A DNA stretch of 51,034 nt from Glycomyces sp. L485 (GTDB lineage Bacteria; Actinomycetota; Actinomycetes; Mycobacteriales; Micromonosporaceae), in contig NZ_JAKZEW010000032.1 in NCBI RefSeq assembly GCF_022548875.1, positions 1-51,034 on the forward strand. Reading direction: 5' to 3'. The notes beneath the pieces were generated by a model. It was not told where the DNA came from. It worked only from the letters and a program-made list of their open reading frames with translations, and ran no database searches. Below, piece after piece: positions 1-51,034 of this stretch (positions within the stretch are counted from its first letter, which is position 1; every line of letters begins with the position of its first letter). The translations under genes were made by a program, and so were the position numbers.

Positions 1-1
1 A

Positions 2-109
2 GCAACCAACCAGACCCTCACGGAACTTGATCAAGCCCTGCGTCATACCCTCGTCGAAGTGCAGGCTCAACGCACGGTTCTTGAACTCTTCGGGATAACG
101 GACATTCAT
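2..109 (-). CDS. Partial gene at left edge, N-terminal fragment, unknown
   Basis: A minus-strand reading frame runs off the left edge of the window. The first ATG is at 109 and gives 36 residues beginning MNVRYPEEFKNRAL. The frame stays open further upstream to a stop at 161-163, so an in-frame GTG at 133 is an alternative start. A purine-rich GGAGGAAGG stretch lies about 13 nt before the ATG, which is far for a ribosome-binding site. No family is recognised. It abuts an IS1380 remnant on the other strand, so it may itself be displaced or truncated. Confidence 0.25.
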   Translation of the reverse strand, partial: MNVRYPEEFKNRALSLHFDEGMTQGLIKFREGLVGC

Positions 110-162
110 TCCTGAAGTAGTACCTTCCTCCACAACTACACGCGTGGAATTACCAGGAAGTC

Positions 163-384
163 ATGTCCAAGAAAACGGGGGTAGCCCACCTGGGCCTGCG
201 CGAGGAGCCCGACCTCGCCGACGCCGAGATCAGCTCGATGCGCCATCGCCTCTACGCCATCCCCGCCAAGCTCGCCCGCCACGCCCGCCGCCGCACCCTC
301 CGCCTCGCCGCCGACTGGCCCTGGGCCACAGCGTTCGCTCAGTGCTGGAAGCGCATCGGCGCCATCGATCCGCTCCCAACCTAA
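163..384 (+). pseudogene. IS1380-family transposase, C-terminal remnant
   Basis: The last 50 or so residues contain RHRLYAIPAKLARHARRR and LRLAADWPWATAF. These resemble the C-terminal tail of IS1380-family DDE transposases, where an RLxxIPAxLARxxRRxxLxLAxxWPWA pattern is usual. The frame is open from 121 but the first 35 residues do not look like the family, and the whole N-terminal and catalytic part is missing. The piece is therefore a remnant and cannot be active. The start at 163 is only the first ATG in frame. The family assignment comes from memory of the tail motif, not from a search. Confidence 0.55.
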
Positions 385-556
385 CCGACACCCCTATCCC
401 GCCGATCCGACGCCGGAAGGAGGAAACGCGGCCCTGACCAGGCAAGGATGCCGCCTGGCGTCACCGTCACGACTCGACGACCCGGTCAATCCTCAACCGG
501 CCGAGGACAAACCGGGAGAACACGGGCCGCAACTCAAACCACAATGGCCACTGACG

Positions 557-567
557 AATCGAGGCTA
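557..567 (+). repeat. Putative IS1380 right-end sequence
   Basis: The string AATCGAGGCTA lies 170 bases after the transposase remnant. It resembles the outer end of actinobacterial IS1380 elements, which often carry a CGAGGCTA-type terminal repeat. The matching left end is not in the window, so the element is incomplete. Bases 385-556 contain no gene that I can support. Confidence 0.3.
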
Positions 568-574
568 CACCCCC

Positions 575-1270
575 TCACCGGTATTGGTCCATCCATGAAA
601 TGTCTCCCCAATTGAAGTCGCCGCTTTCTGAACGCAGCTCAAAATCTTCGTAGAAATCCATCCATTGCTCTGGAACATTCCAGATTTCCTCACCATCTAC
701 CTTGCCCACATATTCTTGAATGGCAGGCAACCACGGCCAATTTGGCATGAATAGATTCGAACCTGAGTAGCGCAAATGAAGAAGATTCACCAGAAATTCA
801 AGGAAGCCACAATCAAACTCGTGCCACCTGCCATCGAAAGCTACAATAGTCCATTTGTTAGGATCCTTGTAACCCGTGTTCCACATGTATTGGGCGGCAT
901 TATTGTCGCTTCCCCAGAGAAATAGCCCACCCTCATCCGGATAAACCGGGAGACGGGGCTTCGGATCGATTTTGAGACCAATCTCATTATACACATGACT
1001 TCTTTCATCTCTATATTGAACTCGCCGAACACTGTCTAGCGATTCACTGCACCTTTCAGCTCCAATCAAGTCCACTCGTGTTGAAAGATAATTGAATACG
1101 ATCAGCTCGTTACATATCTCTAGCGTTGAATATTCCCGAGACCATGAAACGTAATCATCTGGCAGGTCAATCCCAACTTCATTTCGAAACCGCTCATACT
1201 GTGTAGCGTTCGGATCAATTTCAGGCAGTCCGACCAGTAGCTTGAAATCTTCTATGCTCGTTGACGGCAT
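575..1270 (-). CDS. SUKH/SMI1-KNR4-type immunity protein (orphan module)
   Basis: The product has 231 residues if translation starts at the ATG at 1270; in-frame upstream starts at 1315 and 1405 would run back into the toxin fragment. The ATG lies one base after the stop of that fragment, as is usual for toxin/immunity pairs. The protein is clearly related to the immunity protein at 3657-4301. Both have an LPxDYxxW-type segment, a Y-S-x-L-E strand, PxxPxYPxExGL-x-WG, and the shared stretch EFDCGFLEFL. These are features of the SMI1/KNR4 (SUKH) superfamily, whose members bind and neutralise nuclease toxins in the cytoplasm. It probably protects against the orphan nuclease tip next to it. Base composition is lower in GC than the rest of the window, as is common for immunity genes. 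Confidence 0.75.
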   Translation of the reverse strand: MPSTSIEDFKLLVGLPEIDPNATQYERFRNEVGIDLPDDYVSWSREYSTLEICNELIVFNYLSTRVDLIGAERCSESLDSVRRVQYRDERSHVYNEIGLKIDPKPRLPVYPDEGGLFLWGSDNNAAQYMWNTGYKDPNKWTIVAFDGRWHEFDCGFLEFLVNLLHLRYSGSNLFMPNWPWLPAIQEYVGKVDGEEIWNVPEQWMDFYEDFELRSESGDFNWGDISWMDQYR

Positions 1271-1271
1271 G

Positions 1272-1650
1272 CTAGCAAGGCCTTCCTTTTGGTCTCGTAT
1301 TAACTCCAACAACATTATTTGCGAAGCATTTATCGTACACCTGCCCGTCAACCGCGAAGGCAAGGACTTGAATGCCTGACAGTGAAGCGTGCCGCCCGGA
1401 GTCACTCAAGCCATTGTAATGAGGGACTGAAATGTATAGAACATTCACTCCAACGTCCACTTCATCCTTGATGCGCTCTTCGAACGGTCTCATATGCGAC
1501 CTGTTAGTCGGCTCCTGCAAGCAAGTTACGAGATTGTTGGCATTTCCGGATCCGCCCAACACCTTAGCAACAAGGTGGCATCGAGCGTACTTCTGCTGGT
1601 TCTTCTCTCCCATTGGATTCTTGCCAGAAGGCCAATCCCAGGGATTCGTT
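1272..1650 (-). pseudogene. Orphan RHS toxin C-terminal tip (DNA/RNA nuclease domain), no 5' end
   Basis: The frame encodes about 125 residues homologous to the C-terminus of the large RHS protein. Shared features are WDWP, R-C-H-L, LGGSG, NLVTC-x-Q-x-P-T-N, YIS-x-P-x-YNG, LSGI and D-x-CF-x-N. The H-L...LGGSG...NLV pattern fits the Endonuclease_NS_2-like DNA/RNA non-specific nuclease fold, with His as candidate general base and Asn as metal ligand. Upstream, from about 1650, the DNA changes to an IS701 transposase remnant in another frame, so the tip has lost its RHS body and any evident start. It is followed one base later by its own immunity gene. Such displaced tip/immunity cassettes are known downstream of rhs and cdiA genes and can be recombined onto the main gene. 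Confidence 0.7.
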
Positions 1651-1765
1651 GCCGTAGCCCGAATCGGCGCTGACCGGCCGGGGGGAGAGTCCCTGCGCCA
1701 GTGCGGCATCGATCAGGTCCAGGGCGAGTTCGCCCTTGGTGCGGTGGCTCGCGGTGTCGGGGACC
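1645..1765 (-). pseudogene. IS701-family transposase fragment, middle part
   Basis: The minus frame encodes SHRTKGELALDLIDAALAQ followed by a DSGYGN segment. This is the RNase-H-fold strand of IS701-type transposases with one catalytic aspartate (ADxGYG). It continues in sense from the fragment at 3067-3590, the two being separated by an ISAs1 insertion. On the other side it stops abruptly at about 1645, where the orphan nuclease tip begins in a different frame. The C-terminal third of the transposase is missing. Confidence 0.65.
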
Positions 1766-1787
1766 CAGGGGCCCGGCAAAGTCGGTG
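1766..1787 (+). repeat. ISAs1 left terminal inverted repeat
   Basis: It reads CAGGGGCCCGGCAAAGTCGG and pairs with the reverse complement of 3045-3066, with roughly five mismatches in 22 positions. Confidence 0.65.
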
Positions 1788-1822
1788 AAGTGTGATGGAT
1801 TCCGTTTGGGGCGTAACGGAAG

Positions 1823-1878
1823 GGCAGGTTCCTCGTTAGGCGAGGTGTTCTCACACATCCGCGCCGAAGGAACCTGCC
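1823..1878 (+). promoter_or_regulatory. Hairpin over the transposase ribosome-binding site
   Basis: A perfect 11-bp inverted repeat, GGCAGGTTCCT at 1823-1833 and AGGAACCTGCC at 1868-1878, ends directly at the GTG start (1879). The right arm includes most of the GAAGGA ribosome-binding site. A transcript entering from outside would contain both arms and could hide the start. This kind of protection against read-through is known for IS10 and IS50; its role here is inference. Confidence 0.5.
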
Positions 1879-3033
1879 GTGAGCGAGTCTTCCACTACCC
1901 CTGAGCTGATCGCAACCCTCGCCGAGTCCGTCGAGGACCTGGACATCGCCCCAGGCAGTCTGCTGGGGCTCTATGACCTGGTCGAAGACCCGCGCGATCC
2001 ACGCGGTGTGCGTCACCCGATCGGGTTGCTGCTGTCGATCGCGACCGCAGCGGTCGCCTGCGGGAACCGCTCCTGGGAGGCCATCGGGCAGTGGGCGGCC
2101 GAAGTGGCACCCGACCGCATGGATCTGACCGGATACCGGCACGGCATCCCCGATGAATCGACGTTCCGCCGCACCCTGTCCGAGGTCGACGGCCAGGCGG
2201 TCGACAACGCGCTCGGTTCATGGATCTGGGCGCACCTGCCGCAGCGCCCGGGCCTGCGGGCCGTGGCCTTCGACGGCAAGGCCCTGCGAGGGGCCGCCCC
2301 CAAATACGTCACACCGGTCACCGTGGCCCTGCTCGACATCGACTCGGGCACCGTCATCGCCCAGCGGCAAGTCGCGAAGAAGTCCAACGAGATCCCCGCC
2401 GCGGCCCCGCTGCTGTCCCGTATCCCCTTGCACGACACCGTGGTCCTCGCCGACGCCCTCCACTGCCAAAGAGACCTCGCCGCCACCATCGCCGGCCGCG
2501 GCGGCTACTACCTGCTGCAGCTCAAGGCCAACCAGGGCGGCATGTTCGAAGCCGTCGAGGCTTTCGACTGGAGCGAGGCGGGCATCGGCGCCACCGACGA
2601 CTCGACCGGCCACGGCAGGGAAGAGCTGCGCACCGTCCAGACCCTCGCCCTCGGCGAAGCGTTCGTACTCGACTTCCCGGCCGCGGCCCAGGTCATCCGT
2701 GTCGAACGCGTCCGCCGCGAAGGCCACCGCGAATCAGTCGAGGTCTGCTACTACCTCACCAACCTCGCCTTCGAAGACGCCACCGCCACTCAACTCGCGA
2801 CATGGATCCGCTCGGAGTGGCATATCGAGAACCGGCTCCACTGGGTCAGAGACGTCACTTTCGACGAGGACCGATCCCAGATCCGCACCGGCACCGGACC
2901 ACGCATCATGGCCACGCTGCGCAACCTCGTCATCAGCCTGCTCAGACTCGCAGGAGAAACCAACATAGCCGCAGGACTTAGACGATGCGCCAACCGACCC
3001 GAACACCTCCGGAAAACACTACTGAGCCAATGA
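1879..3033 (+). CDS. ISAs1-family transposase
   Basis: The product is 384 residues, a full-length ISAs1-type DDE transposase. Visible features are the N-terminal DPRDPRGVRHP segment, the first catalytic aspartate in AVAFDGKALRGA, the second in VVLADALHCQ, and the acidic C-terminal block WHIENRLHWVRDVTFDED. After this comes the RTG-x-GPRIMATLRNL tail typical of the family. The GTG start at 1879 is chosen because GAAGGA lies just upstream and the preceding codons are not family-like. There are no stops or frameshifts, so the enzyme may be active. It would catalyse excision and insertion of the surrounding element at the terminal repeats. Confidence 0.9.
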   Translation: MSESSTTPELIATLAESVEDLDIAPGSLLGLYDLVEDPRDPRGVRHPIGLLLSIATAAVACGNRSWEAIGQWAAEVAPDRMDLTGYRHGIPDESTFRRTLSEVDGQAVDNALGSWIWAHLPQRPGLRAVAFDGKALRGAAPKYVTPVTVALLDIDSGTVIAQRQVAKKSNEIPAAAPLLSRIPLHDTVVLADALHCQRDLAATIAGRGGYYLLQLKANQGGMFEAVEAFDWSEAGIGATDDSTGHGREELRTVQTLALGEAFVLDFPAAAQVIRVERVRREGHRESVEVCYYLTNLAFEDATATQLATWIRSEWHIENRLHWVRDVTFDEDRSQIRTGTGPRIMATLRNLVISLLRLAGETNIAAGLRRCANRPEHLRKTLLSQ

Positions 3034-3044
3034 CCAGTCACGCA

Positions 3045-3066
3045 CAGCTACCTTGCCGGGGCCCTG
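3045..3066 (-). repeat. ISAs1 right terminal inverted repeat
   Basis: Read on the minus strand it begins CAGGGCCCCGGCAAGGTAGC, matching the left repeat. It marks the right boundary of the element. Confidence 0.65.
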
Positions 3067-3590
3067 GTCGGGACCTTCGCCCGCCGGCGCCGCTCGGTGA
3101 TGTCGGCTCCGGCCTTGGGGCTGGCCGGATCCCAGGACTCGGGCAGGAACAGCCGCCACCCGATCGGGCTGGAGGCCTCATGGCGCGCCAGTTGCAGACT
3201 GACCCCGATCTGGCAGTTCTTCACATCCCCGGCCGTCCCGGTGTACTGCCGCGCCACGCCCGCCGAGTGCTTGCCGCACTTGCGGAACCCAGTGTCGTCC
3301 ACGATCCACCAGGCCGGATCGATCACCGCCTCGGCCGCCCGCGCCAGATCGGCCATCACCACCGAGGCGTCCCACGAGGCGTTCGAGATGAAGTGGTGCA
3401 GCCCCTGGCAGTGCGGCAGCCCCAGCGCGACGCTGATGCCCTCGATCGATTTCCGGTGGCCAGCCAGCAGCAGCCCCTTGACGTAGTCGAACGCCCGCGA
3501 CTGCCACTGATACCTTGCCAGCGAAGCGGTCAGGCCCCCGACCACCTCGCAGAAGTCCTCAGCGAACTCAACATCCCCCGTAGCATCCAT
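3067..3590 (-). pseudogene. IS701-family transposase fragment, N-terminal part
   Basis: About 170 residues start at the ATG at 3590 and resemble the N-terminal half of IS701 transposases. Visible are RYQWQSRAFDYVKGLLLAG-type opening helices, LPHCQGLHHFISNASWD, and the catalytic-aspartate strand WWIVDDTGFRKCGKHS followed by VARQYTGTAGDVKNCQIGV. The reading frame breaks at the ISAs1 boundary near 3067 and resumes as K-V-P-D-T-A-S at 1765 downwards. The gene is dead because of the insertion and because its C-terminus is missing beyond 1645. It lies only 66 bp from the immunity gene stop at 3657. Confidence 0.8.
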
Positions 3591-3656
3591 GAACCCATGG
3601 AAACCCTCAGATCACCTGTAACACAAGAAGAACGTCAGAAACCAGACAAAATACTA

Positions 3657-4301
3657 CTAGATACCTCGAAAATAGGCTTCCCATCTAGAAGTCGTTCGAA
3701 ACTCAGGAAGGTATGAATCGCCAGCTAGACTCTCCATATCTCGACATTCCTTGATTGAAGAAACATTGGGAAAATCCTCTGGAAAAATCTTCATGACAAA
3801 CTCGTGCCGCATAAGACCAATAAGGAATTCTAGAAAACCACAATCGAACTCCTGCCACGAGAATGCGTCGCCGTCCGCAACAACAATTTTCCAGTCACTC
3901 GATTTTCCAATCGCGAGCCACATTAGATAGTCCCCATTGTCAGTTGTTCCCCACGGAATCAACCCATTCTCTTGGGGGTAAAATGGCAAAGCAGGCTTGG
4001 AACCTAGGAGATTTCCTTGGCTGTCAAACACCTCCTCCCTTTCCTCTCGATCCGCACTAATATCCGATAGCCCAAGCAGTTCCTCAGCTACCTCTTCTAT
4101 CGTGCTTCGCCCATAGAATTCAGTGGGATGCCGAATCCAGAGAAAGCCGTCGAGCTCCAAACTCGGATAACTCTGAGCCCAGGTCTTGTAATCAGGCGGG
4201 AATTCTATCCCGAGCCTGCGTTCAATAACAGGCCAGTCAATAGGCGGATGAGGCGCTTCCGACGGACCCACGAGAGACTGAAATTCAGCAGCGAGCTCCA
4301 T
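3657..4301 (-). CDS. SUKH/SMI1-KNR4-type immunity protein for the RHS nuclease
   Basis: The product has 214 residues from the ATG at 4301. It overlaps the last 17 bp of the RHS toxin gene, so the pair is translationally coupled. Features of the SMI1/KNR4 fold are IERRLGIEFPPDYKTWAQSY, SLELDGFLWI, LPFYPQENGLIPWGTTDNG-type strands and QEFDCGFLEFLIGLM. It is homologous to the product of 575-1270, matching the relationship between the two nuclease tips. The expected role is to bind and block the cognate nuclease domain in the cytoplasm of the producer and its siblings. GC content is lower than in the RHS core. Confidence 0.8.
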   Translation of the reverse strand: MELAAEFQSLVGPSEAPHPPIDWPVIERRLGIEFPPDYKTWAQSYPSLELDGFLWIRHPTEFYGRSTIEEVAEELLGLSDISADREEREEVFDSQGNLLGSKPALPFYPQENGLIPWGTTDNGDYLMWLAIGKSSDWKIVVADGDAFSWQEFDCGFLEFLIGLMRHEFVMKIFPEDFPNVSSIKECRDMESLAGDSYLPEFRTTSRWEAYFRGI

Positions 4302-7300
4302 AAACTATTCCCCCACCCTTGGAGTTCTTGAAACATTGATCAGCATAGTATCCCATGTCCCCAATCGCTTGGATTCGAATTCCACTCAATGCGCCGTTCG
4401 TGCCATTATACTGCGGTATGGATATATAGACTATATCCTCCCCAAAGTCTACAGCCTTTCGGACGTCGGACTCCAGCTTACTCATATCCGGACTATTAGT
4501 AGGGTATTGAAAGCACGTAACCAAGTTCTCGACCAAGTAACCAGATCCGCCCAGCTGTTTTCCTAGTAGGTGGCATCGTGACATTCTCCCATTCTTAACC
4601 GATACCTTATTATTCCTTGGCCAGTCCCAAGGTTCGATTGCATGTTCAGCCGAACTTCCCCCTTTAGCATTGCAAAGATATGCGAGGGCACCACTTGCCT
4701 GGAATCCACTATTACGCGAAATTGGATCACTCGCTTTCTTGTAGTTTGCGGGCATGTAGATCTCCGTGTTCTCGCAGTCCTGATCATCTGCACGCCAATT
4801 GATGGCAGCGACATTACCATCACGGTCGGTAGTAACGATGTTCTCCCCTTCGAGCGCCTTGACTAGCTCATCATTGCCCATGAGCGCGCCGTTGAGCAGG
4901 TCGATCTCGCTCGGAGCTTCATCGGCAGCGTCCTGCGCTGTGTTCGCTGGGCGGGTCTTGATGGCGTTCCAGTCGATCCAGACTGGAACTCGCGGCTGGC
5001 CGCCACCAGAGCCGCCACCGGACCAATTTCCATCATCGTTCCCACCTCCAGGCGGAGTTCCTGGATCGGTATCGGTATCCGGCCCTGGAGACGTTCCTTG
5101 ATTGAAGCCCTGGACCCAGCAGTTCCCTGCATAGGTGCAGTAGAGTACTCCGTTCCCAAGATTTGTGACACTAGCCACATCGGATGGAGACGGGCCACTC
5201 GGATTTGATGACCCGTGCGGCGAATTGTTCTGGTTGTAACGCCAGGATTCAACTGCGCTCGTGATTCCAAGGCCCAGGGCTCCGGTTGTTGCGGCTGAAG
5301 TACCCGAGCTGGATCTGTTCCCGTTCCCACCGGAGCTAGTAGTCGGGACGCTGATCTCGTCGCAATAGTCGACACAGGCTGCCGTAGCCAAGCCGGCACC
5401 CGCCACGATTCCGGCGGCAGCGAGAAGCTCCCCTCCTCCAATAACTGCCGGGATCGCCAGCAAGAAGACGAGATGACCGGTGGGGTCGGTGTAGTTGAGG
5501 GATGAGGCATTTCCGTAGAGGTAGCGGTTGCTCTGGGTGACAGGACTTGGGGACAGCTGCCAAGTGTCGCGGCTAATGAAGGTGCCGGTGCCCGGGTCGT
5601 ACCAGCGGGCGTGGGCGTTGACTTCGCCGGTTTCGGGGTCGGTGTAGCCGCCTTGGAACCCGATACCGCTGGTGGTGGTGTCAGGGAGTGGTTGGCCGAA
5701 GGGGTCGAAGCCGCCGCCGGTGATCGTCTCGCCGGTGGTCGCGGACAGGACTGCCACGAGGTCGCTGTGACGGTCGGTCCAGGTCAGGCCGGTGGTGCCG
5801 TTGTGGGTTTGGGAGACTGTGCCGCCGGCCGGGTCGCGGACGATGGTGTCGGTGCCCGCCTGGCCCGAAGGCATGGCGGTCAGGTTGTTCGTCAGGCCGT
5901 CGTAGGCGAAGGTCGCTCCGTTGCGATCCACTAGGCGGTCAAGGGCGTCATATAGATTGCTGATCGATCCGCTGCCGGTGGTGGCGGTCTTGAGGCGTTC
6001 GAACGCGTCGAAGCTGTAGGTGGTTTGCCCCTCGGTCTCCTGATGGCTCGCCAGGGTGCCTCGCGGGGTGTAGGTCCAGGTCTCGTCGGTCGTGGTGGTG
6101 ACCGTCTGGGCTTCCCAGATCTCGCCGTTTTGGACGCATTGGACTGGCCCGTCCATGGCTTCGGTGACGCGGTTGCGTTCGTCGTAGACGTACAGGCGCG
6201 TCTCGGCGGCTGCGGTGCCGCATTCGGTGCCCCAGCGGTGGACGGCGATGCGGTTGGAGGCGCCGTCCCAGGCGTAGGTGGTCTCGACCCCGGCCGGGTC
6301 GGTCCAGTTGGTCAGGCGGCCTTGCTGGTCGTAGTCGTAGGTTTGGGTGCCGGCGTTGGGCAGCCCCGCCGTCGTTTTCGCGGTGAGCAGTTGGCCGTCG
6401 TAGTCGTAGGTGATCGAGCGTTGTGTCTGGCCGGCGACCGTGATCTGGTCGAGGGCGAGTTGGCCGTAGCCGTCGTAGGTGAAGCTGCGGGTTACGTCGC
6501 CGGAGGTGACCGAGGCGAGTTGGCCGTCCTGGCGCCATCCGTAGGTGTGGGTGATGCCGGTGAGCGGGTCGGTGAGAGTGTTCAGACGTCCAGCCGCATC
6601 GTAGGTGAAGCCGGTGGTGCCGGCCGCGTCGGTCCGTTCGATGACCATGCCGTTGGCGTTGTATGCATAAGTCGCCTGTTGCGCGCCCCCGATGCCGGTC
6701 AGTAGGCCCCGATCGTTGTAGGTCAGGGTCGTGTCGCCGACGTCGCCGGAGAAGTTGGTCAGGTTTCCGACCGCGTCCCATTCGTAGGTTTTGATCGACG
6801 TGAGGGCTGCGGCGCCGGTGCCGGTCTCCTTGGTCTTGCGGCCGAGCAGGTCGTACTCGGCAGTCTGTGTGACGCCGCCGGGCAGGTGCTGTTCGACTGT
6901 ATTGCCGGCCAGGTCGTAGCCGGTCGTCCAGGTCCGGTCGGCCGCATCGGGATGGGCGGCGGTGGCCGGTTCGGTTGTGCTGGTCTGCAGGCCCCAGGCG
7001 TTGAAGTCGTAGAACGTGGCGTGGCCGTTGCCGTCGACCATGCGGGTCTGGTTGCCGGCCAGGTCGTAGCCGAGTTCGACCGTGATGGCCGAGGTGTCAC
7101 TGACCGTGCCGGTGATGGCGGTCAGCTGTCCTGCGGTGTCATAGGTGTAGGCGGTGTCGAAGGCGCCGGTGCAGGTCTGGCGCTGGATCCCGGTCGAATC
7201 GGTCACTCGTCCGGACAGGTCGTAGCGGCTCTCTGAGCATTGGACGCTCGACCAGCCGCTGCCGGTGTCGACTTCAGAGGAGACGGCGATCGGGTTGCCG

Positions 7301-10300
7301 AGGACGTCGCGGACTGTTGCCTGGCGGCGGGCGATGCCGTCGCCGCCGTCGGGAAGGTAGGTCTCCTCCCTAGTGGCGGTCGGGTACTCGAACGCGGTCA
7401 CCGCGCCGGAAGGATCGGTGACAGTCTTGGTACGCCCGAGCGCGTCGTAAGTGTAGGCCGTCTGCTCCCCGCCAGGTGTGGTGGTTGCAGTGAGCCTCCC
7501 GGCAGCGTCGTATTCGAGCGTGCTGGTGAAGTAGGCCAGTTCGGTGCCGACGCGTTCGGTCCCGGTGACCGTGGCGAGGTTCCCGAAGCCGTCGTAGGTG
7601 GAGGTGGTGATCGCGCCGAGCGGGTCGGTCTCTTTCACCAGTTGTCCGGCCCGGTCGTAGGCGTACTGGGTGACCGGGGCGGTCTGTGATCCTTCGGCGT
7701 CGGGGTCGGGTTGGGTCAGTCGGACTGGTTGGCCGAAGGCGTCGTACTCATAGGAGGTGACGGCGCCGCGGGGGTCGCTTTCGGACTGGACGAGGCCGCC
7801 GGGCTGGTAGCTGGTGGTGATCTGTGGCCTGACCGGTTCGGTCGCACCTGGCACGGTTTCGGCGGGCAGCAGGGTGCTGGTCGGTCGGCCCGAGGTGTCG
7901 TAGCGGGTCTCGGTGATGTTCCCGTTGGCGTCGCGGAGGTGGGTGAGTTCGCCGAAGGCGTTGTAGCCGTATGTAGTGGCTGGTGCATGGGTGCCGGTGT
8001 TCACGCCGTCGAGCCAGACGTCTCGGGTTGTGCCGGTCGCGGTTTCGACTAGGCCGTGGGCGTTGTACGTGTAGGTCTCAGCGCCGTCCCCGCCAGTCGC
8101 GGTCTCGACCAGGAGGCCTTCGGTGTCGTAGACATTGCGGGTCTTGGTCACGGTGCACAAGTGGCCTGCGTCGTCGATGCAGACACCTGCGACGGTGGGC
8201 GCCGTGGTCCACGAGGCGATCATGTTTCCGGCTGCGTCGTAGTCGAATGTTTCGCTCTGGTAGGTCTGGCCGCCGTAGGTGTAGTCGATTCCGGTGGTGC
8301 GCCCGACCGCGTCATAGACCATGGCCGTACTTGCGGCTGCGCCGCTAGGGTCCATGGTGGTGGTCACGAGCCAGCTGCGGCGGTTGTAGGTCGTAGCGGT
8401 GACATTCCCAGCTGCATCGGAGGCGGAGGTGACGTTGCCGGCCTGGTCGTAGTCGTACTGGGCCATGACTGTGTCAGCGCCGCCGAACGAATGTGTTTCG
8501 ATCTTGACGTTGCCGTCGCCCCAGTACTCCAACGACGTCTTGCGCCCGGCTGCGTCAGTGGTCGAGGCCGGCCAGTCGTTGTCGTAGTAGGTGCGGTACT
8601 CGAGCAGGAGCTCGGTGGCAGCGGGGTCGGACGGGTCGATCCCCTCGCCGACGGCGGCGGTCGTCAGGAGTCTGCCGCGCTCGTCATAGGTGTAGGTGAG
8701 TTCAAGGCCGGTTGGTGTTGTCTCCCCTGTCGTCAGTCCGGCCTCATCCCACTGTCGGGTCGCGATCGAGCCGTCAGGGTAGGTCGTCGAGATGATCCGC
8801 CCGCCGGGGTCGTAGGTGTAGGAGGTCACTCGCGATTGCAGCGAATCGGCGGTGTCACGGCTCGACGTGGACTCGAGCCGTCCGAACTCGTCGTACGTGT
8901 AGGACTCATCTAGACGATGTTCGGTACCGGTGACAGGGTTGGTGAACGCCGTACCGCTACTCGCAACCGTCTTTCCGAGCGCGTTGAGGGTGTAGGCCGT
9001 GGTGTGTCTGGCCTCGAACTGTCCATTCGCGTAATGACCGACCGCGCTCGAGACGATGCGGCCCAACTGGTCGTGGCCGAATTGGGTCACTTGCCCGGTG
9101 GGCGCCAGGGTTTCTACCAAGTCACCCGCCTGATTGTACTTGTACTCTGTCTGAGCGCCGGACTCGTCGATGACCATGGCGGTCAAACCGGCCGGAACGG
9201 TGCCGCCGTCGGTGGCTGCTTCGCTGCCTGTGGTGTAGGTGTGCGCGACCTGACCGGACGGGTCTGAGGCGTCTCCGGCGGTGCCAGGGAAATCGGTCGT
9301 GAGCAGTTGTCCACTGCTGTTGTAGGAGTATGTGGTGCGGTAGGTGGTGTCGTTCCTGTCGGCCGATCGGCCGTCGGATCGCCAGACGACTCTCCCGTTG
9401 CGAAGATCGAACGAATCGGCGCTGTCGTAGTACGCGGTGTAGGGGGTGGCGCAGTCGCCTTCAGCGCGGCACGTGGTCTGGGCGAGACGGCGGCCGTGCT
9501 CATCGGTGGCGAAGGCTCGGGTCAGGCCCGTCTCGTCGTGGTGTTCGGAGACGAACCCGGCCGAGTTGTACTCCCATGAGACCGTCCCGAACGCATCGGA
9601 GCGGGAGATGAGTCGGCCGCTGTGCGCGGCATCGTAGGTGTACTGCTCGGTCATGCCGTAACTGGAAGACAGCGTCACCAGCCGGGAGGTGTCCGTCATA
9701 TACGGTGAGGACAGCTGCCATTCGGCGCCGTTGACGTCGGTCAGCGTGGCCACCCGACCGGTCGTCTTGTCGTAGTCGATGTCCCAGACCGCGTGTCCCT
9801 GGTCGTTGGTCACGGTGGTCATCCGAGCGGTGCTGTACCGCCCGGACTGAAAGCGAAGCGCGATCTCCTCGGCCGTCAGAGTCCGGGTGTAGACGGCCAG
9901 TTCGTCGATCTCGCCCGGATACGGGTAGTAGCCGGAGCCGGATGGCATACCCGGCCATGAGTCCGTGCCCCATCCGTTGCCGACAAGTGCCTTGACGCAG
10001 TTGTACTGATTGACCGTGCGCCCTGACTCACCGTCAGCAACATCGCCGTCAAGATACAACCATTGCTGCGTCGCCGCCGATGTCAATGCCACATGGTGCC
10101 ATTGTCCATCGTCGACCACAGCGCCAGAGACGAGCTCTTGTCGCTTCGTGGTACCACTGGACATCCAGAAACCGGACCTGAGATAACCATCGGTGTCGAT
10201 GTACAGCAACGGGTTGTAGCAATCCGGGCTCTGTGTGCCGTCATCGTTTCGTTGGATAGAGAACAGAGCGCCTCGCTCACCGGGCTCAGCGCGAAACCAA

Positions 10301-13300
10301 AGCTCGATGCCGACGGTGACCGATCCCTCCATCAGGCGGTCCGGTAGTTGTGCGAGGGTTTCACTGCTGCCCCCCAGGTCCAGTGCTCGGCCATTCGATG
10401 CTGCCAAGGCGCCGCCGACCGAGGTGTACAACGGTCCGGTTCGCCGGCCGTCGAATTCACCCTGAGCGTCGGCAGCCTGGTTGGGCAGGACCGATCCGAG
10501 GCTGGGCTCATCGAAGGTGTAGTAGGCCTTCGGGTTCGCATCCTGGACTGCGGCCTCGTAGAACGACGTCGACTCATAGTCGTAGGTCGTGCAGTCGACT
10601 GTCGACAGCGGCGAGCACACGCTGACCAGCAGGTCGCCCTGATAGGTATACGTCCAACGGCCCGGCTGTGCTCCTTCGGCCGCCGGGGCGGTCGTGACGG
10701 CGGTGACGTGCTCGCCGGTCCATTCAAGGTTGATGTAGCGTCCCGAAGCGTCGTCGGTGATCGCGGTCAGTTGCCCGGAGGTGTAGGCAAGGTTCTGATG
10801 CCGCCCGAACGGATCGGTGATGCGCACCAATTGCCCTGAGGCATTGAACTCTCTGATTTCGCCTGCCGTGTTTCGCAGTAGGTAGCCTGTACCAGAGGCT
10901 TTGAGCTCCAATGATTCGCCCAGCGGGGAAGCGAAGCTGCCGTCGGGGTTTTGCCCGAACCGGACGGTGCGACCAGACTGCAGTACCACCAGCACCGTCG
11001 ATTCGGGTTCGACGACAAGGCGCTGGTCCCAAGGTGTCGACCAGCCGGTGCCGAATGCACCGTCGGTGCGCAGGTCCTGGGAGTTGTAGGTCCGCTGTGC
11101 TGCCAGAGCGGGACCGACAGCGGCTACCTGCGCGTCGGTCACCGTCGTAGTGAAGTTTCCGACCTGCGGGTTCAAACCCGGGACGGTCGAACCGTCGGCA
11201 GCCCCGGCAAGATGGGAGGTGATCGGCGGCTGCTGCGGCTGCGGAGTCAAGGCGATGCCGGGAGTCCACTCGGAGGTGGCGATACCATCGGTCACCTGGG
11301 CGTACCAGTGGACGCGGTCGCCCCAGGACAGGAAATCGGCGGGCACCTTCCATGCAGGGACCGACTGCCATGCCGAGGCGATGCAGTCGGTGGTGTCGCC
11401 CGATTCACCGCGGCAGATCTTGTACCGGTACTCAGCGTTCGAGGCCGAGGTGTCTGCGTCGGCGAACTGCACCCACAGCGTCGGCTCGTTCGATTCCACT
11501 ACCGCCCCATGGCCCGGACTGTTGCCGGCGATATAGGGCGAGGCATTGACCACATCGAACTTCGCCCAGGTCTTCGGCATGTAATACGGCGAGCTGGTGA
11601 ACCACTTCCCCTGGGGATCGACCATCGTGATCCTCAACTTGTACGATCCCGGCGGCAGTGCCTTGACCGTCGCCTCAAACGTGGCCGACTGATGCGGGCC
11701 AACGTCTGTGGGGGCGTAGAACGGACCCTCGCTAATCCGCACCGCGTTGCCGTCGAGGTCATAGACCTTGACCCGCAAGTGATAGCCCGTACCGGCCTTC
11801 CACGTGTCGCTCCCCCAGTTGGTCACGGTCACCGGAAGCGTGCCCGACGAACTGGCCGTCACCGGCGAGGTGAACCCGCCTGAGGGAAGGGAGTACCTGG
11901 CGGCCTGATCGGAATAGACGACATCGAGGAACGGGACCGCCCCGGGGATTGAGGTTTGTTTTGACGCGAACTTCTTCCAACCTTTGACGTCGGTGTGGGA
12001 GGCTTCGATGCGGAAGCCGTAGAACGCTTCCTTCCCATGGGTCCACTGGGTGAACTGCCACGGATCCAGATTGAACGTCTCCCAAGCCCGGCCGCAGCTC
12101 GAGCTGTATCCGTGGGCGAAGCTCTTCGAGGTCAAGGCCGTCGAATCGTAGGATGGGCCGGGCCAGGACATCGAGGAGTTGGCCGACCACGACTCGGTGA
12201 GCCGGTGGATTTTCACCGTCCTGTCGGCACATGACCACGAGTACGTGTTGTACATATTCAGCGTGGCGCCGCGGATGTACTTGTTGTCCAGCGCGCTCAT
12301 GGAGGTGTTGAACTTCAACAGTCCTGCCGCGAGCAGCCCGTCGACCGTGCCGACCTTGATCTCGCCCTCGCCGGAGTAATTGTTGTTGTACGGCTTCATC
12401 ACATAGGTGTCGCCGTACACCAGTCCATTGCTGTCGCTCAAGGTCGGATCAACCGTGATCGGGAAGACGCGGCCCGGATCGTCGAACCACTCCTTGTCGA
12501 GGCTCACCCGCAGCGCCGGAGCGCCGTCGATGTCGACGACCTCGTAGCCCAGCGCGTGGGTCCGGGTGCCCTCGCCGGTGAGCTCGTTGATATCGCTGTC
12601 TTCGGCGAACCCTGCAGGAACGATCGCGACGACGGCTCCATCGACATCTCGGAACTGGACGGACCCGGACGCTTCATCGACTACCGCCGAGAGCCCGTCC
12701 AGTTCGAGCGGGAACAGCCACGACGTCTGAGCGGTCGCATCATGGAGCACGATGTCGGCCTTCGCCCCCCAACCCGCAGCGGTAAACCGCAGGTCGGTCG
12801 CTCGGAGGATGTCCTCGTAGACGACCTGGTGGCCGTCTATCTGCGCGAACACCGGCTCAGCTCCGAGCACCCCGTAGTGGATCTCGTGTCCACCGACGTC
12901 GAATCGGATGATGTCGTCCGGCCCTGCAATTGACGCGAACGACACGTCGGCCGCTGCCTCGGGGACCCAACGCCCGAAGATGTTCGGCCGCAGGGTGGGG
13001 TCAAGGGGGACATACTGGCCAGCGCCGGAGGCGGTGAACGCAGCCGCCTGGAAGACTCGGAGGGTCTTGGTGCCGTCAGGATTGTCGAACACCGTCGTTG
13101 TCTCAGTTCGATCCTCGACTTGCTCCTGCGACTGTCCCTCCACATAGCCGGTCGGAATGCCCGGATCTGTGGTCTGCAGATCCAGCGACTGGGGTTCAAG
13201 CTCGGGCACGTCGAAATCGATCGGCTCCAGCGTCGGATCGTCCACATGCACAGCACCGGGTACCTCGGGCACCTCAACGTCCCAACTCCCGTCCATCTCA

Positions 13301-13560
13301 GCCGTACCATCGCCGACCGCGATTTCAGGAACCTCCTGCTGCGGCGCCTCGGTACTGCCGCCGAACGGCCACCACCACGGATCGTCGCCCGTGCTGAAGA
13401 AATCCCCTGGAGGGACCGCAAGGAGTCCGGCCAACAGCGACAGCATCAACGAATAGTGGAACCAGCGGGCACGCAGCCGCGACCGGCGGTGTTGTTCCAA
13501 AGGGAGTACAGGGGCGGACTCGGATCCACGCGGGGCGGAGGACATCGGTATTCCGTTCAT
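4285..13560 (-). CDS. Giant RHS/YD-repeat polymorphic toxin with C-terminal nuclease
   Basis: The product has 3091 residues from the ATG at 13560; an in-frame ATG at 13545 is possible and neither has a strong ribosome-binding site. Residues about 30-50 form a hydrophobic signal/anchor segment (SLMLSLLAGLLAVPP). Residues about 380-555 look like a DNRLRE-type beta domain, about 560-670 an Ig-like N-x-GSDTW domain, and about 1000-1240 a LamG/concanavalin-like domain. From there to about 2690 are dozens of YD repeats (YDxxGxL/YTYDAxGR). The conserved core end, ARWYDPGTGTFISRD followed by RYLYGNA and DPTGH, lies near residue 2650. After a hydrophobic stretch and a Gly/Pro/Asn-rich linker comes a nuclease domain containing SRCHLLGKQLGGSG and ENLVTCFQYPTN (Endonuclease_NS_2-like). 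The RHS shell is expected to encapsulate the toxic tip and release it after delivery. It probably shares a transcript with the upstream FG-GAP gene. Confidence 0.9.
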   Translation of the reverse strand: MNGIPMSSAPRGSESAPVLPLEQHRRSRLRARWFHYSLMLSLLAGLLAVPPGDFFSTGDDPWWWPFGGSTEAPQQEVPEIAVGDGTAEMDGSWDVEVPEVPGAVHVDDPTLEPIDFDVPELEPQSLDLQTTDPGIPTGYVEGQSQEQVEDRTETTTVFDNPDGTKTLRVFQAAAFTASGAGQYVPLDPTLRPNIFGRWVPEAAADVSFASIAGPDDIIRFDVGGHEIHYGVLGAEPVFAQIDGHQVVYEDILRATDLRFTAAGWGAKADIVLHDATAQTSWLFPLELDGLSAVVDEASGSVQFRDVDGAVVAIVPAGFAEDSDINELTGEGTRTHALGYEVVDIDGAPALRVSLDKEWFDDPGRVFPITVDPTLSDSNGLVYGDTYVMKPYNNNYSGEGEIKVGTVDGLLAAGLLKFNTSMSALDNKYIRGATLNMYNTYSWSCADRTVKIHRLTESWSANSSMSWPGPSYDSTALTSKSFAHGYSSSCGRAWETFNLDPWQFTQWTHGKEAFYGFRIEASHTDVKGWKKFASKQTSIPGAVPFLDVVYSDQAARYSLPSGGFTSPVTASSSGTLPVTVTNWGSDTWKAGTGYHLRVKVYDLDGNAVRISEGPFYAPTDVGPHQSATFEATVKALPPGSYKLRITMVDPQGKWFTSSPYYMPKTWAKFDVVNASPYIAGNSPGHGAVVESNEPTLWVQFADADTSASNAEYRYKICRGESGDTTDCIASAWQSVPAWKVPADFLSWGDRVHWYAQVTDGIATSEWTPGIALTPQPQQPPITSHLAGAADGSTVPGLNPQVGNFTTTVTDAQVAAVGPALAAQRTYNSQDLRTDGAFGTGWSTPWDQRLVVEPESTVLVVLQSGRTVRFGQNPDGSFASPLGESLELKASGTGYLLRNTAGEIREFNASGQLVRITDPFGRHQNLAYTSGQLTAITDDASGRYINLEWTGEHVTAVTTAPAAEGAQPGRWTYTYQGDLLVSVCSPLSTVDCTTYDYESTSFYEAAVQDANPKAYYTFDEPSLGSVLPNQAADAQGEFDGRRTGPLYTSVGGALAASNGRALDLGGSSETLAQLPDRLMEGSVTVGIELWFRAEPGERGALFSIQRNDDGTQSPDCYNPLLYIDTDGYLRSGFWMSSGTTKRQELVSGAVVDDGQWHHVALTSAATQQWLYLDGDVADGESGRTVNQYNCVKALVGNGWGTDSWPGMPSGSGYYPYPGEIDELAVYTRTLTAEEIALRFQSGRYSTARMTTVTNDQGHAVWDIDYDKTTGRVATLTDVNGAEWQLSSPYMTDTSRLVTLSSSYGMTEQYTYDAAHSGRLISRSDAFGTVSWEYNSAGFVSEHHDETGLTRAFATDEHGRRLAQTTCRAEGDCATPYTAYYDSADSFDLRNGRVVWRSDGRSADRNDTTYRTTYSYNSSGQLLTTDFPGTAGDASDPSGQVAHTYTTGSEAATDGGTVPAGLTAMVIDESGAQTEYKYNQAGDLVETLAPTGQVTQFGHDQLGRIVSSAVGHYANGQFEARHTTAYTLNALGKTVASSGTAFTNPVTGTEHRLDESYTYDEFGRLESTSSRDTADSLQSRVTSYTYDPGGRIISTTYPDGSIATRQWDEAGLTTGETTPTGLELTYTYDERGRLLTTAAVGEGIDPSDPAATELLLEYRTYYDNDWPASTTDAAGRKTSLEYWGDGNVKIETHSFGGADTVMAQYDYDQAGNVTSASDAAGNVTATTYNRRSWLVTTTMDPSGAAASTAMVYDAVGRTTGIDYTYGGQTYQSETFDYDAAGNMIASWTTAPTVAGVCIDDAGHLCTVTKTRNVYDTEGLLVETATGGDGAETYTYNAHGLVETATGTTRDVWLDGVNTGTHAPATTYGYNAFGELTHLRDANGNITETRYDTSGRPTSTLLPAETVPGATEPVRPQITTSYQPGGLVQSESDPRGAVTSYEYDAFGQPVRLTQPDPDAEGSQTAPVTQYAYDRAGQLVKETDPLGAITTSTYDGFGNLATVTGTERVGTELAYFTSTLEYDAAGRLTATTTPGGEQTAYTYDALGRTKTVTDPSGAVTAFEYPTATREETYLPDGGDGIARRQATVRDVLGNPIAVSSEVDTGSGWSSVQCSESRYDLSGRVTDSTGIQRQTCTGAFDTAYTYDTAGQLTAITGTVSDTSAITVELGYDLAGNQTRMVDGNGHATFYDFNAWGLQTSTTEPATAAHPDAADRTWTTGYDLAGNTVEQHLPGGVTQTAEYDLLGRKTKETGTGAAALTSIKTYEWDAVGNLTNFSGDVGDTTLTYNDRGLLTGIGGAQQATYAYNANGMVIERTDAAGTTGFTYDAAGRLNTLTDPLTGITHTYGWRQDGQLASVTSGDVTRSFTYDGYGQLALDQITVAGQTQRSITYDYDGQLLTAKTTAGLPNAGTQTYDYDQQGRLTNWTDPAGVETTYAWDGASNRIAVHRWGTECGTAAAETRLYVYDERNRVTEAMDGPVQCVQNGEIWEAQTVTTTTDETWTYTPRGTLASHQETEGQTTYSFDAFERLKTATTGSGSISNLYDALDRLVDRNGATFAYDGLTNNLTAMPSGQAGTDTIVRDPAGGTVSQTHNGTTGLTWTDRHSDLVAVLSATTGETITGGGFDPFGQPLPDTTTSGIGFQGGYTDPETGEVNAHARWYDPGTGTFISRDTWQLSPSPVTQSNRYLYGNASSLNYTDPTGHLVFLLAIPAVIGGGELLAAAGIVAGAGLATAACVDYCDEISVPTTSSGGNGNRSSSGTSAATTGALGLGITSAVESWRYNQNNSPHGSSNPSGPSPSDVASVTNLGNGVLYCTYAGNCWVQGFNQGTSPGPDTDTDPGTPPGGGNDDGNWSGGGSGGGQPRVPVWIDWNAIKTRPANTAQDAADEAPSEIDLLNGALMGNDELVKALEGENIVTTDRDGNVAAINWRADDQDCENTEIYMPANYKKASDPISRNSGFQASGALAYLCNAKGGSSAEHAIEPWDWPRNNKVSVKNGRMSRCHLLGKQLGGSGYLVENLVTCFQYPTNSPDMSKLESDVRKAVDFGEDIVYISIPQYNGTNGALSGIRIQAIGDMGYYADQCFKNSKGGGIVYGARC

Positions 13561-13608
13561 TCCAAGGGGCTCAGGCGACTACAGCTCGATCCGATGTGCG
13601 TAACCGGT

Positions 13609-15192
13609 TCATCCAAAACTCATTCCGAATGAGCCACTGGCCGCTGCCGAAACGCCGAAGTCTTCTGGGGTGTAAACCTGTACCGTCGCTTCAGCACCTG
13701 CGACCAAGTTGTTCCAGGGAATCCCGTACACCGCAGGCATAGTGGACCAGGGGTCGGCTATGTACAGGTACCCGGCCGTGGCATGTATCGAGATCCCCAA
13801 CTGCATCCCTGAGCGCCATTTGACGCCTCCGTCCTCCAAGGCAGAAGAGGCGGAGACGTCGTGGTCGCCAGGCTCACCGATCATCGAGAAGACCTGCACC
13901 CAGCCACGGTCGGCAAGTCCACTTGACTCGAGGTCCTCACCCGGCGCGCCTACTGCCAGCAGCAGGTCTTCCCATGACACTGCCGACCCAGGGCTGCGGT
14001 TGACCAGGGCCAGGGCTGTGCCGAACAGATCACCGTCTTCCCTGGCTCCCTCGACACTTGCAGTGCCTTGATTGAAGGCGGCCTTCTCGGTCAGCGAGCC
14101 GTCCGCAGCGATCTCGTAAACCCCTCCCTGATCCTGAGACCCGCCGTCTTCACCAGGCGTTGACACCGCTATCAGCGTCGATGTACCCGAGCCGCCAGGC
14201 GCGGTGTAATCCACCATCGCCACGGCGTAACCGAACAGATCGCCGGACTCAGCTGCCCCCGAGATCCCCTCAGTGTCTTGATGGATCCCACCGAGAAGCG
14301 AAGGAATGCTCTCTGCGGCGTTGTGCACGAACGCCTGTACCATTCCGGCGTTCTTGAGGTCTCCGATTGCCTCGCCCGGGGCGGCGACGGTGAAGCTGGT
14401 AGGCGAAGACGACAGCGCGAAGCCATATAGGTCTCCGGTCTCTGCCACGCCGGGCACTCCGGTCGAATCCTGGTGGATGTTCACTGCATGGGTCGGGGTG
14501 GAGTAGATGACCATGCCGGCTTTTGCAATGGTGCCGATCGACTCGCCGGGTGCTCCCGCGACCAGGTACGGCGTTCCGTTGATCATGGTCCCGGCCGTCA
14601 AGCTGTGTCCGAACTGGTCACCGGGTTCGCTGGCTGCCGATGTACCGAACGTCGCCTGGTTCCAGGTCTCGGCGGTAGCTTGGTCAAGTCCTGAGGGGGA
14701 ACCTGGGATGTACACGATGACACCGGCATCGGCCTTGGTGTTGTTCGCCCAGTTTTCGAATGGCACGCCGATGAACAGATCCGAACAGCCGTCACCGTTC
14801 CAGTCCGTCGAGGCGAGAGCATGCCCGAACCGGTCCCCCGCCGCGTTGTCGTTATCAGAGACCCCAAGCTGCGTGATGGTCTGCGTATCTCCGTTGCCGA
14901 AGGCAATGTGCACGCTCCCTGAGCGGGCTGCTCCGGACACCGTCGCGTCCGGATCGCCGATCGCCAGGTCGGCTACGCCGTCCCCGTCGAAGTCGGACTC
15001 GACATCGCCGACACAGGTCTGCGCCTGGGCCGGCGCGGAGGCGCCGACCAGCCCGACCGTTCCTAGCACCACGAGTGCCAGCGATCGGACACCCAAGCGG
15101 GAGAATGAACTAGGCCGAGGTAGGGCCAGCCTGAAGGCGCTTTCACGCACCCGTCGGCCAATATCACCTACAAGGGACAGAGAAAAATTCAC
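13609..15192 (-). CDS. Secreted FG-GAP (integrin-alpha-like) beta-propeller protein
   Basis: The product has 527 residues from the GTG at 15192. This start is chosen because GGAAG lies 8-9 nt upstream and a good promoter lies just beyond it; earlier in-frame starts at 15270 and 15291 would fall on or upstream of that promoter. A signal peptide (VRSLALVVLGTVGLVGASAPAQA) is followed by about seven FG-GAP repeats with the pattern GDxFGxALA and AVGAPGE, and by calcium-loop-like DFDGDGVADLAIGDP and DWNGDGCSDLFIGVP. Such repeats form a seven-bladed propeller used for cell-surface adhesion or ligand binding. It lies 48 bp upstream of the RHS gene in the same direction and may help to display or deliver the toxin, which is inference from position. 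Confidence 0.8.
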   Translation of the reverse strand: MNFSLSLVGDIGRRVRESAFRLALPRPSSFSRLGVRSLALVVLGTVGLVGASAPAQAQTCVGDVESDFDGDGVADLAIGDPDATVSGAARSGSVHIAFGNGDTQTITQLGVSDNDNAAGDRFGHALASTDWNGDGCSDLFIGVPFENWANNTKADAGVIVYIPGSPSGLDQATAETWNQATFGTSAASEPGDQFGHSLTAGTMINGTPYLVAGAPGESIGTIAKAGMVIYSTPTHAVNIHQDSTGVPGVAETGDLYGFALSSSPTSFTVAAPGEAIGDLKNAGMVQAFVHNAAESIPSLLGGIHQDTEGISGAAESGDLFGYAVAMVDYTAPGGSGTSTLIAVSTPGEDGGSQDQGGVYEIAADGSLTEKAAFNQGTASVEGAREDGDLFGTALALVNRSPGSAVSWEDLLLAVGAPGEDLESSGLADRGWVQVFSMIGEPGDHDVSASSALEDGGVKWRSGMQLGISIHATAGYLYIADPWSTMPAVYGIPWNNLVAGAEATVQVYTPEDFGVSAAASGSFGMSFG

Positions 15193-15253
15193 GAGAGGTC
15201 TTCCAGTTGTAGTGGGCAAGCCCTCGACACCGGGCAGAGTCGGGACAGGACGG

Positions 15254-15282
15254 AAACTAACGGTCCGCATTCCTGTAGTCAA
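15254..15282 (-). promoter_or_regulatory. Promoter of the FG-GAP/RHS operon
   Basis: On the minus strand TTGACT (15282-15277) is followed after 17 bases by TAGTTT (15259-15254), a good vegetative-type -35/-10 pair. Transcription would start near 15247, leaving a leader of about 55 nt before the GTG at 15192. Confidence 0.5.
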
Positions 15283-15292
15283 CCCCTGCACT

Positions 15293-16050
15293 CAAATAGC
15301 GGTGATGATCAAAATGGATTATTGGCCCGAATCGCCTAAAATCCACGTGCATTGCTCGCCATAAGCCATCAAGAAACATGCAGCACACTAGACACACCCT
15401 CACAGGTGACACCATGCGATTACGCAATATCAAGTCCGAACTGGAATCTCCGCAGTAACGAGCCTAGATCACATTTTGATCACAACTCCTCCCGCTTCGC
15501 CTGCGGCGAGACAGTCTGCACTGACGCAGATGTCGATCCGAGGACACGAGCCGGCTCCGAAGACCTGCAACACGCGGTCGCCTCGCGCCTGCCGGACCGA
15601 TGCGTTGGCGCCGGCTCAATGGGCCTTTGGCGATGCTGGTCAGCTCGCGAGCGGTGAAGACCCCAAGGGCGCTTTGATGGACTCAGGCGGGGCCCGCACA
15701 TCTGGTCCAGGCGAACGCCCGCGCGCGCGCTCGCGCTCGCTCGCCAAGACAGAGCGTCGACCCTGCGGCGGGCGCGCAGAGGCGGAGGCCGGTGTGGCTT
15801 CGGCCGCGCGGCGATCGCTGAAGCCAAAAGCAGCTCAGCGATTGCGACCAAACATGCGCAGTAGCCCGTCTATTGCTTCTCAGCCTCCTCTAGATCCGGA
15901 CTTGACACCCCTAAATATCGTACATTTGCGGTGAAATCCCCCGAACCATCATGCCTGCGCACCCTGTCCAAACATGCGTGTACTCGACGGCCAAACATGC
16001 GTGTGGTTAAACTACGGCGAGATCAACCGAGACGTCATGCAAGCGCCCTC
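15293..16050. other. Long gene-free stretch with short repeats
   Basis: I see no convincing gene here. The first 200 bases and the last 150 are relatively AT-rich, while 15500-15840 is GC-rich with a CG/CT low-complexity run at about 15717-15746. Three copies of CCAAACATGCG occur (15848-15858, 15968-15978, 15991-16001); the last two extend to CCAAACATGCGTGT and are spaced 23 bp apart. The stretch ends in an integrase remnant, so it is probably decayed mobile DNA. Confidence 0.4.
15968..16004 (+). repeat. Direct repeats CCAAACATGCGTGT
   Basis: Two identical 14-bp copies lie at 15968-15981 and 15991-16004, and an 11-bp partial copy lies at 15848-15858. Their position just before an integrase remnant suggests recombinase arm sites or an old element end. 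The function is not known. Confidence 0.45.
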
Positions 16051-16137
16051 AGCACCCGACCGGCGCCGATCCCGCCACGCCTGATCGAAGCCCTCAAGAC
16101 CCACAACGAGCGGTTCGGGACCGCCACCCCTGGCCAC
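16051..16137 (+). pseudogene. Tyrosine-recombinase (phage-type integrase) remnant, left part
   Basis: A short frame reads STRPAPIPPRLIEALKTHNE then RFGTATPG. This resembles the segment of actinobacterial tyrosine integrases with the pattern R-x-VPIPPxLVxxLRxHxxxFGTAxDG. The rest of the N-terminal part is not recognisable. The fragment ends exactly where the IS4-family element begins, and a possible continuation appears on its far side at 17646. It is too short to be certain. Confidence 0.45.
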
Positions 16138-16176
16138 CAACACCGTTGCGTTTAGGTGGAGGTGCTGGTCGTGGGG
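16138..16176 (+). repeat. IS4-family left terminal inverted repeat
   Basis: It begins CAACACCGTTG and ends near GGTCGTGGGG. It matches the reverse complement of 17607-17645 at about 31 of 39 positions. Confidence 0.6.
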
Positions 16177-16203
16177 TTGCGGGTCATTGCGGTTCGGTGA
16201 TCG

Positions 16204-17427
16204 TTGCTGGTCGGTGGGGTCGTGTCCGGGGCTGGTGTGGTCTGGGAGATGCTTGGTGGCGTGACGAACGCGGCTGATCGTGCCTCTTCTGGAGTGTTGA
16301 CCCAGACGTTCGACCCTGGCCTGGTCGACACTGTCACCGCCGAGGGCGGCGCGGTGTGGGAGCGGCAGCGGGATCTACCCGCCCGGTTGACGCTGTACCT
16401 GGTGTTGGCCTTGTGGCTGTGGCGCAACCTGTCCTATAAGAAAGTGTGGCGGCGGCTCGCCGATGGCTGCGCTTTCAGCGGTGGGGCCGACGATCTGGCC
16501 CTGCCTGCGACCGGTGCGCCCGAGGCCTCCTCGATCACCCGGGCCCGAGCCCGACTGGGGACCGAGCCGCTCGCGTTGCTGTTCGCCGAGACCGCCGGCC
16601 CCCTCGCCCGGCCCGACACGCCCGGCGCGTGGTGGCGGGGACTGCGCTTGACCGCGGTGGACGGCACCTGCCTGGATGTGGCGAACACGCCCGAGAACCG
16701 GGAGGCGTTCGGCGGCCCGACCGATGGCGCGTTCGGGCAGCTCCGCCTGGTCTGCCACTGCGAGATCGGCACCCGCGCGGTCATCGACGCCGCCTTCGAC
16801 GCCTACGCCACCAGCGAGAAAGCCCTGACCGAACGGATCACCGCCTCCTTCCGGCGCGGGATGCTCGCCGTCTTCGACTCCGGCTTCTGCGGCTCCGACC
16901 TCTACGAGCAGGTCACCGCTACCGGATGCGAGGTCATCATGCGCGCCGGAGCCCAGTTCGGCCTCACCCCGGTCCAGGTCCTGCCCGACGGGTCCTACAC
17001 CGCCCACCTCAAGGCCGGCGGGCCACTGGTCCGGGTCATCGAATACACCGTCTACACCACCGACCCCGACACCGGGGCCGAGACCACCGGAGAGACGATC
17101 ACCCTGGTCACCAGCCTGACCGACCCCGACCTGTGGCCGATCGAGGACTTCCCGGGCCTGTACGCCTCCCGCTGGGAGTCCGAGATCCTCTACGACGCGG
17201 TCAAGACCGAGCTGCGCGGCGGCACGACCGTCCGGTTCCGCTCCCAGACCCCTGACCTGGTCCGCCAGGAAGCCTGGGCGCTGCTGCTGGTCTACCAGGC
17301 CCTGTCCGACCTCATCGGACGCACCGCCGGACCGGCCGGCCTCGATCCCGACCGGATCTCCTTCACCACCGCCCTGAACACCGCCCGCCGCTCAGTCAAG
17401 CAGACTGGACGGCCCTTTTCCCCCTGA
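16204..17427 (+). CDS. IS4-family transposase, main reading frame (C-terminus frameshifted)
   Basis: The frame gives 407 residues from a TTG at 16204; ATG 16249 or GTG 16261 are equally plausible starts, the latter with GGGAG upstream. The N-terminal helix is followed by LYLVLALWLWRNLSYKKVWRRL. The first catalytic aspartate is in LTAVDGTCLDVANT and the second in AVFDSGFCGSDL. A perfect IS4 Y-R-E-K signature is present in YASRWESEILYDAVK (Y-x2-R-x3-E-x6-K). The frame stops at 17425-17427 after GRPFSP, about 67 residues earlier than expected. The missing tail is encoded in the next frame (17426-17632). The core is intact, so only the C-terminal tail is affected. Confidence 0.85.
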   Translation: MLVGGVVSGAGVVWEMLGGVTNAADRASSGVLTQTFDPGLVDTVTAEGGAVWERQRDLPARLTLYLVLALWLWRNLSYKKVWRRLADGCAFSGGADDLALPATGAPEASSITRARARLGTEPLALLFAETAGPLARPDTPGAWWRGLRLTAVDGTCLDVANTPENREAFGGPTDGAFGQLRLVCHCEIGTRAVIDAAFDAYATSEKALTERITASFRRGMLAVFDSGFCGSDLYEQVTATGCEVIMRAGAQFGLTPVQVLPDGSYTAHLKAGGPLVRVIEYTVYTTDPDTGAETTGETITLVTSLTDPDLWPIEDFPGLYASRWESEILYDAVKTELRGGTTVRFRSQTPDLVRQEAWALLLVYQALSDLIGRTAGPAGLDPDRISFTTALNTARRSVKQTGRPFSP

Positions 17428-17632
17428 GCACCTTGCCGCCCTCGACCGATGGGCACTGGGCGAGCTTTTCGACGATCTGCTCCCCGAACGCCGAAGCCGC
17501 ACCGCGTCACGCGAAGTCACCCGCAGATCCTTCCGCTTCCCCACCCGCGACCGCACCACACCCGCCACGACCAGGGCCGATTACCGAATCCACATATGGC
17601 GCCTCACCCCACCACCAGCAACAACACCCTAA
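17426..17632 (+). pseudogene. IS4 transposase C-terminal tail in shifted frame
   Basis: Read from GAG at 17426 the sequence gives EHLAALDRWALGELFDDLLP, then ERRSRTASREVTRRSFRFP and a basic tail ending at TAA 17630-17632. This is the usual end of IS4-type transposases, with (D)DLLPERRxRxxxREVKR-like residues. It joins the main frame across the homopolymers TTTT CCCCC at 17416-17424. The join could reflect a mutation, a sequencing error or translational frameshifting. Confidence 0.65.
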
Positions 17633-17645
17633 AACAACGGTGTTG
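17607..17645 (-). repeat. IS4-family right terminal inverted repeat
   Basis: On the minus strand it starts CAACACCGTTG and continues TTTTAGGGTGTTG. It pairs with the left repeat at 16138-16176 and marks the right boundary. Confidence 0.6.
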
Positions 17646-17748
17646 CAACTACAGTCTCCCTGAAGGCAAGGTGGTCCGAATCCACCTCTGGTTCTCACGG
17701 AACGGGACCTACTCAGGCCATCGGTACAGCGAAGTAGGTACTGCCTGA
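17646..17748 (+). pseudogene. Integrase remnant, right part after the IS4 insertion
   Basis: In the frame ending at 17748 the residues WFSRNGTYSGHRYSEVGTA resemble the integrase stretch LF-x-SRNGxxxSxxxYxxVWxxAR that normally follows FGTAPDG. It lies directly beyond the right IS4 end, matching the left fragment at 16051-16137. A stop closes the frame at once. The identification is tentative. Confidence 0.35.
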
Positions 17749-17829
17749 CCGGTTGACGGAAAGTGGCCCGGAGCGGCGGATTCGCGGCTTCGGGCAGTTC
17801 CGTGCGTCAGGGCGTGGGCGAAAGTTCGC

Positions 17830-18045
17830 GGTGTCGCTAATAGCGTGATTCCGATGAATGTCAGTGGCCTGTAAGGGTTTCAGGCGTTGCGTCTGGTAGC
17901 TTTGGCGAGGTTGTCGACGCCCGAAAGGCGGAGCGCGCCGATGGCGAGTTTGCGGAAGCTGGCCATGGCGCGGGGCGCGTTCTGCGTGCGCAGCCGGGAG
18001 GCGCCCTCGCGGAAGGTGGCGTCCACATCCGCCGCATCTGGGAGG
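17830..18045 (-). pseudogene. ISAs1-family transposase C-terminal remnant
   Basis: On the minus strand the residues [20 protein letters not shown] and [20 protein letters not shown] match the end of ISAs1-type transposases (R-x-RTxNAPRxMAxLRNLAIxxLR). A TGA at 17880-17882 interrupts the frame, and NPYRPLTFIGIT follows in the same frame, as expected of the intact tail. The catalytic part is absent. This copy is not closely similar to the element at 1766-3066. Confidence 0.65.
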
Positions 18046-18300
18046 ACTCGGGTCGGACCTATGGATCCGACCGGGTGTGGGGCCGGTTCGGCCGGGACGG
18101 GATCCACGTCGGCCGCAAGCGCGTCGAGGCAATGGCCCCGTGCCCGCGCTGGAAAGCCGATTTGCGAGGTACCCGAGCGGTCACCGATGTGAACCACGCC
18201 GGCCGGATATCAGCGCCATTCGTGCTGTCCAGGGCCCATAGAACGAGATCTGACCGCCCGAGCAGAGCGGCTCGACCGCATCGCCGCGAGGGGCGAAAGC
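18024..18300 (+). pseudogene. IS3-family transposase (OrfB) remnant
   Basis: The plus frame starting at 18024 reads [20 protein letters not shown], then [17 protein letters not shown]. This is the HTH_21 region of IS3-family OrfB (I-x-xSRGTYGSPRVxxxLRxxGxxVGRKRVxRLM). The frame then degenerates and no integrase DDE core follows. The fragment overlaps the ISAs1 remnant end on the opposite strand, so one element has cut into the other. Confidence 0.6.
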
Positions 18301-18348
18301 ACGATTTCCTGCGGCCTCCATGATCGTCAGCCTGGCCGAGCACGCACT

Positions 18349-19707
18349 CTACACGCGGGTGTTCGGATTCGCGGGCGCGGCAGGGACGTATCCTCGGCGT
18401 TCGGCCTCCCATGACAGCTTCTCGTCCCAGTTGAACTTGATACTTGGACACGGCAGGTGCCCCTCCGTCCACAATTTCGGGCAGCTGCCGCCGCAAACGG
18501 GCAGGATGGGGCACGAGCTGCACTGCCATTCGCCCGCGGTCACCTGGGCGTACCAGTCGTCGAACTTGCCCGCCGGGCGAAGCGTGTTGCCGAGGCTCTC
18601 GACGGTGCCGATGATCTCGCTACTCCGGGGTCCGGGGACGAGGGGATGCTCTGAGCACGAGTACACTCGCTCGAGCGGGTCGATGAGCTCTCCCTTGCGA
18701 GTGGTGGCCAGGCAGGTCGCCGCTTTGGGCCGGTTCGGCATGCGGGGCACGCTGAACCCCAGTCGGTGCGCGGTCTCGTATGCGGCGATCTCCCAGGCGG
18801 CGAATTCTTTGGCCTGCAGTTCCACCGCTGAGACGTCATTGCCCCAGGAGTGGACGGGGGCGAGGTGGAGTTCGATGCGGCGGACCGCGAGGCCCGCGTG
18901 GGCCAGGTCGAACAGCAGGTTGTCGACCTCTTCGCGGTTTTCCCGGTCGACGTTGACGCGGACGCTGATCGCGAGGTCGGGTGCCATGCCGGAGCTCACG
19001 GTCTCCGCCAGGGCCTCCACGGTGGTGTCGAAGCTCCCCTTCCCGTTGCGTTTGTGGCGTCGGGCGTTGTGGATCTCGCGCGGTCCGTCTATGGTCACTT
19101 CGAGCAGTCGGACCCGGCATTCTTCGCTCAGTTCCGATATCTTGCCCGGTGTGAGCAGGCTGCCGTTGGTCACCAGAGCAGCGGAGTAGGTCTTTCCTAG
19201 ACGCTCCGCGGCCGCCACGATGCGAGCGCTCATCGTGGTGATCACCTTGTAGGCCAGCATCGGTTCTCCGCCGAACCAGGTGACCGAGGCTCCGTCGACT
19301 TGGGGCTGTTCGAGGACGCCGGTGATCCGACCGGTCATCCTGTCGACCCGGTTCCAGTTCACCGCGGTCTTGAAGTGCTCTTGGCCGCAGTAGTCGCAAT
19401 CCATGTTGCAGTATGAGGTTGGCATGACGGTGAACGTCCGGTTCCGGCTCTCCGCGGCGCGCTGCTCGAAGCCGGAGGTGACCGTCCGCAGCTCGTTCTC
19501 GTCCTCGGGGACGACCGCCGCGATGTCGCTCAGCGTGGGGGCGAGGTCGTGGTCGGACACGTCTTCGCCGTTCTCCAAGGCGGCGGCGACCGGCAGGGGA
19601 AGCGCGAACACCGTTCCGGTGCGTGTCGCGTAGGCGAATCGCACCTCGGCTCCCGCTGAATCGCGGTAGGTCTTCGAACCGATGAGCAGGTAGCGGCTTC
19701 GCTTCAT
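18349..19707 (-). CDS. Radical SAM/SPASM peptide-modifying enzyme
   Basis: The product has 452 residues from the ATG at 19707, which overlaps the stop of the preceding gene by 4 bp (ATGA). Residues 1-90 form a small leading domain. The radical SAM cluster motif C100-x3-C104-x2-C107 lies in TSYCNMDCDYCGQ, followed by VTWFGGEPML (SAM-binding GGEP) and VTIDGPREIHNARR. The C-terminus has a SPASM-type cysteine set (YSCSEHP, CSSCPILPVCGGSCP, CPSIKFN) for auxiliary Fe-S clusters, as in sactipeptide and other RiPP maturases. It should generate a 5'-deoxyadenosyl radical to cross-link or otherwise modify a peptide. It is the last gene of a four-gene operon that diverges from the peptide operon at 23477. 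Confidence 0.88.
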   Translation of the reverse strand: MKRSRYLLIGSKTYRDSAGAEVRFAYATRTGTVFALPLPVAAALENGEDVSDHDLAPTLSDIAAVVPEDENELRTVTSGFEQRAAESRNRTFTVMPTSYCNMDCDYCGQEHFKTAVNWNRVDRMTGRITGVLEQPQVDGASVTWFGGEPMLAYKVITTMSARIVAAAERLGKTYSAALVTNGSLLTPGKISELSEECRVRLLEVTIDGPREIHNARRHKRNGKGSFDTTVEALAETVSSGMAPDLAISVRVNVDRENREEVDNLLFDLAHAGLAVRRIELHLAPVHSWGNDVSAVELQAKEFAAWEIAAYETAHRLGFSVPRMPNRPKAATCLATTRKGELIDPLERVYSCSEHPLVPGPRSSEIIGTVESLGNTLRPAGKFDDWYAQVTAGEWQCSSCPILPVCGGSCPKLWTEGHLPCPSIKFNWDEKLSWEAERRGYVPAAPANPNTRV

Positions 19708-20543
19708 GGTTTCGTCCGTTCCGTGGAGAGGAATGACAGCACCGGGTCGGCGTCCCGATCGGCCCGGCCCGCCGGGGCCGGGAGGCGGAACTCCAGTGAA
19801 GTGACACCGCCGAGTGCGGACACCCGCCGGTCCCGGCTGTCGCTGGGTGAGCGGGTGAACACCGAATCGACTCTGGAGAGTCCGTGGTGTTCGAGCAGTC
19901 GGTTCAGGAACCGGTGCAGCACCACGTCGGTGCAGGAGACTTCGGTCGCTCTGCCGTCGCTCAGGAGAATTTCGACCGGGCTGCCGGCCAGCCGCCCGTC
20001 CATGCCCAGGTGCCTCGAGTAGGTGACGGCGGCATCGGCCACGAATCGTCCCTCGGCGACGCCGACTCCCGCTCGCCATCCGTACGGCGTGGGAGACAAG
20101 GGTATGCGGGAGGCGAGGGCCGCGCGTTCCCACGGTCCGGTGGTCTTCAGGCGCAGGTCCCCGCGGTGGAGCACGGCCGGTGGACGGGGCCCGCCGTCCG
20201 ACTCGGTCCCCCAGCCTGCAGGTGGTCCGGCCACCTGCATCGCTCCCGCGAGCCCTGGGACTCCCGGCACCGCCAGCGGGTCCTCACCGACCACCAACAG
20301 GTGCCACCGTCGGTGGCCCCGCCCGAGTCGAACCACCTCAGCGCCTTCGGCCGAGCGCCGCAGTTTCGGAACTGCCGGCGCGCCCGCGGTCCGCAGATAG
20401 GCCAGCAGCATCGCGGCCTCGGACTTCCGATCCGCCTCGAAGCCCACCACGACAGGGCTCCCGTCGAGCATCCCATGTCCCGCGCAGACCTCGAGCAGTC
20501 GAGCACAGGGGTCGCGAGGCTCCTCGCCGGCTGCGGTGTTCAT
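19704..20543 (-). CDS. Unknown protein in radical SAM operon, possibly M29/NicX-like
   Basis: The product has 279 residues from the ATG at 20543, overlapping its neighbours by 4 bp on both sides. No signal peptide or membrane helix is seen. The second half (RFVADAAVTYSRHLGMDGRL, SPVEILLSDGRATEVSC) is reminiscent of the region in M29 aminopeptidase/NicX-type proteins where a glycine-rich turn precedes a GPVxLxxxDGRVxxIxG strand. The resemblance is weak and I cannot point to metal ligands. The N-terminus (PVVVGFEADRKSEAAMLLAY) could be an alpha/beta domain. Position suggests a partner or processing factor for the adjacent radical SAM protein. Confidence 0.6.
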   Translation of the reverse strand: MNTAAGEEPRDPCARLLEVCAGHGMLDGSPVVVGFEADRKSEAAMLLAYLRTAGAPAVPKLRRSAEGAEVVRLGRGHRRWHLLVVGEDPLAVPGVPGLAGAMQVAGPPAGWGTESDGGPRPPAVLHRGDLRLKTTGPWERAALASRIPLSPTPYGWRAGVGVAEGRFVADAAVTYSRHLGMDGRLAGSPVEILLSDGRATEVSCTDVVLHRFLNRLLEHHGLSRVDSVFTRSPSDSRDRRVSALGGVTSLEFRLPAPAGRADRDADPVLSFLSTERTKP

Positions 20544-21889
20544 ACGCGCTCAGCTCCCGAATCCGAGACCGCCGGCGCGTCTTGCCCGCCCTCGGGGGCC
20601 TTCTTCAGGGCGTTGCGCAGCGGCCTGAACACGACCGCTCCGGCCGCGATCATGAACAGCGCGGCCACACCGTAGACCGTGTCGACGGTCGTGAATCGGA
20701 CCCCGGCGACCGTGGTGTCGAAGTCCGCTAGGACCGTGCCGGCGAGGACGCCCGTCACGGCCATGGCGGTGATGGACGTGGTGTAGGTCAGTGGGTTCAT
20801 TATGGAGTTGACCCTGCCGAGCAGGTGGTCCGGGACGATCTTCAGGACGAGCGGGCCGAGGATGGTGCTGACCATCCCGAGCGGCACCGCCGCGAGCATG
20901 AGGACGACCAGGGCCGGTATGAGCGCCGTCTGGCGGGAGTAGAGCAGAACCAGCAGTCCGATCGCCACCAGGCCCCAGCTGAAGACCTTGGCCTCGCCGA
21001 GTCTGCCGCTCACCCGCCCCGTCAGGAGGGCGCCCACGATCGTGCCCGCCCCCGCCGCGGCGGTGATCGTGCCGAGCCACGAGGCGTTCGTGGCCAGGTT
21101 GTCGGTGACGAAGAAGACTTCCAGGACGTTGAGCGCACCGATCCCGAACATGTAGACGCAGGTCCCGAGGATCAGGATGACCAAGGGTCGCATGGTGACG
21201 AAGAAGGCGAACCCCTCCTTGAGCTCGTTCCAGAAGCCTTGATGCGGGGTCCGCTCCGCAGGCTCGGCGGGCCGGAGCCGCACCGCCCACACGCACAGCG
21301 CGGAGACCAGGAAGGACACCGCGTTGATCCCGAGTGCCCACTCGACGCCGCTGGCGAAGAGGATGGGCGCCGCCAACGGGGGTGCCAGGATCGCGGCGGT
21401 GTTCGATGTGGCAGAGAACAGGCCGAACGCCCTGGGGCGGTCCGATTCGGGCACCGCTTGACCGATAACGGCAAAGCGGGCCGGATTGAAGAACTGCGCG
21501 GCGGAGTTGCTCAAGAACACCAGGAAGCAGATGGCGCTCAGCTGGGTCACCGCGGGCAGGTCGCCGCCGGTCACGGCGACGGCGAGCATGGCGAAGCTCA
21601 AGATCGCCTGCGCGAGGTTCGCCCAAATCATGATCGTGCGGCGATTCCACCTGTCCACGAAGACGCCGGCCAGCGGTCCCACCACGAGGATGGGTGCCGC
21701 CGCGGCGATCAGCACTGCCGACACCGCCGTCGGCGCCCAGGACTCCCCTCCGGCCACGACCGTCCCGACCCAGAGGACGACGGTGACGTCGAAGATGAGA
21801 TCGCCGACGATGGAGATCGCCTGGCCTGTCCACAGGAGCCGAAAGTTGCGATTGCTTCGGAGCCCTGTCCGCCTGTTCGCGGTCGTCAT
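20540..21889 (-). CDS. MFS exporter (MdtH/enterobactin-exporter-like)
   Basis: The product has 449 residues from the ATG at 21889, which overlaps the preceding gene by 4 bp. The N-terminus NRNFRLLWTGQAISIVGD and the loop GVFVDRWNRRTIMIW (motif A) are typical of 12-helix drug/siderophore exporters of the major facilitator superfamily. Many hydrophobic helices follow, with a short soluble C-terminal tail. It probably exports the product of the peptide locus or confers self-resistance. The substrate cannot be read from sequence. Confidence 0.85.
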   Translation of the reverse strand: MTTANRRTGLRSNRNFRLLWTGQAISIVGDLIFDVTVVLWVGTVVAGGESWAPTAVSAVLIAAAAPILVVGPLAGVFVDRWNRRTIMIWANLAQAILSFAMLAVAVTGGDLPAVTQLSAICFLVFLSNSAAQFFNPARFAVIGQAVPESDRPRAFGLFSATSNTAAILAPPLAAPILFASGVEWALGINAVSFLVSALCVWAVRLRPAEPAERTPHQGFWNELKEGFAFFVTMRPLVILILGTCVYMFGIGALNVLEVFFVTDNLATNASWLGTITAAAGAGTIVGALLTGRVSGRLGEAKVFSWGLVAIGLLVLLYSRQTALIPALVVLMLAAVPLGMVSTILGPLVLKIVPDHLLGRVNSIMNPLTYTTSITAMAVTGVLAGTVLADFDTTVAGVRFTTVDTVYGVAALFMIAAGAVVFRPLRNALKKAPEGGQDAPAVSDSGAERV

Positions 21890-22782
21890 GCCGCGGCCCT
21901 CCGCTCGCCGATGGCCGCGCCGAGCCACCCGTGCGGCGCGGGCCGGGAGAGCTGCCGTGCCGTCGCACGCGGGCTGGGGATCTCGCGGACCAGCGCGGTG
22001 AGGCGGTCGAACAGATGGGAGTCGTCGCGGTCATCTTGGGCGGGGTGCGGGGTCAGTGACCGCCGGAGTTCGGGATCGGCACCCGCCCTCCGCTCCAGTT
22101 CTCTCAGGACTTCGGGGAGCCAGGCTCTCGTGCGGACCCCGATACTCAGGTGGACCGAGGCCGATCCGCGCGCGGTTCCCGCATGCCAGTATCCCCGGGG
22201 GATGTACAGGCATTCGCCCTCATCGAGGTCGGTCTCGAGCACCGGCTCGGTGGTGCATTCGAGCACGGTCTGCCGGAGGGGATACGGCGCGGTCGGGGCG
22301 TGCAGCCGCCACGACTTGGAACCGTGAAGCTGCAGCAGGAACACGCTGTCCACGTCGTAGTGGAGCTTCACCCCGCTGTGTCCCGGCGGAGTGATGAAGA
22401 CGACGCAGTAGGTCTCGAAGCCCGTCGCTCGGGTGAACTCGTCGGCGAAGCGGGCCACGCCGGGACTGAAGGTCTGGACCTCCTCCAGCAGCACCGTACA
22501 ACCCGAGGAGAGGACCTCCGCCAAGCCGGAGGCGGTCGCGACCCGCTCCCTTGTCCTGCCGCCCCGCTCCCTGGGGTGGAAGATGCCGCCCCGTTCAGCC
22601 GCGCTGCCGTCCTCGAAGACCCGAAGCGATCGCTCGGGAACTCCTCTAGAGAGCATCGACTCGATCTCCTTCAAATCGAGGATGTCGGAGAAATCTCTGG
22701 TGACGGTGGTGAGCAGTGGCTTTTCGTCCCAGTATTCCATTAGCAAGTCCGGGTCGTCGGCGAGGGTCTTGAGTGGATCCAT
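21886..22782 (-). CDS. JmjC/cupin_4-type 2-oxoglutarate-dependent oxygenase
   Basis: The product has 298 residues from the ATG at 22782, with AAGGAAG upstream. The start MDPLKTLADDPDLLMEYWDE followed by KPLL resembles YcfD/NO66-type ribosomal oxygenases (cupin_4). The Fe(II) triad is visible as H141-x-D143 in KLHYDVDSVFLLQLHGSKSW and H200 in LYIPRGYWHAG. In RiPP pathways such enzymes hydroxylate side chains of the precursor. It is the first gene of the minus-strand operon cupin-MFS-unknown-radical SAM. Confidence 0.85.
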   Translation of the reverse strand: MDPLKTLADDPDLLMEYWDEKPLLTTVTRDFSDILDLKEIESMLSRGVPERSLRVFEDGSAAERGGIFHPRERGGRTRERVATASGLAEVLSSGCTVLLEEVQTFSPGVARFADEFTRATGFETYCVVFITPPGHSGVKLHYDVDSVFLLQLHGSKSWRLHAPTAPYPLRQTVLECTTEPVLETDLDEGECLYIPRGYWHAGTARGSASVHLSIGVRTRAWLPEVLRELERRAGADPELRRSLTPHPAQDDRDDSHLFDRLTALVREIPSPRATARQLSRPAPHGWLGAAIGERRAAA

Positions 22783-22972
22783 ATGCTTCCTTATGAACGG
22801 GGCGAAATCCGAGCCTTAAAGATGGCGACGAGTCACTTGAGAATTGGGCAGACTGAATCTTCGAATACGCATACCGCGCACTGCCGACGTGAGTTGATCC
22901 GTCATGCACCATCGCATTGTCGTTCTCGACGCATGACACACGGCGGAACCCCGATAGGCCCACTCGGTCTAC

Positions 22973-23164
22973 TTATACCCGCATGTGATCCAAGATACCG
23001 TCGGCGGCGACGCATGTCAACACCTCGTGAACGATGCCGCCTAGTCGCTCCACATCCGCCGCACCGCCGGCCGCGGCTCGATCCGGGATCTCTCGAATGC
23101 GCTGGTAGATGCGTTCGGCACCCGGTCGTATCCCCAGGTAGACCGGTTGCATTCGGTCCATAAT
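22973..23164 (-). CDS. Possible small protein between divergent operons
   Basis: An open frame of 63 residues from ATG 23164 (112 residues from ATG 23311) reads MDRMQPVYLGIRPGAERIYQ and is predicted to be helical. No convincing ribosome-binding site precedes any of its ATGs and no family is recognised. It lies in the AT-rich gap between the cupin gene and the peptide operon, and could be a small regulator or chance. Confidence 0.3.
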   Translation of the reverse strand: MMDRMQPVYLGIRPGAERIYQRIREIPDRAAAGGAADVERLGGIVHEVLTCVAADGILDHMRV

Positions 23165-23303
23165 CGCTGAAATCCGGCAATTCATCGAAATTTCTGTATT
23201 TTCGTATGCAGCCGCAAGAGCGCCAATGTATCCCTTCTGCCAATCAAGATCTATCAGCGACGATTCGCATCGTCCTGAATCTCCACATGAACATTGGCAA
23301 AGA

Positions 23304-23324
23304 ATGATCATGGAAATTGATCAT
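23304..23324. promoter_or_regulatory. Palindrome ATGATCA-N7-TGATCAT
   Basis: This is a perfect 7-bp inverted repeat with a 7-base spacer, 68 bp upstream of the putative -35 box. It is a candidate binding site for a dimeric regulator; the regulator is unknown. Confidence 0.45.
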
Positions 23325-23371
23325 CGCTCGCCATCGAGGAATTCGACAGCAAGCAGTCTTGGGAACCGGGA

Positions 23372-23393
23372 AATGCATCCATGTCGATGCATT
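23372..23393. promoter_or_regulatory. Palindrome AATGCATC-N6-GATGCATT
   Basis: A perfect 8-bp inverted repeat with a 6-base spacer whose right arm overlaps the first two bases of the -35 box TTGACC. It is a good operator candidate for control of the peptide operon. Confidence 0.5.
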
Positions 23394-23421
23394 GACCATC
23401 ATGGTCACTCGCTGATATTCT
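23392..23421 (+). promoter_or_regulatory. Promoter of the peptide operon
   Basis: TTGACC at 23392-23397 and TATTCT at 23416-23421 are 18 bases apart. A start near 23428 would leave about 50 nt before the peptide ATG at 23477. The perfect palindrome TGACCAT-C-ATGGTCA (23393-23407) covers the -35 box and downstream bases, so a repressor bound there would block RNA polymerase. Confidence 0.55.
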
Positions 23422-23476
23422 CAATTGCGGCATGCCTCAGACGCACATCAATCACATGCGTAAAGGAGTCGTTCGG

Positions 23477-23617
23477 ATGCCAGACAAAGAACAGACCCCC
23501 GGCGAGGAAGAACTCGCCAAGGCCGAAGAAGACGTGGAAGGCCACGGAATCGAAGACGAGGACGAAGGCGACGCCGATGTTCTCGACGTCAACTTCGGCT
23601 GCAACAAGCTGCAGTAG
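23477..23617 (+). CDS. Candidate RiPP precursor peptide (46 residues)
   Basis: The ATG at 23477 is preceded by AAAGGAG at 23462-23468 with 8-nt spacing, the best ribosome-binding site in this operon; an in-frame ATG at 23432 has none. The peptide starts MPDKEQTPGEEELAKAEEDV, is very acidic for most of its length (E and D rich, with DVEGH at residues 19-23), and ends LDVNFGCNKLQ. This acidic leader with a short, neutral to basic tail containing one Cys, one Phe and two Asn is the layout of a RiPP precursor. It is followed by a strong hairpin and then by modification and protease genes. No known precursor family is recognised. Confidence 0.75.
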   Translation: MPDKEQTPGEEELAKAEEDVEGHGIEDEDEGDADVLDVNFGCNKLQ

Positions 23618-23666
23618 GCCGAACTAGGCGCAGGTGCGTCCCCGCATCAGCACCGTACGCCGTACG

Positions 23667-23706
23667 ACGGCGGGCTGCTCCTTCACCCCGAAGCGCAGCC
23701 CGCCGT
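23667..23706 (+). terminator. Strong hairpin between peptide gene and protease genes
   Basis: ACGGCGGGCTGC (23667-23678) and GCAGCCCGCCGT (23695-23706) form a perfect 12-bp stem with a 16-nt loop that can pair further (CTTC/GAAG). There is no U-tract after it. It may be a partial terminator or an RNA-stabilising element that raises expression of the peptide relative to the downstream enzymes. Confidence 0.55.
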
Positions 23707-23767
23707 CTGATCTGACGGCAGCGGCCAACGCCGTCCAGTACGCCGCCACGAAAGGGCGAACCAGTCC

Positions 23768-25024
23768 GTGCGAACCATGCCGTATTCACCTGCCCCGGAG
23801 ACCGCCCACTTCCTGGAGACGACCGGCGGCGCGAGCGCCGTCGTCGTCGCCCGACCCGGAGCGCGCGTCACCGCCCTCAGCATCCGGCTCTCCGTAGGAT
23901 CCTTCGACGACCCCGAGGGCCGCAATGGCACCACCCACCTGGTCGAGCACCTCCTGTACGGACCCAATCCCGGCTCGCAAGGGGGCAGCTTCCAAGTCGT
24001 CGAACACATGGGCGGCTTCGCGAACGCGAGAACCTCGGCGGAGCACACCAACTTCTACGCGGCGGTTCCGGCCGGACTGAGCTCGAAGCTGTTCGCGCGA
24101 GAGGCCGACCGCATGACGGACACCTTGGATTGGCTGACCTCCGCATCACTCGAGCACGAGAAGAACGTGGTCCTCAACGAGATCCGGCAGCGGCGCGGCA
24201 GGAAGGAACTGCTGGCCGCTCAGGAGCACGTCATGAGCTCGTGGTACGGCCCGGGAGCCCCGGCATCCTTCCTCTCCATGGGAACGCCCTCGCACCTCCA
24301 ACGTATCGAGCCGGAGTCATGCGTCGCGTTCCTGGAGCACCGCTACCGCCGAGCACGCGTCGCCGTATCGGCGGTCGGCGACGTCGAGCCCGAGCAGATG
24401 TCGGCACTCGCCGAGTCGCTAGGGACTCGGTTCGACGGCTCCTCGGCATCGGCAGCGGAACGCCTGCCGATCAATCCCGGTCCCCGGTGCGTCGCCGCTC
24501 ATTCCGTCGACGGCGGTGAACGAGCCGTCCTCGGCGTTCCGCTCCCGGCCTACAAGATCCACTCCTTCGAGCATCTCCGCCTCGCCACCCTGCTGTTCGC
24601 GGGAAACGACAGGTCCGACCGACTGCGGCAGAGCATCGTCCCCAAGTGCGTCGCCACAGTGCGGGCCAAGCTCCTGCCGCGGTCCAGGACGCATTCGATC
24701 GGCCTGATCGAACTCGTGCCCGATTCCGGGAGCGATGCCCGGCACGCGGTCGCATCGTTCGACCTCGCCTTGCGGCAGCTCGCCGACGCACCCGATCTGG
24801 AGGACCGCATCGAACGAGTGTGGCCGACCTATCGCACGGAGTGGTTGCAGGGCGACGACGATCCCGTCGGCCTGGCCAACGGCCTGTCGCATGCCCTGCT
24901 CACGGGCGACGAAGCCGCCTACCTGGAGTGGCCCGACACCCCGATGCCCGGCGCAGAGGAGATCCGCGGCGCACTGCAGACCTGGCAGAGGGGGGAGCGA
25001 TGCGAGATCCTGTTCGCCCCGTGA
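23768..25024 (+). CDS. M16-family zinc peptidase, active subunit
   Basis: The product has 418 residues from the GTG at 23768; an in-frame ATG at 23777 is the alternative. The inverted zinc motif H57-x2-E60-H61 lies in THLVEHLLYG, and the third ligand E138 lies in VVLNEI. This gives the exact HxxEH-x76-E spacing of M16 peptidases. The fold continues with FANARTSAEHTNFYAAVP, typical of the family (G-x-xNAxTxxExTxY). There is no signal peptide, so it acts in the cytoplasm. In PQQ and several other RiPP pathways M16 enzymes trim the leader. It overlaps the next gene, a second M16 protein without the zinc motif. Confidence 0.9.
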   Translation: MRTMPYSPAPETAHFLETTGGASAVVVARPGARVTALSIRLSVGSFDDPEGRNGTTHLVEHLLYGPNPGSQGGSFQVVEHMGGFANARTSAEHTNFYAAVPAGLSSKLFAREADRMTDTLDWLTSASLEHEKNVVLNEIRQRRGRKELLAAQEHVMSSWYGPGAPASFLSMGTPSHLQRIEPESCVAFLEHRYRRARVAVSAVGDVEPEQMSALAESLGTRFDGSSASAAERLPINPGPRCVAAHSVDGGERAVLGVPLPAYKIHSFEHLRLATLLFAGNDRSDRLRQSIVPKCVATVRAKLLPRSRTHSIGLIELVPDSGSDARHAVASFDLALRQLADAPDLEDRIERVWPTYRTEWLQGDDDPVGLANGLSHALLTGDEAAYLEWPDTPMPGAEEIRGALQTWQRGERCEILFAP

Positions 25025-26247
25025 ACACCCGCGACACCGAGGAGTCCGGCACTCCGTTCACGATGACGCCGATCGATTTCGGTCCGCACACGGTGCACCT
25101 GCTCGACGCGCCCGAACATCGGCGGATCGCCGCCGCCCGGCTGTTCTGGCGAGTGGACAACCCCTCCGACGCCCGCTACGCCATCGCTCTCGACTGGGCG
25201 CTGGGCCGCTCCCGTCGACTCGATTCCCTTGGCGCACAATGGTCGGTGGAATCCCATCTCGGCTCCATCGCAGTAGCGGTGGCCGCGCCGAGCGAACTGA
25301 TCTGGGACGCCGTCGACGAGTGTCGCAGGGCGATCGTCGAGCCGCCGCTTGAGCGCTCCCTGTTCGACCGCGCCCGCAGCATCCGGCGGGCCGGCGCGGC
25401 GAGATCGGAGCGACGACCGGTCGACGCGGCCCGCAGGCACGTGCGTGCGATGCATTTCCACCCGGAATCCAACGTCATAGACCACCCCGACGGCAGCGCT
25501 CGCGCCATCGAAAACCTTACCGCCGACGATGCGAGGCAGGCGATCGCTGCACTCGAGACACGACATGCCTGGAACCTGATAGGCGTCGGACTGACTCACG
25601 GCGAGTCCGAGGACTGGCTGTGTTCGCTGCCGTCCGTGAAACAGAGCGAACCCTCATCGGTCGCTCGACCGGACAGGGCGAAACCGCGATCGACGCTCCA
25701 CGAACCCCGCTGCACCCAAGACCTGCTCGCCGTCGCCGCCGTGGTCCACCTCGAAGACGCCGAACGGTTCGCCGTGGCGCACATCGTCTGTCACGGCCTG
25801 GCGGGCTGGAGCGGAGCCGCCTGGCACCGCCACTTCCGCGAGGAGTTGGGCGCGGCCTACGAGATGGAGTCCGAAGTGATCTGCGCGCGCCACGGGTCGG
25901 AAGCAATCGCCATGACGAGAATCGTCACATCCGTCGACCCCCGACGGTCGGCCGAGATCGCCCGGATCGCCGAGAGCGACATCGCCCGGATCGCCCACCT
26001 GCCTCGCGAGCAGTGGGAGATCCACCGGAAGCAATTCGCCCGCTCGCTGGACACGCAGGTTCGCGACGCCGAAAAGCTCTTGTCGTGGATATCGCCCTTC
26101 ATCCAGGCCGGCATGTCCGCCGCGTCGTTCGAACGCTTCCTCGGCATCGTCTTCCAGTCGTTCCCCGGAGCGATCCACTCCCATCTCGAGGCGTTCGCCC
26201 GTCAAGCGTCCATGATCCGTATGACCAGCATGGAGGACTCGCAGTGA
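25000..26247 (+). CDS. M16-family protein, inactive partner subunit
   Basis: The product has 415 residues from the ATG at 25000, which lies directly after GGGGGAG and overlaps the upstream M16 gene by 25 bp; GTG 25021 is an alternative. No HxxEH motif is present. The C-terminal half has the M16 hallmark HRHFREELGAAYEMESEVI (L-R-E-E-x-G-x-x-Y-x-V-x-S). M16B peptidases often work as a heterodimer of a zinc-binding subunit and a catalytically dead subunit that helps to hold substrate. The adjacent genes fit that arrangement. Confidence 0.8.
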   Translation: MRDPVRPVNTRDTEESGTPFTMTPIDFGPHTVHLLDAPEHRRIAAARLFWRVDNPSDARYAIALDWALGRSRRLDSLGAQWSVESHLGSIAVAVAAPSELIWDAVDECRRAIVEPPLERSLFDRARSIRRAGAARSERRPVDAARRHVRAMHFHPESNVIDHPDGSARAIENLTADDARQAIAALETRHAWNLIGVGLTHGESEDWLCSLPSVKQSEPSSVARPDRAKPRSTLHEPRCTQDLLAVAAVVHLEDAERFAVAHIVCHGLAGWSGAAWHRHFREELGAAYEMESEVICARHGSEAIAMTRIVTSVDPRRSAEIARIAESDIARIAHLPREQWEIHRKQFARSLDTQVRDAEKLLSWISPFIQAGMSAASFERFLGIVFQSFPGAIHSHLEAFARQASMIRMTSMEDSQ

Positions 26248-27317
26248 CCGAAAAACTCTTCACCGTTGACCCCCTGGTCATCGAATGCGAACACGCGAAG
26301 ACCGTGGTCTCGAGCCCGCGCCTCTCCGCCAGGCTCAAGGTGGCACCCGAAGTGCTCACGACACTTCTGGAGGCACGCGCCGGGAGCGACCTGGACCCCG
26401 ACGATCCCCGCGTGGCGCACCTGAAGCGCACCGGATTCCTCCGAGGCGACGGCGCGGAGGCACCGCAGACGCCCCGCCCATGGGACACCTGGGGCGTCGC
26501 TGCGTGGAACTACCACCAGAGGATTCGCGACACGAGGTTCATCGAGCACACGCACGAGGAGGAGCGATCTGAGCGGTACCTCGAGGAGGTCCTCAGCCGT
26601 CCGCTGCCGGTCGCTCCGCGCACGGAAGGGGCGGAAGTGCTCCTGCTGCCCCGGACCCGAAGCCGCACCGCCGAAGACTTCTGGGAGGTGCTGGAGCGCC
26701 GTAGGACCTGCCGTCGATTCGAGGACGCACCGGTCGACCTCCAGCACCTCGCCGACATACTCCACTACTCGTTCGCGCCGCTGCGGTTCGTGGACGCCGG
26801 CCAGATGGGCGTCCTGCAGCTGCGTGCCGCGGCATCAGGCGGCGCGCGCCATGAAACCGACGCCTACGTCGCGGTCTTCAATGTGGCCGACGTGGCCCCC
26901 GGCCTGTACCGGTATGACGAAATCCGCCACGGCCTGGCTCCCGTCCGCGACGAGGTGACGCGAGACCAGATGGAGCACCTCACTTTCCACCAAGGATTCT
27001 ACGAACGCGCCGCGTTCGGCGTGTTCACCGTCGCCATGACCGAGCGCTTCGTCTGGAAGTATCGGCATCCCGTCGCGTACAAGCTCCTCCACCACAACGT
27101 CGGCCATGTCGCCCAGGTGTTCTCGACCGTCTGCGCCGCGTTCCGTCTCGGGGCGGCGATCACCGGCGCGATTCGCAACAGCGAGGCCGACGCCCTCCTC
27201 GGCCTGGCGGGGCCGGCGGAATTCGTCACCTTCGCGCTGGCATGCGGGCACCCCGTCATCGCTCCCGACGGACTGCCCGGCGGCGTCCAGGCCCCCATCG
27301 ACCCGTGGCGGGCATGA
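26244..27317 (+). CDS. SagB-type FMN dehydrogenase/nitroreductase-fold enzyme
   Basis: The product has 357 residues from the GTG at 26244 (GTGA overlap with the previous stop, GGAGG upstream). Residues 1-130 are a poorly conserved leading domain. The flavin fold begins near EVLERRRTCRRFEDAPVDLQ (R-R-S-x-R-x-F/Y in SagB proteins), continues with ILHYSFAPLR and RAAASGGARHETDAYVAVFN, where S-G-G-x-x-x-x-E contacts FMN in relatives, and ends with HNVGHVAQVFSTVCAAFRLG. SagB enzymes oxidise azolines in azole-containing peptides, but no cyclodehydratase (SagC/D or YcaO) is encoded here. Another oxidation or dehydrogenation of the peptide is therefore more likely. Confidence 0.82.
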   Translation: MTEKLFTVDPLVIECEHAKTVVSSPRLSARLKVAPEVLTTLLEARAGSDLDPDDPRVAHLKRTGFLRGDGAEAPQTPRPWDTWGVAAWNYHQRIRDTRFIEHTHEEERSERYLEEVLSRPLPVAPRTEGAEVLLLPRTRSRTAEDFWEVLERRRTCRRFEDAPVDLQHLADILHYSFAPLRFVDAGQMGVLQLRAAASGGARHETDAYVAVFNVADVAPGLYRYDEIRHGLAPVRDEVTRDQMEHLTFHQGFYERAAFGVFTVAMTERFVWKYRHPVAYKLLHHNVGHVAQVFSTVCAAFRLGAAITGAIRNSEADALLGLAGPAEFVTFALACGHPVIAPDGLPGGVQAPIDPWRA

Positions 27318-28384
27318 CCATGAACATCATCTCCGCGACTCGCTGGACCGGTCCCCTCTCGGATGAAGTGCGCACCACCGTCGACGACCACCAAGTGCTG
27401 ACCGATGTCGAACATCTGCTGGACAAGCCCGAGCGGACCGCTGACGACGTGTTCACGGCGGCCAACCTGCTGGCGCTCATCCTCTTCCGGCGTCGGCGGG
27501 GCGTGGAGGCGGAGGCGCTGTGCAGGGAGGAACGGGCCGCCGCAATCGAAGCGGGCGCAGTCGACGACCGGGTTCACCTCGCCCGGTTCGCGCTGCAGGC
27601 TCAGGTCAATCTCATTCGCCTGTGGGGATACGGCGACCGCGCCGACCACGCGTTGGCCGAACTCGAACAGATGGAACGGCTGACCACGCCTGGGCTCGGC
27701 GCCCGCTTCGACGGACTCGACCTCGGCGCGGACACGGCCGAGGCGATGCGGGAGGCGGGAGTGCCCCTGTCCACGTTCGCGAAGAACGCCGTCATCGTCG
27801 AGGTGTGCAAGATCCTATGGCGACACCGAAGGTACGAAGCACTCTCCGAGCATGCGGAGCGGCTGCGCGCCAAGTGGCCGCTGCGCCGGTCCACCCTGCA
27901 CCACGCCCACGAGGTCCCCTGGATGCTGGGACGGGAGACCACCGCGTTCGGGGGCGAACACTGGCAGCGTCTCCGAAAGGACCTGCGCACGCTCGCCGTC
28001 GTCAGCAGACTGCATATGCTCGCCGCCGAGGTCGATCGGGAGGGGCGGGCCGGCCAGGACGCCGACGAACTCGTCGAGTCGGTCACCGGAGCGGATCTCG
28101 CCCACGCCCAGCCGGGCACCAGGATGAAGTGCGAGGCCCACCTGGCCGACACGCTGCTCCGCATGGGCTCGCAGGAGGAGGCGGACCGGCTCCTGGAGCG
28201 GGTGGTCGCGAACCGGGAGACTGCCGGCGACGGGCAGGTCAGGAGGGGTGCGTTCGAGCGTCTCGGGCGAAAGCCCGACAGTGCCCCGGGCCCGTCCAAC
28301 GACGTCATCGAGGAACTGCGGCTTCGGGTCGGGCTCGGCCTGGCCGACGTCAAGCGCTCTCGCGGCCGCCTCGTGCCACCGTGA
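27314..28384 (+). CDS. Unknown all-helical (TPR-like) protein
   Basis: The product has 356 residues from the ATG at 27314, with a 4-bp ATGA overlap. The sequence is predicted to be mostly amphipathic helices with TPR-like pairs, for example AANLLALILFRRRRGVEAEA with LARFALQAQVNLIRLWGYGD and HLADTLLRMGSQEEADRLLE. There is no signal peptide, membrane segment or catalytic motif. It could be a scaffold that binds the precursor or the modification enzymes. No family is recognised with confidence. Confidence 0.65.
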   Translation: MTMNIISATRWTGPLSDEVRTTVDDHQVLTDVEHLLDKPERTADDVFTAANLLALILFRRRRGVEAEALCREERAAAIEAGAVDDRVHLARFALQAQVNLIRLWGYGDRADHALAELEQMERLTTPGLGARFDGLDLGADTAEAMREAGVPLSTFAKNAVIVEVCKILWRHRRYEALSEHAERLRAKWPLRRSTLHHAHEVPWMLGRETTAFGGEHWQRLRKDLRTLAVVSRLHMLAAEVDREGRAGQDADELVESVTGADLAHAQPGTRMKCEAHLADTLLRMGSQEEADRLLERVVANRETAGDGQVRRGAFERLGRKPDSAPGPSNDVIEELRLRVGLGLADVKRSRGRLVPP

Positions 28385-28425
28385 CCCGCGTACGCACCGA
28401 TGTCCGACCTCGAGAAAGGACCGGG

Positions 28426-29217
28426 ATGCCCGATATCCCATTCGCACATGCCTCCAAGGGCCGCAGCGGAACCCGGAGTGCCCTCCCCGTTCGGGAACCC
28501 TTGGACCGGTCATGGGCCTGGGGATCGGCGACCGGCCGCGGAGTCGAGGTGTGCGTCATCGACAGCGGGGTGGAGGCGGAGCTGCTCGACGACGGCTCCG
28601 CTTTCACCATGGAACAGCGCGGCGACGAATGGCACGTCGTCCCCGACGCGCCGAACGACACCGCCGGTCACGGGACGGCCTGCGCCGGGATCATCCGGTC
28701 CCTGGCTCCGGACTGCCGCTTGACCAGCGTCCGGATCCTGACCGGCAACCTCCGGTCCAGCGGGCAGGCGCTCGCCGCGGCCCTGTCGTGGGCGATCCAG
28801 GAGCGATTCCAACTCATCAACCTCAGCCTGTCCACCCGCAAGCCCGATATCAAGGAGCAACTGCACGACATGGCCGACACCGCCTGGTACTCAGGCGTCA
28901 CGCTGGTCACCGCGGCACACAACAGTCCGGTCATCAGCTATCCGTGGCGCTTCCCCTCGGTGCTGTCGGTCGGATCGCACGCGGTAGCAGACGCTGAGCA
29001 CCTGCAATGGAACCCCACCCCTCCGGTGGACTTCTTCGCCTACGGCGTCGACGTCCCCGTCAACTGGATCGGCGGCGCCACCCGCTCAGTGTCGGGGAAC
29101 AGCTTCGCCGCTCCGCACGTCACCGGCATGTGCGCGCGCATCCTCGAGGCGCATCCGAAATTCGGAACGTCCCAACTGCGGATCGTCCTGTCCTGTATCG
29201 CCGACAATCTGGAATGA
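28426..29217 (+). CDS. Cytoplasmic subtilisin-like (S8) serine protease
   Basis: The product has 263 residues from the ATG at 28426, chosen because GAGAAAGGA lies just upstream; a GTG at 28381 that overlaps the previous stop would add 15 residues. The catalytic triad is complete: D46 in VCVIDSGVE, H82 in DTAGHGTACAGI, S226 in GNSFAAPHVTG, with N166 in AAHNS as oxyanion residue. It has no signal peptide and no propeptide domain, unlike secreted subtilases, so it is probably an intracellular maturation protease. Similar short S8 proteins remove leaders in several RiPP clusters. It is 41 bp downstream of the helical protein and 7 bp upstream of the GAF gene. Confidence 0.88.
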   Translation: MPDIPFAHASKGRSGTRSALPVREPLDRSWAWGSATGRGVEVCVIDSGVEAELLDDGSAFTMEQRGDEWHVVPDAPNDTAGHGTACAGIIRSLAPDCRLTSVRILTGNLRSSGQALAAALSWAIQERFQLINLSLSTRKPDIKEQLHDMADTAWYSGVTLVTAAHNSPVISYPWRFPSVLSVGSHAVADAEHLQWNPTPPVDFFAYGVDVPVNWIGGATRSVSGNSFAAPHVTGMCARILEAHPKFGTSQLRIVLSCIADNLE

Positions 29218-29224
29218 GAGCGGC

Positions 29225-29809
29225 ATGATGAATCAACATGGTGAGATCCTCAGGTCCACCGTCAGGCTCGCGCGCCTCGCGTTCTCCGCCGCGGCGGCTT
29301 CCGTATTCCTGTACGACGAGGAGCGCGGGATGTTGGTCTTCGAGGCGTCTTCCGGAATCGGCGAGGAATTCGTCCTGGGAGCAGCCATCGCCCCGGACGC
29401 CGGAGTGGCGGGCTGGGTGGCCAACACCGGCGAGTCCGCGATCATCCGCGGTGCCGCATCCGACCCCCGATTCGACACCGCCTTCGCCCGCGGCACCGGC
29501 TTCGTTCCCGATGTCCTGATGGCGGCCCCGGTCGAGTTCGAAGGCGAGGTGCTGGGCGTCCTCGAAGTGCTCGATCCCAAGTCGGACACGATCGGGGGCA
29601 CCTCGGCGGTCGACCTGCTGACCGAGCTGGCCGGCCAGTGCGGAGCCGCGCTCGCCCTGATCCTCCAGGACCGCGCCGCGCAGCGCCGCCGCGCGGAACC
29701 GGACGGGGCGGTGGAACGGCTGGCCCAGGTTCTGGACCGCCTGAACCCCGCCCAGGAGACGGCCGTCAACGACCTGTTCGAGGTCATCGAGCGGCTGACC
29801 GTGAGGTGA
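29225..29809 (+). CDS. GAF-domain protein
   Basis: The product has 194 residues from ATG 29225 or 29228. Residues about 5-150 form a single GAF domain (SAAAASVFLYDEERGMLVFEA, VAGWVANTGESAIIRGAASD, FDTAFARGTGFVPDVLMAAPV, VLGVLEVLDPK), followed by an Arg/Glu-rich C-terminal helix. No output domain is attached. GAF domains bind small ligands or cofactors. Its place in front of the two radical SAM genes is unusual for a pathway operon and suggests either signal sensing together with the cyclase-like regulator at 32581 or a chaperone-like role. Confidence 0.8.
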   Translation: MMNQHGEILRSTVRLARLAFSAAAASVFLYDEERGMLVFEASSGIGEEFVLGAAIAPDAGVAGWVANTGESAIIRGAASDPRFDTAFARGTGFVPDVLMAAPVEFEGEVLGVLEVLDPKSDTIGGTSAVDLLTELAGQCGAALALILQDRAAQRRRAEPDGAVERLAQVLDRLNPAQETAVNDLFEVIERLTVR

Positions 29810-29812
29810 ATC

Positions 29813-30832
29813 GTGCATCTGGCAGACCTCCTCTCCTTGCGAACCGTGCCCGCCGCCGGAGTGCTCGTGTCGCTCACCGACCGCTGCCCGCTGAGCTGCG
29901 CTCATTGCTCGACCTCGTCCAACCGCGGTGCTCCTCAGTTCGGCGAGGAGCCGTTCTTGGCCTTCAGCGGCACCTGGACCGACGAGTCCCATCCGGAGGT
30001 CGTATTCCTGTCCGGCGGTGAGCCGTTGCTGCGCCCCGGCCTGGTCCGGCGCTTGGCCGCGCGCGGTAGGGCGTGCGGCGCGGCCACCGCGGTGCTGTCC
30101 GGCATGTATTTCTGCCGGTCCGGCGGCATTCCTCCACCGATCGAGCGAGCCATCCGGGCGGTGGACCACTTCTCGGCCAGCATCGACGTCTTCCACGAGC
30201 GTGAGGTGCCGAGGACCGACGTCTTCGCCGCACTGCACACCGTCAGGAGCTGGGGTGTGGAGGTGAGCCTCCATACGGTCGGAGCCCGCGGGCACGATCC
30301 GTATCTGCGCGATCTGGTCGATCGGATCAGAGACGAGTTCGACTCCGAAGTGCCGGTGCTGGTCGCTTCGCTCCGGTCGGCGGGCCGTGCCGCCGAATGG
30401 GCCCCCCGACACGACGACGTCCTCTCCGTCGGCCCCTGCGAGTTCGCCTCCTGGCCACTGATCGACTCGGACGGGACGATCTTCGCGTGCTGCCAGGGGT
30501 CGATGCTGCGGCGGCTGCGGCCCCCGCACCTGGTGCTCGGCAACGCCGCCGACACCGCCTGGCGGACCGTCCGCGACCGGGTACTGACCAGCCCGCATCT
30601 GCGAAGCGTCCGCACCATCGGACCGATCGGGACGGCCTCCGCGGCGGGACTGCGCGACTCGGGGGGCATCTGCGGCACCTGTGTCGGTCTGGACTCCGCC
30701 GAAAGCCTGCCGTCCGACCGCTTCCTGACCTCCGCTGAGCGCCTCGTACCCGCTATTCCGGCGCGAACCCTCGCCGCCCGGTGGGGTGCGGGACCCTACG
30801 CGGACGCGGTGGAGTGGGGGCGGTCCCGATGA
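29813..30832 (+). CDS. Radical SAM enzyme, first of a related pair
   Basis: The product has 339 residues from the GTG at 29813 with GAGGTGA upstream. The cluster motif C25-x3-C29-x2-C32 is in LTDRCPLSCAHCSTSS, followed by VVFLSGGEPLLRPG (GGEP) and SASIDVFHE. The C-terminal part has FACCQGS and GICGTCVGLDSAE, cysteines that may bind an auxiliary cluster. It is clearly related to the next gene (LTDRCPxxCxHCS, GGEP, S-x-D-x-F-H, CGxC near the end), so the two arose by duplication or act as a pair. The family is the class of short radical SAM proteins found with natural-product peptides; the reaction cannot be predicted. Confidence 0.85.
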   Translation: MHLADLLSLRTVPAAGVLVSLTDRCPLSCAHCSTSSNRGAPQFGEEPFLAFSGTWTDESHPEVVFLSGGEPLLRPGLVRRLAARGRACGAATAVLSGMYFCRSGGIPPPIERAIRAVDHFSASIDVFHEREVPRTDVFAALHTVRSWGVEVSLHTVGARGHDPYLRDLVDRIRDEFDSEVPVLVASLRSAGRAAEWAPRHDDVLSVGPCEFASWPLIDSDGTIFACCQGSMLRRLRPPHLVLGNAADTAWRTVRDRVLTSPHLRSVRTIGPIGTASAAGLRDSGGICGTCVGLDSAESLPSDRFLTSAERLVPAIPARTLAARWGAGPYADAVEWGRSR

Positions 30833-31764
30833 GTGGGCCGACCCATGCGGAGTGCGAGGCGCTGCGCCGGACGCCGGGCGCGACCGCCGTACTCTTCCTC
30901 ACGGATCGATGCCCAGTCGGCTGCGACCACTGCTCGGTGGGCTCGCTGCCCCGAAGCCCTCGCATCACCGACTGGAACTTGTTCACCGGCATAGTCGACG
31001 AGCTCGGATCGCGCGAAGGCCTGCAGTTGGTCGCCCTCACCGGCGGCGAGCCGTTCGCCGAGCGCCGCGGACTGCAACTGGCCACGGAGGCGCTGACGGC
31101 GAACGGGAAGACCACCGCCGTCTTCACCAGCGGCCACTGGGCCGGCCCTCGCATTCCCCTGTGGATTCGCCGCGTACTCCAGGCGACCGGAACCGTGTAC
31201 CTGAGCACCGACTCCTTTCATGCCGCCAGTGTGAAGCCTCCGACCGTCGAGGCCGCGGCCCGAGCCGTGCTGGAGTCGGACTGCACCTTGGTGGTCCAGG
31301 TCGCGGGGAGCCGGGAGGAAGCCGACCGCTGGGCGGACCGGATTCCAGAGGCGGAGGTGCACCGCGTGCCGATCCTGCCCTATGGGCGGGGACGCCTGCT
31401 GCGGCAAGGGATGGCGGAACGGCCCGTCGCCGACCTGGGCGCATGCCATCTGCTCAACTCGCCGACCATCCGCTACGACGGAACGGTCACCGCCTGCTGC
31501 AACGAAGAGGTGATCATAGGAGGCGGCCCCGACCGGCTGCGCCGCCAAGCGACCCGGCCCGAGGAACTGGGCGGGATTCTCGACGGCCTCGCCGCCGACC
31601 CCCTGCACCGGATCCTGCGGCGGACCGGTCCGGCAGCCCTGGCGTCCCTGCTCACCCAGGATAGGGCGACGCTCTGCGGTGCGTGCTGGACCCTCCAGGA
31701 CGCGAGGAGCCGGCAGCGGCACATCTCGGTGCTGTTCGACCTGCTCGAAAGCGAGGCCACATGA
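30829..31764 (+). CDS. Radical SAM enzyme, second of a related pair
   Basis: The product has 311 residues from the ATG at 30829 (ATGA overlap). The motif C28-x3-C32-x2-C35 is in LTDRCPVGCDHCSVGS; VALTGGEPFAERRG is the SAM-binding segment and YLSTDSFHAASV matches the partner. Conserved cysteines occur in TACCNEEV and LCGACWTLQDA near the end. It lies between its paralogue and a haem-oxygenase-like gene, all with 4-bp overlaps, which suggests a fixed ratio of the proteins. Confidence 0.85.
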   Translation: MSGPTHAECEALRRTPGATAVLFLTDRCPVGCDHCSVGSLPRSPRITDWNLFTGIVDELGSREGLQLVALTGGEPFAERRGLQLATEALTANGKTTAVFTSGHWAGPRIPLWIRRVLQATGTVYLSTDSFHAASVKPPTVEAAARAVLESDCTLVVQVAGSREEADRWADRIPEAEVHRVPILPYGRGRLLRQGMAERPVADLGACHLLNSPTIRYDGTVTACCNEEVIIGGGPDRLRRQATRPEELGGILDGLAADPLHRILRRTGPAALASLLTQDRATLCGACWTLQDARSRQRHISVLFDLLESEAT

Positions 31765-32402
31765 TAGAAGCACTGTTCATGCTGCTTCGTCCCCAGCTCA
31801 CCAGGCAAGCCGCGCTCATGTGGACGGCCGAGCCCGCCGTGGACCTCTACGGTGCCTGGCTGCGGTCGAGCTACCACGCCATGCGCCACACTCCGGAGCT
31901 GCTCCGAGCGGCGCTCGACCAATGCTCCCGGCGCGACGATCCGACCTCGCGGCAACTGGCGCCCTATCTCCACTTTCAACTCGTCGAGGAGAGCGGGCAC
32001 CACGAGTGGGCCCTGTCGGATCTCCAAGCCGTATACGGAAAGCCGGTGTCAGCGGGACCCGAACCGCCCGCCGTGGCGAACATGGTGGGGCGCCAGCGAG
32101 CCCTCCTACTGCGCCATCCCGTCGCACTCCTGTCCCACATCGCGGCGCTGGAGTCGACACCCCCCACCATGGCGCTCGTGCGCGACCTGCGAAGCCGTAC
32201 CGGACTGCCGGACTCGGCGTTCCGAACGCTGATCGGACACTCAGAATTGGACGTCGACCACGGCGACGTACTCACTCGACTACTCAAGGAACTGGATCCG
32301 GAACCGGCGCTCCAGCAACTGATACGACGCAGTCTGATCGCATCCGTCACCGACCAGATCTCCGTCATGCACTCCATCCGCGACATCAGGGGGAAACCAT
32401 GA
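31761..32402 (+). CDS. Haem-oxygenase-fold diiron oxidase candidate (HDO-like)
   Basis: The product has 213 residues from the ATG at 31761 (ATGA overlap). It is all helical, with the motifs EESGHHEWALSDL and GHSELDVDHGDVLTRLL. The pattern E-x2-x-H...H-x3-D-x2-H is that of the iron-containing redox enzyme / haem-oxygenase-like diiron family; PqqC and TenA share the fold without iron. Such enzymes cleave C-C bonds or desaturate or hydroxylate amino acid units in natural-product pathways. It could act on the peptide after the radical SAM step. Confidence 0.72.
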   Translation: MIEALFMLLRPQLTRQAALMWTAEPAVDLYGAWLRSSYHAMRHTPELLRAALDQCSRRDDPTSRQLAPYLHFQLVEESGHHEWALSDLQAVYGKPVSAGPEPPAVANMVGRQRALLLRHPVALLSHIAALESTPPTMALVRDLRSRTGLPDSAFRTLIGHSELDVDHGDVLTRLLKELDPEPALQQLIRRSLIASVTDQISVMHSIRDIRGKP

Positions 32403-32587
32403 GCAACCCGGACCGCTTTGCACAACTGGGCCTCGATCGAACACAACTCAGCGACCGGCAGGCCGAGCAGATCCTCGCGCTCGACGACGAGGAGTGGAAC
32501 ATGCTGCTGCACCTCAAGGACCGGCTGGACGACGGGCTCGACGTCGAGGGGCACGAGGACATGATCGGAGGAGGAGCGGTATGGTGA
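32399..32587 (+). CDS. Second small acidic peptide (62 residues), possible precursor
   Basis: It starts at ATG 32399, overlapping the oxidase gene by 4 bp. The sequence begins MSNPDRFAQLGLDRTQLSDR and has a predicted helix with LALDDEEWNMLLHLKDRLDD. It then has DVEGH at residues 48-52, as in the peptide at 23477, and ends EDMIGGGAVW. It could be a second precursor or a leader-binding adaptor. Caution: the bases for the final GGGAVW also form the GGAGGAGGAG ribosome-binding site of the next gene, so that tail may be constrained by translation rather than chemistry. Confidence 0.65.
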   Translation: MSNPDRFAQLGLDRTQLSDRQAEQILALDDEEWNMLLHLKDRLDDGLDVEGHEDMIGGGAVW

Positions 32588-35346
32588 CGAACTACGCCGA
32601 CTGCCTCCAATGCGGCACAAGCAACCCGCAAGTCGCCCGATTCTGCATGGCATGCGGCTCCGACCTCGGCGCCGACGGCGACCACGCGGTCATGCGCTTC
32701 GTCACCGCGGTCTTCTGCGACATCGCCGGCTCCACGCAGCTGAGCCAGCAGTACGATCCACAGGTCTGGAACACACTCCTCGACGAGTACTTCACGGGCA
32801 CCAAGACGGCCCTCACCTCGACCGGGGGCAGGGTCGAGAAGTTCATCGGAGACGCGGTGGTCGCCGTGTACGGTGCGGTCGCGGCCGAAGGCGACGAGGC
32901 GCCTCGCGCAGTCATGGGAGCCGCCTCGATTCGCGACCAGTTGGAGCACTTCAACAGGGAGACCGCCGCGCGGTACGGTGCGCACTTCCACACCAGGACC
33001 GGCATCGCCTCGGGACGGGTAGTGACCGCGGGCCGCGACTCATCGTTCGCCATCGGCTCGGTCATGAACAAGGCGGCACGACTCCAATCGAGCGCTCCAT
33101 TGGACGGCATCGGCATCGACGTGCGGACCTGGTTCCTCGTGCGAGACCGCTTCCACACCGAGGAACTCGCTCCCGTGCGGGCCAAGGGCTTCGATCATCC
33201 GCTGCGGGTATGGTCGGCGGACCCAGCGCGGCCTCCCGCTCCCGCTCCGCAGCAGATCTTCGTGAACCAGAAACCGCTCTTGGAGACGGTCACGGGAAGG
33301 ATCGATCCGGCAGGGCGCGAATCCGAGCCGCTCCACCTCCATGTCTTCGGAGACATGGGGGTAGGTAAGAGCAGTTTCCTGCTCCAACTGGAACACCTGC
33401 TCCGGCGGGCCGGTCTCCGGACCGTGCCGATGCAGTGCCCTCGGGGACCGGACGAGGAGCTGTGGCAACTCCGCGAGATCGACGAACAGCTCGGCTCGGC
33501 GGAGGGCCTCCCCGTCACGTCGAGAATGTTCTCCGTGCGAGAACTCCAGTGGCAGGTGAGAACGCGCCTCTCCCGGATGTCGACCGGCGACGCCGTTGTC
33601 TACCTGGTCGACGACGCCGACCTGCTGGCCTCGTCGGTGAGCGACTTCTTGACCGCCGCAGTCCTGTCCAGACCGGGTGCGGTGCTCGTGACCTCCGGAT
33701 CCGCCCCCTTGCCAAATGTCGAATCGGTCGCCATCCCGCCTCTGGACGATGCGCACGCCGGCGAGTTCGTCGAACTGCTCCGGCCGGAGCTCGAACTCCA
33801 TTCGCACACCGCCGACGCGACGGAGGTGATCGAACGCGCCCATGGCAATCCGCTCTACATCGAGCAACTCGCGGCGCTGGCCGAAAGCGAGCGCGACCTG
33901 CTCCCACCGGCCGCCGAGGCAGTATTCGGCGCTAGAATCGCACCGTTGACCAGAGAAGAGCGAATGCTGCTCGCGGCCGCCTCGATCCTCGGTATCGACC
34001 GGGCATCCGACCTCTTCACTGTGATGACGGATCTCGACGACGAGGCCGTATTCCAGACATTCGACAGGCTGCAGCAGGCGGCATTCGTTGGCAACCGCAT
34101 GATCGGCGAGGTCTCCTATCAGCACCTGACCGTCAAGGACAGGATCGAGCTGAGGATCCGGATCGCCGCGACTCTGGCGGCGATGAGCCGGACCGACCCC
34201 CAGCTGCTGCTGCTCGCCGTGCAGAACGCGGTGCAGGCGTTCGAGGACGCGGTGAACTCCGAACCGGACCGCGTCCCCGAGGCGCGGGCTCTGGCGGTCG
34301 GTTCCCTGCTCGGTGCCGCACGGTATGCGATCGCGATCACCGAGCCGGTCAAGGCACTCGACTTCGCTGAGCAGGCGATACAGATCGCTGAGGAGGGCGA
34401 GGAGACCGCCTCTCATGAGGAGGCGGTCTCGCTCCATTGCTACGCGCTGGCGGCCGTCGGCCGGCTGGAACAGGCCCGGAAGCTCGCGAGGCGGACGCGG
34501 ACCTCGGAGGCCAACGCTTCGGCTGCCGCGCATCTTGCCGTGACGGCGCTGGTACTGGGTGTGGGAGATCCCAGTGAGGCCAGAAGGAAGGTGGAGCAGG
34601 CATCCGATCCCATGGCTTCCATGCGATTGACCACCTGGGACGGAATCCTCATGGCCAGGAAGGGCGACTATCCGGGCGCGGTGGCGCTGCTCTCCAGCGC
34701 GCATCATGTGGCGCGCGAGTATAGCTACGGCCTGGGGACAGCCGAAGTGTACGGCAATCTCTCGCTGTTCACTGCCCTCGACGATCGCCCGGTCATGGAG
34801 GCATTGGACGCCTTGGAGGTCCTGACCGAGGAGGTGCGGGACACGCCTACGCTTCGTGCGCTCATCGAATGCTCGAAGGCGCTGGTCCAGGGGTTCGAGG
34901 GAAGCACCGAAGCGGCTCTGGACCTGCTCGAACGGGTCGAACGACTGTTCACCGACATTGGCTACCAGCCGGGCCGGGCGCAGATCGCACAATTCAGAGG
35001 CAACATCCACTTTCTGTCCGGAGACATGGCCAAGGCGGCGGGGTGGTGGCGTGCGTCCGCCGCAGGCAACGCGGCAATGGCTAACTTCGCACAGCAGGAG
35101 CGGGACCTGGTCAAGTCCTGGCTGCTGCGGCCCGACGGCGCTCCGCCGGACGTCTCGGCGCTCGAGCGGGCAGACGACTGGGAGGCGCGGCTGCTCTTGT
35201 TCTTGATCCGCGGGAGGGCAGATGAGACGTCGGCCGCTCAGCGGTCTGCCGAGTCGGAGATCCTGATCCCGGTACGAGGGCGCGCCGCGATGTTCGCTCG
35301 ACGGCTTTGGGAGCACTCAACGGAGCGGCTCGGTCAGATTCCTTAG
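32581..35346 (+). CDS. Regulator: zinc ribbon, class III cyclase domain, ATPase, TPR
   Basis: The product has 921 residues from ATG 32581, behind GGAGGAGGAG and overlapping the peptide gene by 7 bp. Residues 8-25 form a zinc ribbon (C8-x2-C11, C22-x2-C25). Residues about 38-215 are a class III nucleotide cyclase domain with metal ligands D47 (FCDIAGST) and D91 (EKFIGDAVVAVYG) and an N-K-A-A-R-L transition-state motif at 163-168, so it may be active. A P-loop GDMGVGKSS at 257-265 starts an AAA/STAND-type ATPase, and the C-terminal half is TPR-like helices. Similar proteins are multi-domain signalling regulators in actinomycetes. It closes the plus operon. Confidence 0.8.
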   Translation: MVTNYADCLQCGTSNPQVARFCMACGSDLGADGDHAVMRFVTAVFCDIAGSTQLSQQYDPQVWNTLLDEYFTGTKTALTSTGGRVEKFIGDAVVAVYGAVAAEGDEAPRAVMGAASIRDQLEHFNRETAARYGAHFHTRTGIASGRVVTAGRDSSFAIGSVMNKAARLQSSAPLDGIGIDVRTWFLVRDRFHTEELAPVRAKGFDHPLRVWSADPARPPAPAPQQIFVNQKPLLETVTGRIDPAGRESEPLHLHVFGDMGVGKSSFLLQLEHLLRRAGLRTVPMQCPRGPDEELWQLREIDEQLGSAEGLPVTSRMFSVRELQWQVRTRLSRMSTGDAVVYLVDDADLLASSVSDFLTAAVLSRPGAVLVTSGSAPLPNVESVAIPPLDDAHAGEFVELLRPELELHSHTADATEVIERAHGNPLYIEQLAALAESERDLLPPAAEAVFGARIAPLTREERMLLAAASILGIDRASDLFTVMTDLDDEAVFQTFDRLQQAAFVGNRMIGEVSYQHLTVKDRIELRIRIAATLAAMSRTDPQLLLLAVQNAVQAFEDAVNSEPDRVPEARALAVGSLLGAARYAIAITEPVKALDFAEQAIQIAEEGEETASHEEAVSLHCYALAAVGRLEQARKLARRTRTSEANASAAAHLAVTALVLGVGDPSEARRKVEQASDPMASMRLTTWDGILMARKGDYPGAVALLSSAHHVAREYSYGLGTAEVYGNLSLFTALDDRPVMEALDALEVLTEEVRDTPTLRALIECSKALVQGFEGSTEAALDLLERVERLFTDIGYQPGRAQIAQFRGNIHFLSGDMAKAAGWWRASAAGNAAMANFAQQERDLVKSWLLRPDGAPPDVSALERADDWEARLLLFLIRGRADETSAAQRSAESEILIPVRGRAAMFARRLWEHSTERLGQIP

Positions 35347-35647
35347 CACGCCGTAGATATCGGACGACCGACGCGCTGTGGCGATCGCGTCCGCAGTTCC
35401 TTGCGGGTCCGAGGCGGCATCGGGCTGCAGGAAGACGCGCGCGAGCGGAAGTTCGTTTCATGACGTGCAGTGATCGTCTCTGCGTCGGTAGTGGGAGCGC
35501 CTGGCGGCTGCACAGCCTCCAGCCTGCTACTGGGCTCCCTGGCGACTACCCGGACCGGACTCGCACCGGCAAGCACCGACGAGCTTCAGACCAGCTCATG
35601 ATCGTGTTTGACCACCTACCAATCGTTCGGCGTACGAATGACCGAGG
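35347..35647. other. Convergent intergenic region
   Basis: This 301-bp gap lies between the converging regulator and thioesterase genes. I see no gene. A GC-rich inverted repeat GGGAGC (35493-35498) ... GCTCCC (35534-35539) with internal pairing could help terminate transcripts, but it lacks a U-tract. A T-arm-like string on the minus strand (about 35560-35574) is not part of a recognisable tRNA. Confidence 0.4.
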
Positions 35648-36439
35648 CTAGATGAGTTCGACATGAGTGTCGGAATCGCGCGGGGCCGGGTGGTGGCGGT
35701 CGACGGTTCGGCGGAGGATCTCGATGACGGGGCGGTCGTCGTCCTCGAAGTAGAAATGGTCGCCGGTCACGTCGTGGCGCTCCAGCGGTTGCGAGGTGAC
35801 GTCCTGCCAACGTGTGGCGCCCTCGCCGTCCACGTGCGGGTCGTCGGCGCCGACGACGCTGACCACCGGGACGTCGAGCGGGCGTGCCGGTCGGAATGCG
35901 TAGGCAGCCACCATGCAGAAGTCGCGACGGAGCGGCTCGAGCAGCAGCGCCGCCGCCGCCGCGGAGCCACTTTCGATCTCGGGCGGTATGCCGCCGAAGA
36001 AACGGACCTCCTCTGCGAATTCACCGGGTCCGAGGGCGGCGAGCCGCTTCACGCGATCGGACGGCAGGAGCGGCGGGCCCGCGCAGCCCGAAACAGCCAG
36101 GGCCGCCGGGCCTTCGCGCAGTCGTCGCGCGGTCTCGAAGGCCACCAGGGCTCCCAGGCTGTGTCCGAAGAGGAAGTACGGCCCGGTGGCGTGCGCGGTG
36201 ATCGCTTCGGCGGCGGCCTCGGCGAGTTCGGCGATGTCGTCGAGGCGGGGTTCGGCGAAGCGGTGGCCGGTGCCGGGTGCGCAGACCGCGACGACGCGGG
36301 CCAGGTCTTGGAAGCCGGGCTGCCAGTCCAGGAATCGGTCGGACCGCCCGCCCGCGTGCACGAAGGTGTAGAGGTTCGGGCCGGAGTCGGGCGCGTCGTC
36401 GGCCTCGATGAACCATCCTCTGCGTCTCGGCGTCGGCAT
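35648..36439 (-). CDS. Type II thioesterase
   Basis: The product has 263 residues from the ATG at 36439, with GGGAGAAG upstream and a 1-base TGATG overlap with the PPTase stop. The alpha/beta-hydrolase triad is visible: Ser in FLFGHSLGALVAFE, Asp in VVGADDPHVDG, His in VTGDHFYFEDD. The N-terminus has LYTFVHAGGRSDRF, usual for stand-alone NRPS/PKS editing thioesterases. It should clear misprimed or stalled acyl groups from the carrier domains of this cluster, or release the product, since the NRPS has no thioesterase domain of its own. It is the last gene of the long minus operon. Confidence 0.88.
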   Translation of the reverse strand: MPTPRRRGWFIEADDAPDSGPNLYTFVHAGGRSDRFLDWQPGFQDLARVVAVCAPGTGHRFAEPRLDDIAELAEAAAEAITAHATGPYFLFGHSLGALVAFETARRLREGPAALAVSGCAGPPLLPSDRVKRLAALGPGEFAEEVRFFGGIPPEIESGSAAAAALLLEPLRRDFCMVAAYAFRPARPLDVPVVSVVGADDPHVDGEGATRWQDVTSQPLERHDVTGDHFYFEDDDRPVIEILRRTVDRHHPAPRDSDTHVELI

Positions 36440-37125
36440 CAGACTCTTCTCCCTGTCGTCGGCGGGGTGGGAAAGACGTGGTGCAGGCGGCATCTGAGCC
36501 GTCGACCCTTGGGTTCGCAGACGAGCGACACCGTGTGGCGGCCCGCAGCGAAGCGCTTGAAGCGCCACTGTCGGAGGAGGCGGCCTGCGGGCGGCGAAGG
36601 GTCGAGGGTCGTGGCTCGGACCCGAGCGGTGAGGCCCTCGCCGGTGGCCTTGCCGTAGGCCTCCTTCAGTGTCCACAGCGCTGTTCGAAGCGGACTGCGT
36701 GATTCATTGGGCACCAGCGCGAGGCGTACGCGTTCTTCGGCGGTGAAGGCGAAGGCGTCGACGTCCTGCCCGACCGCGTCGGCGACCTCGACGTCGATGC
36801 CGCATTCGGCGCCGTCGGCGATCGCGCACGCGACCGCGCCGTCGGTGTGGGACAGGTTGAAGCGCAGCGTCGAATCGGGGGCCGCGATCGCGGGCTTGCC
36901 GCTTCGGGAGGCCGTGAACCGCCACTGCGCGGCGACAACGCCGTCGGTAAGCGCGCTCAGTGCGCACCGCAGGAGCGCGTGCGCGGTGAGGTACTGGCTT
37001 CTGGTGTAAGGGTATGCGAAGCGTTCCAGGCGGTCTCGCTCGTCGTCGGCGAGCATGGCGCGCAGGCGGGACGCCTCCGCCCGGTGTTCCTCAACCGGGG
37101 GCACCACCCACACGTGGACCGTCAC
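36439..37125 (-). CDS. Sfp-type 4'-phosphopantetheinyl transferase
   Basis: The product has 228 residues from the GTG at 37125, which overlaps the preceding stop as GTGA. Family motifs are visible: LRFNLSHTDGAVACAIAD, ECGIDVEVAD (G-I-D-V/I-E with the Mg-binding acid pair), and WTLKEAYGKATGEGL (W-x-x-KEA-x-x-K). It transfers phosphopantetheine from CoA to the active serines of carrier proteins. Likely substrates in the operon are the NRPS carrier domain, the free ACP at 38764-39027 and the carrier domain at the end of the cupin/MetRS-like protein. Confidence 0.9.
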   Translation of the reverse strand: MTVHVWVVPPVEEHRAEASRLRAMLADDERDRLERFAYPYTRSQYLTAHALLRCALSALTDGVVAAQWRFTASRSGKPAIAAPDSTLRFNLSHTDGAVACAIADGAECGIDVEVADAVGQDVDAFAFTAEERVRLALVPNESRSPLRTALWTLKEAYGKATGEGLTARVRATTLDPSPPAGRLLRQWRFKRFAAGRHTVSLVCEPKGRRLRCRLHHVFPTPPTTGRRV

Positions 37126-38144
37126 CGCAGGGCCCACAGGTGTTCCTTCGCGGTGGCGGGATCGCCGGGCCACAGGCGAAGTTCGCCGGTGTCGGGGCGG
37201 AGCATGGCCGCCGCGACCGTGCGCTCGCGGCGGATGTCGCCGTTGTCGGGCACGTTGACCGGGCGGCCCGCCAGGAGTCGGTGGTGGCCCTCGACGTCGT
37301 CCGCGTCGGGGATGCCCGCGGTGTGGACGGCCTCGAGCCGCCTCTTCGAGGAATTCTTCGCGAAGACGTGGATCTCGTCGTGTACGGCGAAGTCCGGGTG
37401 CAGGAAGTGGTTGGTGTGGACCAGTTCCGGGCCTTCGAGGAGCCGGCGCTCCGTCCCAAGTGCCTCGACGCAGGCGGCGCGGTCGGCGCCGCAGACGGTG
37501 AACGAGCGCGAACTGGCGAGCCTAAGCCCGCTGAGGATCTCCACCGCTTGGTCGACGCTGTCGGCGTTGTCGAGGACGTGCCGGATCGCAAGGTACGGCG
37601 GCACTCCGGGCTTCCACGTCCCTCCGATGACGAGGTTGAGGCCGACGGCCACCCCGGCGTCGTTGACGCCGAGGTAGCCGAGGAGGCCTCCGAAGCTGAG
37701 CACCAGCGAGCGGTGGCGCGGTCCGGAGACGGCGAGGACTGCGATCTGGTCGTCGAGGTTCCCGTTCAAGTCCACGGTCTGGGCCAGGACGGGCCGGCCC
37801 CGCGCGGACGCGTAGGTGGTGCAGTCGCCTGCGGTGATTCGGCTGTAACCGAGGAGCTCGCGGCGCAGTTGGAGCAGCCATGCCTCGTCTAGGTCGATGC
37901 CGGCGCCGGCGGCCAGGCCGTCGATCTCCTCGGCGAGGTCAGGGAGTGCCTCGGCGACGGCCTTGCTGTGGGCGGTGATCGCGAGGCGCACCGCGCGGCG
38001 GTCCAGGGGCCGGTCGGTCAGGTGGTCGAGTCGGGCGAGCGCGTCGTCGAGGAAGGCACGGAGCCGTTCCGCGATGGCACGCCCGTGCGCAAGGCCCCGC
38101 TCGCGGGGCCCTCCAGCGAGTTCGATGTGCGTCATGTCATTCAC
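37122..38144 (-). CDS. C45-family Ntn hydrolase (acyl-CoA:6-APA acyltransferase-like)
   Basis: The product has 340 residues from GTG 38144, which overlaps the GNAT stop (GTGA); ATG 38135 is an alternative. The family keeps a self-processing cysteine. Here GDCTTYASARGRPVLAQTVD (Cys about residue 108) is the expected nucleophile, preceded by the RELLGYSRITA helix and followed by NLDDQIAVLAV and GLLGYLGVNDAGVAVGLNLV. Autocleavage before this Cys would give two subunits. Members hydrolyse or form amide bonds, as in penicillin acyltransferase. Next to a GNAT, it may remove an N-acyl protecting group from a hydrazine or amino group late in the pathway. Confidence 0.82.
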   Translation of the reverse strand: MNDMTHIELAGGPRERGLAHGRAIAERLRAFLDDALARLDHLTDRPLDRRAVRLAITAHSKAVAEALPDLAEEIDGLAAGAGIDLDEAWLLQLRRELLGYSRITAGDCTTYASARGRPVLAQTVDLNGNLDDQIAVLAVSGPRHRSLVLSFGGLLGYLGVNDAGVAVGLNLVIGGTWKPGVPPYLAIRHVLDNADSVDQAVEILSGLRLASSRSFTVCGADRAACVEALGTERRLLEGPELVHTNHFLHPDFAVHDEIHVFAKNSSKRRLEAVHTAGIPDADDVEGHHRLLAGRPVNVPDNGDIRRERTVAAAMLRPDTGELRLWPGDPATAKEHLWALR

Positions 38145-38758
38145 AGCGACGGGTTGACGGCCTTGCCCCGGTCGCGGAGCTGGTCCTTCACCGACGGCCA
38201 TTCGTTCGCGAGCACCGAGTAGTAGACGGCGTCGCGCCTGCGGCCTCCCGGCATGTAGTTGAAGCTGCGCAGCACGCCCTCCTCGCGGGCGCCGATCTTG
38301 CGCAGACCGGCGCGGGCACGCGCGTTGAGCACGTCGGTCTTGAACTCGACGCGGACGGCGCCCATGTCCTCGAATGCGTGTTGGAGCAGCAGGTACTTGG
38401 CCCAGCGGTTGACGCCCTGGCCTTGGAAGTCGACGCCGAGCCAGGACCAGCCGATCTCGAGTCGCCGGTCGGCCTCGGCCATGTTGCCGTAGCTGGAGCT
38501 GCCGGCGGCTCGCTCGGTGGCCTTGTCGACGATGGTGAAGACGGCGCGCCGTCCGGCGGCCTGGTCGGCGACCATGGCGTCGAAGAGCGCGTCGAAGTCG
38601 GCGGCCGTGTCGACTCGGCTGACGAAGTAGTCCCAGATGCCGTCGCCGAACGCGATCTTGCGCAGCGGTTCGCGGTGGGCCTCGGTCACCGGCCTCAGTT
38701 GAACGTGGTCGTTCTCGAGGACGGCCGAGGCGGTCCGGTTCCACGCGGTGTCGGTCAT
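38141..38758 (-). CDS. GNAT-family N-acyltransferase
   Basis: The product has 205 residues from ATG 38758, with GAAGGG about 9 nt upstream; ATG 38767, overlapping the ACP stop as ATGA, is also possible. It is a RimJ/RimL-type GNAT: VQLRPVTEAHREPLRKIAF at the start, EIGWSWLGVDFQGQGVNRWA as the acyl-CoA binding segment and VRVEFKTDVLNARARAGLRK near the end. Gene order acyl-AMP ligase-ACP-GNAT resembles triacsin-type clusters, where a GNAT acylates hydrazinoacetate before loading. The donor is unknown; protection of the hydrazine nitrogen is inference. Confidence 0.85.
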   Translation of the reverse strand: MTDTAWNRTASAVLENDHVQLRPVTEAHREPLRKIAFGDGIWDYFVSRVDTAADFDALFDAMVADQAAGRRAVFTIVDKATERAAGSSSYGNMAEADRRLEIGWSWLGVDFQGQGVNRWAKYLLLQHAFEDMGAVRVEFKTDVLNARARAGLRKIGAREEGVLRSFNYMPGGRRRDAVYYSVLANEWPSVKDQLRDRGKAVNPSL

Positions 38759-38763
38759 CGGTG

Positions 38764-39027
38764 TCATCCCTTCTGGTCTGCGTGGGGTCGGAGGGCGTCG
38801 ACGACGTCGCCAAGGGTGCGCATGCCGGCGAGGTCGTCTTCGGTGAAGCTCTCGAGGCCGACTTCGGCGGCCTTGCAAAGCGAGGTGAGGAACAGGACCT
38901 TGTTCAGGGAGGTGAGCCCGTAGGTTTCAACGAGGTCCTCGCCGAGGTCGAGGGAGGTCGGGTCGGGTCGGTCGCGCAGGACCTGCGCGAGCTGCTCGCG
39001 GGCCAGGGTGTCGATGTCAGCGGGCAT
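38764..39027 (-). CDS. Free-standing acyl carrier protein
   Basis: The product has 87 residues from the ATG at 39027, overlapping the ligase gene by 11 bp. The phosphopantetheine serine is S40 in ETYGLTSLNKVLFL, where the usual DSL is TSL. Helix IV (LGDVVDALRPH) closes the fold. It probably carries the hydrazinoacetyl group, or an acylated form, activated by the adjacent AMP ligase. Confidence 0.88.
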   Translation of the reverse strand: MPADIDTLAREQLAQVLRDRPDPTSLDLGEDLVETYGLTSLNKVLFLTSLCKAAEVGLESFTEDDLAGMRTLGDVVDALRPHADQKG

Positions 39028-40537
39028 GGATGCCTTCTTTCGGGTCGTCGATGCGGGCTCGGTACCGCTCGTGGATGCGTTTGCGGATCGGTTTGAACTG
39101 GGAGGTGAGCAGCCCGTTGTCGATGGTGAACGGCTCGTCGGCGGTGATCACTCTGGCGATGCGCTCGTCGGGTTCGGACGCGGCGTTGACCGCTTCGAGC
39201 GCCGCCGTGATCGCCTCGGCGTCGACCGGGCCGGGGGGCGGGGAGACGACGGCGACCAGCTCGGTCTGGGCGGGGCAGTACAGGACGCACTCGGCGACGG
39301 CGCCGGTGTCGCGGAAGCGGGTCTCGACGGGGCGGACGATAACCTTCTTGCCGTTGTCGAGGACTATGAGGTCGTCAGCGCGGCCGTGGATGTACAGGAA
39401 GCCGTCGTCGTCGAGGTGGCCGAGATCGCCGGTGCGGACGACGCCGCCCAGCTTGAACATCCGCTCGCTCTCTCCTGGCGGGGCGTAGGTGTAGGCGGTG
39501 TTGACCGGGTGGTCGCTGCGGACACGGACCACGCCATCGTCGCCGATGAGGATCTCCTTGCCGGGGAGGGCCTTGCCGACGCTACCTTCGCGGTGGGCGC
39601 CGGGGTGGTTCTTAGTGGCGATGCAGGTCTCGTTGAGACCGTAGCCTTCGAAGATCGGAAGCCCGGCTTCGTTGAAGAACCGCAGCATGGCCTGGTCGGC
39701 GGGGGCCGATCCGGTCCACAGGTAGCGGATGCGCGAGCCGAACAGCTCGGCGGCTGCCTTCGAGGAGTCGACGCCGTCGGCGAGGCGCCCTTCGATGTGC
39801 CGCTTCGCGGTGTCGAAGAACGCGGGCACGCCCATGACGACGGTCGGCTCCACCGCGGGCATCACGGCGAACACCGACTGGAAGGTCGTGATGGTGATGT
39901 CGTGGCCCCAGCGCAGCGCCGAGTAGAGCCAGTAGCGCTGCTGGAGCAGCGACAGCGGCAGGAAGACGAGGACGTCGTCGCCGGGGCGGTGCCCGAAGAT
40001 GCCTTGGACGTCGCGCAGCGAGGAGTCGACGCTCGCGGCGGTGGCCTCGAGTCCCTTGGGGATTCCGGTGGAGCCCGAGGTGAACTTGACGGTGGTGCAT
40101 TCGCCCGGTTCCCACAGGAGGTTCCCGAGTTCCGGAGGGTCCTCGTCGGCGTGCCCGGCGATCTCGGCGATCGGGCGCACGGTGGCCGGCGCGCCGCCGG
40201 GGACCGGGACGTCGGTGTAGAGCAGGTCGAGGTCGTAGCGCTCCACTAGTTCGGCGTCGGGCGTGAACTTGCCGGGCTCGAACCCGGCGGTCTGGGCCTT
40301 GAGCATCAGCGCGGCGAGGTCCAGCAGTACCCATTCGAGGCGGTTGGCGGCGAGGACGCCGATCCGGTCGCCTTCTCGGATGCCATTGCGCCCCAGGGCT
40401 CCGGCGACGGCGCGGGCGCGGTCGTGCAGTTCGGACAGCGGCATGCGGCGACGGTGCCCGAGCCCGGCGACGGTGAGGGCACCGTCGTGGTTCGGGCGTT
40501 CGGCGATGATGCGGTTGACGATCGATTCGGTCATCAT
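39017..40537 (-). CDS. Acyl-AMP ligase (ANL superfamily)
   Basis: The product has 506 residues from the ATG at 40537 (ATGATG; GGGAG upstream; ATGA overlap with the NRPS stop). Motifs include VKFTSGSTGIPKGLEA (P-loop), FEGYGLNETCIA, VVRTGDLGHLDDDGFLYIHG and SQFKPIRKRI with the catalytic lysine. It activates a carboxylic acid as adenylate and, given the next gene, loads it on the free ACP. In hydrazinoacetic-acid pathways such ligases activate hydrazinoacetate or its N-acyl form. It is shorter than fatty acyl-CoA synthetases and has no carrier domain fused. Confidence 0.87.
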   Translation of the reverse strand: MMTESIVNRIIAERPNHDGALTVAGLGHRRRMPLSELHDRARAVAGALGRNGIREGDRIGVLAANRLEWVLLDLAALMLKAQTAGFEPGKFTPDAELVERYDLDLLYTDVPVPGGAPATVRPIAEIAGHADEDPPELGNLLWEPGECTTVKFTSGSTGIPKGLEATAASVDSSLRDVQGIFGHRPGDDVLVFLPLSLLQQRYWLYSALRWGHDITITTFQSVFAVMPAVEPTVVMGVPAFFDTAKRHIEGRLADGVDSSKAAAELFGSRIRYLWTGSAPADQAMLRFFNEAGLPIFEGYGLNETCIATKNHPGAHREGSVGKALPGKEILIGDDGVVRVRSDHPVNTAYTYAPPGESERMFKLGGVVRTGDLGHLDDDGFLYIHGRADDLIVLDNGKKVIVRPVETRFRDTGAVAECVLYCPAQTELVAVVSPPPGPVDAEAITAALEAVNAASEPDERIARVITADEPFTIDNGLLTSQFKPIRKRIHERYRARIDDPKEGIHAR

Positions 40538-43500
40538 TGCTCCCGTTCCTTGGCGTCTGCGATGTGGGCCGCCATGGCGCGCACGGTGTTGAGGGCGAAG
40601 ATCGCGTCGAGAGGCAGGCCGATCCCGTATTCGGCGCGCACGGCGGTGAGGATGCGCGCCGCGGTCAGGGAGTCGCCGCCGAGGGCGGCGAAGTCCACCT
40701 CGGGCTCGACCTGGTCGACGTGCAGAGCGCTCGACCACAGCGCGGCGATCCTGGCCTCGACGGCCGGATCGGCGGGCCGCTGGGTCGAGGCGTCCTGGTC
40801 GTCGATCGGGACGGCGGCGAGCGAGGCCCGGTCGACCTTGCGGTTGCGGTTCAGCGGCAGCGCCTCGTGCCACGCGAGCGCGGCGGGGACCATGTAGTCG
40901 GGCAGTTCGATGCGCAGGGCCTCGCGGATCTCGGCGAGTGTCGGCCGGGCTTCCGAGGCGGGGACCAGATGTGCGACGAGCAGCGCGCCGGAGGCGGCCT
41001 TGTGGGCCACGACGGCTGCCTGTGCGACGGCGTCGAGGGCTGCCAGCCGGGTCTCGACTTCGCCGGCCTCGATGCGGTAGCCGTTGACCTTGATCTGGAA
41101 GTCGGTGCGGCCGAGTATGTCGATCGTCCCGTCGGGCCGGTAGCGTCCGAGGTCGCCGGTGCGGTAGAGCCGATCGCCGGTGGCCGGGTCGTCGAAGTAG
41201 CGCTCGGCGGTCAGTTCGGGCGAGCCCAGGTAGCCGGGGGTGACGCCCGCGCCTGCGGCGAGGATCTCGCCGGGAACCCAGGCGGGGCAGTCGTGGCCGT
41301 CCGCGTCGCGGACGTGAGCGCGATTGTTCGCATTGGGGCGGCCGTACGGGATCGGCACGTCCGCCGGGTGATCGGCCGGAATCGGATGCCAGATGTTCCA
41401 GATGGTGGTCTCGGTCGGTCCGCCGAGCGAGACGACACGCAGGTCGTGGCGGCGGCGGTAGAGCGCGGCCGGCAGATCGGGCGGGATGCGGTCGCCGCTC
41501 ATCATGACCAGCCGAAGTGAGGGCGGCAGTGCCTCGTCGTGGTCGGCGAGCATGCGCACGAACGCCGGGACCGAGTTCCAGACTGTCGTGCCCGACGCTT
41601 CGGCGAGTTCCCTCCAGTGCGCGGGGTCGGCGGCCCGGTCGGCCTCCGGCATGACCAGCGCCGCCCCGGCACTGAGGGCGCCGAAGACGTCCCACACCGA
41701 CAGGTCGAAGTTGAAGGCGCTGATGGCGAAGAAGCGGTCGTCGGGGCCGATTGCGAACCGTTCGGCGCAGTCGGCGACGACATTGGCCACGTTCCTGTGA
41801 GTCACCATGACGCCCTTGGGTTCTCCAGTGGTACCGGAGGTGTGGAGGACGTAGGCGAGGTCGCCGGGGTCGGCGCCGCGAAGCTCGGGAGGTTCGTCCG
41901 CTCGCGGTGCTTCGCGCAGGTCGAGCTTCGGGAGACCGGTCTCGGGGTCCGCGTTAGTGAGGACCTGGGCGACTCGGCCGTCGCGCAGCAGCCGGTCGCG
42001 GCGGGCGGAGGGGAGGTCGGCGTCGACTGGGACGTAGGCGGCTCCGGAGAGGAGCGTGGCGAGGATGCCGACGATCTGCTCCGGTCCGCGGCGCATCACC
42101 AGGCCGACGAGGTCGCCGCGGCCGACGCCCCGTCCACGGAGCCAGGTGGCGGCGCCGGCGGCGCGGGCGAGCAGTTCGCCGTAGGTGATCCGCTCGCTCG
42201 CGCTGATGATCGCCGCCGCCTCGGGGCGCTCGGCGGCGTGTTGGAGGAAGGCGTCGGTGAGCATGGCCGGCTCGAATTCGCGCGCGGTGTCGTTCGCGCG
42301 CTCGCGGGCCTCGCGCTGCGAGACCGGCAGGAGATCGAACCGCACGGCGTCCCAAGCGGTCTCGTCACAGAGCCGGTGCAGGAGCACGTCGAGTCCAGAG
42401 GTGAGGGCGTCGAGCAGGCCGGGCGGGTACAGTGCCTCGACCGCGTCGAGGCGGATGACGAGCTCGCCGTGCTGCTGGAGGACGAACACATCGAGGTGGA
42501 CCTGCGGGGTCTGGGAGACGGTGTAGGCCTCGGTCCCGAATGCTTCCAGCGCCGAGCCGTCGACGCCACCGATGGCGTCCAATGTGGAATTAAAGGTGTA
42601 GGGCATGGCGGCGGATCGAGCATCCGAGCGGTGGCGCGCCAGGTCGCGCATGACGTCGATCCCGGAGTAGTGGCGGTGGTCGAGGTCGGTCCGCAGCCTC
42701 TCCTGGAGGGATCGGGCGCGTTCGACGAACGGCCTGGTCCGATCGATGTGGACGGCGAGAAGCAGAGGGTCGGAGAACTGGCCGATGGCGGTGAAGGCGC
42801 CGGGATGGATCGGTCGGCGCTGGGAGACGGTGGTGTTGAGTGTGAACTCGTTCCCGGCTCCCCACTGCGACAGCGTCTCGGCCCAGGCGGCGAGCAGCGC
42901 GGCCGAGGGTGTGAGGCCGGCGGCCTTGATGTTGCGTCGCAGCCGCGTCCAGTCGTCGGCGTCGAGCCGCACCCGCCGCTGGACGACCCTGGTGGGGCCG
43001 ATGGCGGATGGGTCGGCGGCGAGCGGCAGCCGGGGCGCGGGCGGGATCTCGTCGAGGCGCGAGCGCCAGTAGTCGCGGGAGCGTTCGTGGACGGCTGTGC
43101 CGGCCAGCGCATCGAGGGCCTCCACGTGGGCGCGGAAGTCCATGCGGGGCGCCTCGCGGTCGTCGCCGGACACGTAGCGGCGGTGCCACTCGCTGAAGAG
43201 GAGGAACATGCTGATGCCGTCGACGGCCATGCCGTCGTGGTTGACGCACAGCGCCATCCGGTCGTCGGCGAGGACGCAGACCTCGGCGTCGATCAGGGGT
43301 CCGGTGGCGGGGAGCTTGAGGTGAGAGCGGCGTTCACGGACGGCGAGGCGCCGCCGGTCTTGTTCCTCGGGGTCGAGTTCGCGCAGGTCGGTGACGGTGA
43401 AGCCGGGGAGCGTTCCGGTCTCGGCCTGCCGTTCCTCGTCGAGGACTGCCAGACGCAGCGCGGAGTGGGCGCGGGCGACGTCCTCCAGGGCGCGGTGCAA

Positions 43501-43797
43501 ACGGTCGAGGTCCCAGGTGCCTTCGATCTCGTGGTAGACCTGGTTGGCGACGTCGCCGATGTCGACCAGGTCGGAGCGTCCGAGCAGGTAGGCGCGTTGC
43601 AGGGGCGTCAGGGGAAAGGCGTCCTCGAGCGCGGTGAGATGCTCGACCAGTTCGGCCTTGGAGGCCTTGAGCCGGGCAACGAGCTCGGAGGTCATGGCCT
43701 CCTTGGGGCCCTCGAGCTTGAGGTTGGCGTCGACCACGGAGATCGCCAGGCCCGCCCGGTGGAGGTCGGCGAGGACGGCGGCTGGGGTGTCGGTCAT
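40534..43797 (-). CDS. One-module NRPS: TubC docking, heterocyclization-type C, A, PCP
   Basis: The product has 1087 residues from the ATG at 43797 (ATGA overlap). Residues 1-55 form a TubC-type docking domain (AVLADLHRAGLAISVVDANL). Residues about 58-490 are a heterocyclization-type domain: FPLTPLQRAYLLGR, the diagnostic D188-x4-D193-x2-S196 instead of HHxxxDG, YWRSRLDEIPPAPRLPL and SQTPQVHLDV. Residues about 510-1000 are an adenylation domain with YVLHTSGTTGEPKGV and FNFDLSVWDVFG. The pocket residues I read are D-L-W-N-M-S-L-I-W, close to Cys codes (DLYNLSLIW). Residues about 1010-1085 are a carrier domain with FAALGGDSLTAARI. There is no release domain. It should join a carrier-bound acyl group to Cys (or Ser/Thr), possibly with ring or ester formation. 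Confidence 0.88.
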   Translation of the reverse strand: MTDTPAAVLADLHRAGLAISVVDANLKLEGPKEAMTSELVARLKASKAELVEHLTALEDAFPLTPLQRAYLLGRSDLVDIGDVANQVYHEIEGTWDLDRLHRALEDVARAHSALRLAVLDEERQAETGTLPGFTVTDLRELDPEEQDRRRLAVRERRSHLKLPATGPLIDAEVCVLADDRMALCVNHDGMAVDGISMFLLFSEWHRRYVSGDDREAPRMDFRAHVEALDALAGTAVHERSRDYWRSRLDEIPPAPRLPLAADPSAIGPTRVVQRRVRLDADDWTRLRRNIKAAGLTPSAALLAAWAETLSQWGAGNEFTLNTTVSQRRPIHPGAFTAIGQFSDPLLLAVHIDRTRPFVERARSLQERLRTDLDHRHYSGIDVMRDLARHRSDARSAAMPYTFNSTLDAIGGVDGSALEAFGTEAYTVSQTPQVHLDVFVLQQHGELVIRLDAVEALYPPGLLDALTSGLDVLLHRLCDETAWDAVRFDLLPVSQREARERANDTAREFEPAMLTDAFLQHAAERPEAAAIISASERITYGELLARAAGAATWLRGRGVGRGDLVGLVMRRGPEQIVGILATLLSGAAYVPVDADLPSARRDRLLRDGRVAQVLTNADPETGLPKLDLREAPRADEPPELRGADPGDLAYVLHTSGTTGEPKGVMVTHRNVANVVADCAERFAIGPDDRFFAISAFNFDLSVWDVFGALSAGAALVMPEADRAADPAHWRELAEASGTTVWNSVPAFVRMLADHDEALPPSLRLVMMSGDRIPPDLPAALYRRRHDLRVVSLGGPTETTIWNIWHPIPADHPADVPIPYGRPNANNRAHVRDADGHDCPAWVPGEILAAGAGVTPGYLGSPELTAERYFDDPATGDRLYRTGDLGRYRPDGTIDILGRTDFQIKVNGYRIEAGEVETRLAALDAVAQAAVVAHKAASGALLVAHLVPASEARPTLAEIREALRIELPDYMVPAALAWHEALPLNRNRKVDRASLAAVPIDDQDASTQRPADPAVEARIAALWSSALHVDQVEPEVDFAALGGDSLTAARILTAVRAEYGIGLPLDAIFALNTVRAMAAHIADAKEREQ

Positions 43798-46034
43798 CGT
43801 TCTTCCCGTCCGAGTGCGGCGAGCAGGTCAGGGTCGGCCAGGTCATCCAGTGTGGATGCCAGGGCGCTCAGTGGGACGTCGCCGAGGAGGGCCTCCAGCG
43901 GCACATCGGCCTTGAGCTCGTTGAGGGCGTGGTACTGGAGTGTGGTCGCGGCCAGGGAGTTCGCGCCGAGTTCGGGGAGCGACAGGTCCTCGAAGTCCGC
44001 TTCAAGGCTCAGCAGGACGGCGACCTTGGCGCGCAGCCAGGGAAGCGTGGCGGGTGGCGGTGCGGCGGTGAAGAAGCGGGTCTCGGCCAAGGTGGAACGG
44101 TTGCCGGGCGGGACGAGTTCGACCGTGTCGGGCCAGGCGTCGATCGGGGCGAGGCCGAGCGCGGCGGCCAGCCGCCGCGAGAACCGCGGCATCAGCGGCG
44201 CGGCGGCGGTCGCTAGGAGTCGGGCCGCGGCCAGTTCGAGGGCGATCGCGGTGCGGCCCTCGGACTCCCAGCGGCCGAGGCCGTGCAGCCGGGACTGCTG
44301 GCGGGAGAACCCGGCGGCGTCGTCGATGATGGCGTCTAGGACGGCCGAGGCCCGGCGCAGCGAGAACGCCTCGGCGCCGAGGGCGGCGGTGGCCTGGTCG
44401 AGATGCTGGGCGAGCCGCGCGAAGAAGGCGGTGTGCTCGGTCGTCCAGGTGCCGGCGTCCGGAATGCGTCCGTCGAAGTCGCGGCGGACGCGCTCACCGA
44501 GGCCGTTCAGCCAGCCCTCCCACCGTCCGATGAGGATGTCGGTGACGGCGCGGTCGTACTCGGCGCGGCGGAAGTCGGTCCGCTCATGCTCGGGCCTGGT
44601 GCGGCACAGGTGGTAGCGCACCGAATCGACCGTCTCGGGGGTGAGGATCTCCTTGCCCCAGATGACGTGTCGGCGGCTGGTGGAGAACTTGGAGCCTTCG
44701 AGGAGGTAGAACTCGTTGACGTGGTAGTCGATGTCGGGGTTCCACTCGGGGAAGGCGAGCCGGTACAGGACCGGATAGAGGATCGAGTGGTAGAAGCTGT
44801 TGTCGTAGCCGAAGAAGTGGACGATCTTCCAGTCTCTCGACGGCTTCTCGCGGGTCCACTGCTCCCCCACATCGCCGCCGAGGCGCTCGATGCCGTGGAG
44901 GAAGCCGTAGCTCATCTCGGGCCACACCCAGATCACCTGGGAGCCGGGGTCGTCTTCGGCCGGTCGCACGCCCCAGTCGGAGAGGTGCGAGACGGGCAGT
45001 TCGAGGGTGTCGCGGGAGAAGACCCGTTCGGCGAGTTCGCGCAGGCGGGCCGGGACGCGCCCGAGCAGGTGGTGGTCGGCGACCGCGTCGGCGAATTCGT
45101 GGAGCGGCAGGCTCCAGCGTTCGACGTCGGCGGACTGCGGGGCCGCCTCGCTCACGCGCGAGCGCGGCTCGCCGAGGTCTGCGACGAGGTTGGGTTCGCC
45201 GCATTCCTCGCAGATGTTGCCGCCGGTGGGACCTGAGCATCCGGGGCAGGTGCCGGAGACGTCGACCTCGTACAGGTACTTGCCGCTGTCGCCGTCGACC
45301 AGGGCGGGGGTCGCCTTCGGGCGGACCCGGCCGGACTCGACCAGGCGGGTGAAGAACCGCCTGAGCCCTTCGATGTAACCATCGTCGACGCTGGTGGCGT
45401 AGTACTGGTCGACGTCGATGTCCATCGCCTTCAGGGTGGCGGCGATCTCGGCGGAGTAGTGGCGGGCGGCCTCGGCGGGGGTGACGCCGTCGCGGGCGGC
45501 GGCGGCCTCGACGTAGCTCTGGAAGTCGTCGCTGCCGGTGAGGTGCCAGGCGCGGTTGCCGCAGAGTCGCTGGAAGCGCACGTAGGCGTCGGCGCCGAGA
45601 TAGGGCCCCGAGAGGTGTCCGAGGTGGAGGTCGCCATTGGGGGTGGGCGGCGTGGAGAACACGAACTGGGGGCGGCCGGTGGCGTGGGGCCGGAACCGGG
45701 ACGTGGCCGAGGTCTGCGCGCGGGCGGCGTCGCGCCAGTACTGGGTGAAGAAGACGAGGTCGCTCTCGCCGGTGTTGGTGATGACGTGGGATTCGAACGG
45801 CTCGAACAGGGCCACGGTGCCGGGTCGGGCCGGGTGGACGGCACCGTCGACGTGGAGTTCGCCTTCGCCGGCGACGATTACGAAGAACTCGGTCTCGTCG
45901 TGCTGGTGGCTGGTGGAGCTCACGCCTGTTGCGACGCGACCCCAGCCGGCGCCGACGCCCAGTCCATCTATTGAGGACATATCGATGCCGAAGGCCTCGG
46001 TGAGTTCGGATTCGCTGTACTGGTTCAGGATCAT
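43794..46034 (-). CDS. Hydrazine synthetase: cupin, MetRS-like, carrier-protein fusion
   Basis: The product has 746 residues from the ATG at 46034, with GGAGGAAG upstream. Residues about 30-100 form a cupin with H43-x-H45-x3-E49 and H83. From residue 120 the protein is a methionyl-tRNA-synthetase-like class I fold: HLGH (137-140) as HIGH motif, a zinc knuckle C-x2-C/C-x2-C at about 262-282, and SKFSTSRRH near 448 as KMSKS motif. Cupin/MetRS fusions such as Spb40 and Tri28 form the N-N bond between N6-hydroxylysine and glycine. Residues about 675-740 add a carrier domain with LPELGANSLAATTLQ (serine in the DSL position). I am not aware of this addition in the described enzymes. The upstream genes encode the lysine hydroxylase and the FAD oxidase, as this role requires. 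Confidence 0.88.
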   Translation of the reverse strand: MILNQYSESELTEAFGIDMSSIDGLGVGAGWGRVATGVSSTSHQHDETEFFVIVAGEGELHVDGAVHPARPGTVALFEPFESHVITNTGESDLVFFTQYWRDAARAQTSATSRFRPHATGRPQFVFSTPPTPNGDLHLGHLSGPYLGADAYVRFQRLCGNRAWHLTGSDDFQSYVEAAAARDGVTPAEAARHYSAEIAATLKAMDIDVDQYYATSVDDGYIEGLRRFFTRLVESGRVRPKATPALVDGDSGKYLYEVDVSGTCPGCSGPTGGNICEECGEPNLVADLGEPRSRVSEAAPQSADVERWSLPLHEFADAVADHHLLGRVPARLRELAERVFSRDTLELPVSHLSDWGVRPAEDDPGSQVIWVWPEMSYGFLHGIERLGGDVGEQWTREKPSRDWKIVHFFGYDNSFYHSILYPVLYRLAFPEWNPDIDYHVNEFYLLEGSKFSTSRRHVIWGKEILTPETVDSVRYHLCRTRPEHERTDFRRAEYDRAVTDILIGRWEGWLNGLGERVRRDFDGRIPDAGTWTTEHTAFFARLAQHLDQATAALGAEAFSLRRASAVLDAIIDDAAGFSRQQSRLHGLGRWESEGRTAIALELAAARLLATAAAPLMPRFSRRLAAALGLAPIDAWPDTVELVPPGNRSTLAETRFFTAAPPPATLPWLRAKVAVLLSLEADFEDLSLPELGANSLAATTLQYHALNELKADVPLEALLGDVPLSALASTLDDLADPDLLAALGREER

Positions 46035-46048
46035 GACTTCCTCCGTCG

Positions 46049-47071
46049 TTAGCGGTTCGGGGCCTGGGAGGGTGTGGGGGCGAGTACGTCTACGGTCTCG
46101 GCGGCGATGGCGGGGGCGAGCCGGTAGCCTGAGCCGCCCGCCGCGCCGGCGAAGACCAGGCCGGGGCGCAGCTCGGCGACCACGGGTTCGCGGGCCGGGC
46201 TGTAGGCGTCGCAGAAGACACGCCCGGAGCGGCACAGCGGAGCCAGCTCCGGTGCGTAGCGCTCGAGGACGGCCCGGGCGTCCGCGAGGTCGGCTGGCGC
46301 GAGTCCGCGCTCGACGGTGTCGGGGTCGACGTCCCAGTCATCACAGGTGTAGCTGAACAAGAAATGCCCGCGGTGATGCAGCGGCAGCACGAAGGCGTCC
46401 TCGTCGTCGAGGACCTCCAGCGCGTCGTCGGGGCCGGGAACAGCGTCGATGTGGGCCGCGACGATCTTCTTGACCCGCAACCCCAGCGGCGCGACGAACT
46501 CGGCCCAGGCGGGGTGCGCGATCCAAGGGCCGGGCGCGAGCACGACGCGGCGGGCCCGGAGCCGCTCGCCGTGGCCGAGGGTCAGGCGCCAGCCGTCGTC
46601 GGCTTCGAGGACGGCGACTTCGACGCCCTCCCAGACGGCCGCGCGGGGGCGCAGTTCGGTGAGGATCGCTCGGGCGACGCCTTCGACGTCGGCGTAGTGA
46701 CACCCTTGGAGGGTCCATTCGCGGGCACCGGGCACCGTGTCGGTCTCGGGTCCGAGCCGCAGGTAGGCGTCGCGGATCGACGCGGCGCGGTCGGCCGAGG
46801 CGAGGACGGTCGCGTCGGTGGGGTGCAGCGGCAGGTCGAGCTCGGCGGCGAGGCGCTGCCAGTAGCGGTGGCTGTGCTCGGTCATGGACCGGACGCGCTC
46901 GGTCGCGCCGCGCGGGAAGTGGACGCCGGCCGAGCGGCCGGTGGCGCCCCGGCCGACCAGACCGCGTTCGACGACGGCGATGTGGGCGTCGGGGAATGCG
47001 GCCGCGGCCTCGTAGGCGGTGACGGCGCCGATGATGCCGCCGCCGATGATCGCGATGTCTACACCGTCCAT
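46049..47071 (-). CDS. FAD-dependent oxidase (DAO family), hydrazinoacetate-releasing candidate
   Basis: The product has 340 residues from the ATG at 47071, overlapping the hydroxylase gene by 13 bp. The Rossmann motif IAIIGGGIIGAVTAYEAA lies at the start; GRGATGRSAGVHFPRG and GLVFAGAAGGSGYRLAPAIA are the usual FAD contacts of D-amino-acid-oxidase/GlyOx-type enzymes. In s56-p1 and triacsin biosynthesis an FAD enzyme oxidises the lysine-glycine hydrazine and releases hydrazinoacetic acid. Position between the hydroxylase and the cupin/MetRS gene supports that role. Confidence 0.85.
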   Translation of the reverse strand: MDGVDIAIIGGGIIGAVTAYEAAAAFPDAHIAVVERGLVGRGATGRSAGVHFPRGATERVRSMTEHSHRYWQRLAAELDLPLHPTDATVLASADRAASIRDAYLRLGPETDTVPGAREWTLQGCHYADVEGVARAILTELRPRAAVWEGVEVAVLEADDGWRLTLGHGERLRARRVVLAPGPWIAHPAWAEFVAPLGLRVKKIVAAHIDAVPGPDDALEVLDDEDAFVLPLHHRGHFLFSYTCDDWDVDPDTVERGLAPADLADARAVLERYAPELAPLCRSGRVFCDAYSPAREPVVAELRPGLVFAGAAGGSGYRLAPAIAAETVDVLAPTPSQAPNR

Positions 47072-48393
47072 TGGGTGTCCTTGGAGTTCTTGGCGGACCA
47101 TTCGATGAACGACATCGCCGGGTCGGCGGCGGGCCGGCCGCGCAGGCGGTCGGCGATGCGCCTCGCGCGCCAGGCGTTGAGGCTCAGGTTGACGTCGGGC
47201 AGTCCGCGCTGCCCACGCACCGCGTTCTGCATGAAGATGTTGCGGTCGGGCGGGCCGTCCCAACTTGCCGCGAAGTCCTCGTTGACGCGGAACTCGCCGT
47301 TCTCGGTCTCGATGCGGTCGAGCAGTGGCTCCAGGAACGTCTTAGGGGCCGGCAGGAACCCGGTCGCCCAGACGACGGCGTCGACTGCGAGGCACTGGGT
47401 CTGGTCGGGCTCGTCGTTGTGGCGCAGGGTCAGCTCCCACGTCCCTCCTCCGGCGCGGTCGCAGGCGGTGACGGTCCGATTGGGCAGCAGCCCGAACCGG
47501 CGCTCGTCGTGGTCGATGAACTGGAGCCGGTAGAGCTCCTGGTAGATCGCGCGGAGCGTGGACTCGGAGATGCCGTCGGAGGCGAGCAGGTGGGCCGCGA
47601 CGAGCTCGGAACGCTTGTTCTCGGGCAGCCGGAAGAAGTAGTCGGAGTAGTCCGGCATGAAGAAGTCGTTGGTGAACGTCGAGTCGTCGATCGGGAAGTA
47701 ATTGCGGCGCCTGGAGATCCACACGACGCGTTCGGGTCGTTCGGACTCGGGCAGCGCGAGGAGGTCGAGGAACGCCTCAGCGCCGGACTGGCCGCCGCCG
47801 ACGACGGCGACGCGCTTGCCTCCCAGGCCCTTCGACTTGCTCAGGTGCTCGCTGACGTGGAACTGGGTGTCGCCCTGGTGCGGCCGGACGAAGTCGGGGA
47901 CCCACGGGACGGTGCCGACGCCGACGGCTATGTTGTCGGCGGTGACCTTCCTGCGGTCGGTGGTGACGTGGAAGACCCCGTCGAAGTCGACGCGCTCGAC
48001 CGACTCGCAGAAGGCGATGTTCTCGTTGCTCTGCGCCGCCCAGGCCAGGTAGTTGCGGAACTCGGTGCGTGGCGCCTCGGCGAACTGGGCGTTGAGGAAG
48101 TGGTAGGTCCGTCCGTGCTCGTGCAGGTAGGACAGGAACGAGAATCGGTTGGTCGGGTCGGACAGGCTCACCAGGTCCTTGAAGATCGACACCTGGAGGG
48201 TCGCTCCGGTGATGAGCTGGTCGTCGTGCCAGGTGAAGTCGGCCTTGCGGTCGAAGAACACGTTCGGCTGCTCGGGGTCGCCGTGCAGCAGTGCGGCGAG
48301 ACTGAGGTTGGCCGGGCCGGCGCCGATGCCGGCGAGCCGGAGGTGGCGTGTCGGACCATCGGACGTCGTCCAATGCTGTGGTGCTGGTCCCAC
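47059..48393 (-). CDS. L-lysine N6-monooxygenase (SidA/IucD/PvdA family)
   Basis: The product has 444 residues from the GTG at 48393, with AGGAAGGA 7 nt upstream. Visible are the FAD motif LAGIGAGPANLSLAALL, the substrate-side stretch DLVSLSDPTNRFSFLSYLHE, the NADPH motif VAVVGGGQSGAEAFLDLL and the late VVWATGFLP. The family N-hydroxylates ornithine or lysine with NADPH and O2. Lysine is preferred here because the neighbouring cupin/MetRS enzyme class uses N6-hydroxylysine. Alone it would suggest a hydroxamate siderophore, but no acyltransfer or NIS-synthetase partner is present. Confidence 0.88.
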   Translation of the reverse strand: MGPAPQHWTTSDGPTRHLRLAGIGAGPANLSLAALLHGDPEQPNVFFDRKADFTWHDDQLITGATLQVSIFKDLVSLSDPTNRFSFLSYLHEHGRTYHFLNAQFAEAPRTEFRNYLAWAAQSNENIAFCESVERVDFDGVFHVTTDRRKVTADNIAVGVGTVPWVPDFVRPHQGDTQFHVSEHLSKSKGLGGKRVAVVGGGQSGAEAFLDLLALPESERPERVVWISRRRNYFPIDDSTFTNDFFMPDYSDYFFRLPENKRSELVAAHLLASDGISESTLRAIYQELYRLQFIDHDERRFGLLPNRTVTACDRAGGGTWELTLRHNDEPDQTQCLAVDAVVWATGFLPAPKTFLEPLLDRIETENGEFRVNEDFAASWDGPPDRNIFMQNAVRGQRGLPDVNLSLNAWRARRIADRLRGRPAADPAMSFIEWSAKNSKDTQWTV

Positions 48394-48450
48394 GTCGAGT
48401 CCTTCCTGTGGGGTACGGGCTTGCGCCCGTGCGGTGGTGTTGGGGTGGGT

Positions 48451-49689
48451 TCAGGCGTTGCCGTGCCGTTCGGGTCGGGGGATGCAGGTCCAGGCGATGG
48501 CGGCCGCCGCGAGGGACGCGGTGGCGATCGCCGGCCACACCAGTGACCCGATGTGGAGGTACAGCCAGCCGCCGACCAGAGGTCCGACGGCGATGCCGAG
48601 GCTGAACATGAAGTGGAAACTGCCGAGGTAGTGGGCCTTGAGCCGGGCGGGGCCGGCCTTCGCTGGGTGGGCGAAGAACGCCGGCCCGGAGATGATCTCG
48701 CCGAGTGACCAGATGAGGGTGCCGACGATCAGGGCGGCGGGTCCGATGGGGAGAGCGTAGAAGGCCACGCCGGCTCCGACGAGCGCGAAGCCGGCGGCGA
48801 GCACGGTCCGCGCCGCGAGGCGCTGGGTGATCTTCGTGATGGCCAGCTCGAAGGCGATGACGATCGCGCCGTTGACCGAGACGGCGAGCGTGTACCAGAA
48901 CAGGGCGATGCCCCGGTCCTCCACTTGGAGCGGCAGCGTCGTCACGTACTGGACGAATACGGCCGAGTGCAGCAGCGTCGCGACCAGGTAGAGGGCGAAC
49001 CTCCGATCGGCGAGGACGGCCGCGTAGCCGCCGCGCGCTTTCGTCACGGTCTGGTCTGGGTCGTCGGGGACGACCGGGAGCGCGCTCTTGGAGGGAAGCG
49101 TGGCGTAGGCCAGCGCGGCGTAGGCTGCGGCGATGGCGGCCTCGCCCCAGAACACGTAGACGAAGCTCTCGCCGCCGAGGTTGTAGAGCCCGTAGCCGAC
49201 CAGCGGGGCGCCGGTGGCGCCGAGGTTGAGGCCCAGGCGGTACATCGCGAAGATCATCGTCTGTCGCTCGGATTCGATCAGGGACGACAGCAACGTCGAC
49301 GAGGCCGGCCGGAACAGCTGGGTGCACGCGCTGGCCGCGGCGACGAAGGCGAGCAGCAGCAGGTAGTTCGGTGTGTAGAGCAGTGAGGCGGTCAGGACCG
49401 CGGTGGCGGCCATGCTGATCACGGTGGCGGCGCGCGGGCCGAGCCGTTCGGTGGCGGTGCCGCCGGCGAGGGCACCGACGACGGCGCCGCCGCCGTAGCA
49501 GCCGACGGCGATGACGGCCTGCTCGGAGGAGAAGCCCTCGTGGGTGAGGTAGAGGACGATGAAGATCTGGAGGAAGCCCGAGAGTCGGTTGACGGTGACG
49601 CCGGCGAGGATGACCTTGGCGGCGGCGGGGCTGTCGCGGAAGGTCTCCCAGACGCGGGGCGCCGCGGGTGCGGGGGCGGTGTCGGTCAC
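48451..49689 (-). CDS. MFS transporter
   Basis: The product has 412 residues from the GTG at 49689 (AGGAG upstream), just 9 bp after the ATP-grasp stop. Twelve hydrophobic helices are visible. Motif A-like residues lie in GALAGGTATERLGPRAATVI, and a polar loop separates the two halves (DDPDQTVTKARGG). It probably exports the hydrazine-derived product and gives self-resistance. It is separated from the hydroxylase start by 57 bp. Confidence 0.83.
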   Translation of the reverse strand: MTDTAPAPAAPRVWETFRDSPAAAKVILAGVTVNRLSGFLQIFIVLYLTHEGFSSEQAVIAVGCYGGGAVVGALAGGTATERLGPRAATVISMAATAVLTASLLYTPNYLLLLAFVAAASACTQLFRPASSTLLSSLIESERQTMIFAMYRLGLNLGATGAPLVGYGLYNLGGESFVYVFWGEAAIAAAYAALAYATLPSKSALPVVPDDPDQTVTKARGGYAAVLADRRFALYLVATLLHSAVFVQYVTTLPLQVEDRGIALFWYTLAVSVNGAIVIAFELAITKITQRLAARTVLAAGFALVGAGVAFYALPIGPAALIVGTLIWSLGEIISGPAFFAHPAKAGPARLKAHYLGSFHFMFSLGIAVGPLVGGWLYLHIGSLVWPAIATASLAAAAIAWTCIPRPERHGNA

Positions 49690-49698
49690 GGATCGCTC

Positions 49699-51009
49699 CT
49701 AGGACACGACGATGTCGATGGCGGATCGGACACGGGCTTCGAGCTCGTCGAGCCCTTGGGTATCCGGCGCGTCGATGTAGAAGGTGACGGCGCGGTCGTC
49801 CGAGGAGCGCAGCGGCTCGAGGCGGGTGCCTTTCTCCTTGTGCACGAAGACGGCGCGGAGGCTCGGGGCGTCGTCGGGTCCTCCGGGTTCGAGGCGGGGC
49901 CACAGGTCGGTCTCGCCGATCCACGATGCGGTGACGCCGGGCCAGTCGAGCCTGACGTCCTCGAGGACGCCGAGGGGGTGTTCGAGGTAGACCTGGCGGG
50001 CGACTCGGGCGGGCCGCGGGTAGTCGGCCCGCTCGCCGAGGGCGATGCGGATGATCTGGTCTTCGAGCGGCAGACCGGTGGCGAGCTCGTAGAGCGGGAG
50101 CAGGCCGTCGCCCGGTGTGCGGGCGGCGATCTCCATCAGGCGCGGCGTGCCGGTGTCGTCGAGGCGCCATTCGGAATGGGTGATGCCGTCCGCGAATCCG
50201 AGCCGGTCGAGGACCTCGGCGTTGGCGTCGAGGAGGGCTCGGTCGGCGGGGCCGGTGCCTCCGACGGTGTGGGACAGCTCCACGAAGGCGCGGCTGTGGG
50301 TGTCGGTGGTGGTCTTGGCGGTGACCGACGCGAAGACGCGCCGCCGGTCCTGGCTGAGGGTCTCGACCGAGTACTCGGGACCGGTGATCTTCTGCTCGAT
50401 GAGGACGGTCTCGTGGTCGGGGTACGCGGAGAGTTCGCGGGCGATGTCGGCGGGGCTGTCGGCGGTCACGACGCCGGAGGAGGAGTGGCGGGTGGCCGGC
50501 TTGAGCACCGCCGGGTACTCGATCGCGGCGGGGTCGAGTCGGTCCCGGTCGGAGGGCGGGACGATGAGCGAAGCGGGGCTGTGACCGTGGAGGTAACAGC
50601 GCTGGAGGTATTTGCTGCGACACACCCGGGTAGCGCGTAGGCCCGGGAACGGCAGGCCGAGGAGGTCGGCGATGATGCCGGTCGGCTCGACGAGGGTCTC
50701 GCCGACGGCGTAGACGCCTTCGACGCGGTAGCGGGCGCGCCAAGCCGTGAACGCGGCGACGACGCCGGGGTTGAAGGAGGCCTCCTTGTCGAGCGAACCG
50801 GTCACGTAGGCAACGTCGTCGATGAGCGAGGCGGGGCCGCTGTCTTGGGCTCGGACGGCCTCGGCGCGGTCACGGAAGCCTTCGGGCGTGACGACGAGGA
50901 TCTTCAGTCCGCGGTCGGCGAGTTCGGTGAGGTAGCGGGGGCTGCGGCAGATCACCCAGAACGCTCCGGTGAGGATGAAGGCCCGGGGCCGGTCGTCGGT
51001 GTGGGTCAT
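49699..51009 (-). CDS. ATP-grasp carboxylate-amine ligase
   Basis: The product has 436 residues from the ATG at 51009, with AGGAAGGA upstream close to the right edge. Visible ATP-grasp elements are YPAVLKPATRHSSSGVV (the first Lys and Ser-rich loop), ETVLIEQKITGPEYSVETLS and THSEWRLDDTGTPRLMEIAARTPGDG, with metal-binding E and N/R residues. It resembles BacD/L-amino-acid ligase-type enzymes that join an amino acid to another amine through an acyl phosphate. It may add a residue to the product or to an intermediate. It is the first gene of the operon inside the window; more genes may lie beyond the right edge. Confidence 0.83.
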   Translation of the reverse strand: MTHTDDRPRAFILTGAFWVICRSPRYLTELADRGLKILVVTPEGFRDRAEAVRAQDSGPASLIDDVAYVTGSLDKEASFNPGVVAAFTAWRARYRVEGVYAVGETLVEPTGIIADLLGLPFPGLRATRVCRSKYLQRCYLHGHSPASLIVPPSDRDRLDPAAIEYPAVLKPATRHSSSGVVTADSPADIARELSAYPDHETVLIEQKITGPEYSVETLSQDRRRVFASVTAKTTTDTHSRAFVELSHTVGGTGPADRALLDANAEVLDRLGFADGITHSEWRLDDTGTPRLMEIAARTPGDGLLPLYELATGLPLEDQIIRIALGERADYPRPARVARQVYLEHPLGVLEDVRLDWPGVTASWIGETDLWPRLEPGGPDDAPSLRAVFVHKEKGTRLEPLRSSDDRAVTFYIDAPDTQGLDELEARVRSAIDIVVS

Positions 51010-51034
51010 CGCTGTCCTTCCTGGTCGGTGGAGT

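Follow-up and report, generated by a model that had tools for sequence, protein, structure and literature searches.

The candidate RiPP locus of Glycomyces sp. L485 lies within the stretch of 51,034 nucleotides analyzed here (the window) and joins two units: a left-hand tailoring module, made up of pep46, the radical SAM/SPASM protein rSAM1, SagB, JmjC, TPR, a 279-aa protein, an MFS protein and an M16 pair, and a right-hand cassette of S8, GAF, rSAM2, rSAM3, an HO-like oxidase, pep62 and a cyclase/AAA/TPR protein. On balance, we favor a reading in which two RiPPs are made, pep46 being modified by the tailoring module and pep62 by the cassette, and in which a DVEGH site common to both peptides is cut by S8. 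What can be read directly from the sequence is the gene content, the retention of pep46 in a second genome, the spread of the cassette, the exchange of modules, and the sharing of the motif together with its association with S8.

Every part named in the original prediction is present at its coordinates. On the minus strand, a divergent operon encodes a NO66/MINA-like JmjC-type 2-oxoglutarate oxygenase (21886–22782; PF08007, 80.9 bits), whose best solved relatives are NO66 and MINA, an MFS exporter (20540–21889; PF07690, 138.7 bits), the 279-aa protein of no known family (19704–20543), and rSAM1, a 452-aa radical SAM/SPASM-type peptide maturase (18349–19707; PF04055, 50.7 bits) whose best NCBIfam match, TIGR04463, scores 201.8 bits, below the cut-off of 525. 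The 279-aa protein has no Pfam or NCBIfam match, and its PDB profile matches are all at E 0.096 or worse; an M29 peptidase, an idea taken from its C-terminal half, gained no support, with PF02073 found in none of three genomes (the window genome, Streptomyces avicenniae and genome G039). The plus strand opens with pep46 (23477–23617), a proposed RiPP precursor of 46 residues, acidic, with DVEGH and the tail LDVNFGCNKLQ, which is preceded by the Shine-Dalgarno sequence AAAGGAG and matches no Pfam or NCBIfam model. The gap of 159 bases between pep46 and M16A holds a strong RNA hairpin (23666–23707, plus strand) with a 13-pair outer stem, possibly an attenuator: the region 23618–23740 folds with z = −5.25 relative to shuffled sequences, and no T-run terminator was called in the gap region. 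From M16A onward, no two adjacent genes are separated by more than 41 bases, and some overlap.

M16A (23777–25024; PF00675, 50.9 bits) matches 3amj, a “zinc peptidase active subunit” (E 2.8e-13), and has HxxEH at the expected site, as HLVEH. M16B (25000–26247; PF05193, 17.9 bits, cut-off 23; PDB matches that include no M16 chain) has R...Y, as REELGAAY, and no HxxEH. Together they show the pattern of M16B heterodimer leader peptidases as defined in PMC8960859. A SagB-family dehydrogenase (26244–27317; TIGR03605, 86.7 bits, above the cut-off of 78.4) and a TPR-like protein (27314–28384; TPR_10, 23.3 bits, below 27.5) follow. The cassette, all on the plus strand, runs from a QhpE-like S8 subtilisin-like protease (28426–29217; PF00082, 85.9 bits; NF049966, 125.3 bits, below 165) and a stand-alone GAF domain protein (29228–29809; PF13185, 54.9 bits) through two radical SAM proteins, rSAM2 (29813–30832; PF04055, 27.0 bits, slightly below 29.5) and rSAM3 (30829–31764; PF04055, 37.1 bits), a heme-oxygenase-like, proposed diiron, oxidase (31761–32402; PF14518, 41.0 bits; profile match to 3dde, of the HO-like fold) and pep62 to a protein with a zinc ribbon, a class III nucleotide cyclase, AAA and TPR (32581–35346; PF00211, 35.2 bits, and TPR_12, 31.3 bits, both above cut-offs). 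Active-site motifs are whole: CX3CX2C in rSAM1, rSAM2 and rSAM3, HxD in JmjC and D/H/S in S8.

The original prediction spoke of a single peptide, but a second gene exists: pep62 (32399–32587, plus strand) encodes 62 residues with a leader-like domain, DVEGH and the tail EDMIGGGAVW, and passes the NCBIfam model NF045560, “aroma_sacti_dom”, scoring 36.8 bits (cut-off 30). The right half of the locus is no one-off but a widespread cassette: its small peptide belongs to a family already named in NCBIfam, and a genome scan built on rSAM2 led to 82 cassette loci, mostly in Streptomyces. A helper-type (pep62-family) peptide occurs in 78 of them, and all 79 such peptides end in F, W or Y; the HO-like oxidase is found in 79 loci, the cyclase/AAA/TPR protein in 73, S8 in 68 and GAF in 67, and rSAM3 is a separate gene in 12. 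In the 296-genome phylum samples, five genomes have the NF045560 domain (four above cut-off), all five with the oxidase. Viral contigs searched with pep62 gave no match. In a literature search with few subscription journals, no listed paper dealt with the cassette, and a full-text search for “aroma-sacti” returned none.

The tailoring module, minus the M16 pair, recurs in one other locus found, that of S. avicenniae, which also holds the whole cassette in a gene order different from that of the window. A 48-aa peptide, spotted there by reading the intergenic DNA, is 54% identical to pep46 over aligned columns, with EEDVEGHGI and LD(V/I)NFGC in common; the pep46 reading frame is thus more than chance, and its conservation holds in this one homologous locus. 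The tblastn identities to the window proteins are 56% for SagB, 52% for MFS and 41% for JmjC; rSAM1 is about 52–53% and the TPR protein about 33–34% identical to its counterpart, and the 279-aa protein, in the same place, is 37% identical over its whole length and 45% over 59 residues (tblastn). By tblastn, M16A and M16B are both without a match in the S. avicenniae locus and in the 19 kb to its left, so the M16 pair, originally counted as part of the gene set, falls outside the conserved set; searching the S. avicenniae genome for M16B also gave nothing, a result that is uninformative alone because the search was run without a known positive. SagB, TPR and the 279-aa protein each match only one of the 82 cassette loci, the M16 proteins match none, and pep46 has no tblastn match among the 82. 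With SagB as a marker, the other 295 genomes of a class sample gave three distant matches, whose 20-kb loci lack every further gene of the set apart from a weak MFS match in L018. The rSAM1 profile at E ≤ 1e-50 found the window genome only in a 394-genome class search, and the window-type module is therefore rare among those genomes. The pep46 family numbers two peptides.

DVEGH in the two window peptides is the sole [DE]V.[AG]H among the 16 locus proteins, and both peptides carry it in S. avicenniae as well. Across the cassette loci, the helper has [DE]V.[AG]H wherever both S8 and a helper were detected (67 of 67), and the three helper loci without the motif have no S8 within the sequence examined. 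A motif-bearing partner candidate is present in 65 of the 82 loci and absent from 17; judged by eye, the L087 candidate looks spurious, and so do additional ones in L026, L071, L075 and L094. The A/G position is the same in helper and partner in 62 of 62 loci with both (the extras in L071, L075 and L094 excluded). The G-type motif is found in the window, L026 and L027, which form a clade, so that their agreement may represent one event; the SARP of L026 itself carries the A form. In tandem-core precursors the motif recurs: every core of L055 has one ahead of it, in L079 it precedes cores two and three, and in L070 it separates two copies of the core. LanKC-type precursors have it about 20 residues upstream of the core, and a single cut there would thus leave leader residues. 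SARP activators have it near the C-terminus in 55 of the 64 loci with SARP.

As a control for the motif, candidates per kb in a small-ORF scan numbered 0.105 inside and 0.043 outside cassette spans, only a 2.5-fold difference, and many of those outside are SARP C-termini while others are true precursors farther out. The 15-base DVEGH pattern occurs nine times in the window genome (the reversed pattern twice), and its three sites on this contig are the two peptides and 37284–37298. Cyclase-type proteins have the motif at 14 places in 71 proteins and S8 proteins at five places in 56; listed with a somewhat broader pattern, the sites in S8 correspond to the catalytic DV(A/C)GHGT region, and those in the cyclases are remote from the C-terminus, several of them belonging to a conserved EV.AH stretch. 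None of six cassette-associated precursors, the S. avicenniae peptide included, passes any NCBIfam cut-off.

Mesorhizobium (L049), a Symploca (L080) and a Chloroflexota contig (L037, 6 kb only) have rSAM2, rSAM3, the oxidase and a helper-type peptide without S8, GAF, cyclase or motif; their content ties the two radical SAM proteins and the oxidase to pep62, and S8/GAF to the motif. Since few loci (L049 and L080) lack S8 on enough sequence, L037 being uninformative, only two lineages underlie the link between motif and S8. These loci also bear on an alternative that seems not very likely, namely that one product is made, with pep62 as a helper (a trans-acting leader, chaperone or adaptor) that brings the cassette enzymes to pep46, on which the oxidase and all three radical SAM proteins would act. 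It is consistent with the motif common to pep46 and pep62, with a helper tail nearly invariant among Streptomyces loci, and with the L021 helper (NF045560, 74.7 bits), whose leader-like domain is similar to that of StsA-type sactipeptide leaders (NF045559, 32.2 bits; cut-off 75). However, no motif-bearing partner was found in L037, L049 or L080, and a helper-like peptide adjoins the oxidase in L022 and L024, short contigs without a radical SAM match. Co-occurrence of the two radical SAM paralogues with the 46-residue peptide in other genomes had been suggested as a check; it is seen in S. avicenniae, but in other phyla rSAM2 and rSAM3 accompany a peptide of the pep62 type, and are thus less likely to act first on pep46.

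S8 and GAF distributions are equal but for L053, whose locus reaches the contig end, and GAF could also go with the motif. A motif that serves for docking to GAF or another cassette protein, rather than for cleavage, would suit this likeness and the presence of the motif in SARP regulators, yet we consider it unlikely: the repetition of the motif with the cores of multi-core precursors suits a processing site, though docking fits it too.

Elsewhere, the cassette adjoins LanKC (46 of 82 loci) or glycosyltransferase/oligopeptidase/rSAM modules. On the rSAM2 tree, built without L020, which was taken as the same genome as L047, the module type switches at least six times, counted with three merged module labels and 17 rows dropped; finer labels, which depend on flank length and leave out 14 unlabeled rows, give nine changes. 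Chance adjacency of two unrelated clusters, the operon being merely a join, is highly improbable. Transposase-like genes directly to the left of the locus, an NRPS-like cluster to its right and the scarcity of SagB, TPR, 279-aa and M16 genes among cassette loci would fit it, but both halves occur together in S. avicenniae in another gene order, their peptides share DVEGH in both genomes, and the precursors of other modules match the helper motif.

From these data we infer the chemical steps, the protease assignment and a signal role of the two-product reading. pep46 would be the precursor of a locus-specific RiPP, its C-terminal core modified near LDVNFGC by rSAM1, through a crosslink or the like, and by the SagB-like dehydrogenase and JmjC oxygenase; the M16 pair may trim the product and the MFS protein export it. 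pep62 would be the substrate of the fixed cassette enzymes rSAM2, rSAM3 and the HO-like oxidase, giving a short peptide with an aromatic end that may be a signal, a partner or a chaperone, with the cyclase/AAA/TPR and GAF proteins as its possible sensors. We propose DVEGH as a processing site common to both peptides, most likely cut by S8. More tentatively, a single protease circuit can be envisaged, in which S8 cuts precursor, helper and SARP, so that the same cut sets maturation and cluster expression while tailoring enzymes are exchanged around a fixed chassis. If these proposals are true, one cassette serves lanthipeptide-like, radical-SAM-made and SagB/JmjC-made peptides, and a small acidic peptide with [DE]V.[AG]H, a single-Cys core and an aroma-sacti neighbor becomes a handle for precursors, of several RiPP types, that the NCBIfam models miss. 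The likely leader protease of these loci would be indicated as well, along with a link from the processing of the peptides to regulation that can be tested.

The original view that this RiPP-type locus does not match the PQQ, mycofactocin, sactipeptide and thiazole/oxazole gene sets is upheld by the tests that follow. The least probable of all readings makes pep46 the source of a redox cofactor, as PqqA is for PQQ, with the M16 pair, SPASM-type radical SAM and HO-fold oxidase, all present, resembling PqqF/G, PqqE and PqqC, but the PqqE and PqqF models score 21.0 of 381 and 34.2 of 320 bits, neither PqqB nor PqqD is among the listed NCBIfam matches, there are two peptides, the oxidase tracks the pep62-type peptide across phyla, and S. 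avicenniae keeps the exporter but not the M16 pair. The mycofactocin maturase model gives 11.6 of 265 bits for rSAM2 and, for rSAM1, does not appear in the 25 families shown out of 65; for sactipeptides and ranthipeptides, PapB gives 89.9 of 340 bits for rSAM1 and StsB 16.1 of 625 for rSAM2. No YcaO domain accompanies SagB in the locus proteins, on which ground a TOMM was rejected, and no daptide family is among their scan matches, a set not searched by name. S8 approaches QhpE and rSAM1 weakly resembles TIGR03906 (72.9 of 453 bits), but both are below cut-offs and the family matches of the 16 proteins include no amine dehydrogenase subunit, so Qhp maturation was rejected.

In domain layout, rSAM1 is like the TIGR04463, geopeptide and CefB SPASM maturases, scoring up to 201.8 bits but below each cut-off. 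Class III lanthipeptide loci share the cassette, which there adjoins LanKC and motif-bearing precursors, and class III leaders are removed by M16 heterodimers in Firmicutes, according to PMC8960859; the locus proteins, however, have no RamC_N, kinase or LanC-like domain, and a LanKC tblastn search of the window was empty at E 1e-3. The aroma-sacti family is matched by the pep62 score, by its aromatic C-terminal residue and by the HO-like oxidase nearby, this last criterion being our own, as no published family definition was found. The 52-position NF045560 model spans the leader-like part only, whereas the window adds a second precursor with its own tailoring set.

The locus at 18349-35346, in a genome of 4.4 Mb, consists of two divergent operons with 16 genes in total. 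The minus-strand operon encodes JmjC, MFS, a 279-aa protein and rSAM1. The plus-strand operon opens with pep46, an acidic peptide of 46 aa preceded by AAAGGAG, and continues past a strong hairpin (z -5.25) with M16A, M16B, SagB, TPR, S8, GAF, rSAM2, rSAM3, the HO-like oxidase, pep62 (62 aa) and a zinc-ribbon/cyclase/AAA/TPR protein. This gene content was borne out as the original prediction had described it, except that pep62 had been overlooked. Its placing of the locus among the RiPP types is likewise well supported, with one amendment: this is a two-peptide locus, in which a common cassette, running from S8 to the cyclase protein, is joined to a rare tailoring module, the left half. Transposase-like genes, recognized from translations, lie immediately to the left (15352-18200) and suggest movement of the island. 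Farther left, one open frame of 3091 aa (4285-13560) probably encodes a large surface or secreted protein; the stretch to the right (35648-51009), with a thioesterase and a 4'-phosphopantetheinyl transferase (both by family search) and NRPS-like genes (from translations), is probably a separate cluster.

A profile built from three rSAM2 proteins was scanned against 84,980 species, one genome each, and found relatives at 116 places. The best 80 of the 116, together with L020 and L021, make up 82 loci, 81 of them distinct (L020 is the same as L047). Of these 82 loci (best 80 of 116 plus two), all have a tblastn match to rSAM2, 79 to the oxidase, 73 to the cyclase protein, 68 to S8 and 67 to GAF, and rSAM3 is a separate gene in 12; contig ends truncate several of the loci, which makes these counts lower bounds. 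The hosts are mostly Streptomyces, and others include Catellatospora, Phytohabitans, Planobispora, Mesorhizobium, a Symploca and a Chloroflexota bin.

pep62 scores 36.8 bits against NF045560, the 'aroma-sacti cluster domain' (cut-off 30). Among 296 sampled genomes of the phylum, five have a match to this domain, four of them above the cut-off, and six (296 genomes, apparently the same draw), including all five, have the HO-like oxidase of the window; in the sixth, a similar small peptide, missed by the helper profile, adjoins the oxidase by eye. The profile of pep62-type peptides, called helpers here, detects one in 78 of the 82 loci (best 80 of 116 plus L020 and L021), and the C-terminal residue of the 79 helper peptides is F in 73, W in 5 and Y in 1. 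HO-like oxidases are also encoded on four short contigs belonging to different families within the phylum (L022, L023, L024 and L025), where no radical SAM was matched; L022, L024 and L025 have a helper-like peptide, and the cyclase/AAA/TPR protein is present in L022, L023 and L025.

The two peptides of the window are linked by a short motif. In the 16 proteins of the locus, 5369 aa in all, [DE]V.[AG]H has just two occurrences, one per peptide, each reading DVEGH; its frequency in shuffled peptides is 0.0042 for pep46 and 0.0025 for pep62. The helper motif of other loci is mostly EVQAH, usually with nine residues from its H to the C-terminus, and is present in all 67 loci, among the best 80 of 116 plus two, that have an S8 match as well as a detected helper. 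Eleven helper loci have no S8 found: the motif is present in eight and absent from three (L037, L049 and L080). Seven of the eight extend to the end of their contig and L036 stops 1.2 kb before it, so S8 may lie off the contig, as it may for L037, which is on a 6-kb contig.

A neighboring precursor candidate bearing the motif was found in 65 of the 82 loci (best 80 of 116 plus two), or 64 after one spurious case was dropped by eye, and most candidates have exactly one Cys C-terminal to the motif. The motif reads EVEAHS ahead of LanKC-type cores and IEVVAHSED in precursors of the glycosyltransferase/oligopeptidase type. Copies of the motif also accompany tandem cores: the precursor at L055:9403-9684 has three tandem single-Cys cores with a motif for each, that at L079:16654-16923 has three with a motif for the second and third, and that at L070:9305-9469 carries a copy between two repeats of a single-Cys core. 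The A/G residue is identical in helper and partner wherever both are known. G is confined to the window, L026 and L027 (Streptomyces avicenniae NRRL B-24776), an agreement that may reflect one event because the three group together. The motif also turns up elsewhere by chance. A second motif-bearing peptide, with core AGCCLVNHSSEL, was seen at the end of the MFS frame or just past it in L089:3470-3754 and L099:3444-3674, and in L093 and L100 the MFS protein itself seems to carry a similar motif tail.

The motif-less helpers of L049 and L080 co-occur with rSAM2, rSAM3 and the oxidase, and on the short contigs the oxidase accompanies motif-less peptides, in L022 together with the cyclase protein. 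Because these four proteins are found with motif-less peptides, S8 or GAF is left among the cassette proteins as the reader of the motif, and one protease cutting both peptides is the simpler reading. S8 resembles QhpE, a subtilisin-like serine protease in its NCBIfam description, which acts in the maturation of another peptide. The locus would make two RiPPs sharing an S8 processing site, the pep46 core being modified by rSAM1, SagB and JmjC, and pep62 by rSAM2, rSAM3 and the oxidase.

A broader circuit, in which S8 would process precursor, helper and SARP activator alike, is based on the motif pattern of the regulators. Of the 64 SARPs adjoining the cassette (e.g., L020:1484-3382; best 80 of 116 plus two), 55 bear [DE]V(T/S/C/M/I)AH close to the C-terminus. 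The other nine comprise truncated or gapped sequences and some (e.g., L036, L044, L054 and L084) that simply do not have it. When 30 SARPs from Streptomyces genomes, the query's own included, were compared, the pattern could read the region in 22: the motif is present in 10 of the 11 closest to the query, the eleventh being unreadable, and 12 ordinary SARPs have PGRYRFHDL in its place. The window and L027 have no SARP match. The explanation by two RiPPs with a shared S8 site is independent of the SARP motif. The presence of cyclase, AAA, TPR and GAF proteins hints at a function in sensing or regulation.

The left half is rare. M16A, M16B and pep46 have no tblastn match in the 82 loci (best 80 of 116 plus two), where SagB, TPR and the 279-aa protein match one, L027; JmjC has matches in three loci and rSAM1, a more general type, in 19. 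Identities between the window and L027 are 56% for SagB, 52% for rSAM1 and MFS, 41% for JmjC and 33% for TPR. In L027 the cassette follows the module genes in an operon arrangement unlike that of the window, and a 48-aa peptide between its two divergent operons has EEDVEGHGI and LD(V/I)NFGC as in pep46, its cysteine being the last residue. M16A and M16B have no match in this locus or its left flank. A search of the S. avicenniae genome, run without a positive control, gave none for M16B; M16A has two distant matches there, 28-29% identical and on other contigs, of a kind likewise present in both other Streptomyces searched. In the class samples, SagB had only three distant matches in the other 295 genomes, with no further relative of the window type, and rSAM1 had no such relative in 393 other genomes.

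The tailoring module is exchanged among loci. Within the stretch fetched around each of the 82 loci (best 80 of 116 plus two), SARP regulators lie near the cassette in 64, LanKC in 46, prolyl oligopeptidase in 21, and glycosyltransferase and rSAM1-like maturases in 19 each. A quick-method tree of rSAM2, with SH-aLRT values as its sole support, implies six or more changes of module label (three merged labels, 17 rows left out); finer labels give nine changes, some dependent on the flank length available. The window groups with L027 and L026 (97); within this group the LanKC locus L026 is joined with L027 (95), a pairing made unsure by the long branch of the window row (0.96).

Several features recall known systems. 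The closest PDB relatives of JmjC are the histidyl hydroxylases NO66 and MINA, and a recent paper describes some PF08007 JmjC proteins as fused to RRE-like domains, with bacterial relatives in RiPP-like contexts (PMC12710340). SagB occurs here without a YcaO partner. LanKC-type cassette precursors (L020:7503-7664 and similar loci) place their single Cys ahead of Ser, as in NCISVLSVV, which inverts the order given for class III cores, S-x2-S-x2-5-C (PMC8960859). The same paper describes M16 heterodimers that strip class III lanthipeptide leaders through an active and a partner subunit, a scheme which M16A and M16B fit (PMC8960859); the window pair may replace M16 proteins encoded elsewhere.
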